A DNA stretch of 64,000 nucleotides from Combretum micranthum (lineage: Eukaryota > Streptophyta > Magnoliopsida > Myrtales > Combretaceae): NCBI GenBank assembly GCA_024138025.1, contig JAMXBD010002223.1, positions 124,001 to 188,000 on the forward strand, written 5' to 3'. The notes under the pieces were generated by a model that was given only the letters and a program-made list of their open reading frames with translations, made no database searches and was not told where the DNA came from. A program made the position numbers and the translations under genes. Shown here one piece after another: positions 1-64,000 of the stretch (position 1 is the first letter of the stretch; every line of letters begins with the position of its first letter).

Positions 1-620
1 TTCTTGCAAATCTTGAAGGTGGTCCATTGCTTCTCCACTCTTAACAATCGTGTCATTGACATATGCTTCCATATTTCTTCCTATCTAGGGTTTCAACACT
101 TCGGTAACCAATCTTTGGAACATTGCAGCATGATCTTATAATAGTAAGTCCTAAAGGTAGTGACAAAAGAGGTATGTACCTCAATATTGAGGTTCATTTT
201 AATTTGATTGTATCCTAAGAATGCATCCATGAAGCTCAACCTCTCATGTCTTGAGGTGCTGTCTACGAGTTGATCTATTCAAAGGAGGGGAATGCAATTT
301 TGTGGACATGCTCTATTAAAGATGGTGTAGTCAACGTACATGCGCCACTTTCTACTGACTTTCTTGATTAGCACTACGTTAACCAGCTAAGGGGGGTATT
401 TTTCCTTCCTTATAAAACTAGCTCAAAGGAGTTTCTAGACCTCTTCTTCTATGGTAACTTGTCTTTTGGCTGCAAAGTGTTTGATCTTCTTGCAAACTAG
501 CTTCTGCGTCTTGTTAACTTTGAGTTAATGTGTAATAATGGTTGGACTGATGTCCAACATGTTTGAGGGTAACCATGAAAAGACATTTTTATTCATCCTC
601 GAGAATGTGGCCAACTACTC
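1..620 (-). pseudogene. Gypsy element 1: reverse transcriptase remnant (cut by window edge)
   Basis: On the minus strand this translates, in broken frames, to a Ty3/gypsy reverse transcriptase. The substrate-loop motif reading MDAFLGYNQIK lies near 204-236, and the catalytic block, YVDD in the family, reads YVND at about 50-64. The sequence between them matches the part of the family before the palm (CVDYTIFNRACP-like, near 300-350). The second catalytic aspartate is present and the first is replaced by asparagine. Several stops and frame changes show a dead copy. It continues downstream beyond the left window edge. The zone 400-620 corresponds to the RT N-terminal linker. The lineage looks Tat-like from the associated protease, but that is inference. 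Confidence 0.8.
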
Positions 621-833
621 CATGAGTTTAGAGGGCATGGTGGTATTGACCTGAGTGATGTGCTCCGGGTCATTGTCTAACACAACCCCTTCTGTTTTGT
701 TCTAAGTCTTCAATGCACACTCCATCCCCTTTAAGGGCTTAAAGGTGTAGCTTCCACGATTGTTCTTGGTCTCCTTTGCATATTCCAACCCCTGTAGCTG
801 TTAGGAATTTGCCTTGCATATGAGGTTAAGATA

Positions 834-1142
834 CTACCATTCCAAAAGCCGACTGAGTTGCCCTTCGAGGATCGCATTGTGTGGAGATCGACAATCGAAG
901 AAGGTAGTTCGACTTGGCAAGTCATGAAATGCTCTTTGTCTTAAGTGAAAGGGTAACATGATGATCCTCCTAGGTCTGACCAGCTTATTGCCAAAGCCAT
1001 AGAGGTGGTCAGAGGACCTAAGTTTTGCTTTGAATTGGTGCTTCATTTTCTTATAAGCATGAATGAACAGTATGTCAACACTACTTCCAGTGTCTACCAT
1101 CACCCTTATGACCTTCCAGCCTAAGATGTGGGCTAAGATCAC
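834..1142 (-). pseudogene. Gypsy element 1: retropepsin-like protease fragment
   Basis: The 102-codon open stretch contains VMVDTGSSVDILF near its N-terminus. This is the catalytic D-T-G-S of the aspartic protease that cuts the gag-pol polyprotein in Ty3/gypsy elements, followed by the SSxDILF continuation common in plant elements. The active-site triplet is intact. It lies between the gag remnant (1.9-2.4 kb) and RT (1-0.6 kb) in the usual order gag, protease, RT on the minus strand. It is only part of a polyprotein that is broken on both sides, so it is not an independent gene. Confidence 0.82.
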
Positions 1143-1899
1143 CAGCGCTTCTTGATATGGGGACTAGACATCTTCAAAGTCAATGTCGACGAATGATATG
1201 GAGTTATCCACTTCCCTTCTTTTGGTTCAAGATTTATGAAATCTTACCTAACCCTTGCCTGCGCCCTCCCTCCTTCCCTTCCCTCCCCCCCTTCAACCCC
1301 AAAAACCAAAGCTGAGATCAAGAAGTTACCATGTAAGCTCAACCCTCCCGTTATGGTATTTATCTCCCTAGGGCATTCTCTACTATTAGCTCTTTTCTGC
1401 CCTTCGGTGTTCTCCATCTACCTCATTTGCACAGGCTTATCAAATCGTGCACCACTATCATTAATTTATCGTTTGATGTAGCCCTGTTGCACAACGTCCT
1501 CAATGGCATTTTTGAGCTACTAGCAATTGAACATGCCATGTCATGTCAATGCTTCTAATGGTTTTTGCAAAATTCTATAGAACCCTTTTGCCTTATGCTT
1601 CATTTCATGGGTAGTGGTAGGGTTATTATTCCTTAGCCTTAAATCTCAAGAAACAAGTCATGATGTAACTTCATTGGGGGGTGAACTCGTGATATAGTAG
1701 ATAGAGTTTTTAAGGTTCATGATCTCGATGTCGGTTGTAATTGTTGTAGTTTCTATTCACATTATGTCTATCCCTGGTTTCCCCTTATCCCTTCAATGAC
1801 CTGCATCATCGAAGAAAAGCTTTAGCTTGGTCTCAGTCTCTTTCCTCACATTTTTTGTGTCTTATTGTCATATGTATTCTATGCCTTTTCCTTCACCTA

Positions 1900-2401
1900 C
1901 TACTGGAGGATAGTGAACTGGTACTTAAAGATGGAGTTAAAGAAAGGGCTCTTTGTGAGCACCCCTTGTTTGATGGCGTCCAAGGCCACTCCTTGATTAA
2001 GGTTTAGAATCTTTGAACATACTTTGTTGAATTGAGTAAGATAATCTTGCAAGGGTATGTTGGCCCTTTGTTTCATTGTGTATAGGTACGACACGTTCTT
2101 CTATAAAGGCTTACGAGACATGAAATGGGCCATGAATAGTTTACTAAACTACACGAAGGAGTGAATGATCTCCCTAGAGAGTGCTAAACCATGTCCTTGC
2201 CTCTCCCTAGAGGGCTGTAGGGAAGGTTTTGCACCATATGGCATCGAAGGAGCTATGTAGCATCATGGGATTAGAATTACACCATATAGTTTTTCGGGTC
2301 AATGGTTCCATCATATGTTTCCAAGTAAGAAATCTTAGTTTTAGTGGGAAATACTACAAAATATATGGTTACGGTGAAAGGTATTGCGACAACCTATGGT
2401 A
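1900..2401 (-). pseudogene. Gypsy element 1: gag (capsid) remnant
   Basis: The open stretch 1900-2094 includes MKQRANIPLQDYLTQFNKV, which matches the conserved part of the plant retrotransposon gag domain (a Q-x-E-S-L-x-x-Y-x-x-R-F-N type block). Upstream on the same strand, near 2270-2330, an ETYDGTIDPKNYM-like segment matches the capsid N-terminal part (YDG-x-x-DP). Frames change several times. The capsid protein would package element RNA in cytoplasmic particles. The gag is interrupted at 2402-2406 by solo LTR A and resumes, weakly, after 6048. Confidence 0.72.
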
Positions 2402-2406
2402 CCGGC
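2402..2406. repeat. Target-site duplication of LTR A (left copy)
   Basis: ccggc, identical to 6044-6048, directly abuts the TG end of LTR A. Confidence 0.88.
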
Positions 2407-3660
2407 TGTCACGCCCCAACGGGTACCCTAAACGTGATAGCTCACCGTATGCAATATTAAAGCTCAAGAATGACTACCTCAGTCACTCGAAAGCTTCCAT
2501 ATCAGTACAAAGCGTACACTCACAACAAAGGGAGACTGTTGAAGTAATGCATTTTAAGATATTGGCAGCGGAACATACAAAATACCACTTAATATATTTC
2601 GTAGAAACATAAAGTCTTACAACTTCTAAGGGGCATTCTCCCGATAAATATGTAACAACATGGTTCTACTGAATATAACATAACTAAAGCTAGAAGATTT
2701 TAGAAGAAATCTACTCTATAACTTCAAAATAGAATTTCGCCAAAAGCTTCTCAAAATAAGGATTCTACCCGGGGAATCAAGGTGGTCTCGGGTGCAAAAG
2801 ATAATCCTGCAATATAAAAAATCTATAGAAGTATAAGCATAATTTGCTTAGTGAGATATTCCTTATGTAAAGTACTCATAACAAGCAATCAACCAAGTTT
2901 ATTAATTCAAGCATATGAATTGCAACAACCATATGATCAAATATTACATGACTGTCCGGTTTTGTATGTATGATGGATTTACCCCTCCATCAGTGGTTAG
3001 GGAATGCTTTGAACTAAGCCCCGAACGACCTCCTTAAAGTTTGCACGCGTTTGGGGTTCCAACGAACCGTACTACTAGTCCCCAGGCTTTCCATACCCAA
3101 AGCGATCGATCCAGCTTGGCTATACCTTGAGGCCGTATTCCCCAAACGTCCTAACCCTCAAGATGTAGCTAGGCAGCTTACCTTTCCGGTCCCACGCTGA
3201 GGAGTAGTAGCAATACTTTGAAATGGTATTCTAAGTGATATGCATGAGTAATTTATTATATGGGGATTTCGATATGACATTAAATCATTTAAAGCGATCA
3301 AACAATATTTGCACACATAACAAATACATACATGGAGACATTTATATCAATCACAAATCGGGTTTCGATATACTTTATTGTTCATTGATCGCACACTACG
3401 AATCACATACATAATTCCCATGGTATCCCACATGCATATCAATTTTATCTTTTCCTAACATCTAGTGCTATATTCTACAAGCACATGCGCGAATACATAA
3501 GCGTAAAAGAAACTCACTCGTCCATAGCGATCTAGGAGTCGAAGTAATCCTCGAGGAAGACAAGATCGTGATCCTCGACACCTAAACAAAAGAAATACCC
3601 AACATGAGTATTTCGTCCAAGATCTACTTAAATTCTATAATTCTATCTTAGAGAATTCGT

Positions 3661-3679
3661 AAAAAAAAAAAAAAAAAAA
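3661..3679. repeat. Poly(A) tract inside LTR A
   Basis: Nineteen consecutive A residues, a simple homopolymer in the non-coding LTR. Confidence 0.9.
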
Positions 3680-5287
3680 TCATATGAAACGAAAATTCCA
3701 ATTTAAAATGGCCATAACTTGCTCATTTTAACTCGGAATTTCGCATATTATATACCGATTTCTACCTACTCGAAAAGATCTATCTATTTCTAAGGTTATT
3801 TTTATCAAAAGAAGTTATTTAGGTCTCGGAATGGTAGCGTACAGATTTGATACGAATTTCCAAAAATAGAGTTTTCAAACTTTTCTTTATTCAAGAGCTT
3901 TTGTACAAAAATATAGATATATTGTATGGTTGAAAAATCCCTTGAATACATATATATATATATACTGAAACCATATGCATGAATTTAGTAGTGTTGTCTC
4001 AACAATGATCTTGTAAAACAATATGTCATGAAAATGAGATAAGGTTAAGACTTGTAAAGAAATTAGTTTTGTTAAGAAAATTCCTTATTTTACTATAAGT
4101 GAGCATTCCCTTCTATTAGCTCCATTTCATAATTAAAAGTAATTTTAACTTTTTGAATTCCTACTACTTTATTTCTAATGTTTTGGAAAATAGTCTTTCT
4201 AAATGTTTCATGGTTATATGTTCTATAGCTTTTCTAAAGTTAGATCCACTTTAAATGATCTTTATTTTGAAAAACTTATCTAGACTTTAGTATTTAAAAT
4301 GTTGGCAGAAAACTTTTGATAAATGTGTTTAAGAAAACTTTTGGTTAATTAAGGAATGTTTAAGAAACTTCTTATTTTATTTGTTTGAAAAGAGAGTTTG
4401 ATAACTTTATTTTTATTGATACCATATAATATTTTTACTAAAACTTGAACTAATCTTATCTAATTTTTGAAAGTATTTATTAAGATGAAGCTTTAAGTCT
4501 TTATGGAAAATAATTCCTTATGTGACAAAAATTTATTTTTTAAGGAAAGTTCATTTTTATTACTTAAGAAAACTCATTTTCAATATGGTTAAGACAATAA
4601 CAACATATTCATGTATATAACTATGAGAAATATAAAACAATATAAATAAGATAAAAAAAATAAAAACATAAAAAAATAAAGTCAAGTATTGGGAACCTTA
4701 GCTTCATCAAGGTATCCCGGGACTAAGAATAGACTAGTCCTCAAAAGAAAAGGAAAGCAAAGAAAGAAAATTATTTTGACTTGATATGGACAAGTCTAAG
4801 ACTAGAAAGACTAGTCTTAATAACAACATGAAATAAATAAATTGCATAACTTGAAAGCAAATAAATAACAAATGAGCTTATATGCTCTAAATAAATATAT
4901 ATACATAATATATATAATACTTTATATATGTTAGGTTAGAACAAATAATAATGACAATAACAACATAATAACATAAAGAAAAGAATAGAACATGAACAAA
5001 AACAAAACATGAATAAATTGTTGCTTCTTTAACTCAATGAGTCTAAGAAACATACACTAAACTCATGTTAAGTTATATGAACATGATGAGTAAATAAGAG
5101 AAGTTTTTTACCTAAAGTTTATGTGTTGGTTGAAGAAGAAAAGAATGGGTTGTAGTATTATGTGGGAATGGGTTTTCTAAGGAAGAGAGGGAACTTGAGA
5201 GAGATGTTGGGAGAGAGATTTTATGGAGTGATTTTGATAGAGGTTTAGCATGAATTTTGTTGTGTGAAGGAATGGAAGAGGAAGGGG

Positions 5288-5295
5288 TATTTATA
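5288..5295 (-). promoter_or_regulatory. TATA box of LTR A
   Basis: TATAAATA on the minus strand, followed downstream by a CT-rich leader, about 750 bp inside the 5' end of the LTR. This is the expected place for the U3/R promoter. The homologous LTR A' has the same box at 53484-53491. Confidence 0.6.
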
Positions 5296-5370
5296 GATTT
5301 TTGGAGTGGAAATTAGTGTGATTAAAATTAATTGAAATTGAAATAAAAATGAGGGAAAGGGGACATGTGT

Positions 5371-5378
5371 ATGTGTGT

Positions 5379-5409
<31 letters not shown>

Positions 5410-5413
5410 GGGG
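5371..5413. repeat. (TG)n followed by a run of 21 G
   Basis: A TG dinucleotide repeat runs directly into an uninterrupted tract of 21 guanines (5393-5413) inside LTR A, just upstream of its TATA box in the LTR's own orientation. The proline- and His-Thr-rich ORF read across it is an artefact of the repeat. Confidence 0.9.
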
Positions 5414-6043
5414 TGGTGCACCGGTTCTACATACAATAGGGGGAGAATTCATTTATTTTGTTTATTTTGTATTAAAAGAAGTAATGTGTAAGGTGTGATG
5501 TGATTAAAGTTGTGTGGGGAAGGTAAATTGTAAGATATAGGTATAATAGAGTATAAGAATAGAGTGTAAGAAAAAGTAGAGATAGGTGAATAGTAATGAA
5601 TAGTAGAAAGGTACTATGAATAGTAGACTAGACGATTAAAATACCGGTAGTAACGAAATTACGCGTAATTAAGCTATATCTGATATTTTTAGCTACCGAA
5701 AAATTCTAAAACTGATATTTTTGAAATCCTTATATTTTTACGAATCTATTGGTGTTGTCGGAATATTTTCAATATCCAGTGCACCGAGGAATGGTTTTCG
5801 AAAACTGATCTCGGTCGGATCCGAAAGACACTAGAAAAATTCGAATATGATATATTTAAGCTTTCCTATATCATTACGAACCATAATCCATAATTATCTC
5901 AATTTCGTTTTCTATGGTTTATGAACACGAGTTGCCGGATCTAGATTTACTAGACTAACATAGAACTAGGTCAATTTTAGGGTTTTGTTTTGACTTCTGG
6001 TTCTAGGGTTTTCTTATATTATCGAAAAATCTAGGGGCTTACA

Positions 6044-6048
6044 CCGGC
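6044..6048. repeat. Target-site duplication of LTR A (right copy)
   Basis: ccggc, identical to 2402-2406, directly follows the CA end of LTR A. Confidence 0.88.
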
Positions 6049-6833
6049 AGACCTTACAGACTATCCTTTAGGCTAGTGAGCTTCTGCATCATTTGTTTGA
6101 CCTTTGCTAAGGTTGGTGAGGTCTTCGTGTTTTTGGTTAGGAGGTTGTTGTGCATGTCACCCTTATGGACCTTAATCAATCTAGGGCATGTTTGTAGGGA
6201 ACGAAAGTGACCTTTTTCATGATGATCATGTTTTGGAGCTATTCTCTTAGAGCATTGGGAGGCTTGGGGTCTTCTTAAAGCTATAGATCCAACTCATGTC
6301 CGATTCGGTGAATCAGTGGCCCCTTGGCAGTCATGTGGGACACGTTAAGATGTTACAACATGTCCATTGGATCAAACCTGAGTTTGGGATGAAGTGGGGA
6401 TTACTTGTCATTTTGATTAGATGATCCCTGAGGGTATCTCTAAGATTGCAGAGTCAGGGACCCATTGTTCCCTCTATTAGTTTGTACATCCCTAGCTTCT
6501 TTGAGGTTTATGATCATCTGATGAAGTTAAACGTTCATATTCTCACATTCTAAGTTTCTATATGCCAATTGATTGCATAGGTTTTCTAGCTCTAAAATGC
6601 ATCTAAGGTTGATAAGTTTGACCTCCCTCAAGACTTGGAGCATTAACTACTACTGCTCTACTACAATGGTTGCTTTAACAGTTGGTGTTATAGCAGGCTA
6701 GTTATTGCCCTCTAACCGCCTTCTTCCTTTAGGTGGCCTTACCATGTGAGGTATAGGGAAATGTTAACAAGAATAGCAAGGTTAATGCTTCTAATATGGG
6801 TTTCCATGGTATAGTTTTAATAAGAAAGGAAGT
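6049..6833 (-). pseudogene. Gypsy element 1: gag N-terminus and leader region
   Basis: This is the continuation of the interrupted gypsy element on the far side of LTR A. Minus-strand frames show short segments of gag N-terminal character but many stops, and no motif that I can name with confidence. Position decides the call: it lies between the capsid remnant and a recognisable primer-binding site at 6834-6852. No other gene is visible. Confidence 0.5.
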
Positions 6834-6852
6834 TCTCCTACAAATGGTGCCA
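6834..6852 (-). promoter_or_regulatory. Primer-binding site of gypsy element 1
   Basis: On the minus strand this begins TGGCACCATTTGTAGG, a TGG-initiated tRNA-complement of the kind that follows the 5' LTR of plant gypsy elements. It sits directly inside a TG end at 6853 (CA on the minus strand). Which tRNA is used was not resolved. Confidence 0.5.
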
Positions 6853-7550
6853 TGTGTCGTAGGTGTCAAATTCACCGGTAGAGTTTAAGATCCTCCTTCC
6901 AAGCGAATGGTGAGGTGGTGGTACACTTGAGGCCTATGCACACATAAAGCTCAATTAGCACTACACGGGTCGGTTATCCGATGTAGCCACTCAAATATTT
7001 AAGTCGAGAAAGAACTTAACCAGTTTCCTAAAGTAATGAGGGGCTCAAGAATAGTAGGTCCTAATATAAAGTGGTCATAGTAGTCTTCAAGGGGACCGGG
7101 GGGTATCCTTTACATGTGGTCATTTCCCATTAAGCTGTTAACTGGCTTGATTGGTAAGGCACAATTGTGTCAAGCACGGATTGTGCCTATGCCATAACTG
7201 TGGCACATATATGCTGAGTATGAAGAGTGATCGGGCGAGGCATAGACCACCAAGGAGATACAATTGTTAGGTTGTTGTAGGCCTCACAACAAAGTCAAGG
7301 GTCACAACTAATACAACCTTGCCGACCTCAACTTCCATTTGTGAAGTTAAAGTCAGCACCATTTATGCACGTTGCTTGGTGACCCAAGATCATTAGGGAG
7401 TTCATCTCCATTATTGGAGCATGACCTGCTTTAGGGGCCCTCATGATGTGGGTCTTCTATGTATGGAAATTAGGCCCCAAACTCATCGCCTCTTTGGGCT
7501 TTAGCCTAATGAGCCTTAGCCAAAAATCTACTATCATCAAGTGCTAAATT
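6853..7550 (-). mobile_element. Probable 5' LTR of gypsy element 1
   Basis: The stretch upstream (minus sense) of the primer-binding site has no coding potential. Its inner end reads ...CA on the minus strand. The outer end is not sharply defined: a plus-strand gypsy remnant starts shortly after 7550, which suggests that element 1 was inserted into it. The partner LTR would be outside the window, so neither length nor duplication can be verified. Confidence 0.4.
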
Positions 7551-7587
7551 CACTAAATTTCTTGTTAAACTAGATAATAAAATCCAA

Positions 7588-8600
7588 GTGTCGTGTTGGT
7601 TAATGAGTGTAAAAGGTATTAAAGATAATGGTGCTAATGAGGTTAAGTTGAATCCTAGAATGATGGACTTAATAATTGAAAAGTGCCATGACTTGTTTGA
7701 GGAATCTCATAAATTACCTTTGAAGCTCAAATTTGACTACGTCATCCATCTATGCAATGATTTAACCCCATTTAACCTTTGATCATATGGATACTCAAGC
7801 ATGTAAAAATTGTTTTTAGAAGTTATGATCAAGGAAGCATTAAAGACCATAGCTATCAGGACTAGCCATAATTCTTTTGGTTCCTTTATGGTTTTGGTGA
7901 GGAAAAAGGATAATATTTAGAGGATGTGTCTAGATATTGGAGGTAAACATACAAATTGTTAAAGATAGGTTTCCTATACTTATAATACTATTTTTATTTG
8001 ATAAGTTATAAGGGGAAACTTATTTTAGGAAATTAGATCTAAGGTTTGATTATCATCATATTAGGATGCACCTTGATAATGTTTAAAAGACAACATGAAG
8101 ACTCATATGGGACAATATGAGTTTTCGGCCATGCCTTTTGCATTAGCCAATGCTCCTTCAACCTTCTAAGGACTTATGGATCAAGTATCCAAGACTTATT
8201 TGAGGAAGTTTGTACTAATATTTTCTTTATGACATACTAATTTACAGTATAACTCATGAGGATTACTAAATACACGCAAGAGCTATTTTTGAATTTTTGA
8301 GGAAACAAAAACTTGTTCTAAAGTTTAGATGTGTGTTTGAAGCTTTATTTCTTGAATACTTAAGTTATATTATCTCTGGGAGAAAGGTGGTTGTAGACCC
8401 TTGAAAGGTGGAATCCATTGTAAGCTAAAACTGTGTGGCAATTGCAAGGGGCTTTAGGCCTTGCATGGTATTAATGCTTCTTTATTTATAACTATAACTC
8501 TATTGCTAGGCCACTTACATCATTACTTGAGAATGATTAATTCCTATGGAATCAATAGGTTGTAAGTGCTTTGAAAATCTTAAGAAAGCATTGAGTAGTT
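7588..8600 (+). pseudogene. Gypsy element 2 (plus): protease-RT linker and reverse transcriptase remnant
   Basis: The linker segment 7588-7782 includes CHDLFEESHKLPLKLKFDYVI, corresponding to the region between protease and RT of chromovirus-type gypsy elements. Downstream, FGSFMVLVRKKDN (about 7880-7915) matches the RT fingers and YEFSAMPFALANAPSTF (about 8115-8165) matches RT domain 4. The YxDD block near 8230 is damaged. Many stops and frame changes are present. RT would copy element RNA into cDNA. The 5' part of this element is missing, probably lost when element 1 inserted or lying outside the window. Confidence 0.75.
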
Positions 8601-8608
8601 GACATATT

Positions 8609-8797
8609 GTGAGGTTATTAGATTATGATAAACCTTTTATGGTTAAGAAAGGTGCTAGTGAGGATGGGATTTGTGTAATACTTGCACAAGAAAACCACCC
8701 CATAGCATATTTTAGTCAAACTCGACAACACCATCACCAAGGGCTGTTAGGATATGAGAAAGAATTAATGACACCTATATATGCAGTAGAAAGGTAG
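8609..8797 (+). pseudogene. Gypsy element 2: RNase H fragment
   Basis: The 62-codon stretch reads like the N-terminal half of a gypsy RNase H: KPFMVKKGASEDGICVILAQ, then HPIAYFSQT and GYEKELMTPIYAVER. The family's first catalytic aspartate (normally in a TDAS block) is replaced, the block here reading KKGAS. It follows RT in frame-broken order, and a tail (HYLISRHFVIKTYH-like) continues to about 8850. It is non-functional. Confidence 0.8.
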
Positions 8798-8989
8798 TGG
8801 CATTACCTGATTAGTAGACATTTTGTGATCAAAACTTACCACCATAGTCTGAAATATCCCATTAAGTAGTGCTTGGTAACTTCAACTCAACTTATGTGGT
8901 TGACTAAATTACTTGGTTTGGAATATGAGATTCAATACAAGAGCATTCATGTGATTGCCGATATAGTTTTAAATGCCATAACGACTATC

Positions 8990-9640
8990 ATCAAAACTTT
9001 AGAATTGCTGGAAGAACTAAAAAGTACTTAAACTCTAGATATAGCAGGCTATTAAAGAAGATATAACGAGGTGAAGACTATGGTCATTTCACAATTGAAA
9101 ATGGATTGTTAAAGTAGAAGGAAAGGGAATTAAGGCTCCATATCTAGAACTACGGTTGAAGTTATTAATATTATATCATGATGGAGTCCACAAAGATCAA
9201 TCAGGTGCACATGCCACTTATAAAAAACTCGAGTCAATTTTCTATTATCCAAACTTAGAGAAAGATATTCGACAATATATAAAGGAATGCAATGTGTGTC
9301 AATGACATAAGTATGAAATTGTTGTATCACTAGGACTACTACAACTATTGCCAAAAGAGTATTGAACAGATGTTAGTATGGACTTCATTAAGGGTTTATT
9401 AAAAGGATAATGGCAAAGAAGTGATCTTAGTGGTTGAACACAAATTAAGTATGGGCATTTAATTACCCTTACCCATCCTTCATACCATCCGCAAATAGAT
9501 GGATAAATTGAAGTTGTTAACAAATGTGTTGAAACTCATTTTAGGTATATGACAAATGATTCTCTAAAGAAGTAAAGTCAATGCTTAGCATTAGCAAAAT
9601 GGTGGTATAAACTAACTACCATACTAGTGCTAAGAATACT
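8990..9640 (+). pseudogene. Gypsy element 2: integrase remnant
   Basis: The zinc-binding part is visible around 9165-9300: HDGVHKDQSGAHATYKKL, then YYPNLEKDIRQYIKECNVCQ. This is the H-H-C-C module in its usual chromovirus arrangement. A catalytic-core fragment (VSMDFIKGL, near 9370-9400) and a later HPSYHPQIDG segment (about 9475-9505) follow, interrupted by stops. Integrase would insert element cDNA into the chromosome. Confidence 0.78.
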
Positions 9641-9798
9641 CCATTTAAATGATAGAGAATCGATGATTTGAATACTTAAATTTCATTTGAGAAGCAATTA
9701 AAACCAAATGAACAACAAGCAAATCAAAGAGAGGACAAAAAGGGAATGAGATTAGGGATTGGGTGTTGTTGAAATTGTAACCCTATCGAAAAGCAACC

Positions 9799-10065
9799 AT
9801 GAATCCACATAATACACGAAAGTTTTTGGCTAAGTACTATAGGCTCTATAAGGTGATTGATAAAATTAGGCAAGCTACATATGGACTGGATCTACCTTTA
9901 GATGTCAAAATTCACATAAGGTTTCATGCTTCTCAACTAAAATGCTTCCATAGATCTAAGGTCACTTCTTTACCTTCATTACCTATCATAAAACCAGAGC
10001 TAAAGTTAAAAGCCATGGTAATTTTGGGGGAAAAAAAAAAGAAAGAAAGGAAAAGAACTCGTTAA
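9799..10065 (+). pseudogene. Gypsy element 2: integrase C-terminal region
   Basis: KFLAKYYRLYKVIDKIRQAT, followed by a hydrophobic YGLDLPLDVKIHIRFHASQLK block, matches the C-terminal part of chromovirus integrases. That part precedes the chromodomain, and the KxHPVFHVSQLK-like block is its hallmark. A chromodomain itself is not discernible. A poly(A)-rich tract near 10030-10050 ends the similarity. Confidence 0.78.
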
Positions 10066-10191
10066 CTAAGATAATCATGCTAAGGTCATGGTCTTAACTC
10101 ATTAGAATATGTCTCCTTCAAAAGCAACATGGGAATTCTCATTTGACTCACATCTTTGATGCCCTTCTTTACCATGTAGATAAGGGCTTTA

Positions 10192-10205
10192 AATGAGGGA
10201 GGGAA
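10192..10205 (+). promoter_or_regulatory. Candidate polypurine tract and 3' LTR start of gypsy element 2
   Basis: The purine-rich run atgagggagggaa directly precedes TGTCACAGGGG at 10206, the expected layout of polypurine tract plus 3' LTR. The downstream end of that LTR was not found, because the region to 12.25 kb is AT-rich and lacks a 5' partner for comparison. Confidence 0.5.
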
Positions 10206-11361
10206 TGTCACAGGGGCTTTATAGTTAAGATTTTTGAAAGAAGATGGTGGTGTTTTTAAAATACCAAGAGAGGAAGATAGAGGCAGAGTTGTAAAAGGAA
10301 AAAAAATTAACATGTGTGAGAAGTTTGAGTTGGAGCTGTCTTATCAACTAAAGGTAGTTTGCTCAGAGTATGCGGCATTTGAGGTAGATGGACTAGCTCA
10401 TGTGTTTTTAGTTGATTTAAAGGACCATGGGCATACTAGATTAAAAGGATTGAAATATATCTCATGAAAGTTTATCTACTTTTACTAACATTGCTTTTTT
10501 ATATTTTTACAATAAGTATAGTAGTCGTAGGAATTGTAATAAAAAATAAAATAAAAATACATTCAAATACATTCTGCAACTAACCAGGTGGCATTTTAGC
10601 ACTAGATAAGTGTAGCAAGAGATTGCAACCATATTGGGGGAGACTAACCACACATATATCTCTTCATTGTAAGAAAGGAAAACAAAAAAAAAAAAAAAAA
10701 AAAAAAAAAGGAATGACAAATACAAAAACATAGAAGGAAAAAAAAAACAGAAAAAAAGAATGACAAATACAAAAAACATAGCTTGTCCCTAAATCGTGAT
10801 TTGAATATGGTTGTTCTATTGTTTTCTTTTGTCTAAATTTTGCTTGCTAGAGTGTTTTCAATTCCTTAATATCCCAACATAACCATAGTTTAGAACTGCA
10901 TTTACTCTTAAAAGCTAAGCAATGAAACATTTTAGCAATCTTTTAAAAGGTTAAATACAAATGCATTACCTTCCACATTATACAATAATTTCATTTAAAA
11001 AGAATTCCATGAACTATGCTCCATTGATTCTTCATTTCCACTTCTATATCTATTACACACCTTTAACTAAGCATTAGAATAGTTTGCATTATTGCTTATA
11101 CCTTTCATATCCTCTTCAACTAACTTAATCATACTTATGACACTACATATCACTATCATACCCTCTGTCTAATTCTACTGATACCATATCATAAACTTTA
11201 TTAGCAGCACCTATGACTGATTTTTTAAAATTCATCATAATAACATAACTTGAAACATCATTCTCTAGCAACAAATTCATTTAGTGCGACATAGTTTTAT
11301 TCCATTTAGAAGGAACAGATCCAATTATTAGCTATATTACATTCAAGTTCATCATATGTTG
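10206..11361. other. AT-rich non-coding stretch, probably including a 3' LTR
   Basis: Contains the likely start of gypsy element 2's 3' LTR, a 26-residue A tract (10684-10709), and a duplicated segment in which 'gaatgacaaatacaaaaa' occurs at about 10711 and again near 10760. No gene is supported; the small ORFs here show no domain. Confidence 0.4.
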
Positions 11362-11469
11362 CCAATGGCCTTGTAGCCTAATGGTATCTTCCCTGCTTTC
11401 TTATGTGAGATGTTCTAGAATTGAATCTCTCCTCTCCTATTGTAATTGGCCCAAAAAAAAAAAAAAAAA
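11362..11469 (+). mobile_element. tRNA-derived SINE with poly(A) tail
   Basis: The short unit starts ccaatggccttgtagcctaa, has an internal A-box-like block (tagcctaatgg, about 11374-11384) and a B-box-like block (agaattgaatctc, about 11417-11429), and ends in 17 A residues (11453-11469). Two RNA polymerase III boxes with tRNA-like spacing plus a 3' A tail are the structure of plant tRNA-derived SINEs. Flanking duplications were not clear. Confidence 0.65.
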
Positions 11470-12256
11470 TCGTCTTGTTTTAGTAAGTTGTTTTGCTACA
11501 CACCATTTTATTAATAACTCGAAGAAAAACTTCGTATGATTTCTCATTCTTATAAAACATACTTGTTGCTTTATTAGTATGACTCCAGCTTGAAGAGCTA
11601 AACTACTTTCAATTGGTTTCCAAAGAATTTAAATTCAATCAATCTGAAGAACATTCTATCATGTGCAGGACATGTCAAAGTAAGCATAGGTTCATGTATA
11701 TATTGAATAAGTGATTGTTTTAGTAAACCAATATAATTTTAAATCAAAAAAGGCAACCTAGATGCTAATTATTGAAAATTAAACATTAGGGTTAAAATCC
11801 TTATTCCACTTTAGCAATCAAATAGAGAATAGACTAATTTATTTGAGTTGTTTATTTTTTATTTGTATTTGTATTTGTATCTTATTTACATTTATATCCT
11901 ATCCATATCTAATCTATATTTTTAGTATATAAGTAATTAAGTCTCTTTTTTTCAATCTATTTGACAAACACTTAAACACCAAATAGATGTCAAGTAGATG
12001 AAAAACAAACAAACTAAAATGTTGTCTATCTCAATCAAGCTGATATGCAAAAAATGAAAAATATTCTCCTTTATAGTTGTGATGAATGTATATTTTACAC
12101 ATTTATCTATAATTAAATTTTACACATTCATACATGTTTTTGTTATTTTTACCATGAATAATGCTCATAGAGGGATAAATTACATGTAATCAATCGCATG
12201 AAACTAAGAAAAAGGATCAATAGTATGTTTTGAATGTGTTTTCTAGATTTTATGGC
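11470..12256. other. AT-rich intergenic stretch
   Basis: No coding or structural feature recognised, apart from a short (tttgta)n-like run near 11860-11885. It forms the left flank of the giant Tat element. Confidence 0.4.
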
Positions 12257-12910
12257 TATGTGGGTTAGGATTCGATCAAGACGATCACGTGCATGCTGAG
12301 TGATTATCGTGCTACACCTGACCTAGGGAAACAACACGTGCAAGGATGATGAAGAGAGAGTCATATAAGGAGGAGAAGTAGGTAGTGCCAACAGGCTCTA
12401 ACATACGCATGACAAGCGAGGAAGCTATAAAGCATCAACCTCACTAGGTACCACGAAAGTCATGTGCGATCCTGAGTGAGTCAAGTAATTGATTCACAAA
12501 AATGGAAATCCGACAGCACGATAGTGTTTGTCCAAGATTTCACTTGTCCAAATGAGTTAAAGACTAGTAGTATTTATAGAGATCTAATTGTCGATGTTGT
12601 TCGTCAAATAAAACAGACAACCAATAGCTAAGATGAGTCATTCTCATTGTGGATATGAATGTGGGCTCCCCTATGGACTTAGGCTCATTAAGGCCTTCAT
12701 TTGCAATGTATGTGTGAGCCAATTTGAGAAAGGTTGGAATTAGACAAGCCAATTTCAACGAATCCTACTCTAAGCTTAACATGTCAATTCTTCCATGATC
12801 ATCTAAATTAAGCCAAGCTTAACTCTTTGAGCCCTGTTACATTAGCCATAGAGTTAAACCCAAGTAAAAATTAGGCTCAAAACCTTTATAATCTAATCCA
12901 TACATCTACA
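12257..12910 (-). mobile_element. 3' LTR of the Tat element
   Basis: About 654 bp, matching 45381-46035 along its whole length (for example the shared 'gtgggttaggattc' start and 'atccatacatctaca' end). Its low-coordinate end reads ta where the partner has tg, a single transition at the terminal dinucleotide. It is preceded on the minus strand by a polypurine tract. The flanking 5-mer atggc resembles the acggc beyond the other LTR. Confidence 0.85.
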
Positions 12911-12925
12911 TTTTGGCCCCTGACG
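12911..12925 (-). promoter_or_regulatory. Polypurine tract of the Tat element
   Basis: On the minus strand, gtcaggggccaaaa immediately precedes the TGTAGATG start of the 3' LTR. Its position, purine bias and abutment to the LTR fit the plus-strand primer site for reverse transcription. Confidence 0.65.
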
Positions 12926-13439
12926 AAAGTTTTTCGAATTGTATCGATGGGATTTTAGCATTATTTTAGTCTTTGACAAATCAACGAAGCATCCATCAAC
13001 ACATGTATGCTATAACATAGCTACATTTTTGCCTAGTGCATTTTCACGATTGAGTATATTGTTTTATCAATAAGCTGTGCCACATGATCTTGGCACCATG
13101 ACTGACCTGAATGCCTTGTTATGCAAAGCCAGAGCACTCATTCTCAAAGCATGGAGGACTAAAGCAAGCCTTAACCAAGCTTCTATAGTTCAAGCTTGAG
13201 TTAATTTGATTATGGTTGAACCAAATCTAAGTCAAAATCCATCCATACTTAAATAGTTTTTGTAGATGGATTCAACTCATTTATGCCTTTAATCACAACT
13301 GATATGATATGTTGCAAGTAGCTCACATGATAAACAAATTTCCCCTTGCATCACTCTAGTTTCATAAAGAGGATTTTGATGGTTCTTGTTTGATGAAGCT
13401 TGTCAAGAACATTAAAAGAGCAACTTATATCTTAGCATT
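12926..13439. other. Tat element 3' region, no feature
   Basis: AT-rich untranslated sequence of the Tat element between the polypurine tract and the captured SWI3D fragment. No coding similarity seen on either strand. Confidence 0.5.
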
Positions 13440-13840
13440 ACATTTCAAAAAGATCTCCTTAAGTGGAGTACTACTCTTCCAAGCTCCCGCCACTTGTACC
13501 ATGGATATCACTTGGTTCCATAAGAATAAAATCTGACGTAGAGATACCAGAGCCAAACTTCCCATTAGTAAAGTATTTTGTACAAAATCAAAATCTGTTT
13601 CTTTCTGGCAGTGGTAACGTTTCCAAGAGTAATAAGCAAAACAAGAGTTGTAGTGTTTAATATGTGCATATGATTTAGTATGTACATTTGGATTAGAATG
13701 GAACTTCTTTACAATCCAATTGCGTATCTCTAAGTACATATCAGGCATTCAGCCTGGGGTTTTTCTATTGAAAAAGGAAGGTAGTGAATGCTTCTTAAGA
13801 AGGTGAGTCTTAGTCCATGAAAACCAACCTATAACTCAGA
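13440..13840 (-). pseudogene. SWI3D: Captured fragment of host SWI3D (SWIRM and ZZ domains)
   Basis: The minus strand encodes, in frames broken by several stops, WFSWTKTHLLKKHSLPSFFN followed by MPDMYLEIRNWIVKKFHSNP. This is the start of the SWIRM domain as found in plant SWI3D-type subunits of the SWI/SNF chromatin-remodelling complex. About 10 residues later comes a ZZ zinc-finger core (NSCFAYYSWKRYHCQKETDF) and then, in another frame, KFGSGISTSDFILMEPSDIH, which in SWI3D leads from ZZ to the SANT domain. The second half of SWIRM and the acidic linker are missing, so this is an internally deleted fragment. It is in the same sense as the Tat element that holds it. It is not functional; the match rests on recognition of several consecutive blocks in the right order. 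Confidence 0.82.
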
Positions 13841-13892
13841 AGTAAAGCGAATGATTCGGAGATAAGACTTTGGAATTCATTGATGTACTTAA

Positions 13893-13969
13893 AAACAAAA
13901 CAATTTCATAGGTTAGTCTTTGTTCTTCAACAGAAACAAAGCAACAATTAGAAAGTCGGCATTGGCACA
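13893..13969. repeat. Inverted copy of the 14.2-14.4 kb tandem unit
   Basis: This stretch, with 'gttagtctttgttcttcaac' and 'gaaacaaagcaacaattaga', is the reverse complement of the unit repeated at 14215-14428. It extends the inverted-repeat structure outward from arm 1. Confidence 0.8.
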
Positions 13970-14211
13970 AGCTACAATGTGAGAAAATTGTTTTTATTAG
14001 TTCATTCCCGTTAGAAAAGGGGGTTAATACCATTGTTAGAGAACTAGCCCAACAAAACAAGAAGCATTTTTAAAGCACAAGAGAGTATGGAAACAAGTTA
14101 TATGAAGTGGATGGATGTTCTTAAGGACATGAGTGTTTTCTTTTAAGAAAGAAGAATATAGTATGTTTTTCATGCCATTTGTGGATCCATCAATGGATCA
14201 ATAGCTTGTGC
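13970..14211 (+). repeat. Left arm of 242-bp inverted repeat
   Basis: The arm runs from agctacaatgtgagaaaatt to caatagcttgtgc. Its reverse complement is found at 14428-14669 with only a few differences. The two arms could pair into a hairpin of about 240 bp with a loop of about 216 bp. It lies in the 3' region of the Tat element, next to the SWI3D fragment. Confidence 0.88.
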
Positions 14212-14427
14212 CAATGCCGACTTCTAATTGTTGCTTTGTTTCTGTGAAGAACAAAGACTAATTGTTGCTTTGTTTCTGTTGAAGAACAAAGACTAACCTA
14301 TGAAATTGTTTTGTTTTTAATGCCGACTTCTAATTGTTGCTTTGTTTCTGTTGAAGAACAAAGACTAATTGTTGCTTTGTTTCTGTTGAAGAACAAAGAC
14401 TAACCTATGAAATTGTTTTGTTTTTAA
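14212..14427. repeat. Tandem duplication in the inverted-repeat loop
   Basis: Two copies of a ~107-bp unit (about 14215-14321 and 14322-14427). Each contains two sub-copies of a ~40-bp motif including taattgttgctttgtttctg and ending gaagaacaaagacta. The same motif occurs inverted at 13893-13969. Confidence 0.85.
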
Positions 14428-14669
14428 GCACAAGCTATTGATCCATTGATGGATCCACAAATGGCATGAAAAACATACTATATTCTTCTTTCTTAAGAGA
14501 AAACACTCATGTCCTTAAGAACATCCATCCACTTCATATAACTTGTTTCCATACTCTCATGTGCTTTAAAAATGCTTCTTGTTTTGTTGGGCTAGTTCTC
14601 TAACAATGGTATTAACCCCCTTTTCTAACGAGAATGAACTAATAAAAACAATTTTCTCACATTGTAGCT
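14428..14669 (-). repeat. Right arm of 242-bp inverted repeat
   Basis: Reverse complement of 13970-14211; ends ...cacattgtagct. The arms differ at a handful of positions, so the duplication is not brand new. Confidence 0.88.
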
Positions 14670-17039
14670 TGAAGGGCATTCCACTCTCTATTTCTCATTT
14701 TATGTTCATTTTGTTTTGCATGCAACAGAAACCTCTCATATCAACCTTGAGTTAGATATTTGATATAGGTACCTCAGTTTTAGCTTGGATTCCCTTTTGT
14801 TCTTAGTATGATAGGTATGGCATGGATTCCTTACTATACTCCTTTTCTTATTAAACTAGAATTGTATGTAAAATTTAGAGAAACCTCGAAATCAAAAACA
14901 TCTTTAAACCTCATGTACCTGAAAATCTCGGAATCAACAGCACCTTTAAACCTGAATTTATTTGACTAATTCCCTTCTATTTTGTGTTTCATTTGCCGGT
15001 GTGTTTGTTATCAACACATAACAAACAAATATTCTACCAAAAGTTTACAAAAGTTCATACTGCAAGTGAATGTTGTTTAAATTTGATTGGTCTTCTGTAT
15101 TGTACCAGTGGAAAACCTTCTCTTTCTCTTATTTTTGGCACCTGGTTTAATACCTTTATATGTCTCTAATTTTTTTTTTTTTTTTTTGCTAGTTCTTTGG
15201 TATTAAAATATTGCAGATTGACACCTTTTATTTTAGTTCCTTCTCATAGGTTAATTATAACATAATTCTTCATTCACTTCTTCTTTTTTCAAATTAACCC
15301 ATATAGGATGTGGCAACATTCTCCTTCATTTTTTTCTTTACCAAGCATGAATCATTCTTCTTTCTTCTCCATTTTCATCTACTAAAGCATGTTACATTTT
15401 ACTTGATACTACCATTATGTTTAGCAACTGGTTCAGACATGGATTAATCATTGTGACTTTTTCTATGTCTGGCTTGGCCTATTACTGTCTTGCTTGATAC
15501 CACCACTATGTTTTCTATTATTGTTTGCCCCGTCTTCGTTACTTCGGTTTCAATTGGTATATGTGTTCCCATCTCCATTTTATTCATTCTTCTTTAGGTG
15601 TTCAAATGTATGACATTCTTGATAATGTACATGGCAGAATGAGGATATAGCACACAGTGTAGGAGCTTTTAGTTGGTCTAAGTGAGATTTTGTTAGTGTG
15701 GGTGCTTCATTGTTATGGCTTGAACAGTCTATGGAGTCCTTATTCACCAGCTTCGATAGCCTAGCATTCATTTCCAACCATGGCGACAGCTTCTATTTTT
15801 GAGACGTAGCTACTTCGTTGATTCTTTCTCCAGTTCGGCTTAATAATTGGAAGGTAATGCACTTCATGCTTATTATATTCATCATGTCGTGTTCAGTTTA
15901 GGAAGCTTGCTCTGTGTTGTTCATTATATTCATTCGACATGTGATGCCTTGTCATGTTGATGGATTTAGGATAAGAATATATGATTTTTCATAAACTTAA
16001 GCAAAATAACAAAAATCTTCAATTTAGGAGCTTGAACAAGTGTGGTTATAAGAGAACCTATAGAGAAAAGCTTTGTGGTAACAGAAGTTCAATTTTTTTG
16101 ATGATATGTATTTAGATCATGCTGTTTTGGGTTGCATGACGTGAATTGCTGCATGTGCCTGGTTCCCTTGTTCATTTTGCAAATCCCAAAGCCCATCTCT
16201 TCTATAGTTTTATTTCATTATTCAAATAAAAGTATCTTCATAATAATTTTTAGAACACCAATGATTTGTGGTATATCAGAGCGTGTCATGTTTAAAATTT
16301 CCGTCTTAATGTCGTTCCTCTTATTGCATTATCTTATATCATTTCTGGCTCAGTTTTGTTTGTGTAACATGTTTTCTTCATTCCTTTTCTATTTTGATTT
16401 TTTTTAACACTAAAATTCTTGTATCTCCTTTGTTGACACAATGCATTCTACCTCTCGATTCATAACACATTTGCCACAAATAACAATCAACAATGAGCTC
16501 CAAGTTCTTTTATTTCCTCATTTTGTGCAGAACCATAGCTAATGCATGCTTTACATTTGATTTCAAAGATAGGCTTATGAATCCCATCCTTTTTTTTATT
16601 TTTCACACCGATGTCTACTGTTGCAGCTTTTAATTTTGTTAGCATTTCACAATGATAGCTAAAAGTCATGAGTAGTGTAATCCGATTTGTGCATCCTTAT
16701 GTGAGTTGCTTTTCTTTCTTGATTGTTTTCATTCTATGTCTATGATAGTTGAGCCGATTGCCCTTATCACCAATTGGCTATTAAAGTAATTGAAACTAGT
16801 AGCACATATGTTGAAAACCAAAGTGTTCTTGCACGTTGTAAGAAGGTTGAGTATGAGAGAAGAGTGGATTGATATAACCCTCTAGAACCTGACCCTAAGA
16901 GCTCTTTGATCAGCATTCTCTGAGAACCCCTAAGGTTGGAACCATTTCGAAAGCATTGGAGGACTTGAACTATCTGTATGTGCTCTTTTTAGCTACTGTC
17001 GGGTGTGTTAGAGTCTTAGTTTTGTCCCCTTGCTACTGT
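14670..17039. other. Tat element 3' region, no assigned feature
   Basis: About 2.4 kb with scattered short ORFs on both strands, none with a recognised domain. Moderately T-rich, with a T tract near 15170-15187. It may contain decayed captured sequence or introns of an antisense transcript, but nothing in it can be named. Confidence 0.4.
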
Positions 17040-18380
17040 AATTTCAGTTCGTTGCAAAAACTTGCAATAAAAATGATATTGATGCATTTCTAATCTCTCA
17101 AAACCTAAAACATAAAAGTTGTAAATCTCTCTCCCATCTTTCTATAGCATTCTTAAATCATCTCAATAGGAGCTTAGATGAGAGAAATATCCGTAATTTA
17201 TCAAACTCCATCAAATCTATGAATTAGAACATCTCACTACATATTCGATAACTTCACAACTAATTCTGTATCAATACATTGTGAATTCACTAAAACTCAA
17301 AAAAAAAAAGAAAAAGTTTATATCTTCTTCTTATGTTTCCAAATAATTTTGAATCACGTTAAAAAGAGCTCAGATGAGAAAACTATCCACATTTCACCAA
17401 AGTTTATCAATTCTGCAAAAATAAGCACCATCACTGCACATGCAGCCACTTTACGATAAAAAAGGACTTTCTACATTTAGAATCTCTTAAAACTCAAAAT
17501 AAAAGATTTGTAGATCTTTTTCTTATCTTTCCATAAGATCTTGAATCACATCAAAAGGAGCTTGTATGAGGGAAATATTCACATTTTACCAATATCTGTC
17601 AAATCTTTATAAATTAGGTACTCTTGCTGTCATCCAGCAATTTCACAATGAAATCTATATTGATATACTTTGAATTCACCAAAATTCAAAACATAAAATT
17701 TGTATATCTTTATCTGCTCTTTCCATATAATTTTGAATCATCTTACTAAAACATCGGATGAGAAAATTGTGCATAATTTACGAAACTATGTCAAATCTGA
17801 ACATATTACAGTATAATCTTATAGATGTAGCAATTTCACGATGAATTATGTACAGATACACTCCAAATTCGCAAAAACTCAAAAAAAATCAAGTTTTTAT
17901 ATTCTCTTTCATATTTTCATATAATTTTTAATCGCCTCAAACGGAGCTCATATAAGATAGATGTGCATAATTTACGAAACAGTGTCAGATCTAAACATAT
18001 CAGAGTATAACCTTGTAGATGTAGCAACTTCACAATGAATTTTATATTAATACACTCGAAATTCACTAAAACTTAAAACATAAAAGATTTAGATCTCCCT
18101 CTCTTTTTTCCATAGAATTTTGAATCACCTTAATCTAATTTTGTATGAGGGAGATGTGAGCAATTTACGAAATTGTACCAGATTTAAACATATCAAAACA
18201 TAATTCTACAGATGAAGCTACTTCACATTAAATTCTGTATTGATGCACTCCAAACTCACTAAAACTCAAAATATAAAATTTTTAGATCTCCTTCTTATCT
18301 TTCTATAGAATTTAGAATAGTATCAATCCGATTTCGTATGAGGAAGATGCGCAAAATTTACAAAACAATGCTAGAGCTAT
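17040..18380. repeat. Tandem array of ~193-bp units (about 7 copies)
   Basis: A diverged unit recurs with anchors of the form 'gaattcactaaaactcaaaa' at about 17089, 17281, 17479, 17671, 17864, 18056 and 18250, giving spacings of 192-198 bp. Each unit also carries a 'ttttgaatca' box, an 'agatgag' box and a 'caacttcaca'-like box in the same order. The copies are clearly diverged from one another. The array sits between the Tat integrase gene and its 3' LTR, a position where tandem arrays are known to arise in this lineage. Confidence 0.85.
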
Positions 18381-19930
18381 CCTATTTCCTTCTCCAGTAC
18401 ATGAATAATTTCTTGATATCTCATCTAGCTTGTCATAAAGCTCTCTAAAGTGAGCTTTAGAAATATCTCAAATAAAAATGATAACTAAAGGAGTTCTAAG
18501 AGTTTCGTTTCCTTGTATAATGTATAATTGTAGTTGTGGCCATACTGTGATGCTCATGTTTGCTTTTACATGTTTCTATATGTTGTAGTATAGATTGCCT
18601 TTGCATTGTTTTCATGTGATGCTTCCCATGTGCTAATTATCTTTTCCTTAGGTCTTTGTGATGATATTGCAGCAGTTAGTTTCTCCTTTATTTGGCCTTG
18701 TCTTGGTTTTCTTCATTCTTCTTCTTCTTCCTTTTTTTTTTCGAAGCTTGCTTGAGATAGTCACTTGTGTTTACATCCTTATGTTACTCTCATATATCTT
18801 CTTGATGATGAGTGAATATCACCTATGAAGTCTTGTTAGCTTTGTGATTTATTCCTGACTTGAGTACTATGTGTTGATAATTCTTTTGGAATATTTCTTG
18901 TATTCATTAATGACTTGACACTTGCCCCTCCATGCATTGCCTAAGGAAATGTGTTGCTAAAAATCTTATCACATCTATATGTATAGACTCTTCAAAGGTG
19001 AGCAGAGCATTGTAATCTATATACTACACTAATACATTTTCCTTTGTCATTCTCAAGTTTATCAGTATTTTCACATCTACTCCTGCCTCTTGTAAATATT
19101 TTTATATAGCATACTAGTGATTTCATCACCTATTTTGCTTTATGCAACTACCTCATCTTTAATTTTTTTGCAATGTAAGCATTGAGATTGAAGCGTTGAA
19201 TCTTCATTACGTATCTTCATGACTTCATTTTGCAAGTATGATTTTCTTGTTGTATGAACTCATATTAGTGTCAAGAATACTCAACTTCAACATTTCTGTC
19301 TATCATGTGTTATATTCATTCATCTAATGACTACGATACCTCATGATTTTTAAGACAAAGCTCTTTGTCGTTCGTGTTTCGATCGCATAAATGGTAATCT
19401 TGAGATCACACACTATATGATGACATTCGTAATCGTCTACGTCCCAAACCTCATGTGATAATCTTGGAATCGCATATTGTGTTTGTGTTCCATTCCCCAT
19501 ATGATGACCTTGGTACAACATTACCATGAGAGAGGCTCTCCTTAGTTGTCTGTGTCTCACTTGCCCATGTGATGATCTTAGAACCGCACCATTGTAAGAG
19601 GAGCCTCTTTCTCAACTTGTGCTCCCAATCATTAGGTGAATGAATATGATACTCTACTAGCTGATACACTTGTTGTATATGTCTCATGCTGTTGATTCAA
19701 GTTCACAAGTAGCATCTCTTTTGATATTGTATGTGCTTATGACTCCATCATGTAGGTGTACATATAACAGATATCTTGAGAATGACGAAGGAAAATAGAA
19801 AGGGTTAATCTTGTAGTGGTAACCATATAGACAAAAGTAATGAAATATTGATAAATTTAGGTCATGTGCGAAAAGGTCCCTTGCCATGTAGTAAATGACT
19901 TGATGCTACAATTCGAAATGATTTTTTCTT
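18381..19930. other. Tat element 3' region with weak short repeats
   Basis: No gene recognised. Between about 19385 and 19590 a short motif like 'atgatgatcttggaatcgca' recurs three or four times at irregular spacing (about 44-70 bp). This produces overlapping minus-strand shadow ORFs of similar composition. No function inferred. Confidence 0.4.
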
Positions 19931-20541
19931 AGAGATGTTAAAAAGAAGGGATCTATGTATGCATCCTCCCAAAGATGGTGAGTTTCATTTCATTCAACTA
20001 GAGCCCCGAGTAAATGATAGGAAGAACATAGATGAGAATTACATATTACATTTCAGAAATGAAAGAAAGGAGCTTCCTCTTTCAAAGACAGTATTCAGTC
20101 ACCCAAATAGATATTGCAAGGGTAGCAATCATGGGTATATCACATTGAAAAAAATTTCCATTATAGGTCTCGTTTAGAAAGTGCAGGAATTAATTTTTTT
20201 ATATGAATCTCTTCTAAAATGGTAATCTAATCTCAAAGTATTGAAACATGGCGAGCTTTATTGGCACGTTGGAGTACGTATACACATACTTTTGTGACAT
20301 CATGGGTTGAGATTACTCCAATTTTAGAAGATATGTGCACACTGTTGAGTTTTCCTAGTTCTGGGTCGATTGATATCATCATAGCTGAGATCTTAGAGGA
20401 GGAAGAGGGATTGATAGAAGTATTAGAAGCTAATAGACAAGAAGTGAGAGACAATCATAGACAAGCATCATTTTGTGCATGGATAAGACATTTCTTTGAG
20501 CATGAAAGGACTCGATTTAAAGGCCTTCGGTATGGATGCAA

Positions 20542-20628
20542 GTAAGTGTGCATTCATTGCTTTGTTTATTTATCCTTAATTGTCACTATTTCAATCTGAC
20601 TTTACTTATAAATTGTAATTCATTTCAG
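20542..20628 (+). other. Spliceosomal intron in the PMD remnant
   Basis: Donor GTAAGT at 20542 and acceptor ttcag ending at 20628. Removing 87 bp joins the two PMD coding blocks in one frame across a split lysine codon. The intron is T-rich, as plant introns are. Confidence 0.75.
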
Positions 20629-21657
20629 GCATGAATTAGAATTTTTTATTACTTGTTGGTTATATATGTATGTGTTTCCTGGCGAGCCAGGGAAAGATAT
20701 TAGCCCTCGATTTTTTCACTTGGCAATTTGTTTTGCTAATGGAGAACGAGTTGCCTGAGCGCCTTTTTATTTAGGGTCTTTATATCAACGCTTGGATCTT
20801 TACAGTGAAACTTCGATTCGATCAAAGGGGTGTATATCATTGTATCAAATGTAGACTTGAGATTCTTGCACTTGTTTTTCAATGAACATTATTAAAGTTT
20901 ATCCAGATGTACTTGTTACAAAACCTGATCCTTCTAAACCTCGAGCAGGCTTAGGTTGATAGAAAGCCTTTGGGTTCGTTATTTGATATTATAGATGATG
21001 CTTGTGAGGTTGACTTTCATGCTTATACAAAGGAATTGGAGGGTTATGAGTGGTGCACAACGTATTATCCTTTGGGTTCCAAGACTTTAGTGAATCTGAT
21101 GGAATGTGGCGAGCAACTTTCTAATGCTGAAGTAGGAAATGTTCTTTAGTGTACACCTTGAGGCTTACCTACACTTCATGATTGGTGTGACTCTTCTACA
21201 GAGTTCTTGGAGTATAGGTTGATGTTGTACTCACCTCATCGAGTTGTATGATAGTTTGGATTTGATCTAGGTGTGCCTTCTATCATAGCCATTGACATAG
21301 ATTTTAATAGATGTTGTGAGGCAATTAATCCTGAGAAACGCCATGAGTTTTATTGTACTTTTAGATAGATGTTTTTTCCATCTATCAATAGCTTTAATGT
21401 TGCATCGAGCAGATGGCTAACATATTGGACAGGGTATCTTGAAGCATTTAAGAAATATACTTCTTCAACTATAGATGACAGTTTTCTAGAGTCGGTCATC
21501 TATAGGTATGAGTTCCAATTTTAGCTTCCAAAAGATGACAAGAACAATATTCCAGCAAAAGCAACGATTGAGCAAGCTATGCCTCCTGCATCAGTCATCA
21601 GTCAAATCAAGCATCCTTGCATTTGTGAGGTATTAAATCTTGTTATTTAAGTTGTCT

Positions 21658-21681
21658 ATATATATATATATATATATATAT
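21658..21681. repeat. (TA)n microsatellite
   Basis: A TA dinucleotide run inside the PMD remnant, probably within an intron: a gtatt-like donor precedes it and a 'ttatttgtag' acceptor-like end follows near 21725. Confidence 0.85.
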
Positions 21682-22695
21682 CATGAAGTCAACTATAACC
21701 TTTTTTCACCATTATTTATTTGTAGGATACAACTTTGAAAGGTACATCTTCAGCTCCGATGGAACAACCATCTAAGAGCAAGCACAGTAGTAGTCATGAT
21801 ATTTTTACTCAAACCAGGGACAATTCTACAGCAAGGTCTACCCCCGCAATTACATGACCTTTTCTTAGTCGATATGGTCAAGGAAAAGTGTTACAAAACA
21901 AGGATCACGTGGTGACTACTACTGATACAACCGATAAGGAAGATGATAGTGAGGAGGTTGACTATGAATTGTCCCCTATTAATGATGTTAGCATTGAGTG
22001 TAGCCCTTCAATAGATGATTTAGAGATTTTTGAAGGCCCTTTTGCGAATTAGGAAGACCTCTGTCTTGATAGAATAATATTCAAGATGGTCAAGAGCCTA
22101 GAAACATGGAAGATGGTTATCCTTAGGCTCATGATAGCTCATTGGTAGACCCTTCACCTCATAACATCATAGTTCATGGCATTACTCCCATTGCTACTTC
22201 AATTTCTAATGCACTGCCACCCCTAGTTAATGGTGAACCACAACAAAGAAGAATATACAAGTCTATTGGAGTTGCGACTCACTTAGATGATACAACTTCA
22301 TTTCATGATTATATTGTGCCATCTCACTTAGTGGAGCCTTACAAAGTCTTGCTGCCATAGATGGGGAATTTTGGGTTGGCTCTTCTTTGCCAGGGACAGA
22401 CTTGGCAAATGCAATGATGAAAACGCTTGGTGAAGCTATGTTATTGATGGAGAGGTCTTGGAATTCTTTGTCTAATGTTGAATTAGAGTAACTTATCCAA
22501 TGTGTTGAGGGGGCCTATTTGCTACAATTCAAGGTTGATAGCTTATGGCCAATTGCTGCCAAGGTTAAGAGGTGTCTAAATTCTCATGAAGCAAAGACCA
22601 GTCATGGCAAATTAATGATAAAGATGCAAGAACTTTGCCAAGAGGCCGAGGCAGCAAAGGCTGAGATGGAGACATGCTTGAAGATGAAGACTTAG

Positions 22696-23439
22696 AGTCC
22701 AGAGTTCGCTCAGACATAAGACATAGTTTAGATTAGCACATATTTTCTCTTCAATTTCAAGAACAATTTGTTATAACACTCTTTTAGGGTAAAACATCGT
22801 TTAGATTGATTTTGAATTATTGTTGCTTGATATTGCTTGATTGTTTGTTTATATTAGTGAATAGCAAGGTATCACTCAGGTCATTAGTAACATGCACATG
22901 CACCTAAGTAATAATGCTTTCACTTAGTAGTAGCGAATCATGAAGTAATAAATATTGTTATGGCTATTGTGTCATGCATCAGAGGAATGCTCTCATTTGC
23001 TAGCAACGGTTTGATTTAATGCTCTATCATGTTATAACTTATGCTCTTCGAAGAACATAGAATTCATGCAGTAGCACGTTATGCGGTATAACTTTATGCA
23101 TTAATATTTTTGTTTTTGCGAGCAAAGATATTTTAATTTCACAAAGATAGTTAAGGGGAGATTACCCACTACTTAACCATTCCATTAAAAACAATGGTTA
23201 ATATAACATACTTAGACAAAATTCATATGCATACATAATGTCAAATGTTTAGTAAATTTTAACAATTACAAGCTGCATGTTATAACACGAACGAATGTGG
23301 CGCGCATAGGAGACAAGTCTCTTACCAAGCAGTAGTAGCATACAAATATATCATATAACCAAACTTATTGATGAAAGAGCCATGTGAAAGTAAGCTCATA
23401 TTATTCAAATCATCATCATCACTAATCATGTTATTATAT
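22696..23439. other. Spacer between PMD remnant and Tat integrase
   Basis: AT-rich sequence where the plus-strand PMD remnant and the minus-strand pol gene end tail to tail. No feature recognised. Confidence 0.5.
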
Positions 23440-25000
23440 ATGAAACTTTTTTACATATTGAAAATTTATAGGAGCTATAATAGCATCAGTCTTTGGATTG
23501 AGAAGCCTGCAATATTCACTACCATGGACTTCATGGATAATGAAGAAGCCTTCCCATTTTGGTGTGAACTTTGGCACATGTATACCTCGGTGCATGTGCT
23601 TGGCTAACGAAGTAAAACATCATCCACTTGAAAGGACCTTTTTCTCACCAACATATCACAAGCTATACCAAGCTTGTGTTGGTAGTTGATCAAATTTTTT
23701 TGTCTATATCTCATCTTTCATCTAAGGCTTCCAAGTCTATCATGCGTAAGGCATTTGGTCAAGTTCAGCATTGATTGCCAATCGTATTGAAGGGATTGAA
23801 ACCTTTATGGGCATAACTGCTTCGGCACCATACACTAGCGAAAAAGGTGTTGCTTGTGTTGGTCGTTGCTTTGAAGTCTTATAAGCCTAAAGTGCTAGAA
23901 GTAGCTTATCATGCCATTCTTTATGGTTTTTGTGTACCATTGGAATAATCACTTTCAATAGGTTCTTGTTTGTAGCTTCCACTTGGCCATTGCCTAAAGG
24001 GTAATAAGGGGTTAACTACACATGATTGATAATATAGGATTCCAACAGTTGTTGAACATGTGAGTTAATGAAAGGAGTCCCATTATCTGAAAGGATATGC
24101 TTCAAAATCCTAAATCTGCATATAATATTCTCCTTATTGCAAGCTTGCAATTGTTAGTCCCATCGCTTTCTATAAAGAGACGGCTTCCAATCACTTAGTA
24201 AAGCATTTTGTCCCAACCAAGATCCAAATATAACCTCTAGACGGTGGGAAAATGGGACCAATTAGATCAAACACTCAAGCATGAAAAGGCGATGGGGTTG
24301 TCAAACTATGAAGTACAACGGCAAAAGCGTGAATTGTATCTCCATGTTCTTGCCAAGCAACACACTACTTAACAAAATTTGAACTGTCTGATTCCATGGT
24401 TTGCCAATAGTATCCATGTCAAGTAGTTAGTAATACAACTTCCTTGCACCTTCGTGCTCAACGCAATCTCGAGCATGTACCTCAGTGAATATCTGTTCTA
24501 TTTCAGGAAATGCAACGCATCTTAGAGGCTTTCCCATAAATAAAACTCTGTACAACTCATCTTCATGCATTAGGTACTTACATGCTTTCCTTTCCACCAA
24601 TCTAGCATCCATGCTATTAGTTGATAGCACATTATTCATTAAATAGTCAATGTATGGATGATGCCAATCTCTAGCACTTGCCACAAAATTGCATACCTTT
24701 GCACCTGGCAATTCAGAGCACTTAGGCCAATGCATTTGCACCTGAGATGCATCCTTAGCCATCGAGGACCAGTAATACCTTGCATATTGAATACAACGGT
24801 ACAAAGGAAATCCTTCTTCCCCATACCAGATCTTATGACACTTTTCCAATTTTAACCAAGCCTTTTTGCACAAATGGATCGTGATAAAACACCCTCCAAT
24901 CCTTTGAACTACAAGGCACCATTGATATGAACAAAATTCTTCAAAGTCATAATGGAAGCTGCATTAGGCTGTGCTAGTTAGGTCTTGATACAATGCACTA
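23440..25000 (-). pseudogene. Tat element integrase
   Basis: The minus-strand stretch 24427-24873 holds the segment before the integrase, with DWHHPYIDYLM and the start of its zinc-binding domain (FTEVHARDCVEHEGARKLYY). Zinc domain and catalytic core continue in broken frames, including GYYWQTM near 24400, FDLIGPIFPPSRGYIW near 24240, TPYYPLGNGQVEATNKNLLK near 24000 and LVYGAEAVMPIKV near 23840. The C-terminal part, KFTPKWEGFFIIHEVHG, ends near 23440. Domain order and spacing are normal for a gypsy integrase. Stops and frame changes make it inactive. It would insert the element cDNA into chromosomes. Confidence 0.85.
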
Positions 25001-25076
25001 GTCATCTTCTATTTCCTCATCTTCCTCCAACAATTGCAAAGCTATGCAAGGAATTGTTTTCTTAATAACTTTGATG

Positions 25077-25441
25077 TCAAACTTTCGTCAAGGAATGCAT
25101 TGGAACCTTAGATGCTAGCGTTGCCAATGCATCTCTATAAGGGTTTGTAGATTGTTTGGTATGTTCATATCTAACATATTCAAACTTTCCAATTAGAGCT
25201 TGTACTACAACCCTCCTTAAGAGCATACTCACCACTGTCTGCTTAATGATCAAATTCGAGTCACCATAAATGCACAAATGGGTTGTTTCAGCTTCCAAAG
25301 TAAAGATGATCCTAAGTAATAATGCTTCATACTCGGCTTCATTATTGGTGAAATGAAAGTCAAGTTTAAATGCCAAAGGTATCTCTTGGCCATCAGTGAT
25401 GTCAATATGATTCTTGCTCCCCAGCCTTGACTTCCTAACAA
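25077..25441 (-). pseudogene. Tat element second (archaeal-type) RNase H
   Basis: The minus strand reads through a GARI(I/V)LTSPDGQEI-like segment, then AFKLDFHFTNNEAEYEALL, THLCIYGDSNLIIKQ and DALATLASKV. This N-x-x-A-E-Y-x-A-L plus GDS-x-L-x-x-x-Q pattern is the additional RNase H carried by Tat-lineage gypsy elements between the normal RNase H and integrase. Catalytic E (in EAEYEA) and D (in GDSN) are present. Frame changes near 25376 break the N-terminal part. Confidence 0.85.
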
Positions 25442-25499
25442 ACCATCAAACTAAAGTGACCACTCTTCTTCTACTTCATTCATGAGTGAGTCCTCATGA

Positions 25500-26000
25500 A
25501 ATTCCACCGGTATGGTATCTATGATCACATCTTCACTTTCATTTGGAAGATGACCAAGAGGTCAGCTAAGGCTTATGATTTAATAGCTTTAGGACCCTGT
25601 ATTGTAATGCTAAACTCTCTAAGAAGCAACAACCACTTTGCCACATGCCCAGATAATGTTAGTCGTGACAATAAGTACTTGATAGGATCTAATCGGGTGA
25701 CAAGGTTGACCTTGTGCGTTAGAAAGTAGTGATGCAACTTTTGAGTAGCAAATACCAGTGTGAGACAATGCTTTTTGTAAGTTGGGTGTTTGACCTAGCT
25801 TCCTTGAAGCAAACGACTCAAATAATAGACCGACCATTCTTGGCCATCTATTTATTGTGCTAGCAAGGCTCCAATGGATTTGTTAGTAGAAGTCAAATAC
25901 AATATCATTGATACTCCCTTTATAGGCATAGTCATGGTATGAGAAGAATTGAGAATTCCCTCAATTCTTTGAATTTCGTCCTCGTGAACTTGCTCCCATT
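25500..26000 (-). pseudogene. Tat element RT connection and first RNase H
   Basis: The stretch 25852-26000 shows FEWEQVHEDEIQRIEGILN, then YLTSTNKSIGALLAQ. This is the junction of the RT thumb/connection with the N-terminal RNase H. On the minus strand it continues to about 25500 with EWSVYYLSRLLQGS and LHHYFLTHKVNLVTR-like segments. It directly adjoins LTR B at 26006, and the host frame continues on the other side at 28224. Confidence 0.82.
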
Positions 26001-26005
26001 CAAAT
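26001..26005. repeat. Target-site duplication of LTR B (left)
   Basis: caaat, identical to 28219-28223. Confidence 0.92.
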
Positions 26006-26159
26006 TGTAATATACAAAATAATTTTAAGTGATAAGTGTTCACAAGCTACTAGATTCTAATATGCCTTTATGTTGATGTTAAAAATAGGTTAAGTTTGAT
26101 CAATTTTGTATTAGAACAAGATTGGCATTAATTGGATCAATTTTCTTAATTTTTGCAAT

Positions 26160-26522
26160 AAAGGCCGGCATCTCTGGTGAAGAACGCTGCCGGCCTAGGA
26201 CTTAAATTTGCCAGCTTACTTTGTAATACATTGTACGCCGTCTCCTGGAGAATCTACGCCGCCGGCGTACAGACGACGTAGGATGGGAACAGTAGCGTTT
26301 TTCTTAACGCTGGGAGGAAAGCTACCGGCGTTCATAGGGTTTCTTCTCAACACCGGCATGAAAGCTGCCAGCGTAGGTCCAAGATTTGCCGGCGTATGAA
26401 GGGACGATTTGAATTCTGGAAATCAAGGCCCCGATGAATGATGCCGGACTTTGTATAAATCTGGCCAGCGTATGGTGTAAGCCAGCAAAATCTGCAGGTA
26501 CGCCGCCGGCGTAGGGCCGGCA
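26160..26522 (+). promoter_or_regulatory. GCCGGC-motif cluster upstream of LTR B promoter
   Basis: About a dozen variants of (T)GCCGGCGTA or GCCAGCGTA occur between 26162 and 26520, at irregular spacing and ending about 15 bp before the TATA box. GC-rich repeats in an otherwise AT-rich LTR, placed in U3, suggest protein-binding enhancer elements or palindromic hotspots. The function is inferred from position only. Confidence 0.55.
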
Positions 26523-26536
26523 TATGACCAAATTTC

Positions 26537-26544
26537 TATAAATA
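26537..26544 (+). promoter_or_regulatory. TATA box of LTR B
   Basis: TATAAATA, followed by a pyrimidine-rich leader typical of plant transcripts. Confidence 0.65.
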
Positions 26545-27083
26545 CGAGAGGCGAAAATCATTTTCGACAGATTTTTCTTTTTGTCACTTCTCCTTCGTAT
26601 AAGAGGATTTTGAAGCATTTTTGGAGTTCTGGGTTTGGAGAATCATTCGGAGGGGATTATTAATTAAAAGTAAGTGATCTAAACCATCTCTTTTGGATTA
26701 TATACAAACTGGTATAAGTTTCTTAGGGTTTGGATGAATATTTCACGAAGGATTTTGAAGAATAAACCCTAGCTCATGTTTTGATCAGAATAGGAGGAGA
26801 AGAAACAAGTATTATACGTTCTATATCAGTAAGTATAAGTTTTGAATCCTTTTTATACGAAATTAGACAACCTTGAAATTACGATATTGATCATATGATA
26901 TGTTTTATAGGGTTTTGGTGAAGATTATGATTTAAGGTTTGAAATATCCGTTCTTTGATATAATTGGAGGTGCTTGGGGTTATTAATTAGTATAGGTCGA
27001 GTTTGAAGAAGTTCTATATCAAGTTAGTTTAGATAGGTTGTTTGTTGTTTTATGTTAAGATATTGCGATCATGCCTGTTGTGA

Positions 27084-27109
27084 TATATATATATATATAT
27101 ATATATATT
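27084..27109. repeat. (AT)n microsatellite in LTR B
   Basis: Uninterrupted TA/AT dinucleotide run within the R-U5 part of the LTR. Confidence 0.9.
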
Positions 27110-28218
27110 GTAACAGGACATTTGGAGTTGTGAAACTGTTGTTGATGTGGATATAGGAATTGGTAGAGTTTAGATTGACTTTGGGTTGTTGGTATCAAAT
27201 TCTGAGGATTTGATTTGGATTCCTGAAATTTAGAAAGGTATGACCAATCCATTATTTGTTGTATGTGCTTGTAAATTAAAATTCTTGTGAATGGATGTAG
27301 GAACAGAATTGCATAATAAACTTAATAAATATTCGGCTTAATAATTATCTATCTGGTTGTGGTTAGCTTTGACTAGTAGAGACCTGGCAGACAGTAATAC
27401 TGGTGAGGCACCTTGATGATCTTAGTGTGAGGTTGTCCCGAGTGGACTCATACTAAGAAATGATTCCAGTAGAATTTAGGTGTTCAGGAATTGGGATGTT
27501 TGGGGAGTACCCACTCATCCATATATGTATATATGATTACCTATTTTCAAATCAGTTGGATGTTTTTTATAGCAAAGTCTGAGTTATCTGGGTTCAGGAT
27601 TTATGTATACTAGATTCTGAACTGTGTTGTTTTGTGGACTAAAATAAATAATATACTGTTGTATGCATTTAGTTTAGTTACATTTATTTATATATGTTGT
27701 TTGTGCATAATCTTGCTTTCACTGGATTGGATGTTATCGTACTGGGCTTCGCCGCTCATCCTGTTATATTTCAGGTACAGGTGATGATAATGTGATTTAT
27801 GATTTATCGGGTTTTGATATCGTCTATGAGGATGGGGATGGCTTTAGCGGTCCTGACTACCCTGCAGATGACTAGTTGTATAGTCATAGATGATATAGAA
27901 TGGATCAGAGAAGACTTTTTATATCTGATTATTATTTTGTTCATTGGGTTTCAAGTTGTATTTGGAGTTTTCATATAGTTATAGTTTTAGAGTATAGTTT
28001 GACTTGTTGACCTGCAGTTATGTCAACAATATCTAATTTTCTGATTATGGAGATTTTATATTTATCAGAATGTTTATTTATGAGGACCATATGATTTCTT
28101 CTATACCTTGTGAGTTATACAGGAGATATTTGAAAATTTGTGGATATTAGAGCCTTAGCGTGTCCTAATTAAGAGAGAACACGTGGTGGGTTGTGATGCC
28201 TTATTTTAGGGCGTTACA

Positions 28219-28223
28219 CAAAT
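28219..28223. repeat. Target-site duplication of LTR B (right)
   Basis: caaat, identical to 26001-26005. Confidence 0.92.
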
Positions 28224-29137
28224 GCAACTGCTTTCTTCATAAATTGATGTAAGGGATACAAAATCTCTACAAGTGCCGGCATGAATCTCCTAATATAATA
28301 AACTTTTCCTATGAAAGTTTTCAACTCTTTCAAGTAGCAGGCAAAGGCATAAACAATATAGCTTGTATCTTTGTAGGATCAACATCAATCCCCTTCTTAT
28401 GGACCACAAATCCAAGGCATTTTCCCAAAGCGACTCCAAAAACACATTTAAGAGGATTCATGCGAAGCTTATACAATCGACATTGTTCAAAGACTTTTCG
28501 AAGATGGATCAAATGGTCAGATGCATGCTTTGATTGCACAACTATGTCGTCCATGTAGTCCTCCATGAAATAATATATCATATCATGAAATATGGCTGTC
28601 ATTGCTCTTTGATAAGTAGCATGAACGTTTTTGAGCCCAAAGGGCATTATAGTATAATAGAAATTCCCAATAGGTGTTTGAAAGGTAGTACGCTCAGCAT
28701 CTCTAGTTGCTATCTTAATTTGATTATATCCGCTAAAACCATCCATGAATGAGAATAGTTTATGTCCAAAAGTGATATCCACTAAGGTGTCTATATTTGG
28801 TAAAGGGATATCATCTTTAAGACAAGCTTTGTTTAAATCTTGAAAATCTACGCAAACCCTTAATTGACCATTCTTTTTACTAATAGGTACAATATTCACA
28901 AGCCAAGTAGGATACCCGATTGGTTTGGTAAAGCCTGCATGAAGCAACTTCTTAATTTCATGCTTAATCTGAACTTCAACCTTAGAATAGAAAACTCATT
29001 GTACCTGAGGCGATATTTAGTCTATGCACTACAAGACTAGGGTCTAGACCTAGCATCCTATCATATGCCCAAGCAAACACGTCATTATGTTCTCTTAACA
29101 AATTAATAAAAGGACTCTTAACATCTTATAGCAAACC
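28224..29137 (-). pseudogene. Tat element reverse transcriptase
   Basis: The longest clean Tat coding stretch (28330-28947, 205 codons) contains RVCVDFQDLNKACLKDD, FMDGFSGYNQIKI, YTIMPFGLKNVHATYQRAM and the catalytic block EDYMDDIVV (YMDD at about 28546-28557). It ends with LRMNPLKCVFGVALGKCLGF. All RT blocks are intact in this part. The N-terminal linker (NDVFAWAYDRM and LDPSLVVHRLNI, about 29030-29100) is frame-broken. It is interrupted upstream by element C at 29143 and downstream by LTR B at 28218. Confidence 0.92.
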
Positions 29138-29142
29138 TTTAC
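29138..29142. repeat. Target-site duplication of element C (left)
   Basis: tttac, identical to 42584-42588. A third tttac at 31691 is considered coincidental. Confidence 0.85.
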
Positions 29143-31476
29143 TGTCATACCCCAAGGGTACCCTAGTAATAGCATATAAGTCACACTTACATACTATTAT
29201 TAGAATTTGTTTAGAGAATGGCATATTTTCAAACAATAAGATCTTTTAGTTACATAGATAAGAAATAATAAAAACATATAAGCCATAATTTTAAAATAAT
29301 TGTCATAACAAGTCTCAAATAACTTAATATTACAACCATCTTCCTGTTCTATATGTCTCCAAATACATAACCGGTATTTCAAATACTAACTAAATAGTAA
29401 CTAGAAATAAAAGTAAATATCATAACCTAAAGATCCCATATTCTTCTAGCTACTAAGCCCTTACCAGAGCCATGCTCCTGAAAGTTACTAGCTAAGGTTG
29501 TAAAGTTAACCTGAAAGGTCTTTAGGAGTGTGAACAAAACCATAGGCTCAATGAATAACCAGACATATTACACATTAAGTAAGTTTATTAACAAATCATA
29601 TCAAATGCATCAATCAAGTATATACATAAATACAAGCTTGGATGATTTAGAATCCAAATAGGAAAGAGATTTACGCCCTTTTTTCAAGGTTGAAGAACAA
29701 TTATTTTTTATGACCTACCTGCCTAGGAGAGACTAAGTATATAGAAAAATCAACAATTTCTCGTCTTAGTGTAATTTCTTTAATTTATAGGTATTTTAAC
29801 TGACCATTTCCTATAATAAACCTTAGAAACTCCCTAAGTATTAATCATTTCAAAGCGATACCATGGGCGACGTTCTTCTTTGCCACTTAATTCCCATAGA
29901 ACCGATGGAACAAAGAAAACCTTGGAAGGACTAACACTTAGAAAAACCAAGCATTAACAGGGAATCGAAATATTAATACGTAGTAGACTACCACCCTTTT
30001 TGAATATTACAATAATGCAGTACGTGCAATGCATGACCATATTATTTATTAAGCAGTAAGTATTTTTACTCAGGTATATGGTGATCATATATTATACATA
30101 TTAGTCAACATGCTATTCTAAATCATCAAACAATTGGATTATCCTTTTCATTAACTTGTCTTGGCATCACAAACAACCAATTCAAGTAAAAAAATCATTC
30201 TCATCATGCTCTTCACAACAACTGTATTATTAACTTTACATTACATATGCCACTAATTACAAGCAGCACAAACAGTATAATATATCTGGATTAATCGCCT
30301 ACTCATATCAGCTCATTGTAATAGTCGATCGAAAAATCCTCAATAGTATAAAGGTCACCTATTGAGATGAATCAAATATTCATTAATAAGACATAAACTA
30401 TATATCTAACTCCTATGAGTGTCTAAGTATCCTATATTGGTATTTGATTTAATTCATATTACTATATTGGTCTTTTAATGGTCTTATGGTAGCAATTATT
30501 ATTTAATATTTTATTTTCATTTTGTTTTTCTTGATATTATTTTATATTTATATTTTTATTGGGTAGTCATAAAGTTTCTATTCAGTAGATCAATTTTATA
30601 TAATTACTGTTATCATTATTTTTATATCTTTTCTTAGTTGACCTATTATGGTAACTAATATTTATTTTCTATTGTTTTAGTTTCATCATGTTTCTCTTAA
30701 TCTAACTCGATGTTATTATCTAGTTATTCTTAGAAATCACATTATTTGATATTTTAGCTTATTCTAAATTTCCATTCTTGTATATCTACCGATATAAAAC
30801 AAGTATCTGATAATTATCGTAATCTAATTTTATTTGTTAAAAGTGTTTTATATTTATAATGGTTATCTAAAATTTTAACACTTAACTATTATTTAATTAT
30901 ACTAATATCAATATTTTTATATTTATACATTAAACTTTGCTTCTCTGTTTCTCTTAGATTTTAAGGATCAAACAATAATATTTTAAATCAACAATATGAT
31001 ATATATATGAAAAGATATGAGGAATAACACAGATAATAAGAAATTTCAACCACCACGCCAGGTATTCCTTAGCAAACGGGGTCTACTTAAGAATCAATGA
31101 GTAAAGAAAGTAAGAGCATAAACAATTTCTTTATTGAATGGCAAACATATTACACATAATGGAGGTGGGGAACATATACCTCAAGACAGAAGCATACGAG
31201 TGAGTGTGTGCCGTAGATCTTAAGGGACCAGTGATAATGGAGGAGATAGTGTAAGAATTAAGAGAAAGGGAAAATGTATGAAAGAGATGGGAGAGTGCTT
31301 GAGTGAGTTGAGGGAGTGGTTGAGAGAATGTATGAGGGAGTGAATGAGAGAGAGTATGAGAGAGAGAGTATGAGGGAGTGAATGAGAGAGTGTTGAGGAT
31401 ATTTCGCAGATTGTTGGGAGAGTGTTCTCTGATTGGAGGTGTGTTAACTGGTGTTCAGTATATGATAAGAGTCCTG

Positions 31477-31484
31477 CTTATATA
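31477..31484 (-). promoter_or_regulatory. TATA box of element C
   Basis: TATATAAG on the minus strand, preceded (higher coordinates) by a run of 'gaacagt/actgttc'-type short inverted motifs at about 31500-31620 and followed by a leader rich in CTCTCT. Confidence 0.55.
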
Positions 31485-31776
31485 GGCAAGGAACAAGGGT
31501 TGTACTGTAGTGAACAGTACTCATAATGGCAAACAGTTCACTGTTTAAAACAGTGAATAGTCATGTGTTTTTACTGTGTGAACAGTAACAGTCAGGGGAA
31601 TCCAAGGTTCTACTGTTTTACTTTCGGTTATTTTTTCCCGAGAGTAAAAAGACAGTATCCTTTGTGATATATAGTAGGTGTGTACAATCATTTACAGTGC
31701 ATAATTGTATTTATACGTAACAGGCTACGTATTTTTATACATTTAAGTCCTACACTATTACATTGGTGCACTTTTG

Positions 31777-32961
31777 TTATGGTTCTGCTAAATTGACACC
31801 ATAACAATCGTCTTCATTGGAGTCTCCGCTAATGCTTGATTCTTCCATCATTGGCTGATCAGCAGAGATTTCATTGAGAGTTGCCAAGGCCATCTCCAGA
31901 AGTTGCTTCATTTGTTCTGGTGTTTTAGCCTGTGACATGGTTGACATTATAAATCCCTTATCATGAAAGAAGGGACTATATTGTTCAGGTGTTGACATTG
32001 TTAAGGTGCTGCTTGAATGGCTATTAATCCATTGGTTAATAGCAGTCTCTTCAAGTTTGTCCCAAATTCTGTAGTTATCCCACCATTTGACTTTGTATCT
32101 TCTGGTGAGGATAGTTGCTGCATTATCGGTTCTATATTCATAGAACCAGCTCATTACCCATGAAACGCTAATGTAAGAAAAACATCATTTCTTTCTTAAA
32201 AAACTTTTCATGAGGTTTTAAGGAGTAGTTTTTTAGAAAGGTATCGAATCCTTTCCGTGCATTTAGGTGAAGGATTTCATTCACGGCTCCAAATTCATCC
32301 CACCAGCTTGCAAACCAGTAGGGGAGGTTTCTAGAAGAACATTTGTCAAAGAAGATGAGCCATGTATGAGTCCGTGTAGCATTTGAACGAAAGAAAGCAT
32401 TCCACCAAGCCTGCTTATAATCATAATAATTATATTGCATCGGTGGTTAGGTTGAGCATTGGTGATTGGGATATTAAAGTTGATGGGTTCAAAGGGTTGT
32501 TTTCCAAATGTGCTAGTCCATTCGCTAAAGTTATAAACCTTGCGAATTCTAGCGGTTGAATAGAGGGTTATTCCATTTTGTTGAAAATGCTTAAAGGAAA
32601 CTGATTGAGTTTCAGTTAAGATTTTCTCATAGAATTCCAAAGTTTTGAAAATGTCATTTGGAATAAAATGGAATTTTTCTGAAAACATTTTATTAGCATA
32701 TTCATAAGGGTCCTTTTCAAATACATCTTTTTCTGCTATGAGGATATATTTGGAAATGGCTTTTATGAAAAATGCTGATTTTTGAAAATTTTTGTGAGGG
32801 GCAATTTCTTTCTTTGAGGAAGAAGCCACCTCAGTTATTTGAAAATTTTGGTGAGATTTCTTTCGAGAAAGAACCACACTTTCTTGTGGGTTTACCACTG
32901 TATGAGATTTTTTATTAAGAGGTTTCTCTTCCTCTTCTGTACATTTTGCCACTAGGGCCAT
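31777..32961 (-). pseudogene. Caulimovirid EVE: C-terminal region after RNase H (unknown domain)
   Basis: Three overlapping-frame segments (32281-32961, 32168-32440, 31777-32154) follow RNase H in the same direction. The first is Ser/Lys/Glu-rich, then has YEYANKMFSEKFHFIP and RIRKVYNFSEWTSTFG. The second has YNYYDYKQAWWNAFF and HTWLIFF with LPYWFASWWDEFG. The third has YKVKWWDNYRIW. The density of W, Y and F is striking. I do not recognise a named domain. Continuity with RNase H and similar base composition suggest the C-terminal end of the viral polyprotein or a following ORF. Frame changes near 32400 and 32160 break it. Confidence 0.65.
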
Positions 32962-32995
32962 TGAAGGGTTAGGTGTATTTTTTGCCTCAGGGCCA

Positions 32996-33870
32996 TTATG
33001 GGATTAGTGTTTGCTTGGCTAAGGGCCATTGCCAGTGCCTTGAACAATTCAGGGGTAAGAAATTGGGATAAATCTTCCGTTGATTGGGAAGATTTTGAGA
33101 AGGGGATTGAACCATTTGAGATGGTTCATTTTTTGAGGGTTGAACCTCCTGAGAGGATGGTTCATTTATTGCAAAGGGTTTGGCTACATTAAGCCATGTT
33201 TTAATGTCTGTAAGACCTTTCTTTTTTGGGGGTCTGCTTTCCCCTTTCCTTTGTCTTTCTTGGGAGGCATCTCCCTGCAGAAATTCACGGGTGAGGAAGT
33301 CAGGTAGTGTATTGGTTTTTCCATTGATGTGTTCAATATCGAAATCAAAACAGGATAGAATTGATTGCCATCTGGCAAAAATCTGTTTAGAAGCCAAATT
33401 TTGAACATCATTTTGTAAAACATTTTTTGCTGACTTACAATCAACTTTTAAAAGAAATTTTTGGTTTAACAAATCTCCTTGAAATTTTGAAATTGTTAAA
33501 ACAATGGCTAAATTTCTTTTTTGATAGTGGAGTAGTTCATTTGACATTCATTCCAGTGTTTGGAGACAAATTGAACTATACATTCTTTTCCATTATTGAC
33601 TTGTTTGAGAATACCACCATAACCAATATCGGACGCATCAGTCTCTACAATTTTTTGTAGAGATGGGTCAGCAATATTGAGGCAAGGTATTTCTTTGATT
33701 TTGGTTTTGATAAGTCTGACAACATTGGTATGTTTATCAGACCAAGGAGGAGGATTTTTCTTAAGTCTATCATGCAATGGTTTGCAGATAATACTTAAGT
33801 TAGGGAAAAAATCCGCGACATAATTAAGACTTCCTAAGAACCTTTGAAGTTGGTTCTTCCTTAATTTCAT
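32996..33870 (-). pseudogene. Caulimovirid EVE: RNase H and RT C-terminal end
   Basis: The segment 33508-33870 opens with LNYVADFFPNLSIICKPLHD (RT connection) and has IVETDASDIGYGGILKQ, the first RNase H catalytic block with D intact. The segment 32996-33547 continues with LLHYQKRNLAIVLTISKF, CKSAKNVL and ARWQSILSCFDFDIEHING, then a Pro/Ser/Gln-rich tail. RNase H removes the RNA strand during viral reverse transcription. A frame change near 33,530 splits the domain, so the copy is dead. Confidence 0.88.
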
Positions 33871-33879
33871 CAGGGAATT

Positions 33880-34861
33880 TGGAAGTGAACTCTATTGACC
33901 TTTGGATTGGTAATATAGTTCCATTGTGGATGTTGAATCCCAAAAATCTAATTTTCGTTTGAAAAAGAGAAATTTTTGTTGGGGAAACAACAAGTCCATT
34001 TTTCTTAGCAGTTCATAAATAATTTAACATGCTTGAAGTGTTGATCTATGTTTGGAGAGTATATCAACACATCATCAATATAAATTATTATGAAGTTGGA
34101 GAAATCATTGAATATTTCATTCATATTCTCTGGAACTCAGAAGGTGCATTTTTGAGACCGAATGGCATAACATTCCATTCATACTGCCCAAAAGGAACAG
34201 TAAACGCGGTTTTATACCTATCGGCTTCATTAATTTGAATTTGCCAGAATCCAGATTTCATATCAAATTTTGAAAAGATTCTAGCACCATAGAGGCGATT
34301 GAGTAAATCTCTTTTATTAGGTATTGGATACCTAATCCATTTGAGTGCTGTGTTGAGAGGTTTGTAATTAATTACAAGTCTAGGTGTTCCTCTCTCAATC
34401 TCAGCGTTTTTATTGACATAAAAAGCCGAGCAACTCCATGGGGATTTACTCTTTCTGATTAAGGATTTTTGTAATAAATCATTGATTTCTTGTTTACAAT
34501 GATTTAGAACAATTTGATTCATTTGTGTTGGTCTTGCCTTGGTAGGAATGTTCTTTTCATCAAAATCATTTTCATAAGGAAGATCAACAATATGGCATTT
34601 TCGATTCCAAAAGGCATTTGGTAGGTTTGAACAAATCGATTTTTGAATTTCTTTTTGTAATTTAGAAACATTTTCTTTTAGAGTTTTTTCTAAAAGTTGT
34701 TTTTCAATTTTACAGAAAGATAAATCATTTTGTAAAAATTCCAAATGCTTTTCTTTTGATTGAATCAGGCAATTCAATTCTGAAATCGAATTTTCCTTTA
34801 ATTGGTTTAATGACCTTGTTCTAGGTTTTGAGACAAAATTAAAAATGATCTTGTTTTTCAA
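33880..34861 (-). pseudogene. Caulimovirid EVE: reverse transcriptase
   Basis: The open stretch 34121-34861 (246 codons) starts with a coiled-coil-like Lys/Glu/Leu segment (about residues 15-75). It then shows KSPWSCSAFYVNKNAEIERG, LVINYKPLN, YPIPNKRDLLNRL, FSKFDMKSGFWQI and WNVMPFGLKNAPSEFQR. The catalytic YIDD block follows in the next segment at about 34058-34069 and is intact. These blocks are typical of plant pararetroviruses rather than gypsy elements. The protein copies pregenomic RNA into DNA in the cytoplasm. A frame change near 34,120 and further damage to 33,880 interrupt it. Confidence 0.9.
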
Positions 34862-35008
34862 ATATTTAGTCTCAATGCCTTGATCATTAACCTTGAAAGG
34901 TTGGATAAGATTGATGAAAGGTGTTCCTAAATAACATTCTGCTTAAGGTTTTTGACAAGAGGAAAGCAGTGTTATAAGAAACATTATCTTTCATTATCTT
35001 AACATCTG

Positions 35009-35260
35009 TTAACTTGAAATCAATCTGTAGTTTGTTACCAGAAGCTGAACTAAGAGATTGGGTTGTTTTTCAAAATATTTTGTTGGTACTAACCCTTCTC
35101 TTATGCAATTTAAATCTGCTCCGGTATCAAATAATGCAGTTGTTTCCAAGATGAATTCATTGTTGATTTTCAAAGTGATGTTGATGATCCATTTTCTAGT
35201 GGTTACTTCTACAAGATGTAGAAGGTAATCATCTTGATCCTGAGATTCTGAAGACTTCAT
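35009..35260 (-). pseudogene. Caulimovirid EVE: aspartic protease
   Basis: An 83-codon stretch with ETTALFDTGADLNCIREGLV. The D-T-G-A catalytic motif of a retropepsin is intact and preceded by a hydrophobic strand. It sits between the coat protein region and RT in the order expected for a caulimovirid polyprotein. It would process the polyprotein. It is separated from RT by about 150 bp with stops. Confidence 0.85.
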
Positions 35261-35269
35261 TTTTCAATA

Positions 35270-35666
35270 TGTTTTCTTCATTCAGAATCAGAATCTTCCT
35301 GATTTAAACTTTGTTTGAAATCAAGAAATTCTTGTTGCAACTTCATTTGCATGAGTTTTAATTCTTTGATTTCTTCTTTCTGAATTTTTATTTCAGAATG
35401 AAGATCATTGACAGAGATTGGTTTTTTCTGTTTTGGTTTTCCTTTTTCAAGAATTTCATTAAGACTATAGGGAGCTTTGGTATGATATGATTCATACTCT
35501 GCTTTTCTATTTTCTTAATGTATTCTTGTTTTTCGGAATCTGGTATTTGGTCTAACTTTAGAAGAATATCTTCTTCTTCTTTGGTTAGAACATATATTTC
35601 TTCTGAAGAAGTGGATTCAATGTCATTGGCTTGAATTCCTTCATTGTCAGAGAGGAAATAGATCAA
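35270..35666 (-). pseudogene. Caulimovirid EVE: acidic linker between coat protein and protease
   Basis: The segment 35388-35666 is rich in Glu, Asp and Ile (EEIYVLTKEEEDILLKLDQI). Lower down, around 35290-35390, the minus strand continues with Gln/Leu/Lys-rich, coiled-coil-like sequence. No catalytic motif. Acidic tails next to the zinc knuckle are usual in capsid polyproteins of this virus family. Frame changes bound it on both sides. Confidence 0.6.
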
Positions 35667-35990
35667 TCAGAGGAATAATCATTTTCAGCAAAATTTGCAA
35701 AAGGTGTTCCATTGTTTCTTCATTAAGGTTTAATTCATTGATTTTGTTGTTATTTTGCAGAATTTTGCGTATGCCCAATTTTTCCACATTTGAAACATTT
35801 AAGTTTTTTCCAAAATTGTTTTTCTTTCTTTTTGGAAGGTTTGTTGTTCTGTTGTTTTTTCTCATATTTATTTTTCTTAAAGAATTTCTTCTTTTGAAAT
35901 TTCTTTTAGATTTTTTATGAGAAAACATTCAGTACATTTGTTTTTGATTTTTTATTTTCAAAAGAGGGATCATATTGGGCACAGAAGTCA
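35647..35990 (-). pseudogene. Caulimovirid EVE: basic region and zinc knuckle of coat protein
   Basis: A strongly basic segment (KKSKRNFKRRNSLRK) leads to a zinc-knuckle-like block around 35755-35800 reading C-F-K-C-G-K-I-G-H. The fourth ligand position reads alanine in the same frame instead of cysteine, and the adjoining frame is shifted. A Cys-Cys-His-Cys knuckle after a basic stretch is the nucleic-acid-binding signature of the caulimovirid coat protein. The last ligand is lost here. Confidence 0.78.
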
Positions 35991-36660
35991 CCAAGACTTT
36001 TGTGTTTCATTCTTTGTTCATTCTTCAATTGTTTTTGAAGTCTGATGTTGGTGCAAAGATTTGTTCCAATTTTAGAAACATATGAGGCTAATTCTCCATA
36101 TGAAAGTTGATCATAAGGAATTTCACCATTGTAATCTTCTCTAATTTTATTTCTTACTTGATCACCTATGAGATTAGGTAATCCTGCAAGAAACTTTTCT
36201 TTCCAAAAAGCTTGATTACAATCATTTCTAAGGAGGACCTTTGGAAGAATACATCCTTATATGGGCGAAATTCTCCTAATGATTTACATTTCATATTAGA
36301 CAACAATTCTAAGGATCTGTCTCTAAAGTGAGATGGATCACCAATAAAATGTTGGCTAATAGAATATATGAGAGTATTAACCATATGGGGGATAGGTTCA
36401 TCATTTTCATCAAGGATTTTTATTCCTTCTTCATCGACTTTGTATGAAGTAAGAATAAAATTCCTTCTTTCATCATCCAAATAATTATCCCACCAACCTT
36501 TTAATTGTCCAGTAAAACCGGAAATTATCATTATGGCGATGTGATAATCACTTGTATCATTTGCTTTGTTGGTGTTTGAAAACATTATCATTTGATTCAA
36601 AACATTGAGAATTTTTTGTTCTGAGGCTCCATCTATGTTCCATTCATAAGTGGATCCTGC
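35991..36660 (-). pseudogene. Caulimovirid EVE: coat protein core
   Basis: The stretch 36166-36600 (144 codons) shows IMIISGFTGQLKGWWDNYLD and, later, NMKCKSLGEFRPYKDVFF. Between 35990 and 36160 the minus strand continues with YDQLSYGELASYVSKIG and KHKSLGDFCAQYDPS. The G-x-L-x-x-W-W-D-x-x-L block and the following L-G-x-F-x-x-x-Y pattern are typical of the capsid domain of plant pararetroviruses. The capsid encloses viral DNA. At least one frame change near 36,165 disrupts it. Confidence 0.85.
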
Positions 36661-37500
36661 AGAATATTTGTTTGATAATTGTTTTCATCATTTTCTTCGA
36701 TCAAAACATCAGGAGGGGTTGCTCTCTGATAGTAAAGTTTCTGGGGTTCTTTCCAGGTAACTTTATTGATTTGATCAATTTGTTCAAAAGTGAGCTGTTA
36801 ACTGATTCGTTATCAGTTTCATTTAAAACATTAATATTTTGATTAGGGGTATCCTCAATGGTCAAGTTCATGAGTTTTGTATAAGAAGATGTTGCAGTAT
36901 TAGGGGTTTTGTTGAAATCAATTTGTTCTTTTGATTTTCTTTTTAATGCTTCTAAAAATTCTTTAGAAGGTTTTTTAGGGAATTCAAAAGGTTTTATCAA
37001 AGGGGCCTTAATTTCCTTTTTCTCTAAAGCTTTTAAAAATTCTTAGAGGGATTTTTTGGAATGTTTAAAGAAACATTTGGGAAAACTTTGGGTTTATCAT
37101 TATCCAAAATAACTTCAATCCTGTCTAACTGTTTGCCCATAGTGTGCAAATGTTGATTGGTAAAGTTATTTTGCTCAATGATTTTCTGATTCCATCTTCT
37201 TCTTTATCAGAAGACTTGAAAGGTGCCAGAGTAATCTCCTTATTCTTATAAACTTGTTTTAATTGGGTGAGTGGTGGATGGTTGGATCAATTGTTTGTCC
37301 ATCACCAATCTGCCAAGTAAAACAATGGTTTATAACATTGATTTGTTTAGGGGCCAAATAATATTCCTGGAACCAATCAAAGAATAATATTTGGGTTTGA
37401 TTATCAAACATGAATTTGTAATATTCATCTTTGATTTCATTTTTAAAATCAGAAAAAGTATTAAAATACCATTTCCTGATTTTCTCATTTTTGGTTGAAC
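36661..37500 (-). pseudogene. Caulimovirid EVE: region between movement and coat proteins
   Basis: The stretch 36701-37000 contains KPFEFPKKPSKEFLEALKRK and SSYTKLMNLT. A closely similar EFLEAL-type segment precedes it near 37030, an internal repeat of about 20 residues. Upstream, around 37320-37500, the sequence is Phe/Tyr/Trp-rich (FFDWFQEYY). No named domain. The same strand and continuous order indicate that it belongs to the viral polyprotein. Several stops. Confidence 0.65.
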
Positions 37501-37512
37501 CAAACTCTTTGT

Positions 37513-38688
37513 TTAGATATTTCCTTCAGGTGTGAAAGGTTTATCTAAAACGTTGAGTTCATCCTCTTGGACCTCTGAGAAGGCTGGTTCTTCATAATCA
37601 GTTTGTTGGTGAACTGATCTAGGTAAACCATTATCTCCAGTCACAATTCCTATCAAAGACGGATTGCTTTGATTTGGAATTTCAAGAGTAGTTTCAACAG
37701 AAGGAGGATTATTTTGATTTGGGGGAGCTCTTTTATAGGAGGTATCAGAGGAGGAATAGTAATCACAGGGAGGTAGGTCAAAAGATCTTCTTGAAGAAGA
37801 AGATGACATTGTCCTAATTTCCACATTATTTCTGGGTAGATCTAGAGATCTCCTAGAAAACTGAATGGTTACTTTTCCTTCAGGATGTTGTATAACATTG
37901 GTTGGTTCAGTGTTATACACAATCTTTTTGGAAGAGGATTATCTACTTCCCATTGCTGGGGTAGATTGATTTGGTTCCATTGAATCATTTTAGGGATAGA
38001 AACATTAGCTTTTGAAAGATCTGTCTGGATTAATAAGGTTTGACCTCTCCTGTCAACCTTAAAAGCCTTAGATCCAAAAGCTGTTTTCATAAGTTTGTAA
38101 TATACCTGTATATTACAGCCATTGGAAGTGATCCTTCCAACATTCGGTAGTTGTGAGTTTTAATCTGGAGGATTAAAGACTTCATGATTGTTTTATCCTT
38201 TAACCCTATGGTTACATTAGGATGACAATCGAATTGGACAGGGCCATTACTCAGGCTAGTTTCTACTGCAGCATGAATTGATCTTTCATACTCCAGTTCT
38301 CTGAATCTCTGAGTATCATGAGGACGGAAGTATCCAGGCCTAATTTAGTAAGAGGTTTAGCTCCTACTTGACCAGACCTATGTGGATATAATTCCAATCT
38401 TGGAATATTTTTTGATAGATTCTCTGTTAGAATCTCCATAGAGGTGAGGCCATCAGAAATAGGAACATCCTTTTCTTCTGTGGCTATAACATAGTCATTT
38501 TTGGAAAAGATTTTCCACTTAGCCATTTGATATATTTCATTGTAAGCCAGCTTTGGAATTTTCCAATTATCTATGGCTTCATCAAAATCCTTCATATGTA
38601 TTTCATCTCGATTTAGAATATTATCTTCTGAACCTTGCTCCGAGGGAGCAAAGCTAGAAGAGGACATAGTTCTTCTAAGTAAATTCAT
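37513..38688 (-). pseudogene. Caulimovirid EVE: movement protein (polyprotein N-terminus)
   Basis: The first Met at 38688 (or a second in frame at 38667) opens a stretch to 38263 with AYNEIYQMAKWKIFSKNDYV and PLTKLGLDTSVLMIL. A frame change near 38,270 leads to a segment ending at 37869 with FGSKAFKVDRRGQTLLIQTD, and then to a Ser/Arg/Pro-rich tail (37513-37920). The blocks and their position before the capsid match the cell-to-cell movement protein of caulimovirids (30K superfamily), which opens plasmodesmata. Two or more frame changes make it non-functional. Confidence 0.85.
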
Positions 38689-38930
38689 AATAATAAAACT
38701 ACTTTTTTCTAAAATTGTATTACATTTTTACAGGACTACTTTTATCCCAAACCGTGACTTCCAAATTATGACCTTTAGCAACCTCTCTAGGATTTACGCC
38801 CGGCCTCAGTAGGCTAGTCTCACTCTAGGATCACCACAAATGGTAATCGTCCCAAGCAAAATTGTAATATAATTTTATATGTATGTATAAAATCCGTTTT
38901 GATCGAAATAGACTTCATTTAGAGGAATTT

Positions 38931-39169
38931 TGTGCGTATATCAGCATCTAATGCTACCGGTATTGAGTTCCAATTGTCGGTGTTCAAAGATTTTACATGT
39001 TTCTTATATCAGCATACGCTGGCTTAAGGCTGCCAGCTTTAAAACATACTCTAGCATTAATACCGCCGGTGTTGCATCCTAATTTGCCAGCATTCGTTCA
39101 TTTTTTGTAAAAATGAAATTTGTGTAGCTTCTGCTCCAGTGCATGATGTCTCAACACTGCCATCCAATT
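38931..39169. other. GCCGGC/GCCAGC-motif segment flanking the EVE
   Basis: Contains repeated variants (taccggtat, ctgccagc, accgccggtgt, tgccagcattc) similar in style to the U3 motif cluster of LTR B. It may be a fragment of a related LTR promoter, or part of the viral intergenic region. It is interrupted at 39170 by LTR D, and similar sequence ('gcattaccagtgtagagcta') resumes after 41090. Confidence 0.4.
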
Positions 39170-41050
39170 TGTAACGCCCTAAACTAAGGCACTACAACCC
39201 GCCACGTGTCTTCTTTTCAAAAGCACACGCAAAGGCTATAAATGTCTAAACCACAATATATATCATCACATAATTCCATAACTCACATAAAGGATACTCA
39301 ATATGGAAATCTCGAAAACATAACTTCAATAACATCTATGTTGGCATAAACTAAGCCAACTGATAAAAAAAATCCTCCTAAGAACATAAAACTAATAGTC
39401 TCATAAAAAAAAATCTTTACAACCAGAAATCTAAAGGAAATCTAATAACTCATTATGATCAATAAAACTCCACTCTAGCCATCTACATAGCAGCTAGGTA
39501 ATTAGGTCCCCAGGCTCTATGAATACATCAAAGCGAGATAAATCATATACTATCTGGTCTTTACCTGTTCCTGAAAAATAAAAAGGAATGAGCACAAAAG
39601 CCCAGTGCATCAAAACCGAAAACACAGGTACATGATCATACATCAAACAGTTCACAATACGACTTAATATCTAATGCAGCAAGCACCAATTATTATCTTT
39701 TCATTAGTCCAGCATACATCACAGTTTAAGATTATTTGCGACTAATCTCAAACCCAGAGTAACTCATCACCCCGATGAAAACCATATTATAAATAGTGAT
39801 ATATATATATATAGATGTGTTCCACAATTAAGCTGGTAACGACTCCAAAATCTACTAGAATCATCTCCAAGTATAATTCCACTGAGATAATGACACACAA
39901 GGATCATTAGGTTGTTAGCGTTAGAATCACCCTCCACCATGGATTCTCTCTACCATGAGTTCTATACTAACCACAGCTACGCAAAACCAACACTTGATTC
40001 AATTAAAGTTGAATATAAATTAGTCAAATTTTAACAACTAAACCTACAAACAAATAAGCATGGTAAGAACATACATGTTTCCGCTTAAGAAATAGAAATC
40101 CTATTCTCAAATATACACCTGAACAAAGAATCATCCGTTCCACAAATCAATTTAACAATGTTGATATAATATAAGAAATATAAACGCTAACCCTAATTCA
40201 TCAAAACTAGAATCTCCAACATACTTTTTACTCGTGAAATTTGTAGAGTCTCTAAATCTCCAATTCAACACCACAAAATAATGAAACCCTAATCTTCTAA
40301 AATTAATGTAATCAAACCTTTTTCCTTGATCAAATTCCACAAAACTTCACAACAACGAATCTGCCTCCGCAAACCCTAAATTTTAAATCAACAAATACAG
40401 ACAAATCCATCATTCTAATTCGATCTTTTAATGAATCTATGATTTAGAGGATGAAAACTTACTTTGATTTGACTCAAAATCTGGAAAATTGCCAAAGAAC
40501 GCAAAGAAACCCTAACCCTAGACATCACCAATCATGAACGAACAAAACCCTAAATTATCAATCATGTCGATGAAATCTACATATGTAAATGAGGGATTCA
40601 ATTACCTTGAATGGATCTCAAATTCTCAATCATTCTCCTCAACATTTAGATCTGATCATCAACGGTTTCTCTCACAATATCCTTCAAAAACACAAGAAAT
40701 CTAGGATTATGACGTTAATTACATGTTAAATCGTATAGATCTCGTATAGATCTACTTACCCGGATTAAAGACCTTGATTCTCCTTTGATTTCTCACACCA
40801 AACACTGAAGAAAGCAAGCCCTAGGTTGCTCTGGAGAAGAAGAACTCGGAGGAAAACAAGACAAACCCTAATTTGCATCATAAACTGCATATATATAGAA
40901 AACAGATTTAGGCTGCCAAATAAGCTAGCGGCCTAAGTGCCATCTTAAGGCCAATTTTCATAAATTCGTCTCGTCTTATTTGTATGACTTTCCTGTGTCC
41001 AAAATTTACCTGCTTAAAGACAAAATTTCCCTTTAACAACACTTTTATTA
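39170..41050 (-). mobile_element. Solo LTR D (same family as LTR B)
   Basis: The left end TGTAACGCCCTAAACTAAGG is the reverse complement of LTR B's 3' end, and internal blocks match B (the 'caggaacaggta' and 'tatgatttatc' region, minus strand, about 39510-39570). The 5-mer caatt precedes 39170 and recurs at 41051-41055. The right end is less certain, because with that duplication it would lack the usual CA. A TATATATA box on the minus strand (40890-40897) gives a U3 of about 160 bp. No coding domain. Confidence 0.7.
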
Positions 41051-41570
41051 CAATTCTAACCTTCATTATAACTTAAAGACAAAATTTCCCTTAAGCACAT
41101 GCATTACCAGTGTAGAGCTAGTGTTGACACTGTTCATCATCTTTCTCGATTTTCTTTGTTTCGAAACTTTATTTTCTTATCTCATATATATATATATATA
41201 TTGTACTTGTATTAAAACTATCTATAAGTGTTTATCAATGTTCCAAGAGTGTTTTTCGTGACATATCAATATTATATCATCTCATAATCCCCCTACTACA
41301 AGATTTTCTAACTTTATGCATAGTATAATACATAGTTAGGGTGTTATGGTTGGATATTACCTTATAGGAGCTGATGTGATGATGCTAAAACCATTCCCAA
41401 AGTCTTGATATGAACCTAAGCTAATAGAAGCATAGCTTAAAATATTGTTTGACATATAACGAACTTAAAAGGAATTGTTTTCTTACCTTTACTTGATGAT
41501 TTTTCCTAAACTTGTAGTTGTCTTGCTGTTGTGCAATTGTAGTGTGGCGATGTCGGGTTTGTTTAGCTGC
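41051..41570. other. Non-coding sequence between LTR D and element C's right part
   Basis: Holds a second copy of 'taaagacaaaatttccctt' (about 41018 and 41078) and a TA-rich run (41188-41205). It cannot be divided confidently between viral flank and element C. Confidence 0.35.
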
Positions 41571-41650
41571 TGTTATTAAGGCTTTGTTTGTATGCTAATC
41601 AATGTGTGTGTGTTATTAAGGGTTTATTTGTATGCTAATGAATGTGTGTA
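41571..41650. repeat. 40-bp tandem duplication
   Basis: Two copies of a unit starting tgttattaag (41571 and 41611) and containing 'tatgctaat' and 'aatgtgtgt', differing at a few bases. Confidence 0.85.
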
Positions 41651-42583
41651 TTTATATACATGGGCGAAGCTTCTTTTCAACATATTTTTGGGTAGAAGAG
41701 GATGTTTTTCCTCTACCAAACCCTCCATTTGCAAGCATGATTGTAATTGCATTTAATGAGTTTGTTGAGTTAGATGGTTTGGATTGGTTCTTGCAATATT
41801 TTGCTTTACTTTTGCTTGCTTATTTGACTCTTATTGTGCAATATTTCGGCTGCTACAATTTCAATGTATTCTCAGCTATATATTCAAGCCAATTTGCATT
41901 GAAATTTTGAGTAAAACATTAATATAATAATATTTAGTTAATTTATTATCTTAGTCTTAGGATAGTTTATTAAGCTATAAGGGTATAATTATGACAGTAA
42001 TTTGAGAGTTCTATCTCCAAAAATTTATATAAAGCTTCCACAAATTTTCTAAATTATTATCAAGTTCAAACTTGAGTTTAAAGTTTATGCAATTAATTAT
42101 TTTTAAGATTTTATCTCACCCATTTAGAGTTTTCTAAGCTTAATAGGCCAATTTCTATTTCAGTCTCTAATAGCTTTAGAATTCTCTAGCTAGAATAACA
42201 TTGTGATCCAAATATTTATTTGAAGTCTATATTACAAGTTATGGATCTGTTTTCGTTTTTATTGTGTATTTATAACATTAACGGTTCATCCTTAAATTTC
42301 CGTTTTCTAACTTTAAGCTTTATTGATTATTGACTTTCTAATACTCTTGAAATCTTATTTAAATTATTTCTATACTTCGAATTTTCAATACTGGTTATGA
42401 AATATCATTTTTGATATATGTTACTATCTATAGAACTTTGTTTTAAGGTTTGAAATTACATATAAGCTCATTACTACTTGTGGTTTTATTCTAAGGTCTT
42501 TATGGAATCTTACACTAACCTTCTATTTTCCATATTTCTATTTCTATTCATTTTTACTTGCATGAAAAATCTTAGGGCTTACA
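41651..42583 (-). other. Right (5') part of element C
   Basis: AT-rich non-coding sequence ending in GAAAAATCTTAGGGCTTACA, which closely parallels the right end of LTR A. It corresponds to the U3 5' part of C in minus orientation. The short ORF 41632-41910 has no recognisable domain. Confidence 0.55.
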
Positions 42584-42588
42584 TTTAC
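42584..42588. repeat. Target-site duplication of element C (right)
   Basis: tttac, identical to 29138-29142. Confidence 0.85.
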
Positions 42589-43421
42589 TGGCAAAAATTG
42601 GCCACGATGACTCTCCTAGTTGTGCTAGATCTAATTCCTTAATTTCCTCATTCTATGGCTTTATTTAATCTTGCATTTGTTGAGGGGCGGGCTAAATTTC
42701 TTGAATTGGTATAAGGTCTGAAGAACAAACTTCGTTAAACCTAAAAAATCATCATAAGAGATATACTATCCACCTATCTTCTCTAACATAACTTTTAATA
42801 GCATCAACCTGCCTATTTTTCTTTTTACCGCTACGATAGTGATGCATTTTTCTCGTCTTTTGTTGACCCTCTTCAACTTCTTTCTATGTGGGTAATGGCA
42901 CACCTGAACCTCTAGCAATAATCGTCTTGATTTCATCAGCATATTCATTGTAGAATGTAGATTCAATGGAAATATGACTCATCATTCTCAAAAGGATTCT
43001 TTGTAGCAAGAAAAAATATATCATTCCCATTCCAATGTCCTTTGATGCATTGATGCATCGTTGATTGCACCAAATTGTGATCGTGCAGCTACTTTCTAAT
43101 TATCAAAAGATGATAGGATACGAGCACGTCAATCACTTGAAAAGTAATGATACTATGAATAGACCAAATCTTAAGATCAACATTAACTGTTCTAATCATC
43201 GTTATTGTAGTATGACTAAAACTATTAACTGAAATGGTTTGCTTCACCAAACGAAGATAATCAATACCAGTAGCCTCAAATGTAGTCTTAGGCATGATGT
43301 TGAGAGAAGAACCAACATCAATGAATGTCCTCTTAACTGGATAGCCATTAAGTATGCCCTCCACATATAATGGTTGATTGCGATTTGAATTGTCTACACA
43401 GATATCTACATCAGTGAACAA
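42589..43421 (-). pseudogene. Tat element protease and protease-RT linker
   Basis: The stretch 43089-43421 (110 codons) has LYVEGILNGYPVKRTFIDVG, continuing SSLNIMP, then a hydrophobic core ending SYHLLIIRK. The D-x-G-S-S-x-N-x-M-P form of the retropepsin active site is characteristic of Tat/Athila-type gypsy elements; catalytic D and G are present, with V between. Below 43089 the frame-broken linker continues (SYVREDRW and similar) to the insertion point of C at 42588. It cleaves the gag-pol polyprotein. Confidence 0.85.
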
Positions 43422-43489
43422 GATTGCATTTTCAGCACTCGAGCCATTCTTTTAACGGGCTGCATTGCACTACCCTCGGCATATTATCC

Positions 43490-45342
43490 CTAAGAAATTT
43501 GCACAAGCACCATTGTTGCTACAAGCCTTGCTTTCTCATCAAAACCAAGCAGATCAAAAAAGTTTCTAAAATTTGAAGTTTTCAAAAGTGTCACAGCAAT
43601 GGGAGAATTTTCCTCAACTACATGTTGCTTTCCTTTCATCTTACTTGCTTTGGCAAGTGATGTATCATTAGCCTCTACCGTGGCAGGATCATGAATGACA
43701 ATATTAACAGCACCACGTCGATTATTATGTATCAGAAGTGGATTGTCCCTAACATTGTTATTTTTTATAACGAGCTCTTCATTCCATACTCTTCCATTAA
43801 AGATCCTCTTCAAAGTAAAACAATCCATAGTAGGATACCCTATTATACTGTGGAACCTACAAAATTTAGGATCATTCTTCTCCTCCTGAGTTGGTAAACG
43901 CTCTACCCTCGGGAGCTTGAGGTTTCCATCTCTTAACCATTGATCTAGTATAGCATGAACCTTTCCCATTGAATAAGGATATGTTAGCGCTTCCTTTGTT
44001 CTCTCACGTCCACACTTTTCAACTCTTGGTTTCTTCCCATCTTTGGAATTCTCACTTTGAGCCGCATTTACGGACGGTCCCTTTTTTTAAACTTCACATT
44101 CCCACCTCTTTGTCATGTGACAGAATTATTGGTCCTTCGCACATTCTTAACCAAAGTAGAGAATGAGGCTAAGGAGAGATTTTCCAGATGCACCACATAC
44201 TTGGTAAACATATCTTGGATGCAAATTTTCACTAGTTCTCTTTCATTGCAGATGCCTTAGATGTCTAGTGAGCGCTCCTTGAATTGTTCAATATAATCCA
44301 GTCTTTTTTTTTTTTTTTTTTTTTTTTTTTGCTTTTAGCAAATCCGTCCCATATTATTCAAGTTACCCATGAATATACTAATCCAGGAGGAAGGTTGACG
44401 TACCAAGTATACGCTTTCTCTATGAGGGATTAAGAAAATTCTTTCAACTTTAAGTCATCATCAAACCCATAGACCTCTAGCATTTGAATGAACTTTAGCA
44501 AATGTTCCTTAGCACTTCCCTTCTTATCATTGAATAGCATGAATTTGGGACTCATATAGTCCTGAGGGTACGGCTTAGTAGCAATACGTTGATTGTATGG
44601 GAGCTTAAGATGCAATACTCGCACATCAGACTTAGCTTGTATTTCCCTCAAGTACATGTCTAAATATTCCTTGTAACAAATATGCCTTTAGGAGTTGATA
44701 GTAGCTTTAGCTGGTGTAGCTGGAGTAGCCATCTGGAGTGGAGTTGCATTAGGTTGAATAGTAGGTCCACCAATGACAATCTGTGGTGTAGCTTGTGAGG
44801 ATGAAGATCCTCCAAGTTGAACATGCAATGCAGGCTAAGAGGTTGAGGATCCTCCAAGTTGAATTCCTGCGTAAACTACCTGAGGTACAGGCAATTGTGT
44901 AACTATAGGCTCTAACGGAGGGGCTTGCTCTCCAACTCTAGCAGGATCTTATTCAAGAACGGGAAGAGGATTAATAGGTTGAGGTGCTTGAGGAGCTTGA
45001 GGAGCCTGAAAAGCACATTGTTGCGCAGTAACAACAGGGGTCAATGAAGTCACACCTTGTTGTGCGGCAGCAATAACAGCTATACTCGGCAAATATTGAG
45101 CAAACATCGTCATGAATTGTTGGAATTGTCTTGTGGACTCCTGCGTCGATTAATTGACTTACTTAGTATTTTCTTGCATAGCATGCAAGATCGCAACATT
45201 ATCAGGTTGAGTACTAGCTGGCTGGTTCACATCCTCAAGTACTGGCATGTCATGCTTAGCAACCTCAGGATTAGCATCAGATTCTTAAGTCATACCCTTA
45301 GTCGGATCAATAAGCCTCTTTCTTGGAGGTACCATCATGCAA
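43490..45342 (-). pseudogene. Tat element gag
   Basis: The likely start is at about 45342 (MMVPPRKRLIDPTKG), downstream of the PBS. It continues through a long Pro/Gln/Ala/Thr-rich N-terminal region, then the capsid block PYPQDYMSPKFMLFNDKKG with KEHLLKFIQMLEVYG (44430-44657). The C-terminal part (43490-43969) has KFCRFHSIIGYPTMDCFTLK, a Cys/His block typical of this lineage. Several stops interrupt it. A run of 27 T (27 A on the coding strand, 44304-44330) replaces part of the capsid region. Gag forms the particle that packages element RNA. Confidence 0.85.
44304..44330. repeat. Poly(T) tract inside Tat gag
   Basis: Twenty-seven T residues within the minus-strand capsid coding region. On the coding strand this is poly(A), encoding only lysines if translated. 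A slippage expansion in a dead gene is the simplest reading. Confidence 0.9.
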
Positions 45343-45358
45343 GTGTTAATTTCCAGCT

Positions 45359-45376
45359 TCCCCAGTGGAGTCGCCA
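45359..45376 (-). promoter_or_regulatory. Primer-binding site of the Tat element
   Basis: On the minus strand, TGGCGACTCCACTGGGGA begins four bases after the LTR end. It is an 18-base, TGG-initiated tRNA complement of the form seen in plant Tat-type elements. The tRNA was not verified. Confidence 0.78.
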
Positions 45377-45380
45377 AGAA

Positions 45381-46035
45381 TGTGTGGGTTAGGATTCAAT
45401 TAAGATGATGACGTGCATGCTGCATGATTATCATGTTACACGTGACCTAGGGAAACAACACGTATAAGGATGACCAAGAGAGAGTTGTATAAAGAGGAGG
45501 AGTAGGCATTATCAATAGGTTCTAACACACGCGTGATACACGAAGGAGCTAGAAAGTATCAACCTCACTAGATAACTCGAAAGTCGTGTGTGTTCCTGAG
45601 TGAGTCAAGTAATTGATTCACAAAAATGGAAATCCGACAGCATGACAGGTGTTTGTCCAAGATTTTGCTTGTCCAAATAAGGTAGGGACTAGTGGTATTT
45701 ATAGAGATCTAGCCGTCAATGTCGTTCATCAGATAAGATAGACAACCAACGGCTAGGATGAGTCTTTCTCACTATGGATATGAATGTGGACTCCTTTGTG
45801 GATCCAGGCCAATTAAGGTCTTCATTTGTAATGTATGTGTGAACCAATTTGAGAAAGGTTGGAATTGGACAAGCCAATTCCAACGGGCACTACTTCAAGC
45901 CTACCATGCCAATTCTCTGATGATTATCCCAATTAAGCTAGGCCTAACTCTCTGAGCCTGTTACATTAGCACATAGAGTTAAACCCAAATAAAAATTAGA
46001 CTCAAAGCCTTTATAATCTAATCCATACATCTACA
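45381..46035 (-). mobile_element. 5' LTR of the Tat element
   Basis: 655 bp with tg...ca ends on the plus strand (tgtgtgggtt to catctaca). It matches 12257-12910 throughout and is followed on the minus strand by the PBS and gag. The flank beyond 46035 is acggc, against atggc beyond the other LTR. Confidence 0.9.
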
Positions 46036-47085
46036 ACGGCAATTATGTGCCACTTCAAGTCTACTTTGAAGAAGGATTGCCTCTTGCAATAATAATCTCA
46101 TATATGTGTCATACTCATTATAAATTATTTATTTTGTGAAGGAAAAGCCGCCAGACATAATTCGATCAACATATGACAGAATGCTGAGCTCAATTTAAAG
46201 CTATAAGCCGGAAACTTGAGTCCATCCTAAAGCAAGCCCTAGTGGATCGCAACTCCAAGCTGTAGCAAAAGCACGATGACAACACTGGCTCTCTGAAAGA
46301 GCATCGTACACCAAGACTAAGTTCGATAAGATTTAAGTCAAGTTGCAGAAGTGAAGATGCCGAGCTGAAGCACTTGTTTGATCTGACACTGGCATCCACG
46401 GTTGCTTATGAATGAAATCCGGTCACTTACAAGTTCAATCTGAGCTCTTTGTTGACGGATCCAAGGCTGGATAGACCTGCACGTAATTGAGGCCATGCCA
46501 AGCATCCGAGTTGCAACACTTCAGCAACTTCAAACTACCAGTTTAGAGTTGAATTTCTTTAAGATAAACACGTCTTAGCTGATCACAAGGTCCATTGCAG
46601 CTCAACTCTAAGAGACCTGCAATAAGAATTTGAGTTGTGAATGATAGAGAATAGCAGCGGGTACAAATTTGTTTTGAAGATCGAAACACTCACACATGAT
46701 AGAAGTCAATTGATCAATCCATGCCAAGCGACAATTCAATCTCGACCAGGAACATAGAAGCCGAATTTAAGCTTGACACAACAAGATCAAGCTGATCAGT
46801 CACTTAGCAGACCAAGCCAAGTTGCCTTTATCGAACTTGCACAAATCAGAACCACATATAGAAGCCAAGAAGCAGCACGTGGAGCGCCCACTAGCAAGCA
46901 GACCAAGCGGTCACTGGAGTGCTAGTTAAGTAACAACCGAGCGCCTCATGCCAGGATCAATACGCCCTGTCGAACGCCCACATCTTCACTCCGAGAGTCC
47001 CTTGTAGTCACTCCGAGCGCCCTTGACTTCATCTCGGAGCTTTCCTCAGCACCCGAACTAAACTCCAAGCACAGCAAGCAAACCT
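46036..47085. other. Left half of an older LTR-like sequence with GAGCGCC motifs
   Basis: Non-coding and less AT-rich than its surroundings. A GAGCGCCC-like motif recurs (about 46880, 46939, 47022, with GAACGCCC near 46972), and again after the copia insertion (about 55605 and 55625). The two halves are separated by the copia element and its aacct duplication. They probably form the LTR of a gypsy element whose decayed PBS is at 55943. Confidence 0.45.
47081..47085. repeat. Target-site duplication of the copia element (left)
   Basis: aacct, identical to 55443-55447. Confidence 0.92.
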
Positions 47086-47516
47086 TGTTGAGAATTTTTC
47101 AAAAGTTAATTAAGCTTGACTTCTTGTCTTCAGTAGTGAACAGAAACTTGTAAGTGAAGTTTTTGGAAGGCAAAGGAATGTCATTTTTGGTGAATTAAAT
47201 ATAAATTTAAAGCTTATTAAGTGTAATTTTAAATGATGTAAGTTACAAGTTCATTGAAATTTTCTAGAGAGAGTTATAGCTATTTTATTACAGGTTGAAA
47301 AAAATTAATGTTTGGTGTTTACAATTCTATTTTTATGTACATTTTTTTTATGGTCATTAGCTGATGTTTAGGCCTATAAAATGATTTGTAATAAGTTGTT
47401 ATACATATGAATACTAAGAAAAAATATAGAAAAAAAAAACTTATAAGTTATCCCTTTCGTCCCTCTCTTCATTTGTATTAAGATTCCATATTCGTAACCC
47501 ATCATAGCTTCCAACA
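47086..47516 (+). mobile_element. 5' LTR of the copia element
   Basis: 431 bp, TG...CA, collinear with 55019-55442. It contains the promoter; a candidate TATA-like run lies near 47370-47400, close to 'cctataaaatg'. Confidence 0.92.
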
Positions 47517-47519
47517 AAT

Positions 47520-47532
47520 TGGTATCAGAGCC
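47520..47532 (+). promoter_or_regulatory. Primer-binding site of the copia element
   Basis: TGGTATCAGAGCC, complementary to the 3' end of plant initiator tRNA-Met, starts three bases after the LTR. Confidence 0.9.
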
Positions 47533-47540
47533 TTGTTAAA

Positions 47541-48500
47541 ATGACCACCAAAACTAATATCACCTTCCAATACCCACAACTAACCAAAATAAACTATGAC
47601 CTATAGGCACTATGCATGAAGGCCATAATTGGGTCTCATGGCTTATGGGACATTGTCGAGAAGGGATATAAAGATCCTGCAGATGAGAATACTACAACCG
47701 TGGTTGAACTAGAAGCTTGGCGGTGAGCAAAGAAGAGAGATCAAAGTGTACTCTCAATTATTCATCAAGGGTTAGATGATGATATGTTCGAAAAGATAGC
47801 CAATGCAACGAGAGCCAATGATGCATGGGAAATTCTAAAGAATTCCGTGATCGGAGTTGATAGGGTGAAGAAGGTGCGACTCCAAACTCTAAGGGCTGAG
47901 TTTGAGTCAATTTCGATGAAGGAGAATGAGTATGTAGAAGATTATTTTACTCGAGTATTGGCGGTTGTGAATCAAATGAAGCGGGTTGGTGAAATGATGG
48001 AAGATGTGAGAGTAGTAGAGAAGATTTTGTGCTCTCTCAATGCGAAATTCAATAATGTGGTGGTGGCGATTGAAGAATCAAAGGACATAGAGATCGACGA
48101 GTTAAATGGATCATTGCTAGCCCATGAAGAAAGAATGAAGAGGCCCCAACAAGAATCGGTGGAGCAAGTTTTGCAAGCAAAATTTTCCTTTAATCCTAAG
48201 AAAAATGACAGAGGAGGAAGAGATCGAGGTCGTGGTAGAGGTCGAAGTTGTGGATGAGGCCGTGGTCGCAGACAAGGGAGAGGAGATGGTCATGGTCAAG
48301 GAAAAGGCGAGCAACATTTATTTTGCGAAAGTGGAAATAGGAGTTCTCAAAGAGGTCGTGGACGAGGGAGAAATAATAATTGGAGAAAAGATAAAAGCCA
48401 AGTAGAGTGCTATGCATGTGAGAAGAACAGTCACTATTCTTGGGAATGTCAAACTAAGAGTTGTGATGAAGAGACGAACTTTATTGAGCATGAGGAGACA
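47541..48500 (+). pseudogene. Copia gag with zinc knuckle
   Basis: The ATG at 47541 starts MTTKTNITFQYPQL. One in-frame stop (near 47608) and another near 47724 are followed by a clean 157-codon stretch (47784-48257) with [14 protein letters not shown] and [20 protein letters not shown], the UBN2-type copia gag domain. An Arg/Gly-rich segment follows, and then the knuckle C-Y-A-C-E-K-N-S-H-Y-S-W-E-C (about 48408-48449) with all four ligands. It packages RNA. A TGA at about 48256 breaks the frame before the knuckle. Confidence 0.9.
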
Positions 48501-48850
48501 GAAGGTGATACTCTTTTATTTTCTCAAAAAGAAGGCTCTGTAGAAAAAGATGTCACGTGGTATCTTGACAACGGTGCAAGCAACCACATGAGAAGAGATA
48601 GAAGCAAATTTGTGGAGTTGAATACAAAAGTGACTAGGAATGTTCATTTTGGAGATGATACAAAGATGGAGATTAAGGGAAAAGGCTCAGTGATTTATGC
48701 CATAAAGGATGGAGACCATAAAATTCTCCATAATGTCTACTACATCCCCAAAATGAAGAAATATTTTGAGCATTGGACAACTGCTAGAGAGTGGACACAA
48801 AGTGAAGATGGAGAACAATTATTTGTGGCTTCGAGATCGAGATGATAAAC
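48501..48850 (+). pseudogene. Copia protease
   Basis: DVTWYLDNGASNHMRRD near 48550-48595 is the copia aspartic protease site. The usual D-S/T-G-A appears as D-N-G-A. The following GKGSVIYAIKDGDHKILHNV and YYIPKM blocks are standard. A frame change near 48,770 ends the stretch. Confidence 0.85.
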
Positions 48851-49820
48851 TTATTGCTAACGTTGTCATGACAAAGATCCGAATGTTCATGTTAAATGTG
48901 AAAACAGTGGAAGCAAAGTGTTTACAAGCTTGTGTCAAGGATCCTTCATGGATTTGACACATGAGATTTGGGCGCCTCAACTTTGAAGGGCTTAAAATGC
49001 TAGGAGAAAAGAATAAGGTGAAAGGAGTTCCCAAAATCAATCACCCGAATCAATTATGTGAGGCATGTCTACTCAAAAAACATGCAAGAAAGAGCTTTCC
49101 AAAGGCGTCACTTTTGCGAGCAACTAAGCCTTTACAACTTGTGCATGCAGATGTGTGTTGTCCTATCAAGCCACAATCTTTTGGTAAGAGTTCATATTTT
49201 GTGCTCTTCATCGATGATTACACAAGGAAGACATAGGTTTATTTTTTGAAGAACAAGAGTGAAGTTTTTGAGACATTTAAAAAATTCAAACTTCTTGTTG
49301 AAAAGGAAACTAGATACCAAATTAAAGCTCTAAGAACCGATAGAGGTCGAGAGTTCACTTCTAATGAATTCAGTAAGGAATAGTATTGGTCGTCCTATGA
49401 CGGTCCCAAGAGCACCACAACAAAGTGGGGTTATAGAGAGAAAGAATAGGACAATTCTTAACATGGCGAGGACGATGCTAAAAAGTAAGCATATGCTTAA
49501 GGATTTTTTGGCCGAGGCTATTTCATGTACGGTTTATCTCTCAAACTGTTCACCTACGAGGAGTTTAAAGAAAATAACCCCTCAAGAAGCATGGAGTTGA
49601 TGGAAGCCAAGTGTGAGGCACTTAAGAGTTTTCGGATCTATTGGCTATGTTCATGTATCCGAACAAGAAAGGACAAAGCTTGATGATAGAAGTAAGAAGA
49701 TGGTATTTATTGGTTATGCTGAGAACTCTAAAGGATACAAATGTTTTGAACCTATTTCCAAGAAAGTCGTGATTAGTAGAGATGTAGAGTTTCAGGAAGA
49801 TGCCTCATGGGATTAGAATT
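48851..49820 (+). pseudogene. Copia GAG-pre-integrase and integrase
   Basis: The zinc-binding module (RFGRLNFEGLKML, then LCEACLLKKHARKSFP) spans about 48961-49100. The catalytic core shows LVHADVCCPI (first D, about 49150), FVLFIDDYTRK, RTDRGREFTSNEF (second D, about 49340) and GVIERKNRTILNMARTM (E, about 49430). HLRVFGSIGYVHV and FIGYAENSKGYK (49613-49816) are the C-terminal part. All D, D, E residues are readable, but a TAG near 49236, a frame change near 49,370 and a TGA near 49,600 break the protein. Confidence 0.9.
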
Positions 49821-50748
49821 TTCAAGAAGAAGAGACATATAGTTTTCTTCCATATTTAGGAGAAGATGAGAATGAGGAACAAGAAACTGAAGGCGAGAAT
49901 TCAACTCCTTCCACACCAACTTCTTCCACATCAAGCTCAAGCGAACAACATCAAAGATTTCGAAGCGTAAGAGATCTCTATGATGCTATTGAAAGAATAG
50001 ATTATGAGAATCTTTTTTGTCTACCAGCAAATGATGAACCTTTGAGTTTTGAAGAGGCTGTAAAAGGCAAGAAATGGGTGCAAGCTATGGAGGAAGAAAT
50101 TCATTCCATTGAAAAAAATGACACTTTGGAATTTGTCACTACCTAGTGGTCATCAAGTAATTGGGGTTAAATAGGTTTACAAGCTAAAGAAAAATGTGAA
50201 AGGAGAAATTGAAAGGTACAAAGCGAGACAAGTTGTAAAGGGGTATAAACAAAAACATGGCATGGATTATGAAGAAGTATTTGCTCCCGTTGCCAGCTTG
50301 GAGATAATACGGTCATTGGTTGCTCTTGCGGCCTAAAACCAGTGGACAATTCATCAAATGGATGTAAAGTCAGCCTTTCTAAATGATACTCTTGAAGAAG
50401 AAGTATATGTGGAACAACCGAAAGGATTTACGGTGGAAAGTCATCAAGATAAGGTGCTAAGATTGAAGAAGGCGTTGTACGACCTTAAACAAGCGCCATG
50501 AGCATGGTATAGTCACATTGACAAATATCTTCAAGAGAATGGTTTTTCAAGGTGCATTCATGAATATGCACTTTATGTTAAAAAGGATAAAGATGATATT
50601 TTGTTTGTGTGAATTTATGTGGATGACCTCATTCTTATGGGAAATAATCCACAAGTGTATGATGATTTTAAAAAGGCGATGGGAGATGAGTGATATGGGG
50701 CTTATGTCATATTATTTGGGGATAGAAGTGAAACAATGGAGTGACAGG
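49821..50748 (+). pseudogene. Copia reverse transcriptase, 5' part
   Basis: Contains LSFEEAVKGKKWVQAMEEEI (about 50040-50100), [39 protein letters not shown] (about 50350-50410), [12 protein letters not shown] and the catalytic block YVDDLILMG (YVDD at 50616-50627). Several stops are present (for example just before AWY near 50500, and TGA near 50610). At 50748 the frame stops against LTR A' and resumes at 54195 with SDR on one side and MFISQEAYA on the other. Confidence 0.9.
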
Positions 50749-53700
50749 TGTCACGCCCCAAGCGGTACCTTAAATGTAACAGTCCGCCACATGCCATATA
50801 CTCACGAATTACTACCCAAGTCCTTCGGGAGTCTTGTATAGATGTAAGGCATCCCTTTACGACAATAGAATACTCGAACCGATGGAGTTTAGGAGTTTAA
50901 CTCGGCATTCAATAGCATTAGAAAATAAATCAAAACACATATGTACTTAGTTACAAAATCTAAAGGGCATTCCTCCATAAAAGAATATTAATTAGAGATC
51001 TATTACAATCATCCAGAGTCTTTTGGTTTCCTATGGGAGTCTAAGCAAATTTGAATACAACTTCTAGAGGAAACGCCTAGCTCCTGTACCTGAGCTGTAG
51101 CTTGTCTCGGTCTAAGCCATATGAATTTGTACTACAATAAATAAAAACTGTAGAGACGTAAGCTATACTAGCTTAGTGAGTGAGAACTTCCAAGATTACA
51201 ATTATAACACATCAATCAAACAAGTGAGTAATCAGACAAGTGATATGCATCAAACATATGACTAGCTGGAAATCATATGTGGATGGACTTGCGCCCTCCA
51301 TCCTAGGTTAGCAGATTAACAAATCCTACGGTACTACTCAATATGCCATTTAGGATCATGGTCAACCAACTTATAAATTCGTTTTATAAATCACGATTAA
51401 CCAACTTTTACACCGTTTAGGATCACAAAAAACCAACCAATGCTAATTTTCGATCCCCATTATGATATGAATAAGTTCATATTTATTTTCAATTTCGAAC
51501 ATTCAATTATACCGATTCTTTAACTGATCAATCAATAATCGCAGACAGTCAATCCTAATTAATCTATACAAGTAATGGTTAATCACCTGGCTTCGATATT
51601 CTTATATTCAATTTCTCATATCAACAATAACCATATATAATTCCCATTCACCCCCATCATGCATAGCCATTTTATCTTTGCCAAGTATCTAGTGCAACTA
51701 CCATTACAACCACATACAATAATTGAAATCGGAAGTGGTACTCACTCGGCCATAGATCACCGGTCTTTTAGTAGTAATAGTTTCGGTAGTAGAGATCGTC
51801 GAATTTGGTGTCACCTAAAAAGAAAGAAATACCCTAATAAGTATTTCATCACCTAACTAATCCAAACTATATATCAAAACTTAATAAATTCGTAATTCTC
51901 ATCATTTGCAGAAGTCTCGACTTAAAACGGCCATAACTTGGTCATTTTAACTCGGAATTTCGTAAATTATATATCGATTTCTATCTATTTCGAAAGATCT
52001 ATCTAATTTTAATATTATTTTCAAGTTTTGAAAATGTTTGGGTCACGAAACAGTAGGATCAGTTCTGATCAGTAACGATTTTCCAATTCCGAAAATAGTT
52101 TTGTGAATGTTTCAAATGTTTCTACTTTAAAATCAATTATACATGTAATATTAATGATTTCCTATCATGAATGACATGTTATGAGTTTGATGTATGCATG
52201 ATCTTGATGATATTAACTAAAAGGAAAATTTAGAAACTTTTTATTTACAAAACTTTAAAATTAACTACTTTTAAGAAAACTAGTTTCCTAACTTTGATAA
52301 CTCACTTGTGTTTTGGGATTATTTCTTCGAAATTTCTAGTTATCTTTGTTAGAATTGAGTCTTCATAATATCTATTACTTAAGACCTTCATTTTTACATA
52401 AAAAGTTCCATTTTATACTTTGTAAACATGTTTTCAAATAGGATTTATTCAAAAATCCGAATTTTTGAAAATTTAACTTTTGAATATTTCCTTTAAGAAA
52501 AACTTGTTTAATGCATTAAAATTTAAGGCTTTATTATACCTATCCCCTATGGACTTCATTTCTTAATTAAAACTTTCATTTTGAGTTTGGAAAATAGGTG
52601 TTTTTTTTACCTTAATCAAAAATTACGAATTTCCTAAATTATGTAGTAACTCAAAATTTCCTATATTGTTTTAGTAACTCAAAATTTCCTATATTGTTTC
52701 TACTCTTTGTTTTGCATATTCCTCTTATCAAATCTCATTTCAACTTATAAAAATCATCACTTAGTGATATCTATTATCTATACCCTTTCATTTTTCATAT
52801 AAAACACAAGTTTTAAAGTTGATAAAAGGGTTTTTAAAGCTTGATTTTGAGTTTATACGAATTTTTCATGTGAACATTTCAACAAAAGTTTTTCTTTTTC
52901 AAGTTTCTTGTCTTATCTACTTAAAGACTTACTAACTATAGCATTTATATACACAAGACAAAGCTTTTATGAGCATTAATGCATTAAAACACAAAATATT
53001 CATGAGATCATGAATGTCAAGTATCATATGAGTATCTGAATGCTAGATCTACTACTTATGATGCATGAAATGAAGCTTGAAAGCATGAATATGGATTTTT
53101 ATGCAAGATCTCTATTTTACTCTACTATTATATACATGAACATGAAGATATTCTAACAAAAACTCCTTTAAACACAAGATCTACTCTTGTGATGGCTTGA
53201 TATTCATGTAGTGGTATTTTCTTGTCTCTAGCAAGTGCTTATGGGGACTTAAATGTGAAAATACCCATGAATGATCTTGCCATTACAAGATTTAATGATA
53301 GAAAGAGTTAAGATTCATCACTTAAGGCTTGAATCAAGTAGAAAATGAAGAAGAAATGAGCTTTTGTGTGTGTGTGTGTGTGTGGAGTGTGTAGGGGCTC
53401 ATGGCAAGGAGAGGGTAAGAGGAGAGAGTTTGTGAAATTATTGAAACAATTGAAGTAAATGAAGGAGAGAGAATGTAAAAGATTATTTATAGTAAGTAAA
53501 TTAGGGTTTGTTTAATTACAATAAGGAAATAAAATAAAACAAATTGAGGTAAAATGGGGTGGTGTGCGCTGGTTTGAGGGAGTGGGAAGGAGAGAGAGAG
53601 TTTGAATTATTTTGTTTGTAATTTATGTAATAAAAGTTTTGATTTTTGTAATAATTTTTAAGAGACAAAAATTTCTTGGAAAAGAAAATGTAATTGAGTA

Positions 53701-54194
53701 TGTATGAGGATGTAAGACTAGGGTATGACTTGTATGTGTAGTAGGTTATACTTGTTAATAGTAATGAATAGTAAATAAGACATTTACTTTACCGGTAGTA
53801 AAGAAAATACGAGAAAAAGGCTATATCTATAATTTTTATAACCCGAAAAATTATGAAACTTATATTTTTGAAATCCTTATTAAATTTTGGTTCTAAAGAG
53901 TATTCCAGAATATTTTTCTGAATTTCTAGTTTCAGGGCTTGCTTTTCCGTAATGGATCAAGGGAAGGCTCGGAATAAAATTTTTTTTCGAAATTAGAACT
54001 TTTATGGTTTGAAATATACTTTAAAAAATATTCCACATTAAATTATTTTATAAAAGTTCTTTTAATTTGAAACCGAAGGAAAGCCGGATCTAAGGTTCCT
54101 AGGTTTCTCTCACAAGGTTTATACCAATCCAGTTTAGGGTTTTGGTTTTCGGTTTCTGAAGTTTACTTGATTACTAGGAAAACTGAGGTTTACA
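50749..54194 (-). mobile_element. Solo LTR A', 3.4 kb, inserted in copia RT
   Basis: Starts TGTCACGCCCC and ends GAGGTTTACA, with perfect duplications acagg (50744-50748 and 54195-54199). The copia RT frame is continuous across the empty site. Internal sequence matches LTR A (for example 'cggccataactt' and 'attttaactcggaatttcg' near 51931), and both share 'taccggtagtaa' near the 5' end. A TATAAATA box on the minus strand lies at 53484-53491. No coding domain. Confidence 0.93.
53365..53384. repeat. (TG)n microsatellite in LTR A'
   Basis: About ten TG repeats in the leader region of LTR A'. Its position differs from the TG repeat in LTR A, so the two expansions are probably independent. Confidence 0.85.
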
Positions 54195-55018
54195 ACAGGA
54201 TGTTTATCTCTCAAGAGGCATATGCAAGAGGGATTATAAAGAAGTTTAAGATAATGGATTGCAATCTCGTGAATACCCCAGTGGAGTACAGGGTAAAACT
54301 CTCCAATGAGGATGGAGTAAGCAAAGTCGACCTGACCACATTTCGAAGCCTTGTCTTAAGGCTACGGTACTTGACACGTACTAGACCCGATATACTATTT
54401 GCCATGGGATTAGTGAGTTGGTTTATGGAGAATCCAAGTGAAGAACACATGCGAGCTGCAAAGAGAATTCTTTGATATTTAAAAGGTACTCTTGATTATG
54501 GTATTTTTTTTATACTTCTTTGAAAGAGGCTCACTTAAAAGGATATTGTGATAGTGATTATGCTGGAGATATTGATGATCGAAAGAGTACTACTGGGTTT
54601 ATATATTTTCCTTTGGAGAAAATGCAATTTCATGGTGTTCAAAGAACAATCAATTGTAACACTCTCAACATATGAATCAGAGTATGTTGCTACAACTGCC
54701 AGTGCATGTCATGCAATACGACTAAGGAGATTGCTATGTGAACTTCATGTTGCTTAAGAAGAAGCAACTAAAATTTTGGTGGACAATAAATCGGCCATTA
54801 CTCTTGCAAAAAATCCAATGTTTCATGATCGGAGCAAGCACACAGATGCAAGGTTTCATTTTATTCGAGATTGCATTACCAATAAGGACATTGAGATAGA
54901 GTACATCAAAACTCTTGATCAAATGGCCGATATTTTTACAAAAACCCTCAAGAAAGATATATTTCAGCAGCTCAAAGAGATGAGTGGAGTTGTAAAAGAG
55001 GTCAAGTTTACAGGGGGA
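54195..55018 (+). pseudogene. Copia RT 3' part and RNase H
   Basis: The stretch 54200-54475 has MFISQEAYARGIIKKFKI, YRVKLSNEDG and RYLTRTRPDILFAMGLVSWF. RNase H follows, with YGIFF, STYESEYVATTASACHAI, VDNKSAITLAKNPMFHDRSK, HTDARFHFIRDCI and DQMADIFTKTLKKDIFQQL (to 55000). Stops near 54474 and 54756 and a frame change near 54,520 break it. The purine run acaggggga just before the 3' LTR is the polypurine tract. Confidence 0.92.
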
Positions 55019-55442
55019 TGTTGAGAATTTTTCAAAAATTAATTAAACTTGACTTCTCGCCTTTAGTAGTGGACAAAAACTTGTAAGTGAAGATTTAGGA
55101 AGGCAAAGCGATGTCATTTTTGTGAATTAAATATGGATTTAAAGCTTATTAAGTCTAATTTTAAATGGTGTAAGTTACAAGTTTATTGAATTTTCTAGAG
55201 AGAGTTATAGCTGTTTTATTACAGGTTGAAAAAAATTAATGCCTGGTGTTTAGAATTCTATTTTTATGTATTTTTTTTATGGTCATGATGTTTAGGCCTA
55301 TAAAAGGACTTATAATTAGTTGTTATACATATGAATATTAAGAAAAAATATAGAAAAAAAAAAAACTTATAAGTTATCCCTTTCTTTCCTCTTCTTCATT
55401 GTATTAAGTTTCTATATTCGTAACCCATCATAGCTTCCAACA
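55019..55442 (+). mobile_element. 3' LTR of the copia element
   Basis: 424 bp, collinear with the 5' LTR, TGTTGAGAAT to CCAACA, followed by the target duplication aacct (55443-55447). Confidence 0.92.
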
Positions 55443-55447
55443 AACCT
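55443..55447. repeat. Target-site duplication of the copia element (right)
   Basis: aacct, identical to 47081-47085. Confidence 0.92.
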
Positions 55448-55940
55448 GAGCTTCGGTCGGACAAAGCAGCAATAAAGGGAGAACCAAACCAAACTCGAGC
55501 AGTCTTGAATGAGAGCAGCTCATGTTTTGAAATGGATCGGTTAACATGACTCCAAGGAGCACCCATGATCTCATATTATAGCGCTCAACGCTAGAACTCA
55601 AGAACGCCCACAAGGTCCAAAATGGAGCGCTTATGCAATAGAACTACAAGTGACCCCGTAACATCTAGGATAGAGGCCAAGCAATTTTGGCATCTCCTAA
55701 ACTGGATCCTCAATAGTGTTGCTAGAACATATGGTTGAAGTGTTAAATTAGTTTATTAGTTTAGTTTTTAATTAAATTAATTATGATAGCTTTGTTTATT
55801 CAAAAACTAGTAGTTAGCACATTATTTTTATGGTTCGGTTTGATTCTTGCTTGTATTTTTATTACTGCATACATATCCGATTTACTATCTTGTAATTTCA
55901 CGCTTTTATAAAAGATTCTAAAAATACAAGTGTATTAGTT
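55448..55940 (+). mobile_element. Right half of an older gypsy LTR
   Basis: Continues the GAGCGCC-motif sequence cut by copia, then becomes AT-rich and ends just before a decayed PBS. The PBS on the plus strand gives the orientation. The LTR start was not located, so the total length is unknown. Confidence 0.45.
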
Positions 55941-55942
55941 TT

Positions 55943-55960
55943 TGGCACCATTGCTAGATA
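55943..55960 (+). promoter_or_regulatory. Decayed gypsy primer-binding site
   Basis: TGGCACCATTGCTAGATA resembles the common plant gypsy site TGGCGCCGTTGCCGGGGA at 12 of 18 positions, and most mismatches are C-to-T or G-to-A, as expected from methylation decay. The leader that follows has the AT-rich 'aattccacaaaaaattctg' style of such elements. No gag is visible downstream. Confidence 0.5.
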
Positions 55961-57036
55961 TTAGTAATTAATCCCTTACATTAAACACTTTTTTTTTTAT
56001 TTATTTATATTTCTTGGTAGTTTCTAGTTTGTTTAGTGTAGACTATAATCTAAAACTTTTTTGAAATTCCACAAAAAATTCTGAGAACTTAGAAAAAAAT
56101 CCAAAAATATCTCCCTTTGATTAGTTTCCTTCATGTATGCTAGGTGAGAGAGTCTCCGATTTGACTTGGCAGTTGCAGGTAGGCGCAAAAGGAGCACCAT
56201 ACTGGTTTCCTCCTCCTTTAATTAAATAATAACAATGACTAAAAGGAAAAAAACAATGAAAAATGAAACGCAGCACCTTTGTACATAGAAGGACTTTTAA
56301 TCAAACAATCTAGTTTAGAAGAAAAATCTAATTGGAAGAACGACAAAAAGTCTTGATTTGGTTTCAAGTAAAAGAAGAAGATGGTTTTGCCGCCATAACG
56401 TCTGAGGCAGCGGTCGATAATTAAGATGAGGGTAGGGTATTTAGGGTTGTATGCATAATTTTCCCATATGGAAGACAGTTCTAACATGACTATGTTTAAT
56501 CTTCTTGATATTAAAATGCTGTTTGGTGATCATAGTACCAAAGGCAATATTATGAGGTTATTTCGGGTAATGCAAGCTTCATAAGACTCCATTTTTTTTT
56601 TTTTTTCCTTTGACTTGTCATTCAAGTCATTTGATTTCCAATTCCGTCGATCTTCAACTAGTCTCTTCTATTCTTCATAAGGCCAGCTTCACTATTTAAT
56701 TTTGCCACAATTCGCTATATTTCTCGCTTTGCATAATTACTGCAAAAACTCATCAAAATTTAATATCATACTATGGGCCACGATTTTATCTATCTTGCCA
56801 TGAATGATCTAGAATAAGAGAAATAGAAAAGTCTATAACTGGGGCCGAAAATGAAATTAATATCATCCAGACAAACAAAACTAATGATGCAAGAGTCCCA
56901 TGAAACCAAGCAGAGGAAGCCAAGCAAAAGTAGTGGGCTATACAAATGCAAGGAATCACCATAAAATGGGAACTATCCAAACAAAGGTAATTGTCCCATG
57001 GGGCCGAATAGAGAAAGCAAAGCAAAAGCAAGCTAT
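55961..57036. other. Non-coding stretch, leader of older gypsy element and unassigned DNA
   Basis: T tract near 56590-56606. Small ORFs on the minus strand show no domain. No feature supported. Confidence 0.4.
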
Positions 57037-57363
57037 TGACACAGCGGATTAATTAGGATTTGTTGCAAGACGTTGATTCGAGCATGAATGCCGGCTGGAG
57101 ATCTTTAACTATCTATTGATTCTGAGTTAACCTGGGCAATTGGCATCAAAGTTCAAAATCATATGTAAAAATTCAAAATTTTGAAAAAAGAGAGCAATGC
57201 TCAAAGAAATTTCATTAAATTAATAATCTGTCCTTCTTTCACCCTAGAGCGTACATTTCTAAGCAAGCCTAAAAGTTGACATAATCCTATTAAACGATAT
57301 TAAATAATATTTAAAAATGAAAAACTATTAAATATCCAATTAAATACTATTAAAAGATATTGA
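57037..57363 (-). mobile_element. 3' LTR of an internally deleted gypsy element
   Basis: Aligns with 57964-58369 over most of its length (shared 'ggattaattagg', 'atctttaactacctattgat'-like and 'cctattaaacgatattaaat' blocks). It lacks a ~20-bp piece (tataaaggaagaagactaaa) present in the other LTR. The boundary at the high-coordinate end is approximate. Confidence 0.72.
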
Positions 57364-57948
57364 AAGAAAATTTTATTGCTTCGTTATTCACCATTGCATC
57401 ATTCCTGGACAAAGTTCGTCCTCGAATTTTCACCATAAAAAAAATTACTTGAAATAACTGCACAAGTATGCGACGTTGTCTCTTTGGTTCATTCATAATC
57501 AGAACTACCACCTCAGGTACTACTATCTCCCTATCAACCTCTTCACCCACCACAGCAAAAACAACATATAATTCCTGCATCTCTTCTTCAGCATATTCAG
57601 TGTCAAAAATTGGTTCACCATCACCAATAGCCTCAAAAACATATCTTTTTTGTCAACATAAATATCAAACAATGGTTCATCATCTATCTCAAAAATATCG
57701 TCCTCTTCACCAACATAAGTATCAAAAACTAGTTCTCTATCAAACTTAAAAACATCTTCCTCTACCACATGTACACGCATCCTCTTTGCAAGTCGATCCA
57801 TTATCGCATCTAATCAACATTCTAAAGCTGAATCATCGATCATTTTTTCAATTCTTTGATATAGATCATCATGATCATAGATCTCATTCATTGCATGTCG
57901 TTGATTAGTCTTCCTACATTGTGCCATGACACTCCAAGAGCAAATGCA
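57364..57948 (-). pseudogene. Gag remnant of a deleted gypsy element
   Basis: From the PBS, the minus strand opens MAQCRKTNQRHAMNEIYDHD, followed by a stop and then acidic repeats such as FDTYVGEEDDIFEIDDEPLF (57523-57801), a Glu/Asp/Phe-rich segment seen between gag and protease in some plant gypsy elements. It then jumps to a short C-terminal piece (57350-57580). The whole pol is missing, so the internal region is a deletion product of about 0.6 kb. Confidence 0.6.
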
Positions 57949-57960
57949 GCTCTGATACCA
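57949..57960 (-). promoter_or_regulatory. Primer-binding site of the deleted gypsy element
   Basis: On the minus strand TGGTATCAGAGC, complementary to initiator tRNA-Met, three bases inside the LTR end at 57964. Confidence 0.82.
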
Positions 57961-57963
57961 AAT

Positions 57964-58369
57964 TGAAACAACAGATTAATTAGGGATTTATCGCAAGACA
58001 TTGATGCAAACACGGATACCAACTTGAAATCTTTAACTACCTATTGATTATAAGAATACATAGGCAATTGGTATCAAAATTTGAAATCCTATGCAAGAAT
58101 TTGAAATTTTGGAAAAAGAGCAAAAATACGCTCAAAGAAATTTCATTCAATCAATAATTTGTCCTTCTTTTGCCCTAGGGCGTACATTTATAGGCAAGTC
58201 TGAAAGTTGTTATAAAGGAAGAAGACTAAAAATCCTATTAAACGATATTAAATAATATTTAAAAAGGAAAAAAAAGTAAAAACATACATCCTATTAAAAG
58301 ATACTAAATCCTACTAACTTGACTTTAAAAAGAAAAAACCTATTAGAACCTATAAATAAAATACTAGCA
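57964..58369 (-). mobile_element. 5' LTR of the deleted gypsy element
   Basis: TG...CA on the plus strand (tgaaacaac to ctagca), matching the LTR at 57037-57363 and adjacent to a PBS. No clear flanking duplication: gctat at 57032-57036 has no match after 58369. Confidence 0.7.
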
Positions 58370-58391
58370 TTTTTAGTCTTCTTCCTTTATA
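58211..58391. repeat. 23-bp perfect inverted repeat with 135-bp spacer
   Basis: 'tataaaggaagaagactaaa' plus three bases at 58211-58233 is exactly inverted at 58369-58391. One arm lies in the 5' LTR and the other straddles its outer end. The 3' LTR lacks the inner arm. Confidence 0.88.
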
Positions 58392-58466
58392 AAGACTCAT
58401 GGTTAAGTGATCAGCACTAGAAATCAACCTACAACGAGAGGAGGGGTGCTCAAAGATGATAGATGT

Positions 58467-60358
58467 TAGGGTGGGCATGGTATGATTCAGTTCGGTCCAC
58501 TGATCTAAACCAAATTTAAAATTACGGTTTGGTTATTTTTGTAAAATTAAACCTAACCATATGATTCGATTTACTAATTTTTTGAATCTAAACAAATTAT
58601 TCGATATGGTTCAACATACATTTCGAACCGTATAACAAAAGGTGAATTTGCTACTTTTTCATGTCAATTAAAAAAAAAAAGCACATGACCTACTTTCCCA
58701 ATTCTCACATTTTGCCAAACAACATCAAGAGCAAATAGATAAGTTGACCATGATATTCCGAATATGGAATAAAGTTAAAATGATATCCATGTTTTCATTA
58801 AAACATCAAATTAAATTGCCATAAATAGTAATTCTATGTACAAAATACATAAAATTCATGTGTTTTCTAGGAAAAGAAATTTTGTATATTAGAAGGGTTT
58901 CGTATGGCAGGGGAAATATCGAAATGGTTTTCCAACATTAGATGATCATCATCATATTAAGAACTGATGCAAGACATCTAATCCTTTGTGTAAACATCTT
59001 GTACCTACTTTTAATCTTTATTTTATTATTAATATTATAGATGATTTCTAGCAAGTAATCCTTTACTTTTTTCTTTTTCTTTTTTTAATGAGGGAGGAAA
59101 GGAATAAATACAGTACCAAACCAAACAATGGAATTTAAATATTTTTCCCTTAATTTCTTTCTCTCTATTCTGTCTTCCTTTTTTTATACCAAAATTAGGT
59201 AATTAGAATTTCAAAGCATTGAGTCAGTAATCTGTGCAAATCACGACTGACTTAAGTTGTTTTATATGATGTTGAATATAACTAGGTAGATGGAGACACC
59301 AATTCTCAAGTATTGCTATAAATCGGCTTGCAGTTTAGCTCCTGGAATACTTAGTAGTAGTGCAATGCCTTGGAATCCAAGAGCGAGAGTTAGCAACTCA
59401 CTGTTAACTTTCACAGTCGATCTGATTAGCCGTTGGTAAGGTATCATCATAATTGTAGTGTGGCTTAAAGGAATCCATTGAATTTCATGTACGACAATGA
59501 TACAGATGAATTGTATAAAGGAAATAGGATGTGCTAAATGATCGATGATACTGCACGGACAACACCACCAGAGAGGTCTGAAATCTTGTGAATAATCATA
59601 ATACTTTGTACCATCGTCCTTATGTCCACCATATAAATCATACCCATGGAGTTCCTAGCCTCCGGTCATCATACGGAGACTTGTAAGGGAGCCTTTTTAA
59701 GACCTATCATATTATTATTTGACCTATTACATTTAAACTAAAATGAGACCTATTATATCTATGATTTTTTTATTGATCTACCACTTTCTTAGTATATCAT
59801 GACCTACCAGACCTATGACTTTTTTTACTAACCTATTACTTTTTGCAACATAATATGATTTATCACACCTACAACTTTTTTTATCGACCTACCACTTTCA
59901 GAACATAGCATGACCTACCACACCTACGATTTTCTTACTAATATACTACTTTTCAAAACATTCTTATAATTTTCTTACTGATCTACGACTTTCGAAACAC
60001 AACATGACATATTACACTTACAACTTTCTTATTGATCTACCACTTTCGAAACATAACATAACTTACTAGACCTATGACATTTCTTACCGATCTTAGGTTA
60101 GTAAGAAAAGTCGTAGATCTGATAAATCACTTTTTTACCAATTTACTTGGTCACAACTTCCTTAGAAGTTTTCGTCCAATGGCTTGATGCAAGTTTTGCT
60201 AATCCCACTTGTGATAATAGGCAAAGGTTCCCCCCTAAATGGTGCGGTTTGGTTTAGGGTTGTATTCATCTTTGAACTGAATTGGTAACCGAACAGAATA
60301 TGAAAAAATCGAATTTTTACTTTCCTTCTTTATTCGTTCAATATTTTTGCCCATCCTA
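58467..60358. mobile_element. Non-autonomous hAT-like DNA transposon
   Basis: Terminal inverted repeats TAGGGTGGGCA and, inverted, TAGGATGGGCA (10 of 11), bounded by a perfect 8-bp duplication atagatgt (58459-58466 and 60359-60366). 8-bp duplications and this TIR type define hAT elements. Subterminal 'cggttcggt'-like short motifs occur at both ends, as in other hAT elements. No transposase is encoded in the 1.9 kb. The middle carries a minisatellite (59700-60120). Confidence 0.88.
59700..60120. repeat. Minisatellite, ~60-bp unit, inside the hAT element
   Basis: About six diverged copies of a unit like 'atgacctaccacacctacga' continuing 'ctttcttactgatctaccac' and 'tttcgaaacataac'. One shortened copy lies near 59950. 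Right after the array, near 60085-60125, part of the unit ('gtaagaaaagtcgtagatct') appears inverted. Confidence 0.85.
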
Positions 60359-60366
60359 ATAGATGT

Positions 60367-60937
60367 ACATAAAGATTTAGCTAGATACGAGAGAAAATGA
60401 GGGGGGAAATGGACAATGTAGGAGCAAACTCTTCTTGTTGCATTTGGACTAAGCTACAGCACTAGCGATAATATTTCATTAGCTTATTTATTCATATGGA
60501 TATTCTATCTATTAGTTGAAAATATAGCTCAAAACAAACTGACATCGTATGTGCATGTATGAAAAAGTTTCGGTTGACGAACAAAGGGACCCAACGAGTT
60601 ACCAAGTCTGTCTGTTTAACTCTTTTGAGCATATTTAAGCATTTTTTTATTTTTTTAATAAATTATTTATCAAGAAATAGATACATATGAAAAAAATTGA
60701 CAGTTTTTTTAAGAAAATTAAATAAATCAAATATAAATATAAGTTAAATATATTTATATATATCATTTCGATACAGATACTGATTGAAATTAAAAACATC
60801 GTACAAACAGACCTCCGCTAATTGTTTTTTCTTTTCCTCCTTTTTCGGCCGCATAAGCTTTGGTCTAACTGAGGGCGAATAGCCTGCTAGGTCATATACA
60901 TATACATGTTATATATACGGCAAGGTCCACTTTCGGT
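60367..60937. other. AT-rich intergenic stretch
   Basis: No gene or element recognised between the hAT element and the next MITE. Confidence 0.5.
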
Positions 60938-60945
60938 GTTTTTAG

Positions 60946-61393
60946 CACGGTTATCAAAACCGGCTCGGACTGGCCGATTCGTACCAGTTCTACCGGAATC
61001 GACAATGAAGGCAGGCCGGGTTCGACGGTTAGCTCGTTTTTGGTGAGAACCGGATTGATCCGGTCGACTCGGACCGGTTGACCTGGATCAAAAAAATAAA
61101 AATAAAAAAATAAAATAAAAAATTAAAAATTTAAATATTTATTCATATTTTATTATAAATTTATAAAATATAATCATTAAATCATATTTATTTAATAATT
61201 AATTGATGAATTTGATCCAAATATAAATTTAATTGAGTGATTACACACATATTGGTCTTTTATAATTAAATTACCTCTTATATTTTTATATTTTGTGACT
61301 CTGGTTCGATCACCGGTGGAACCTGGTCCGACCCCTCGACTCTTGACCCCCTAGTTTGTTCGGGTCAAACCCGGTGCAATTCTGACAACATTA
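60946..61393. mobile_element. hAT-like MITE, 448 bp
   Basis: Flanked by a perfect 8-bp duplication gtttttag (60938-60945 and 61394-61401). The ends, CACGGTTATCAAAAC and inverted TAATGTTGTCAGAAT, form an imperfect TIR. GC-rich, cggttcgg-type terminal sequences surround an AT-rich core. No coding capacity. Confidence 0.75.
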
Positions 61394-61401
61394 GTTTTTA
61401 G

Positions 61402-61737
61402 TGCTTTTGTCTTCCTAATTTTTTCTTTTTAATTTTACCAAAAAGATTCTTCAATATAAACGTTTAATATAAAAGAGAAATCTTTTTATAAAGTCATTGC
61501 TAATGTGAGGTCCCCATGATTCTAAATTATTTTCCTATCAACTATTTTTAAGGCTCACATATTGCGTGTCACCATATTACATTTTCACGTACAAATAAAA
61601 GAGAAAATAAAATAAAAGCTGTAAAGCGCCAGCCTGTGTTCGTATTTCAAACTTCTGCATCATCCTAGGCCAAAAACAAATAATAATAATAACTTCTGCA
61701 TCATCCAATAGCAAAATATATTGTAAATATAATAAAG
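61402..61737. other. AT-rich intergenic stretch
   Basis: A short local duplication of 'aacttctgcatcatcc' (about 61650 and 61692) is the only structure noticed. Confidence 0.5.
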
Positions 61738-62068
61738 GGTAAAATCTCAATTTGGCAACCAAACCTTTGCAAAAAACTAAATTTTAAAATTGAACTTTTA
61801 AATGTTCAATTTTGACATCATTAAACTTTTCGTGCTTATAATTGATACCTGAACTTTTACAAATTCAATTTTGATAACAATTGAACTTTTCATGCTCATA
61901 ATTGATACCCGAATTAACACTGTTAATTTGATATCAATTGAACTTTTAAAGGTCGGGTATTAATTATGAGCACGAAAAGTTTAATTGTTATCAAAATTAA
62001 ACTTTTAAAAGTTTATATATCAAATTTGGTTTTTAACGAAAGTTCGGGTACTAAATTCGAAATTTACC
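61738..62068. mobile_element. MITE with long terminal inverted repeats, 331 bp
   Basis: Begins GGTAAAATCTCAATTTGG and ends, inverted, GGTAAATTTCGAATTTAG; similarity continues inward for over 40 bp. Internally, 'gaacttttaaa' and 'cgaaaagttta' blocks are repeated in both orientations, giving a nearly fully palindromic element. The flanking 9-mers are only partly alike, so the superfamily (possibly Mutator-like) is undecided. Confidence 0.68.
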
Positions 62069-64000
62069 TTATAAAAGGAACAATACTTTAGAGCTAATGG
62101 ACATGGTAGTTAGTCAATCCTAAAATTACACTTCGTCAAGGGTTAGTTTAACTCCAGAAATGAATCTGAATTGTTGATTCCCAATTCCAAAATTAGTGGA
62201 ACCAGTACCAAACCCATGGCAACTAGTTCAGTTCTGATAGTTTGGTTTCAGTTCCTTTGGAACTGATAACCGTGTATTTAAAAAATATTTTTAAAAAATT
62301 CAATTAAACAACTTTACATAATTTAAGTAAGAAAAAAAAAATGAAAAACAAACTTCTAACTCGAAATAACATTGGTCATAATAATAATTATTTATAACAC
62401 ATTAGTTAAAATAAATTTTCACTTATACATTTATTTATATATAATCATTTGCACCCTTTTGTTTGTCATGTTAGCAATACAACACTATAAAATATTCAAG
62501 ATACAAATAAGTCTTACAAATACAAAAACAATCTCATATTGATAAGAAATAAAAATCCATTTTAATTAGAAGTCTATATAAATTCAACAACACATAATTT
62601 TAAATATATTTATTACTTGTGTTGTTTATAGAAACACATTAAATGTCATAAATAGGAAATAAATCTTTACCAATTCAAGTAAAATAGTTTAAATATTTGT
62701 TTTCAATCATATTTTATAATTATTTTTTCTTTTTTCCTTTCTTTATTTTTTCAATTTTTGTGGCAAGGATCAGCTAGTTTGATTCCAAAACCTTCAGGTC
62801 AGTTAGTTTTAGGAGGTGGAACCGGTTAAATTTGCTAGAACCGATGAATCTTTAGCCAATTCAATCCATCATATCTTAGTCAATTCTAATTTAAGAATCG
62901 TTGGTGACAGGTCAGGCTAGTTCCCGATTTGAAATCAATTTGTGACGATGCCTACTTAAAATGGTATTATAAGCAAACTAAACCGTTTGTGTAGTGCAAT
63001 TTAACCTCGCCCATCAAATTATATTTAGTTTTGTACTGTTACTTTGTAACTTAGGTAGCCCATACTTTTCGTGTCCAATTTTATCTTAAACCCCTAAGGA
63101 AAGAAACAAGTGTTCAATTAACGAACAGTAAAACGAAAAATGCAAACACATATGGTATAAATATTAATTATTAATATATGATCGCAAAATCACATCTAAT
63201 AGACAATATTATATGAAAGTCGCTTATTTCGTATGCGATACTACATACTCAAAATTACATATAAAATCTTTAAAATTGCATTTATTAGATGCATAGTAAT
63301 AGTGAAATTAAAATCATCTTACTTGTATTAGATAATTTTTTTAATGAGTTAATTATAAAAAATGACTGCGTTTTTACGTTTCCATAAAGATATGACGTGT
63401 TTTTTTTTTTTTTTTTTTACAATTAACTGACTTGAAATTTGTTCCGTTCTATTCCGACTAATCTTGCGTCAATTGAAAAACGTGACAAGAACATGCTCGC
63501 TAGAGCCAACACCCATGTCATTCTATGGCTGTCGAAATATTCTCTACTTAACACTGTTTCTCTATCCAATGTCTTCCATGGCAATTTTAACAAAAATTAA
63601 TAGAAGAAACAAAAACAAAAAAAAAAAAGAAATGAATTAATAAATCAATCATCAATAGCAAAAAAGAAGGCAACATCTAATTTCCTTCAAGGACTTCATC
63701 TTCTTCCTAAGTATGACCTCTCTCTCTCTACAACCACCAACGACTATAAACATCGAAGCCCCTTCCGTGTGATAGACTAGACCACACCAACCGATCCACT
63801 TTCATAAATCAAAAACCAAGCCTACAACCTTCACATCTAATTACTAAAGTTAGACATCTTCTCGGGTCCGATTCGAACTGGGAACAAAGAAGAGCCCCTA
63901 GTCCAACCAGAAGACCCGGCCGAACCGGTGGATCTAAAGGATCCTTTCAGTTGGAAAAAAAGAAAAAAAAAAAAAAAACAAAGACGAAATTTGTGTTTAA
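62069..64000. other. AT-rich stretch with a possible decayed hAT-type element
   Basis: Between about 62150 and 62960, GGAACC/GGTT-type motifs at both ends ('gtggaaccagtacc' and 'ggtggaaccggtt') flank an AT-rich core, in the style of the MITE at 60946, but no duplication or clear TIR was found. A T tract lies at 63400-63418. The last 300 bp are less AT-rich, with no coding similarity seen. Confidence 0.35.

Follow-up and report, generated by a model that had tools for sequence, protein, structure and literature searches.

Positions 12257-46035 of the window, the whole 64,000-nucleotide stretch of Combretum micranthum DNA that we analysed, hold a 33.8 kb Tat-lineage Ty3/gypsy element, which lies on the minus strand and is bounded by two LTRs. 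On the minus strand its domains run in the order protease, reverse transcriptase (RT), RNase H, second RNase H and integrase core, and the 10.5 kb between the integrase and the 3' LTR contain an antisense PMD gene, a SWI3D fragment, a 193-nt tandem array and a hairpin. The element is old, broken and heavily decayed, and its length is inflated by nested DNA, an endogenous caulimovirid remnant among others.

The 3' LTR (12257-12910, minus strand, 654 nt) and the 5' LTR (45381-46035, minus strand, 655 nt) share their ends (TGTAGATG...CCCACACA/CCCACATA) and a TATAAATA box. A first-pass annotation of this DNA had called the LTRs matching and asked for a full-length alignment; that alignment is colinear over 653 sites, with 82 transitions, 17 transversions and 3 gap columns, giving 84.8% identity and a K2P distance of 0.176. 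Copy-and-paste retrotransposition proceeds by tRNA-primed reverse transcription and then integrase, with a 5-bp duplication. The 5-mers flanking the element are ATGGC on the left (12252-12256) and ACGGC on the right (46036-46040; both read on the plus strand), one transition apart, as had been noted earlier. They agree at four of five positions at the proper offset and at no more than one of five at the eight offsets to which the left side was slid, and random 5-mers of the window reach equal agreement 2.3% of the time. This imperfect target-site duplication supports a single insertion without proving one.

Just inside the LTRs, a primer-binding site (PBS), TGGCGACTCCACTGGGG (45360-45376, minus strand), and a polypurine (PPT)-like tract, AGGGGCCAAAA (12911-12921, minus strand), lie at the correct inner edges (coordinates counted by hand). 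The earlier description had both abutting the LTRs; the PPT-like tract adjoins the 3' LTR but is weak and imperfect, with a CC interruption, and 4 nt separate the PBS from the 5' LTR. The PBS is putatively of the tRNA-Arg type. A tRNA scan found none. We also considered that the two LTRs could belong to two separate insertions, with the interval between them a chance or recombined composite. The 15% LTR divergence and the mismatch in the target-site duplication would fit such an origin, but the colinearity of the LTRs over all 653 sites, the placement of the PBS and PPT-like tract, the ordered pol pieces between the LTRs and the agreement of the flanking 5-mers at the proper offset only make it highly improbable.

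Between the LTRs, broken ORFs at 43490-45149 (minus strand) are, by position in the element, presumably gag; Pfam matched none of the four pieces scanned from gag and from the gag-protease part, among them 43490-43969, 44430-44687 and 44949-45149. The aspartic protease (43089-43451, minus strand) is matched by PF09668 (E 0.001), PF13650 (E 0.0014) and PF13975 (E 0.0015), all below Pfam cut-offs. Nested DNA interrupts the stretch between the gag-protease and RT ORFs, where Ogre elements have an intron, and includes the caulimovirid remnant (31777-38727, minus strand), which lies outside the element proper. Its Pfam-supported core (33508-36684) matches PF22909 coat (E 6.8e-10), PF17919 (E 4.7e-19), PF00077 (E 1.6e-6), PF24925 (E 1.3e-28) and PF00078 (E 2.4e-17). 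The flanks 32281-33003, 37513-37938 and 38263-38727 gave no Pfam match, and the outer limits of the remnant are putative, placed by its ORFs.

The remaining pol domains, all on the minus strand, are the RT (28330-28995; PF00078, E 4.1e-24), RNase H (25573-26046; PF17917, E 1e-9, at 25573-25794, and PF17919, E 0.0033, below cut-off, at 25852-26046), the second RNase H, or aRH (25077-25445; PF13456 RVT_3, E 1.7e-6), and a frameshifted integrase (23434-24963; PF00665, E 5.1e-4, below cut-off, at 23620-24210, with no Pfam match in 24427-24963 or 23434-23619). The first-pass statement that the gag-pol order is complete once insertions are removed is supported by the order of the pieces, read here with the insertions left in.

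Two RNase H domains before the integrase mark the element as Tat, as first proposed, and the position of the aRH between RNase H and integrase narrows this to the Ogre/Retand arrangement of angiosperms. The same succession of RNase H, second RNase H and integrase is given for Ogre/Retand elements in the available text of PMC6317226, and the order found here, with the RT ahead of it, supports an Ogre-type reading. The PMD, an extra ORF found in many Ogre elements, and the putative tRNA-Arg type of the PBS lead us to favour Ogre over Retand. RT-query scans of viral_contigs and genome_contigs found no relatives, nor did scans of viral_contigs with the PMD exon and the caulimovirid RT.

The broken PMD gene lies on the plus strand, antisense to pol, at 20231-21647 (PF10536, E 3.1e-27; P0004, E 1.2e-54). 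The E value for PF10536 is that of the joined translation, which covers the profile almost fully (positions 22-346 of 347); one exon by itself gives E 1.2e-10. The exons are separated by a predicted intron (20542-20628, plus strand, GTAAGT...CAG, 87 nt). A possible C-terminal stretch to ~22695 gave no Pfam match, and of 387 candidates in the first PMD protein search none reached E 0.001. The gene is damaged by at least one frameshift and by nine in-frame stops in 442 codons. Decay since insertion would be expected to leave 4.0 stops, and 500 shuffles average 31. These counts suggest that the PMD was coding until about, or somewhat before, the insertion. The excess of nine stops over the 4.0 expected counts against our best explanation.

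We found that PMD carriage is already documented for such elements, so a new capture by the element family, as the first-pass annotation had proposed, is rejected. In the portions of the literature available to us, PMDs occur in 57% of Ogre elements (PMC6317226), two PMD clades are exclusively Gypsy-encoded (PMC5418596), and the PMD is the commonest non-canonical domain in one study's Gypsy screen (PMC9289625). The available portions of the same three papers gave no statement on the strand of published Ogre PMD genes or on their placement 3' of pol. PMD carriage itself is therefore usual, and antisense placement cannot be claimed as usual from these published accounts. The opposite-strand PMD would be an extra ORF belonging to the element itself. 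Since the gene is read antisense, the sense genomic RNA would not present its predicted intron in a recognisable form, and the intron would thereby survive reverse transcription. By analogy to MAIN/MAIL1, the protein may have acted on host silencing or chromatin.

The tandem array (17065-18379, plus strand by arbitrary choice) has a period of ~193 nt and monomers that are 57-72% identical. Monomer divergence (K 0.37-0.64) exceeds that of the LTRs (K 0.176), which argues that the monomers diverged before insertion. The available text of PMC6317226 and PMC11963269 reports tandem arrays and antisense ORFs in Tat 3' regions, and the 193-nt array is of this usual, published kind.

The hairpin and its templates occupy 13888-14671. 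Its arms (13968-14211 and 14428-14671) are 98.8% identical (K 0.012), a divergence 14-fold below that of the LTRs. Inverted copies drawn from 13888-14211 tile the inserted half (14212-14671), an inverted templated insertion; over 14205-14671 we count five inverted local copies, with 1-4 nt overlaps at four junctions. We therefore reject the idea that the hairpin is a transposon or a module of the element: by its sequence it appears to be a later local rearrangement, which a multi-step template switch would have made after the insertion. Gene conversion between the arms could be another way to keep the hairpin young-looking. The four modules first described in the 10.5 kb 3' region are all found there. 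A scan limited to terminal inverted repeats with flanking duplications of at least 2 nt turned up two weak pairs, both away from the hairpin. Separately, a 45-nt inverted pair at 19036-19796 shows no clear duplication by eye.

Adjoining this rearrangement is the SWI3D fragment (13486-13889, minus strand), which is sense to the element and matches residues 136-197 and 304-360 of P0003 (E 2.8e-7). The two blocks are frameshifted and 27 nt apart, a gap in which no intron fits, and the 106 residues between them are absent. A tblastn search of the window with P0003 gave seven matches at E up to 10, three of which make up the fragment (one at E 1.6e-17, and two pieces jointly at 5.1e-11); the remaining four have E 0.88 or more. 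P0003 lists SWIRM, ZZ and SANT/Myb-like domains, of which the fragment retains a portion of SWIRM (Pfam E 3e-4, below cut-off), and with no single coding gene joining the three, we read it as a fragment rather than a gene. A PDB match of one piece to an influenza polymerase chain (E 0.97) was rejected as chance. We found no report of retrotransposon capture of SWI3D among the titles and abstract openings of the best 10 of 9,272 matches and of all five matches with both words.

How the fragment arrived can be read in several ways. The first-pass annotation held that the family transmits the PMD, SWI3D fragment, array and hairpin as a set. In one element, all of these modules do sit in the interval from pol to the 3' LTR, Tat elements with PMDs, antisense ORFs and arrays have been published (PMC6317226, PMC11963269, as available), and the SWI3D blocks are in the element's sense strand, only 27 nt apart. 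Against this, the hairpin (K 0.012 versus 0.176 for the LTRs) is built of local sequence and the SWI3D piece is fragmentary, frameshifted and short of 106 residues, so that transmission as a set is unlikely. We give about even odds to the fragment having come later than the insertion, either as repair filler or as a retrocopy of independent origin, and so being unrelated to the element's mobility: it adjoins the templated rearrangement at 13888-14671, indicating that this spot has been broken and repaired, and other DNA has inserted in the element, but the decay of the fragment does not favour a recent arrival. Such a late origin is compatible with our best explanation for all other parts.

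That best explanation, to which we assign a probability of roughly 0.78, is that a plant retrotransposon of Ogre type (Tat, Ty3/gypsy) inserted here once, long ago, and that it has a PMD, an array, a SWI3D scrap and a later hairpin. The element core would have moved by copy-and-paste; the anatomy is observed here, and the process is general knowledge. The SWI3D scrap may have been captured from a SWI3D sequence through RT template switching or as repair filler and, broken as it is, would most likely be a passenger. After insertion, the hairpin would have been made, a caulimovirid and further DNA would have entered the element, and all of it would have decayed. Relative dating within one element thus sorts its passengers: the PMD coding until about insertion, the array diverged before it and the hairpin made after it. 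The unity of the LTRs and 3' modules is read from the sequence of this single locus. Were the SWI3D piece to prove fixed in the family, a PMD-bearing retrotransposon would be carrying a second sequence related to chromatin. An Ogre family with an antisense, intron-bearing PMD and a family-fixed, sense-strand SWI/SNF-subunit piece would bring two host-chromatin-directed sequences to each new site, one acting as a protein and one possibly as an RNA-level decoy or siRNA source against SWI3D; we consider this a long shot.

We compared the element with known systems as described in the available text of each source. Like the PMD-A1/A2 clades (PMC5418596), it encodes a PMD protein in a Gypsy element; unlike them, its PMD is broken, has a predicted intron and is antisense to pol. 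The 25-kb Gypsy elements of orchids that carry an AlkB-like domain (PMC9289625) are likewise giant Ogre-related Tat elements with host-like sequence, but their ORF is family-conserved and active in vitro, whereas the host fragment here is broken and known from one locus. Retand elements (PMC11963269) also have an antisense ORF and a tandem array downstream of pol, ahead of the 3' LTR; their antisense domain is TRP28 where ours is a PMD, and their pol-to-LTR distance is 2,933-6,566 bp compared with 10.5 kb here. PF04195 (TRP28) had no match in the pieces scanned with Pfam, which covered part of the 3'-region ORFs. The Ogre lineage (PMC6317226) shares the placing of a second RNase H after the first and before integrase, the large size, the PMD ORF and the tandem repeats; its PBS is antisense to tRNA-Arg (PMC9289625), a type to which ours may belong. 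Compared with that lineage, the present element is heavily decayed, nested by others and equipped with a SWI3D scrap and a private hairpin. As it stands, it exemplifies in decayed form an arrangement that is largely documented, and beyond the known kind only the SWI3D scrap near its end is unusual.

The minus-strand Ty3/gypsy element runs from 46035 in its 5' LTR (45381-46035) to 12257 in its 3' LTR (12257-12910). Aligning the two LTRs over their full length gave 653 aligned sites, at which 82 transitions and 17 transversions were counted (K2P 0.176); this bears out the LTR pair that the first-pass annotation had proposed. The LTR termini read TGTAGATG at one end and CCCACACA or CCCACATA at the other, and both LTRs contain a TATAAATA box. 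The flanking 5-mers, ATGGC and ACGGC, show the single difference already reported, leaving 4 of 5 bases in agreement when placed in the correct register, a level that random 5-mers reach 2.3% of the time. The PBS begins 4 nt inside the 5' LTR, and the PPT is poor. Assuming an LTR substitution rate of 1.3e-8 or 7e-9 per site per year, we date the insertion to 6.8 or 12.5 million years ago. The excess of transitions would fit decay of methylated cytosines.

We scanned the element's protein pieces separately against Pfam, and detected RT (E 4.1e-24), a first and a second RNase H (E 1e-9 and E 1.7e-6), and weak matches to protease and the integrase core; within the gag and gag-protease stretch, four pieces gave no Pfam hit. 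The two RNase H domains uphold the Tat lineage assigned earlier: in the accessible part of PMC6317226 they are a mark of Tat, and a second domain placed after RNase H but before integrase distinguishes the Ogre and Retand clades of angiosperms. Scans of viral and prokaryote contigs found no relatives. The PMD gene together with the PBS, which we take to be of tRNA-Arg type, favours Ogre as the better fit.

The PMD gene lies antisense to the element. Its piece at 20231-20545 (+) matches Pfam at E 1.2e-10, and a translation joining the sequences that flank a predicted 87-nt GT-AG intron, with one frameshift mended, covers profile positions 22-346 of 347 (E 3.1e-27). The sole protein relative among 2015 candidates is P0004 (E 1.2e-54, 38% identity over 69%). 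The antisense gene's 442 codons include 9 stops; neutral decay since insertion would be expected to yield 4.0, and 500 shuffles averaged 31 (lowest 18). This indicates that the gene kept its coding capacity to around the time of insertion, or to somewhat earlier. At both ends of the predicted intron (20542-20628, +) the splice signals, GTAAGT (donor) and CAG (acceptor), are intact even though the element is old; that the intron can be read only antisense would explain how a retrotransposon can keep one. The antisense gene described in the first pass is confirmed, but not as a new acquisition. PMD is expected here, since the accessible parts of three papers record it in 57% of Ogre elements (PMC6317226), assign two PMD clades exclusively to Gypsy (PMC5418596) and rank it first in frequency among the non-canonical domains of screened plant LTR elements (PMC9289625). 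Those parts do not state its strand or position in published Ogre elements, where an antisense placement could be either typical or exceptional.

The element's 33.8-kb interval is partly foreign DNA. Nested in the same orientation is a caulimovirid remnant in which coat, protease, RT and RNase H pieces are recognisable (31777-38727, minus strand; Pfam-supported core 33508-36684). We estimate its outer limits, ~31.8-38.7 kb, from neighbouring ORFs, three of which had no Pfam match. About 2.3 kb of further sequence separates the element's RT from RNase H; within it, at 26255-26527, a TACGCCGCCGGCGTA-containing word occurs twice, 244 nt apart.

Between the two hairpin arms (13968-14211 and 14428-14671) there are 3 mismatches in 244 sites. 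The stretch 14205-14671 is covered end to end by five inverted copies with identities of 96.6-100%; four derive from 13888-13971 and one from 13968-14211, with overlaps of 1-4 nt at four junctions. Such overlapping tiles are what serial template switching at a broken end leaves behind, and the hairpin probably formed that way; an assembly artefact is possible. With arms showing 14-fold less divergence than the LTRs do, the hairpin should postdate insertion, unless gene conversion kept the arms alike. As RNA, it is predicted to fold at -456 kcal/mol, whereas 20 shuffles average -143; if transcribed, it might, speculatively, feed into small-RNA silencing.

About seven 193-nt monomers form a tandem array at 17065-18379. 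All 15 pairs of six monomers, compared with the partial stretches at both ends left out, are 57-72% identical (K 0.37-0.64); this exceeds the LTR value, so by sequence comparison the monomers' divergence predates insertion. The array may have ridden inside the element, a pattern documented in the accessible parts of PMC6317226 and PMC11963269, or an already diverged satellite may have arrived later. A 45-nt inverted pair at 19036-19796 (73% complementary, 671 nt apart) is a possible decayed small DNA transposon; a check for flanking duplication found none that was clear.

Of 18 candidates scored against 13425-13748 with an E limit of 10, one protein matched: P0003, annotated as SWI3D-like, from Tripterygium wilfordii (E 2.8e-7, with 90% identity across 19% of the query). 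Two blocks lie sense to the element: P0003 residues 136-197 at 13889-13683 (E 1.6e-17), and, in differing frames, residues 304-326 (13655-13587) and 328-360 (13584-13486), with a joint E of 5.1e-11. The 106 residues between the blocks are absent, and the blocks are only 27 nt apart, leaving no room for an intron. The gap could stem either from a transcript that had skipped this portion or from a deletion in the genome. Together with PMD and the caulimovirid, SWI3D points to a plant host.

Elsewhere in the window, 47086-55444 (+) is likely a separate LTR element, with direct repeats at 47086-47518 and 55019-55444 (90% identical) and a gag-like ORF (47784-48257), presumably copia-type. Two colinear direct pairs ~48.2 kb apart (3406-3802 and 5616-5733 against 51632-52021 and 53764-53880; 68.5% and 78.8% identical) probably represent a pair of related elements that face the same way. 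A near-palindrome at 61742-62065 matches its own reverse complement at 74% over ~320 nt, and at 82% in its core (61842-62023).

We put at nearly 0.8 the probability that this is one old Ogre-type insertion with its own antisense PMD gene, followed by a later hairpin, nested DNA and decay. The first-pass observation is confirmed; its interpretation, that the element family acquired both the PMD gene and the SWI3D fragment, holds in part only. The element is a degraded example of a kind already known, the SWI3D scrap being its sole undecided oddity. The stretch between the integrase end (23434) and the 3' LTR (12910) measures 10.5 kb; for Retand elements with recent activity, the accessible part of PMC11963269 reports a shorter 2,933-6,566 bp.
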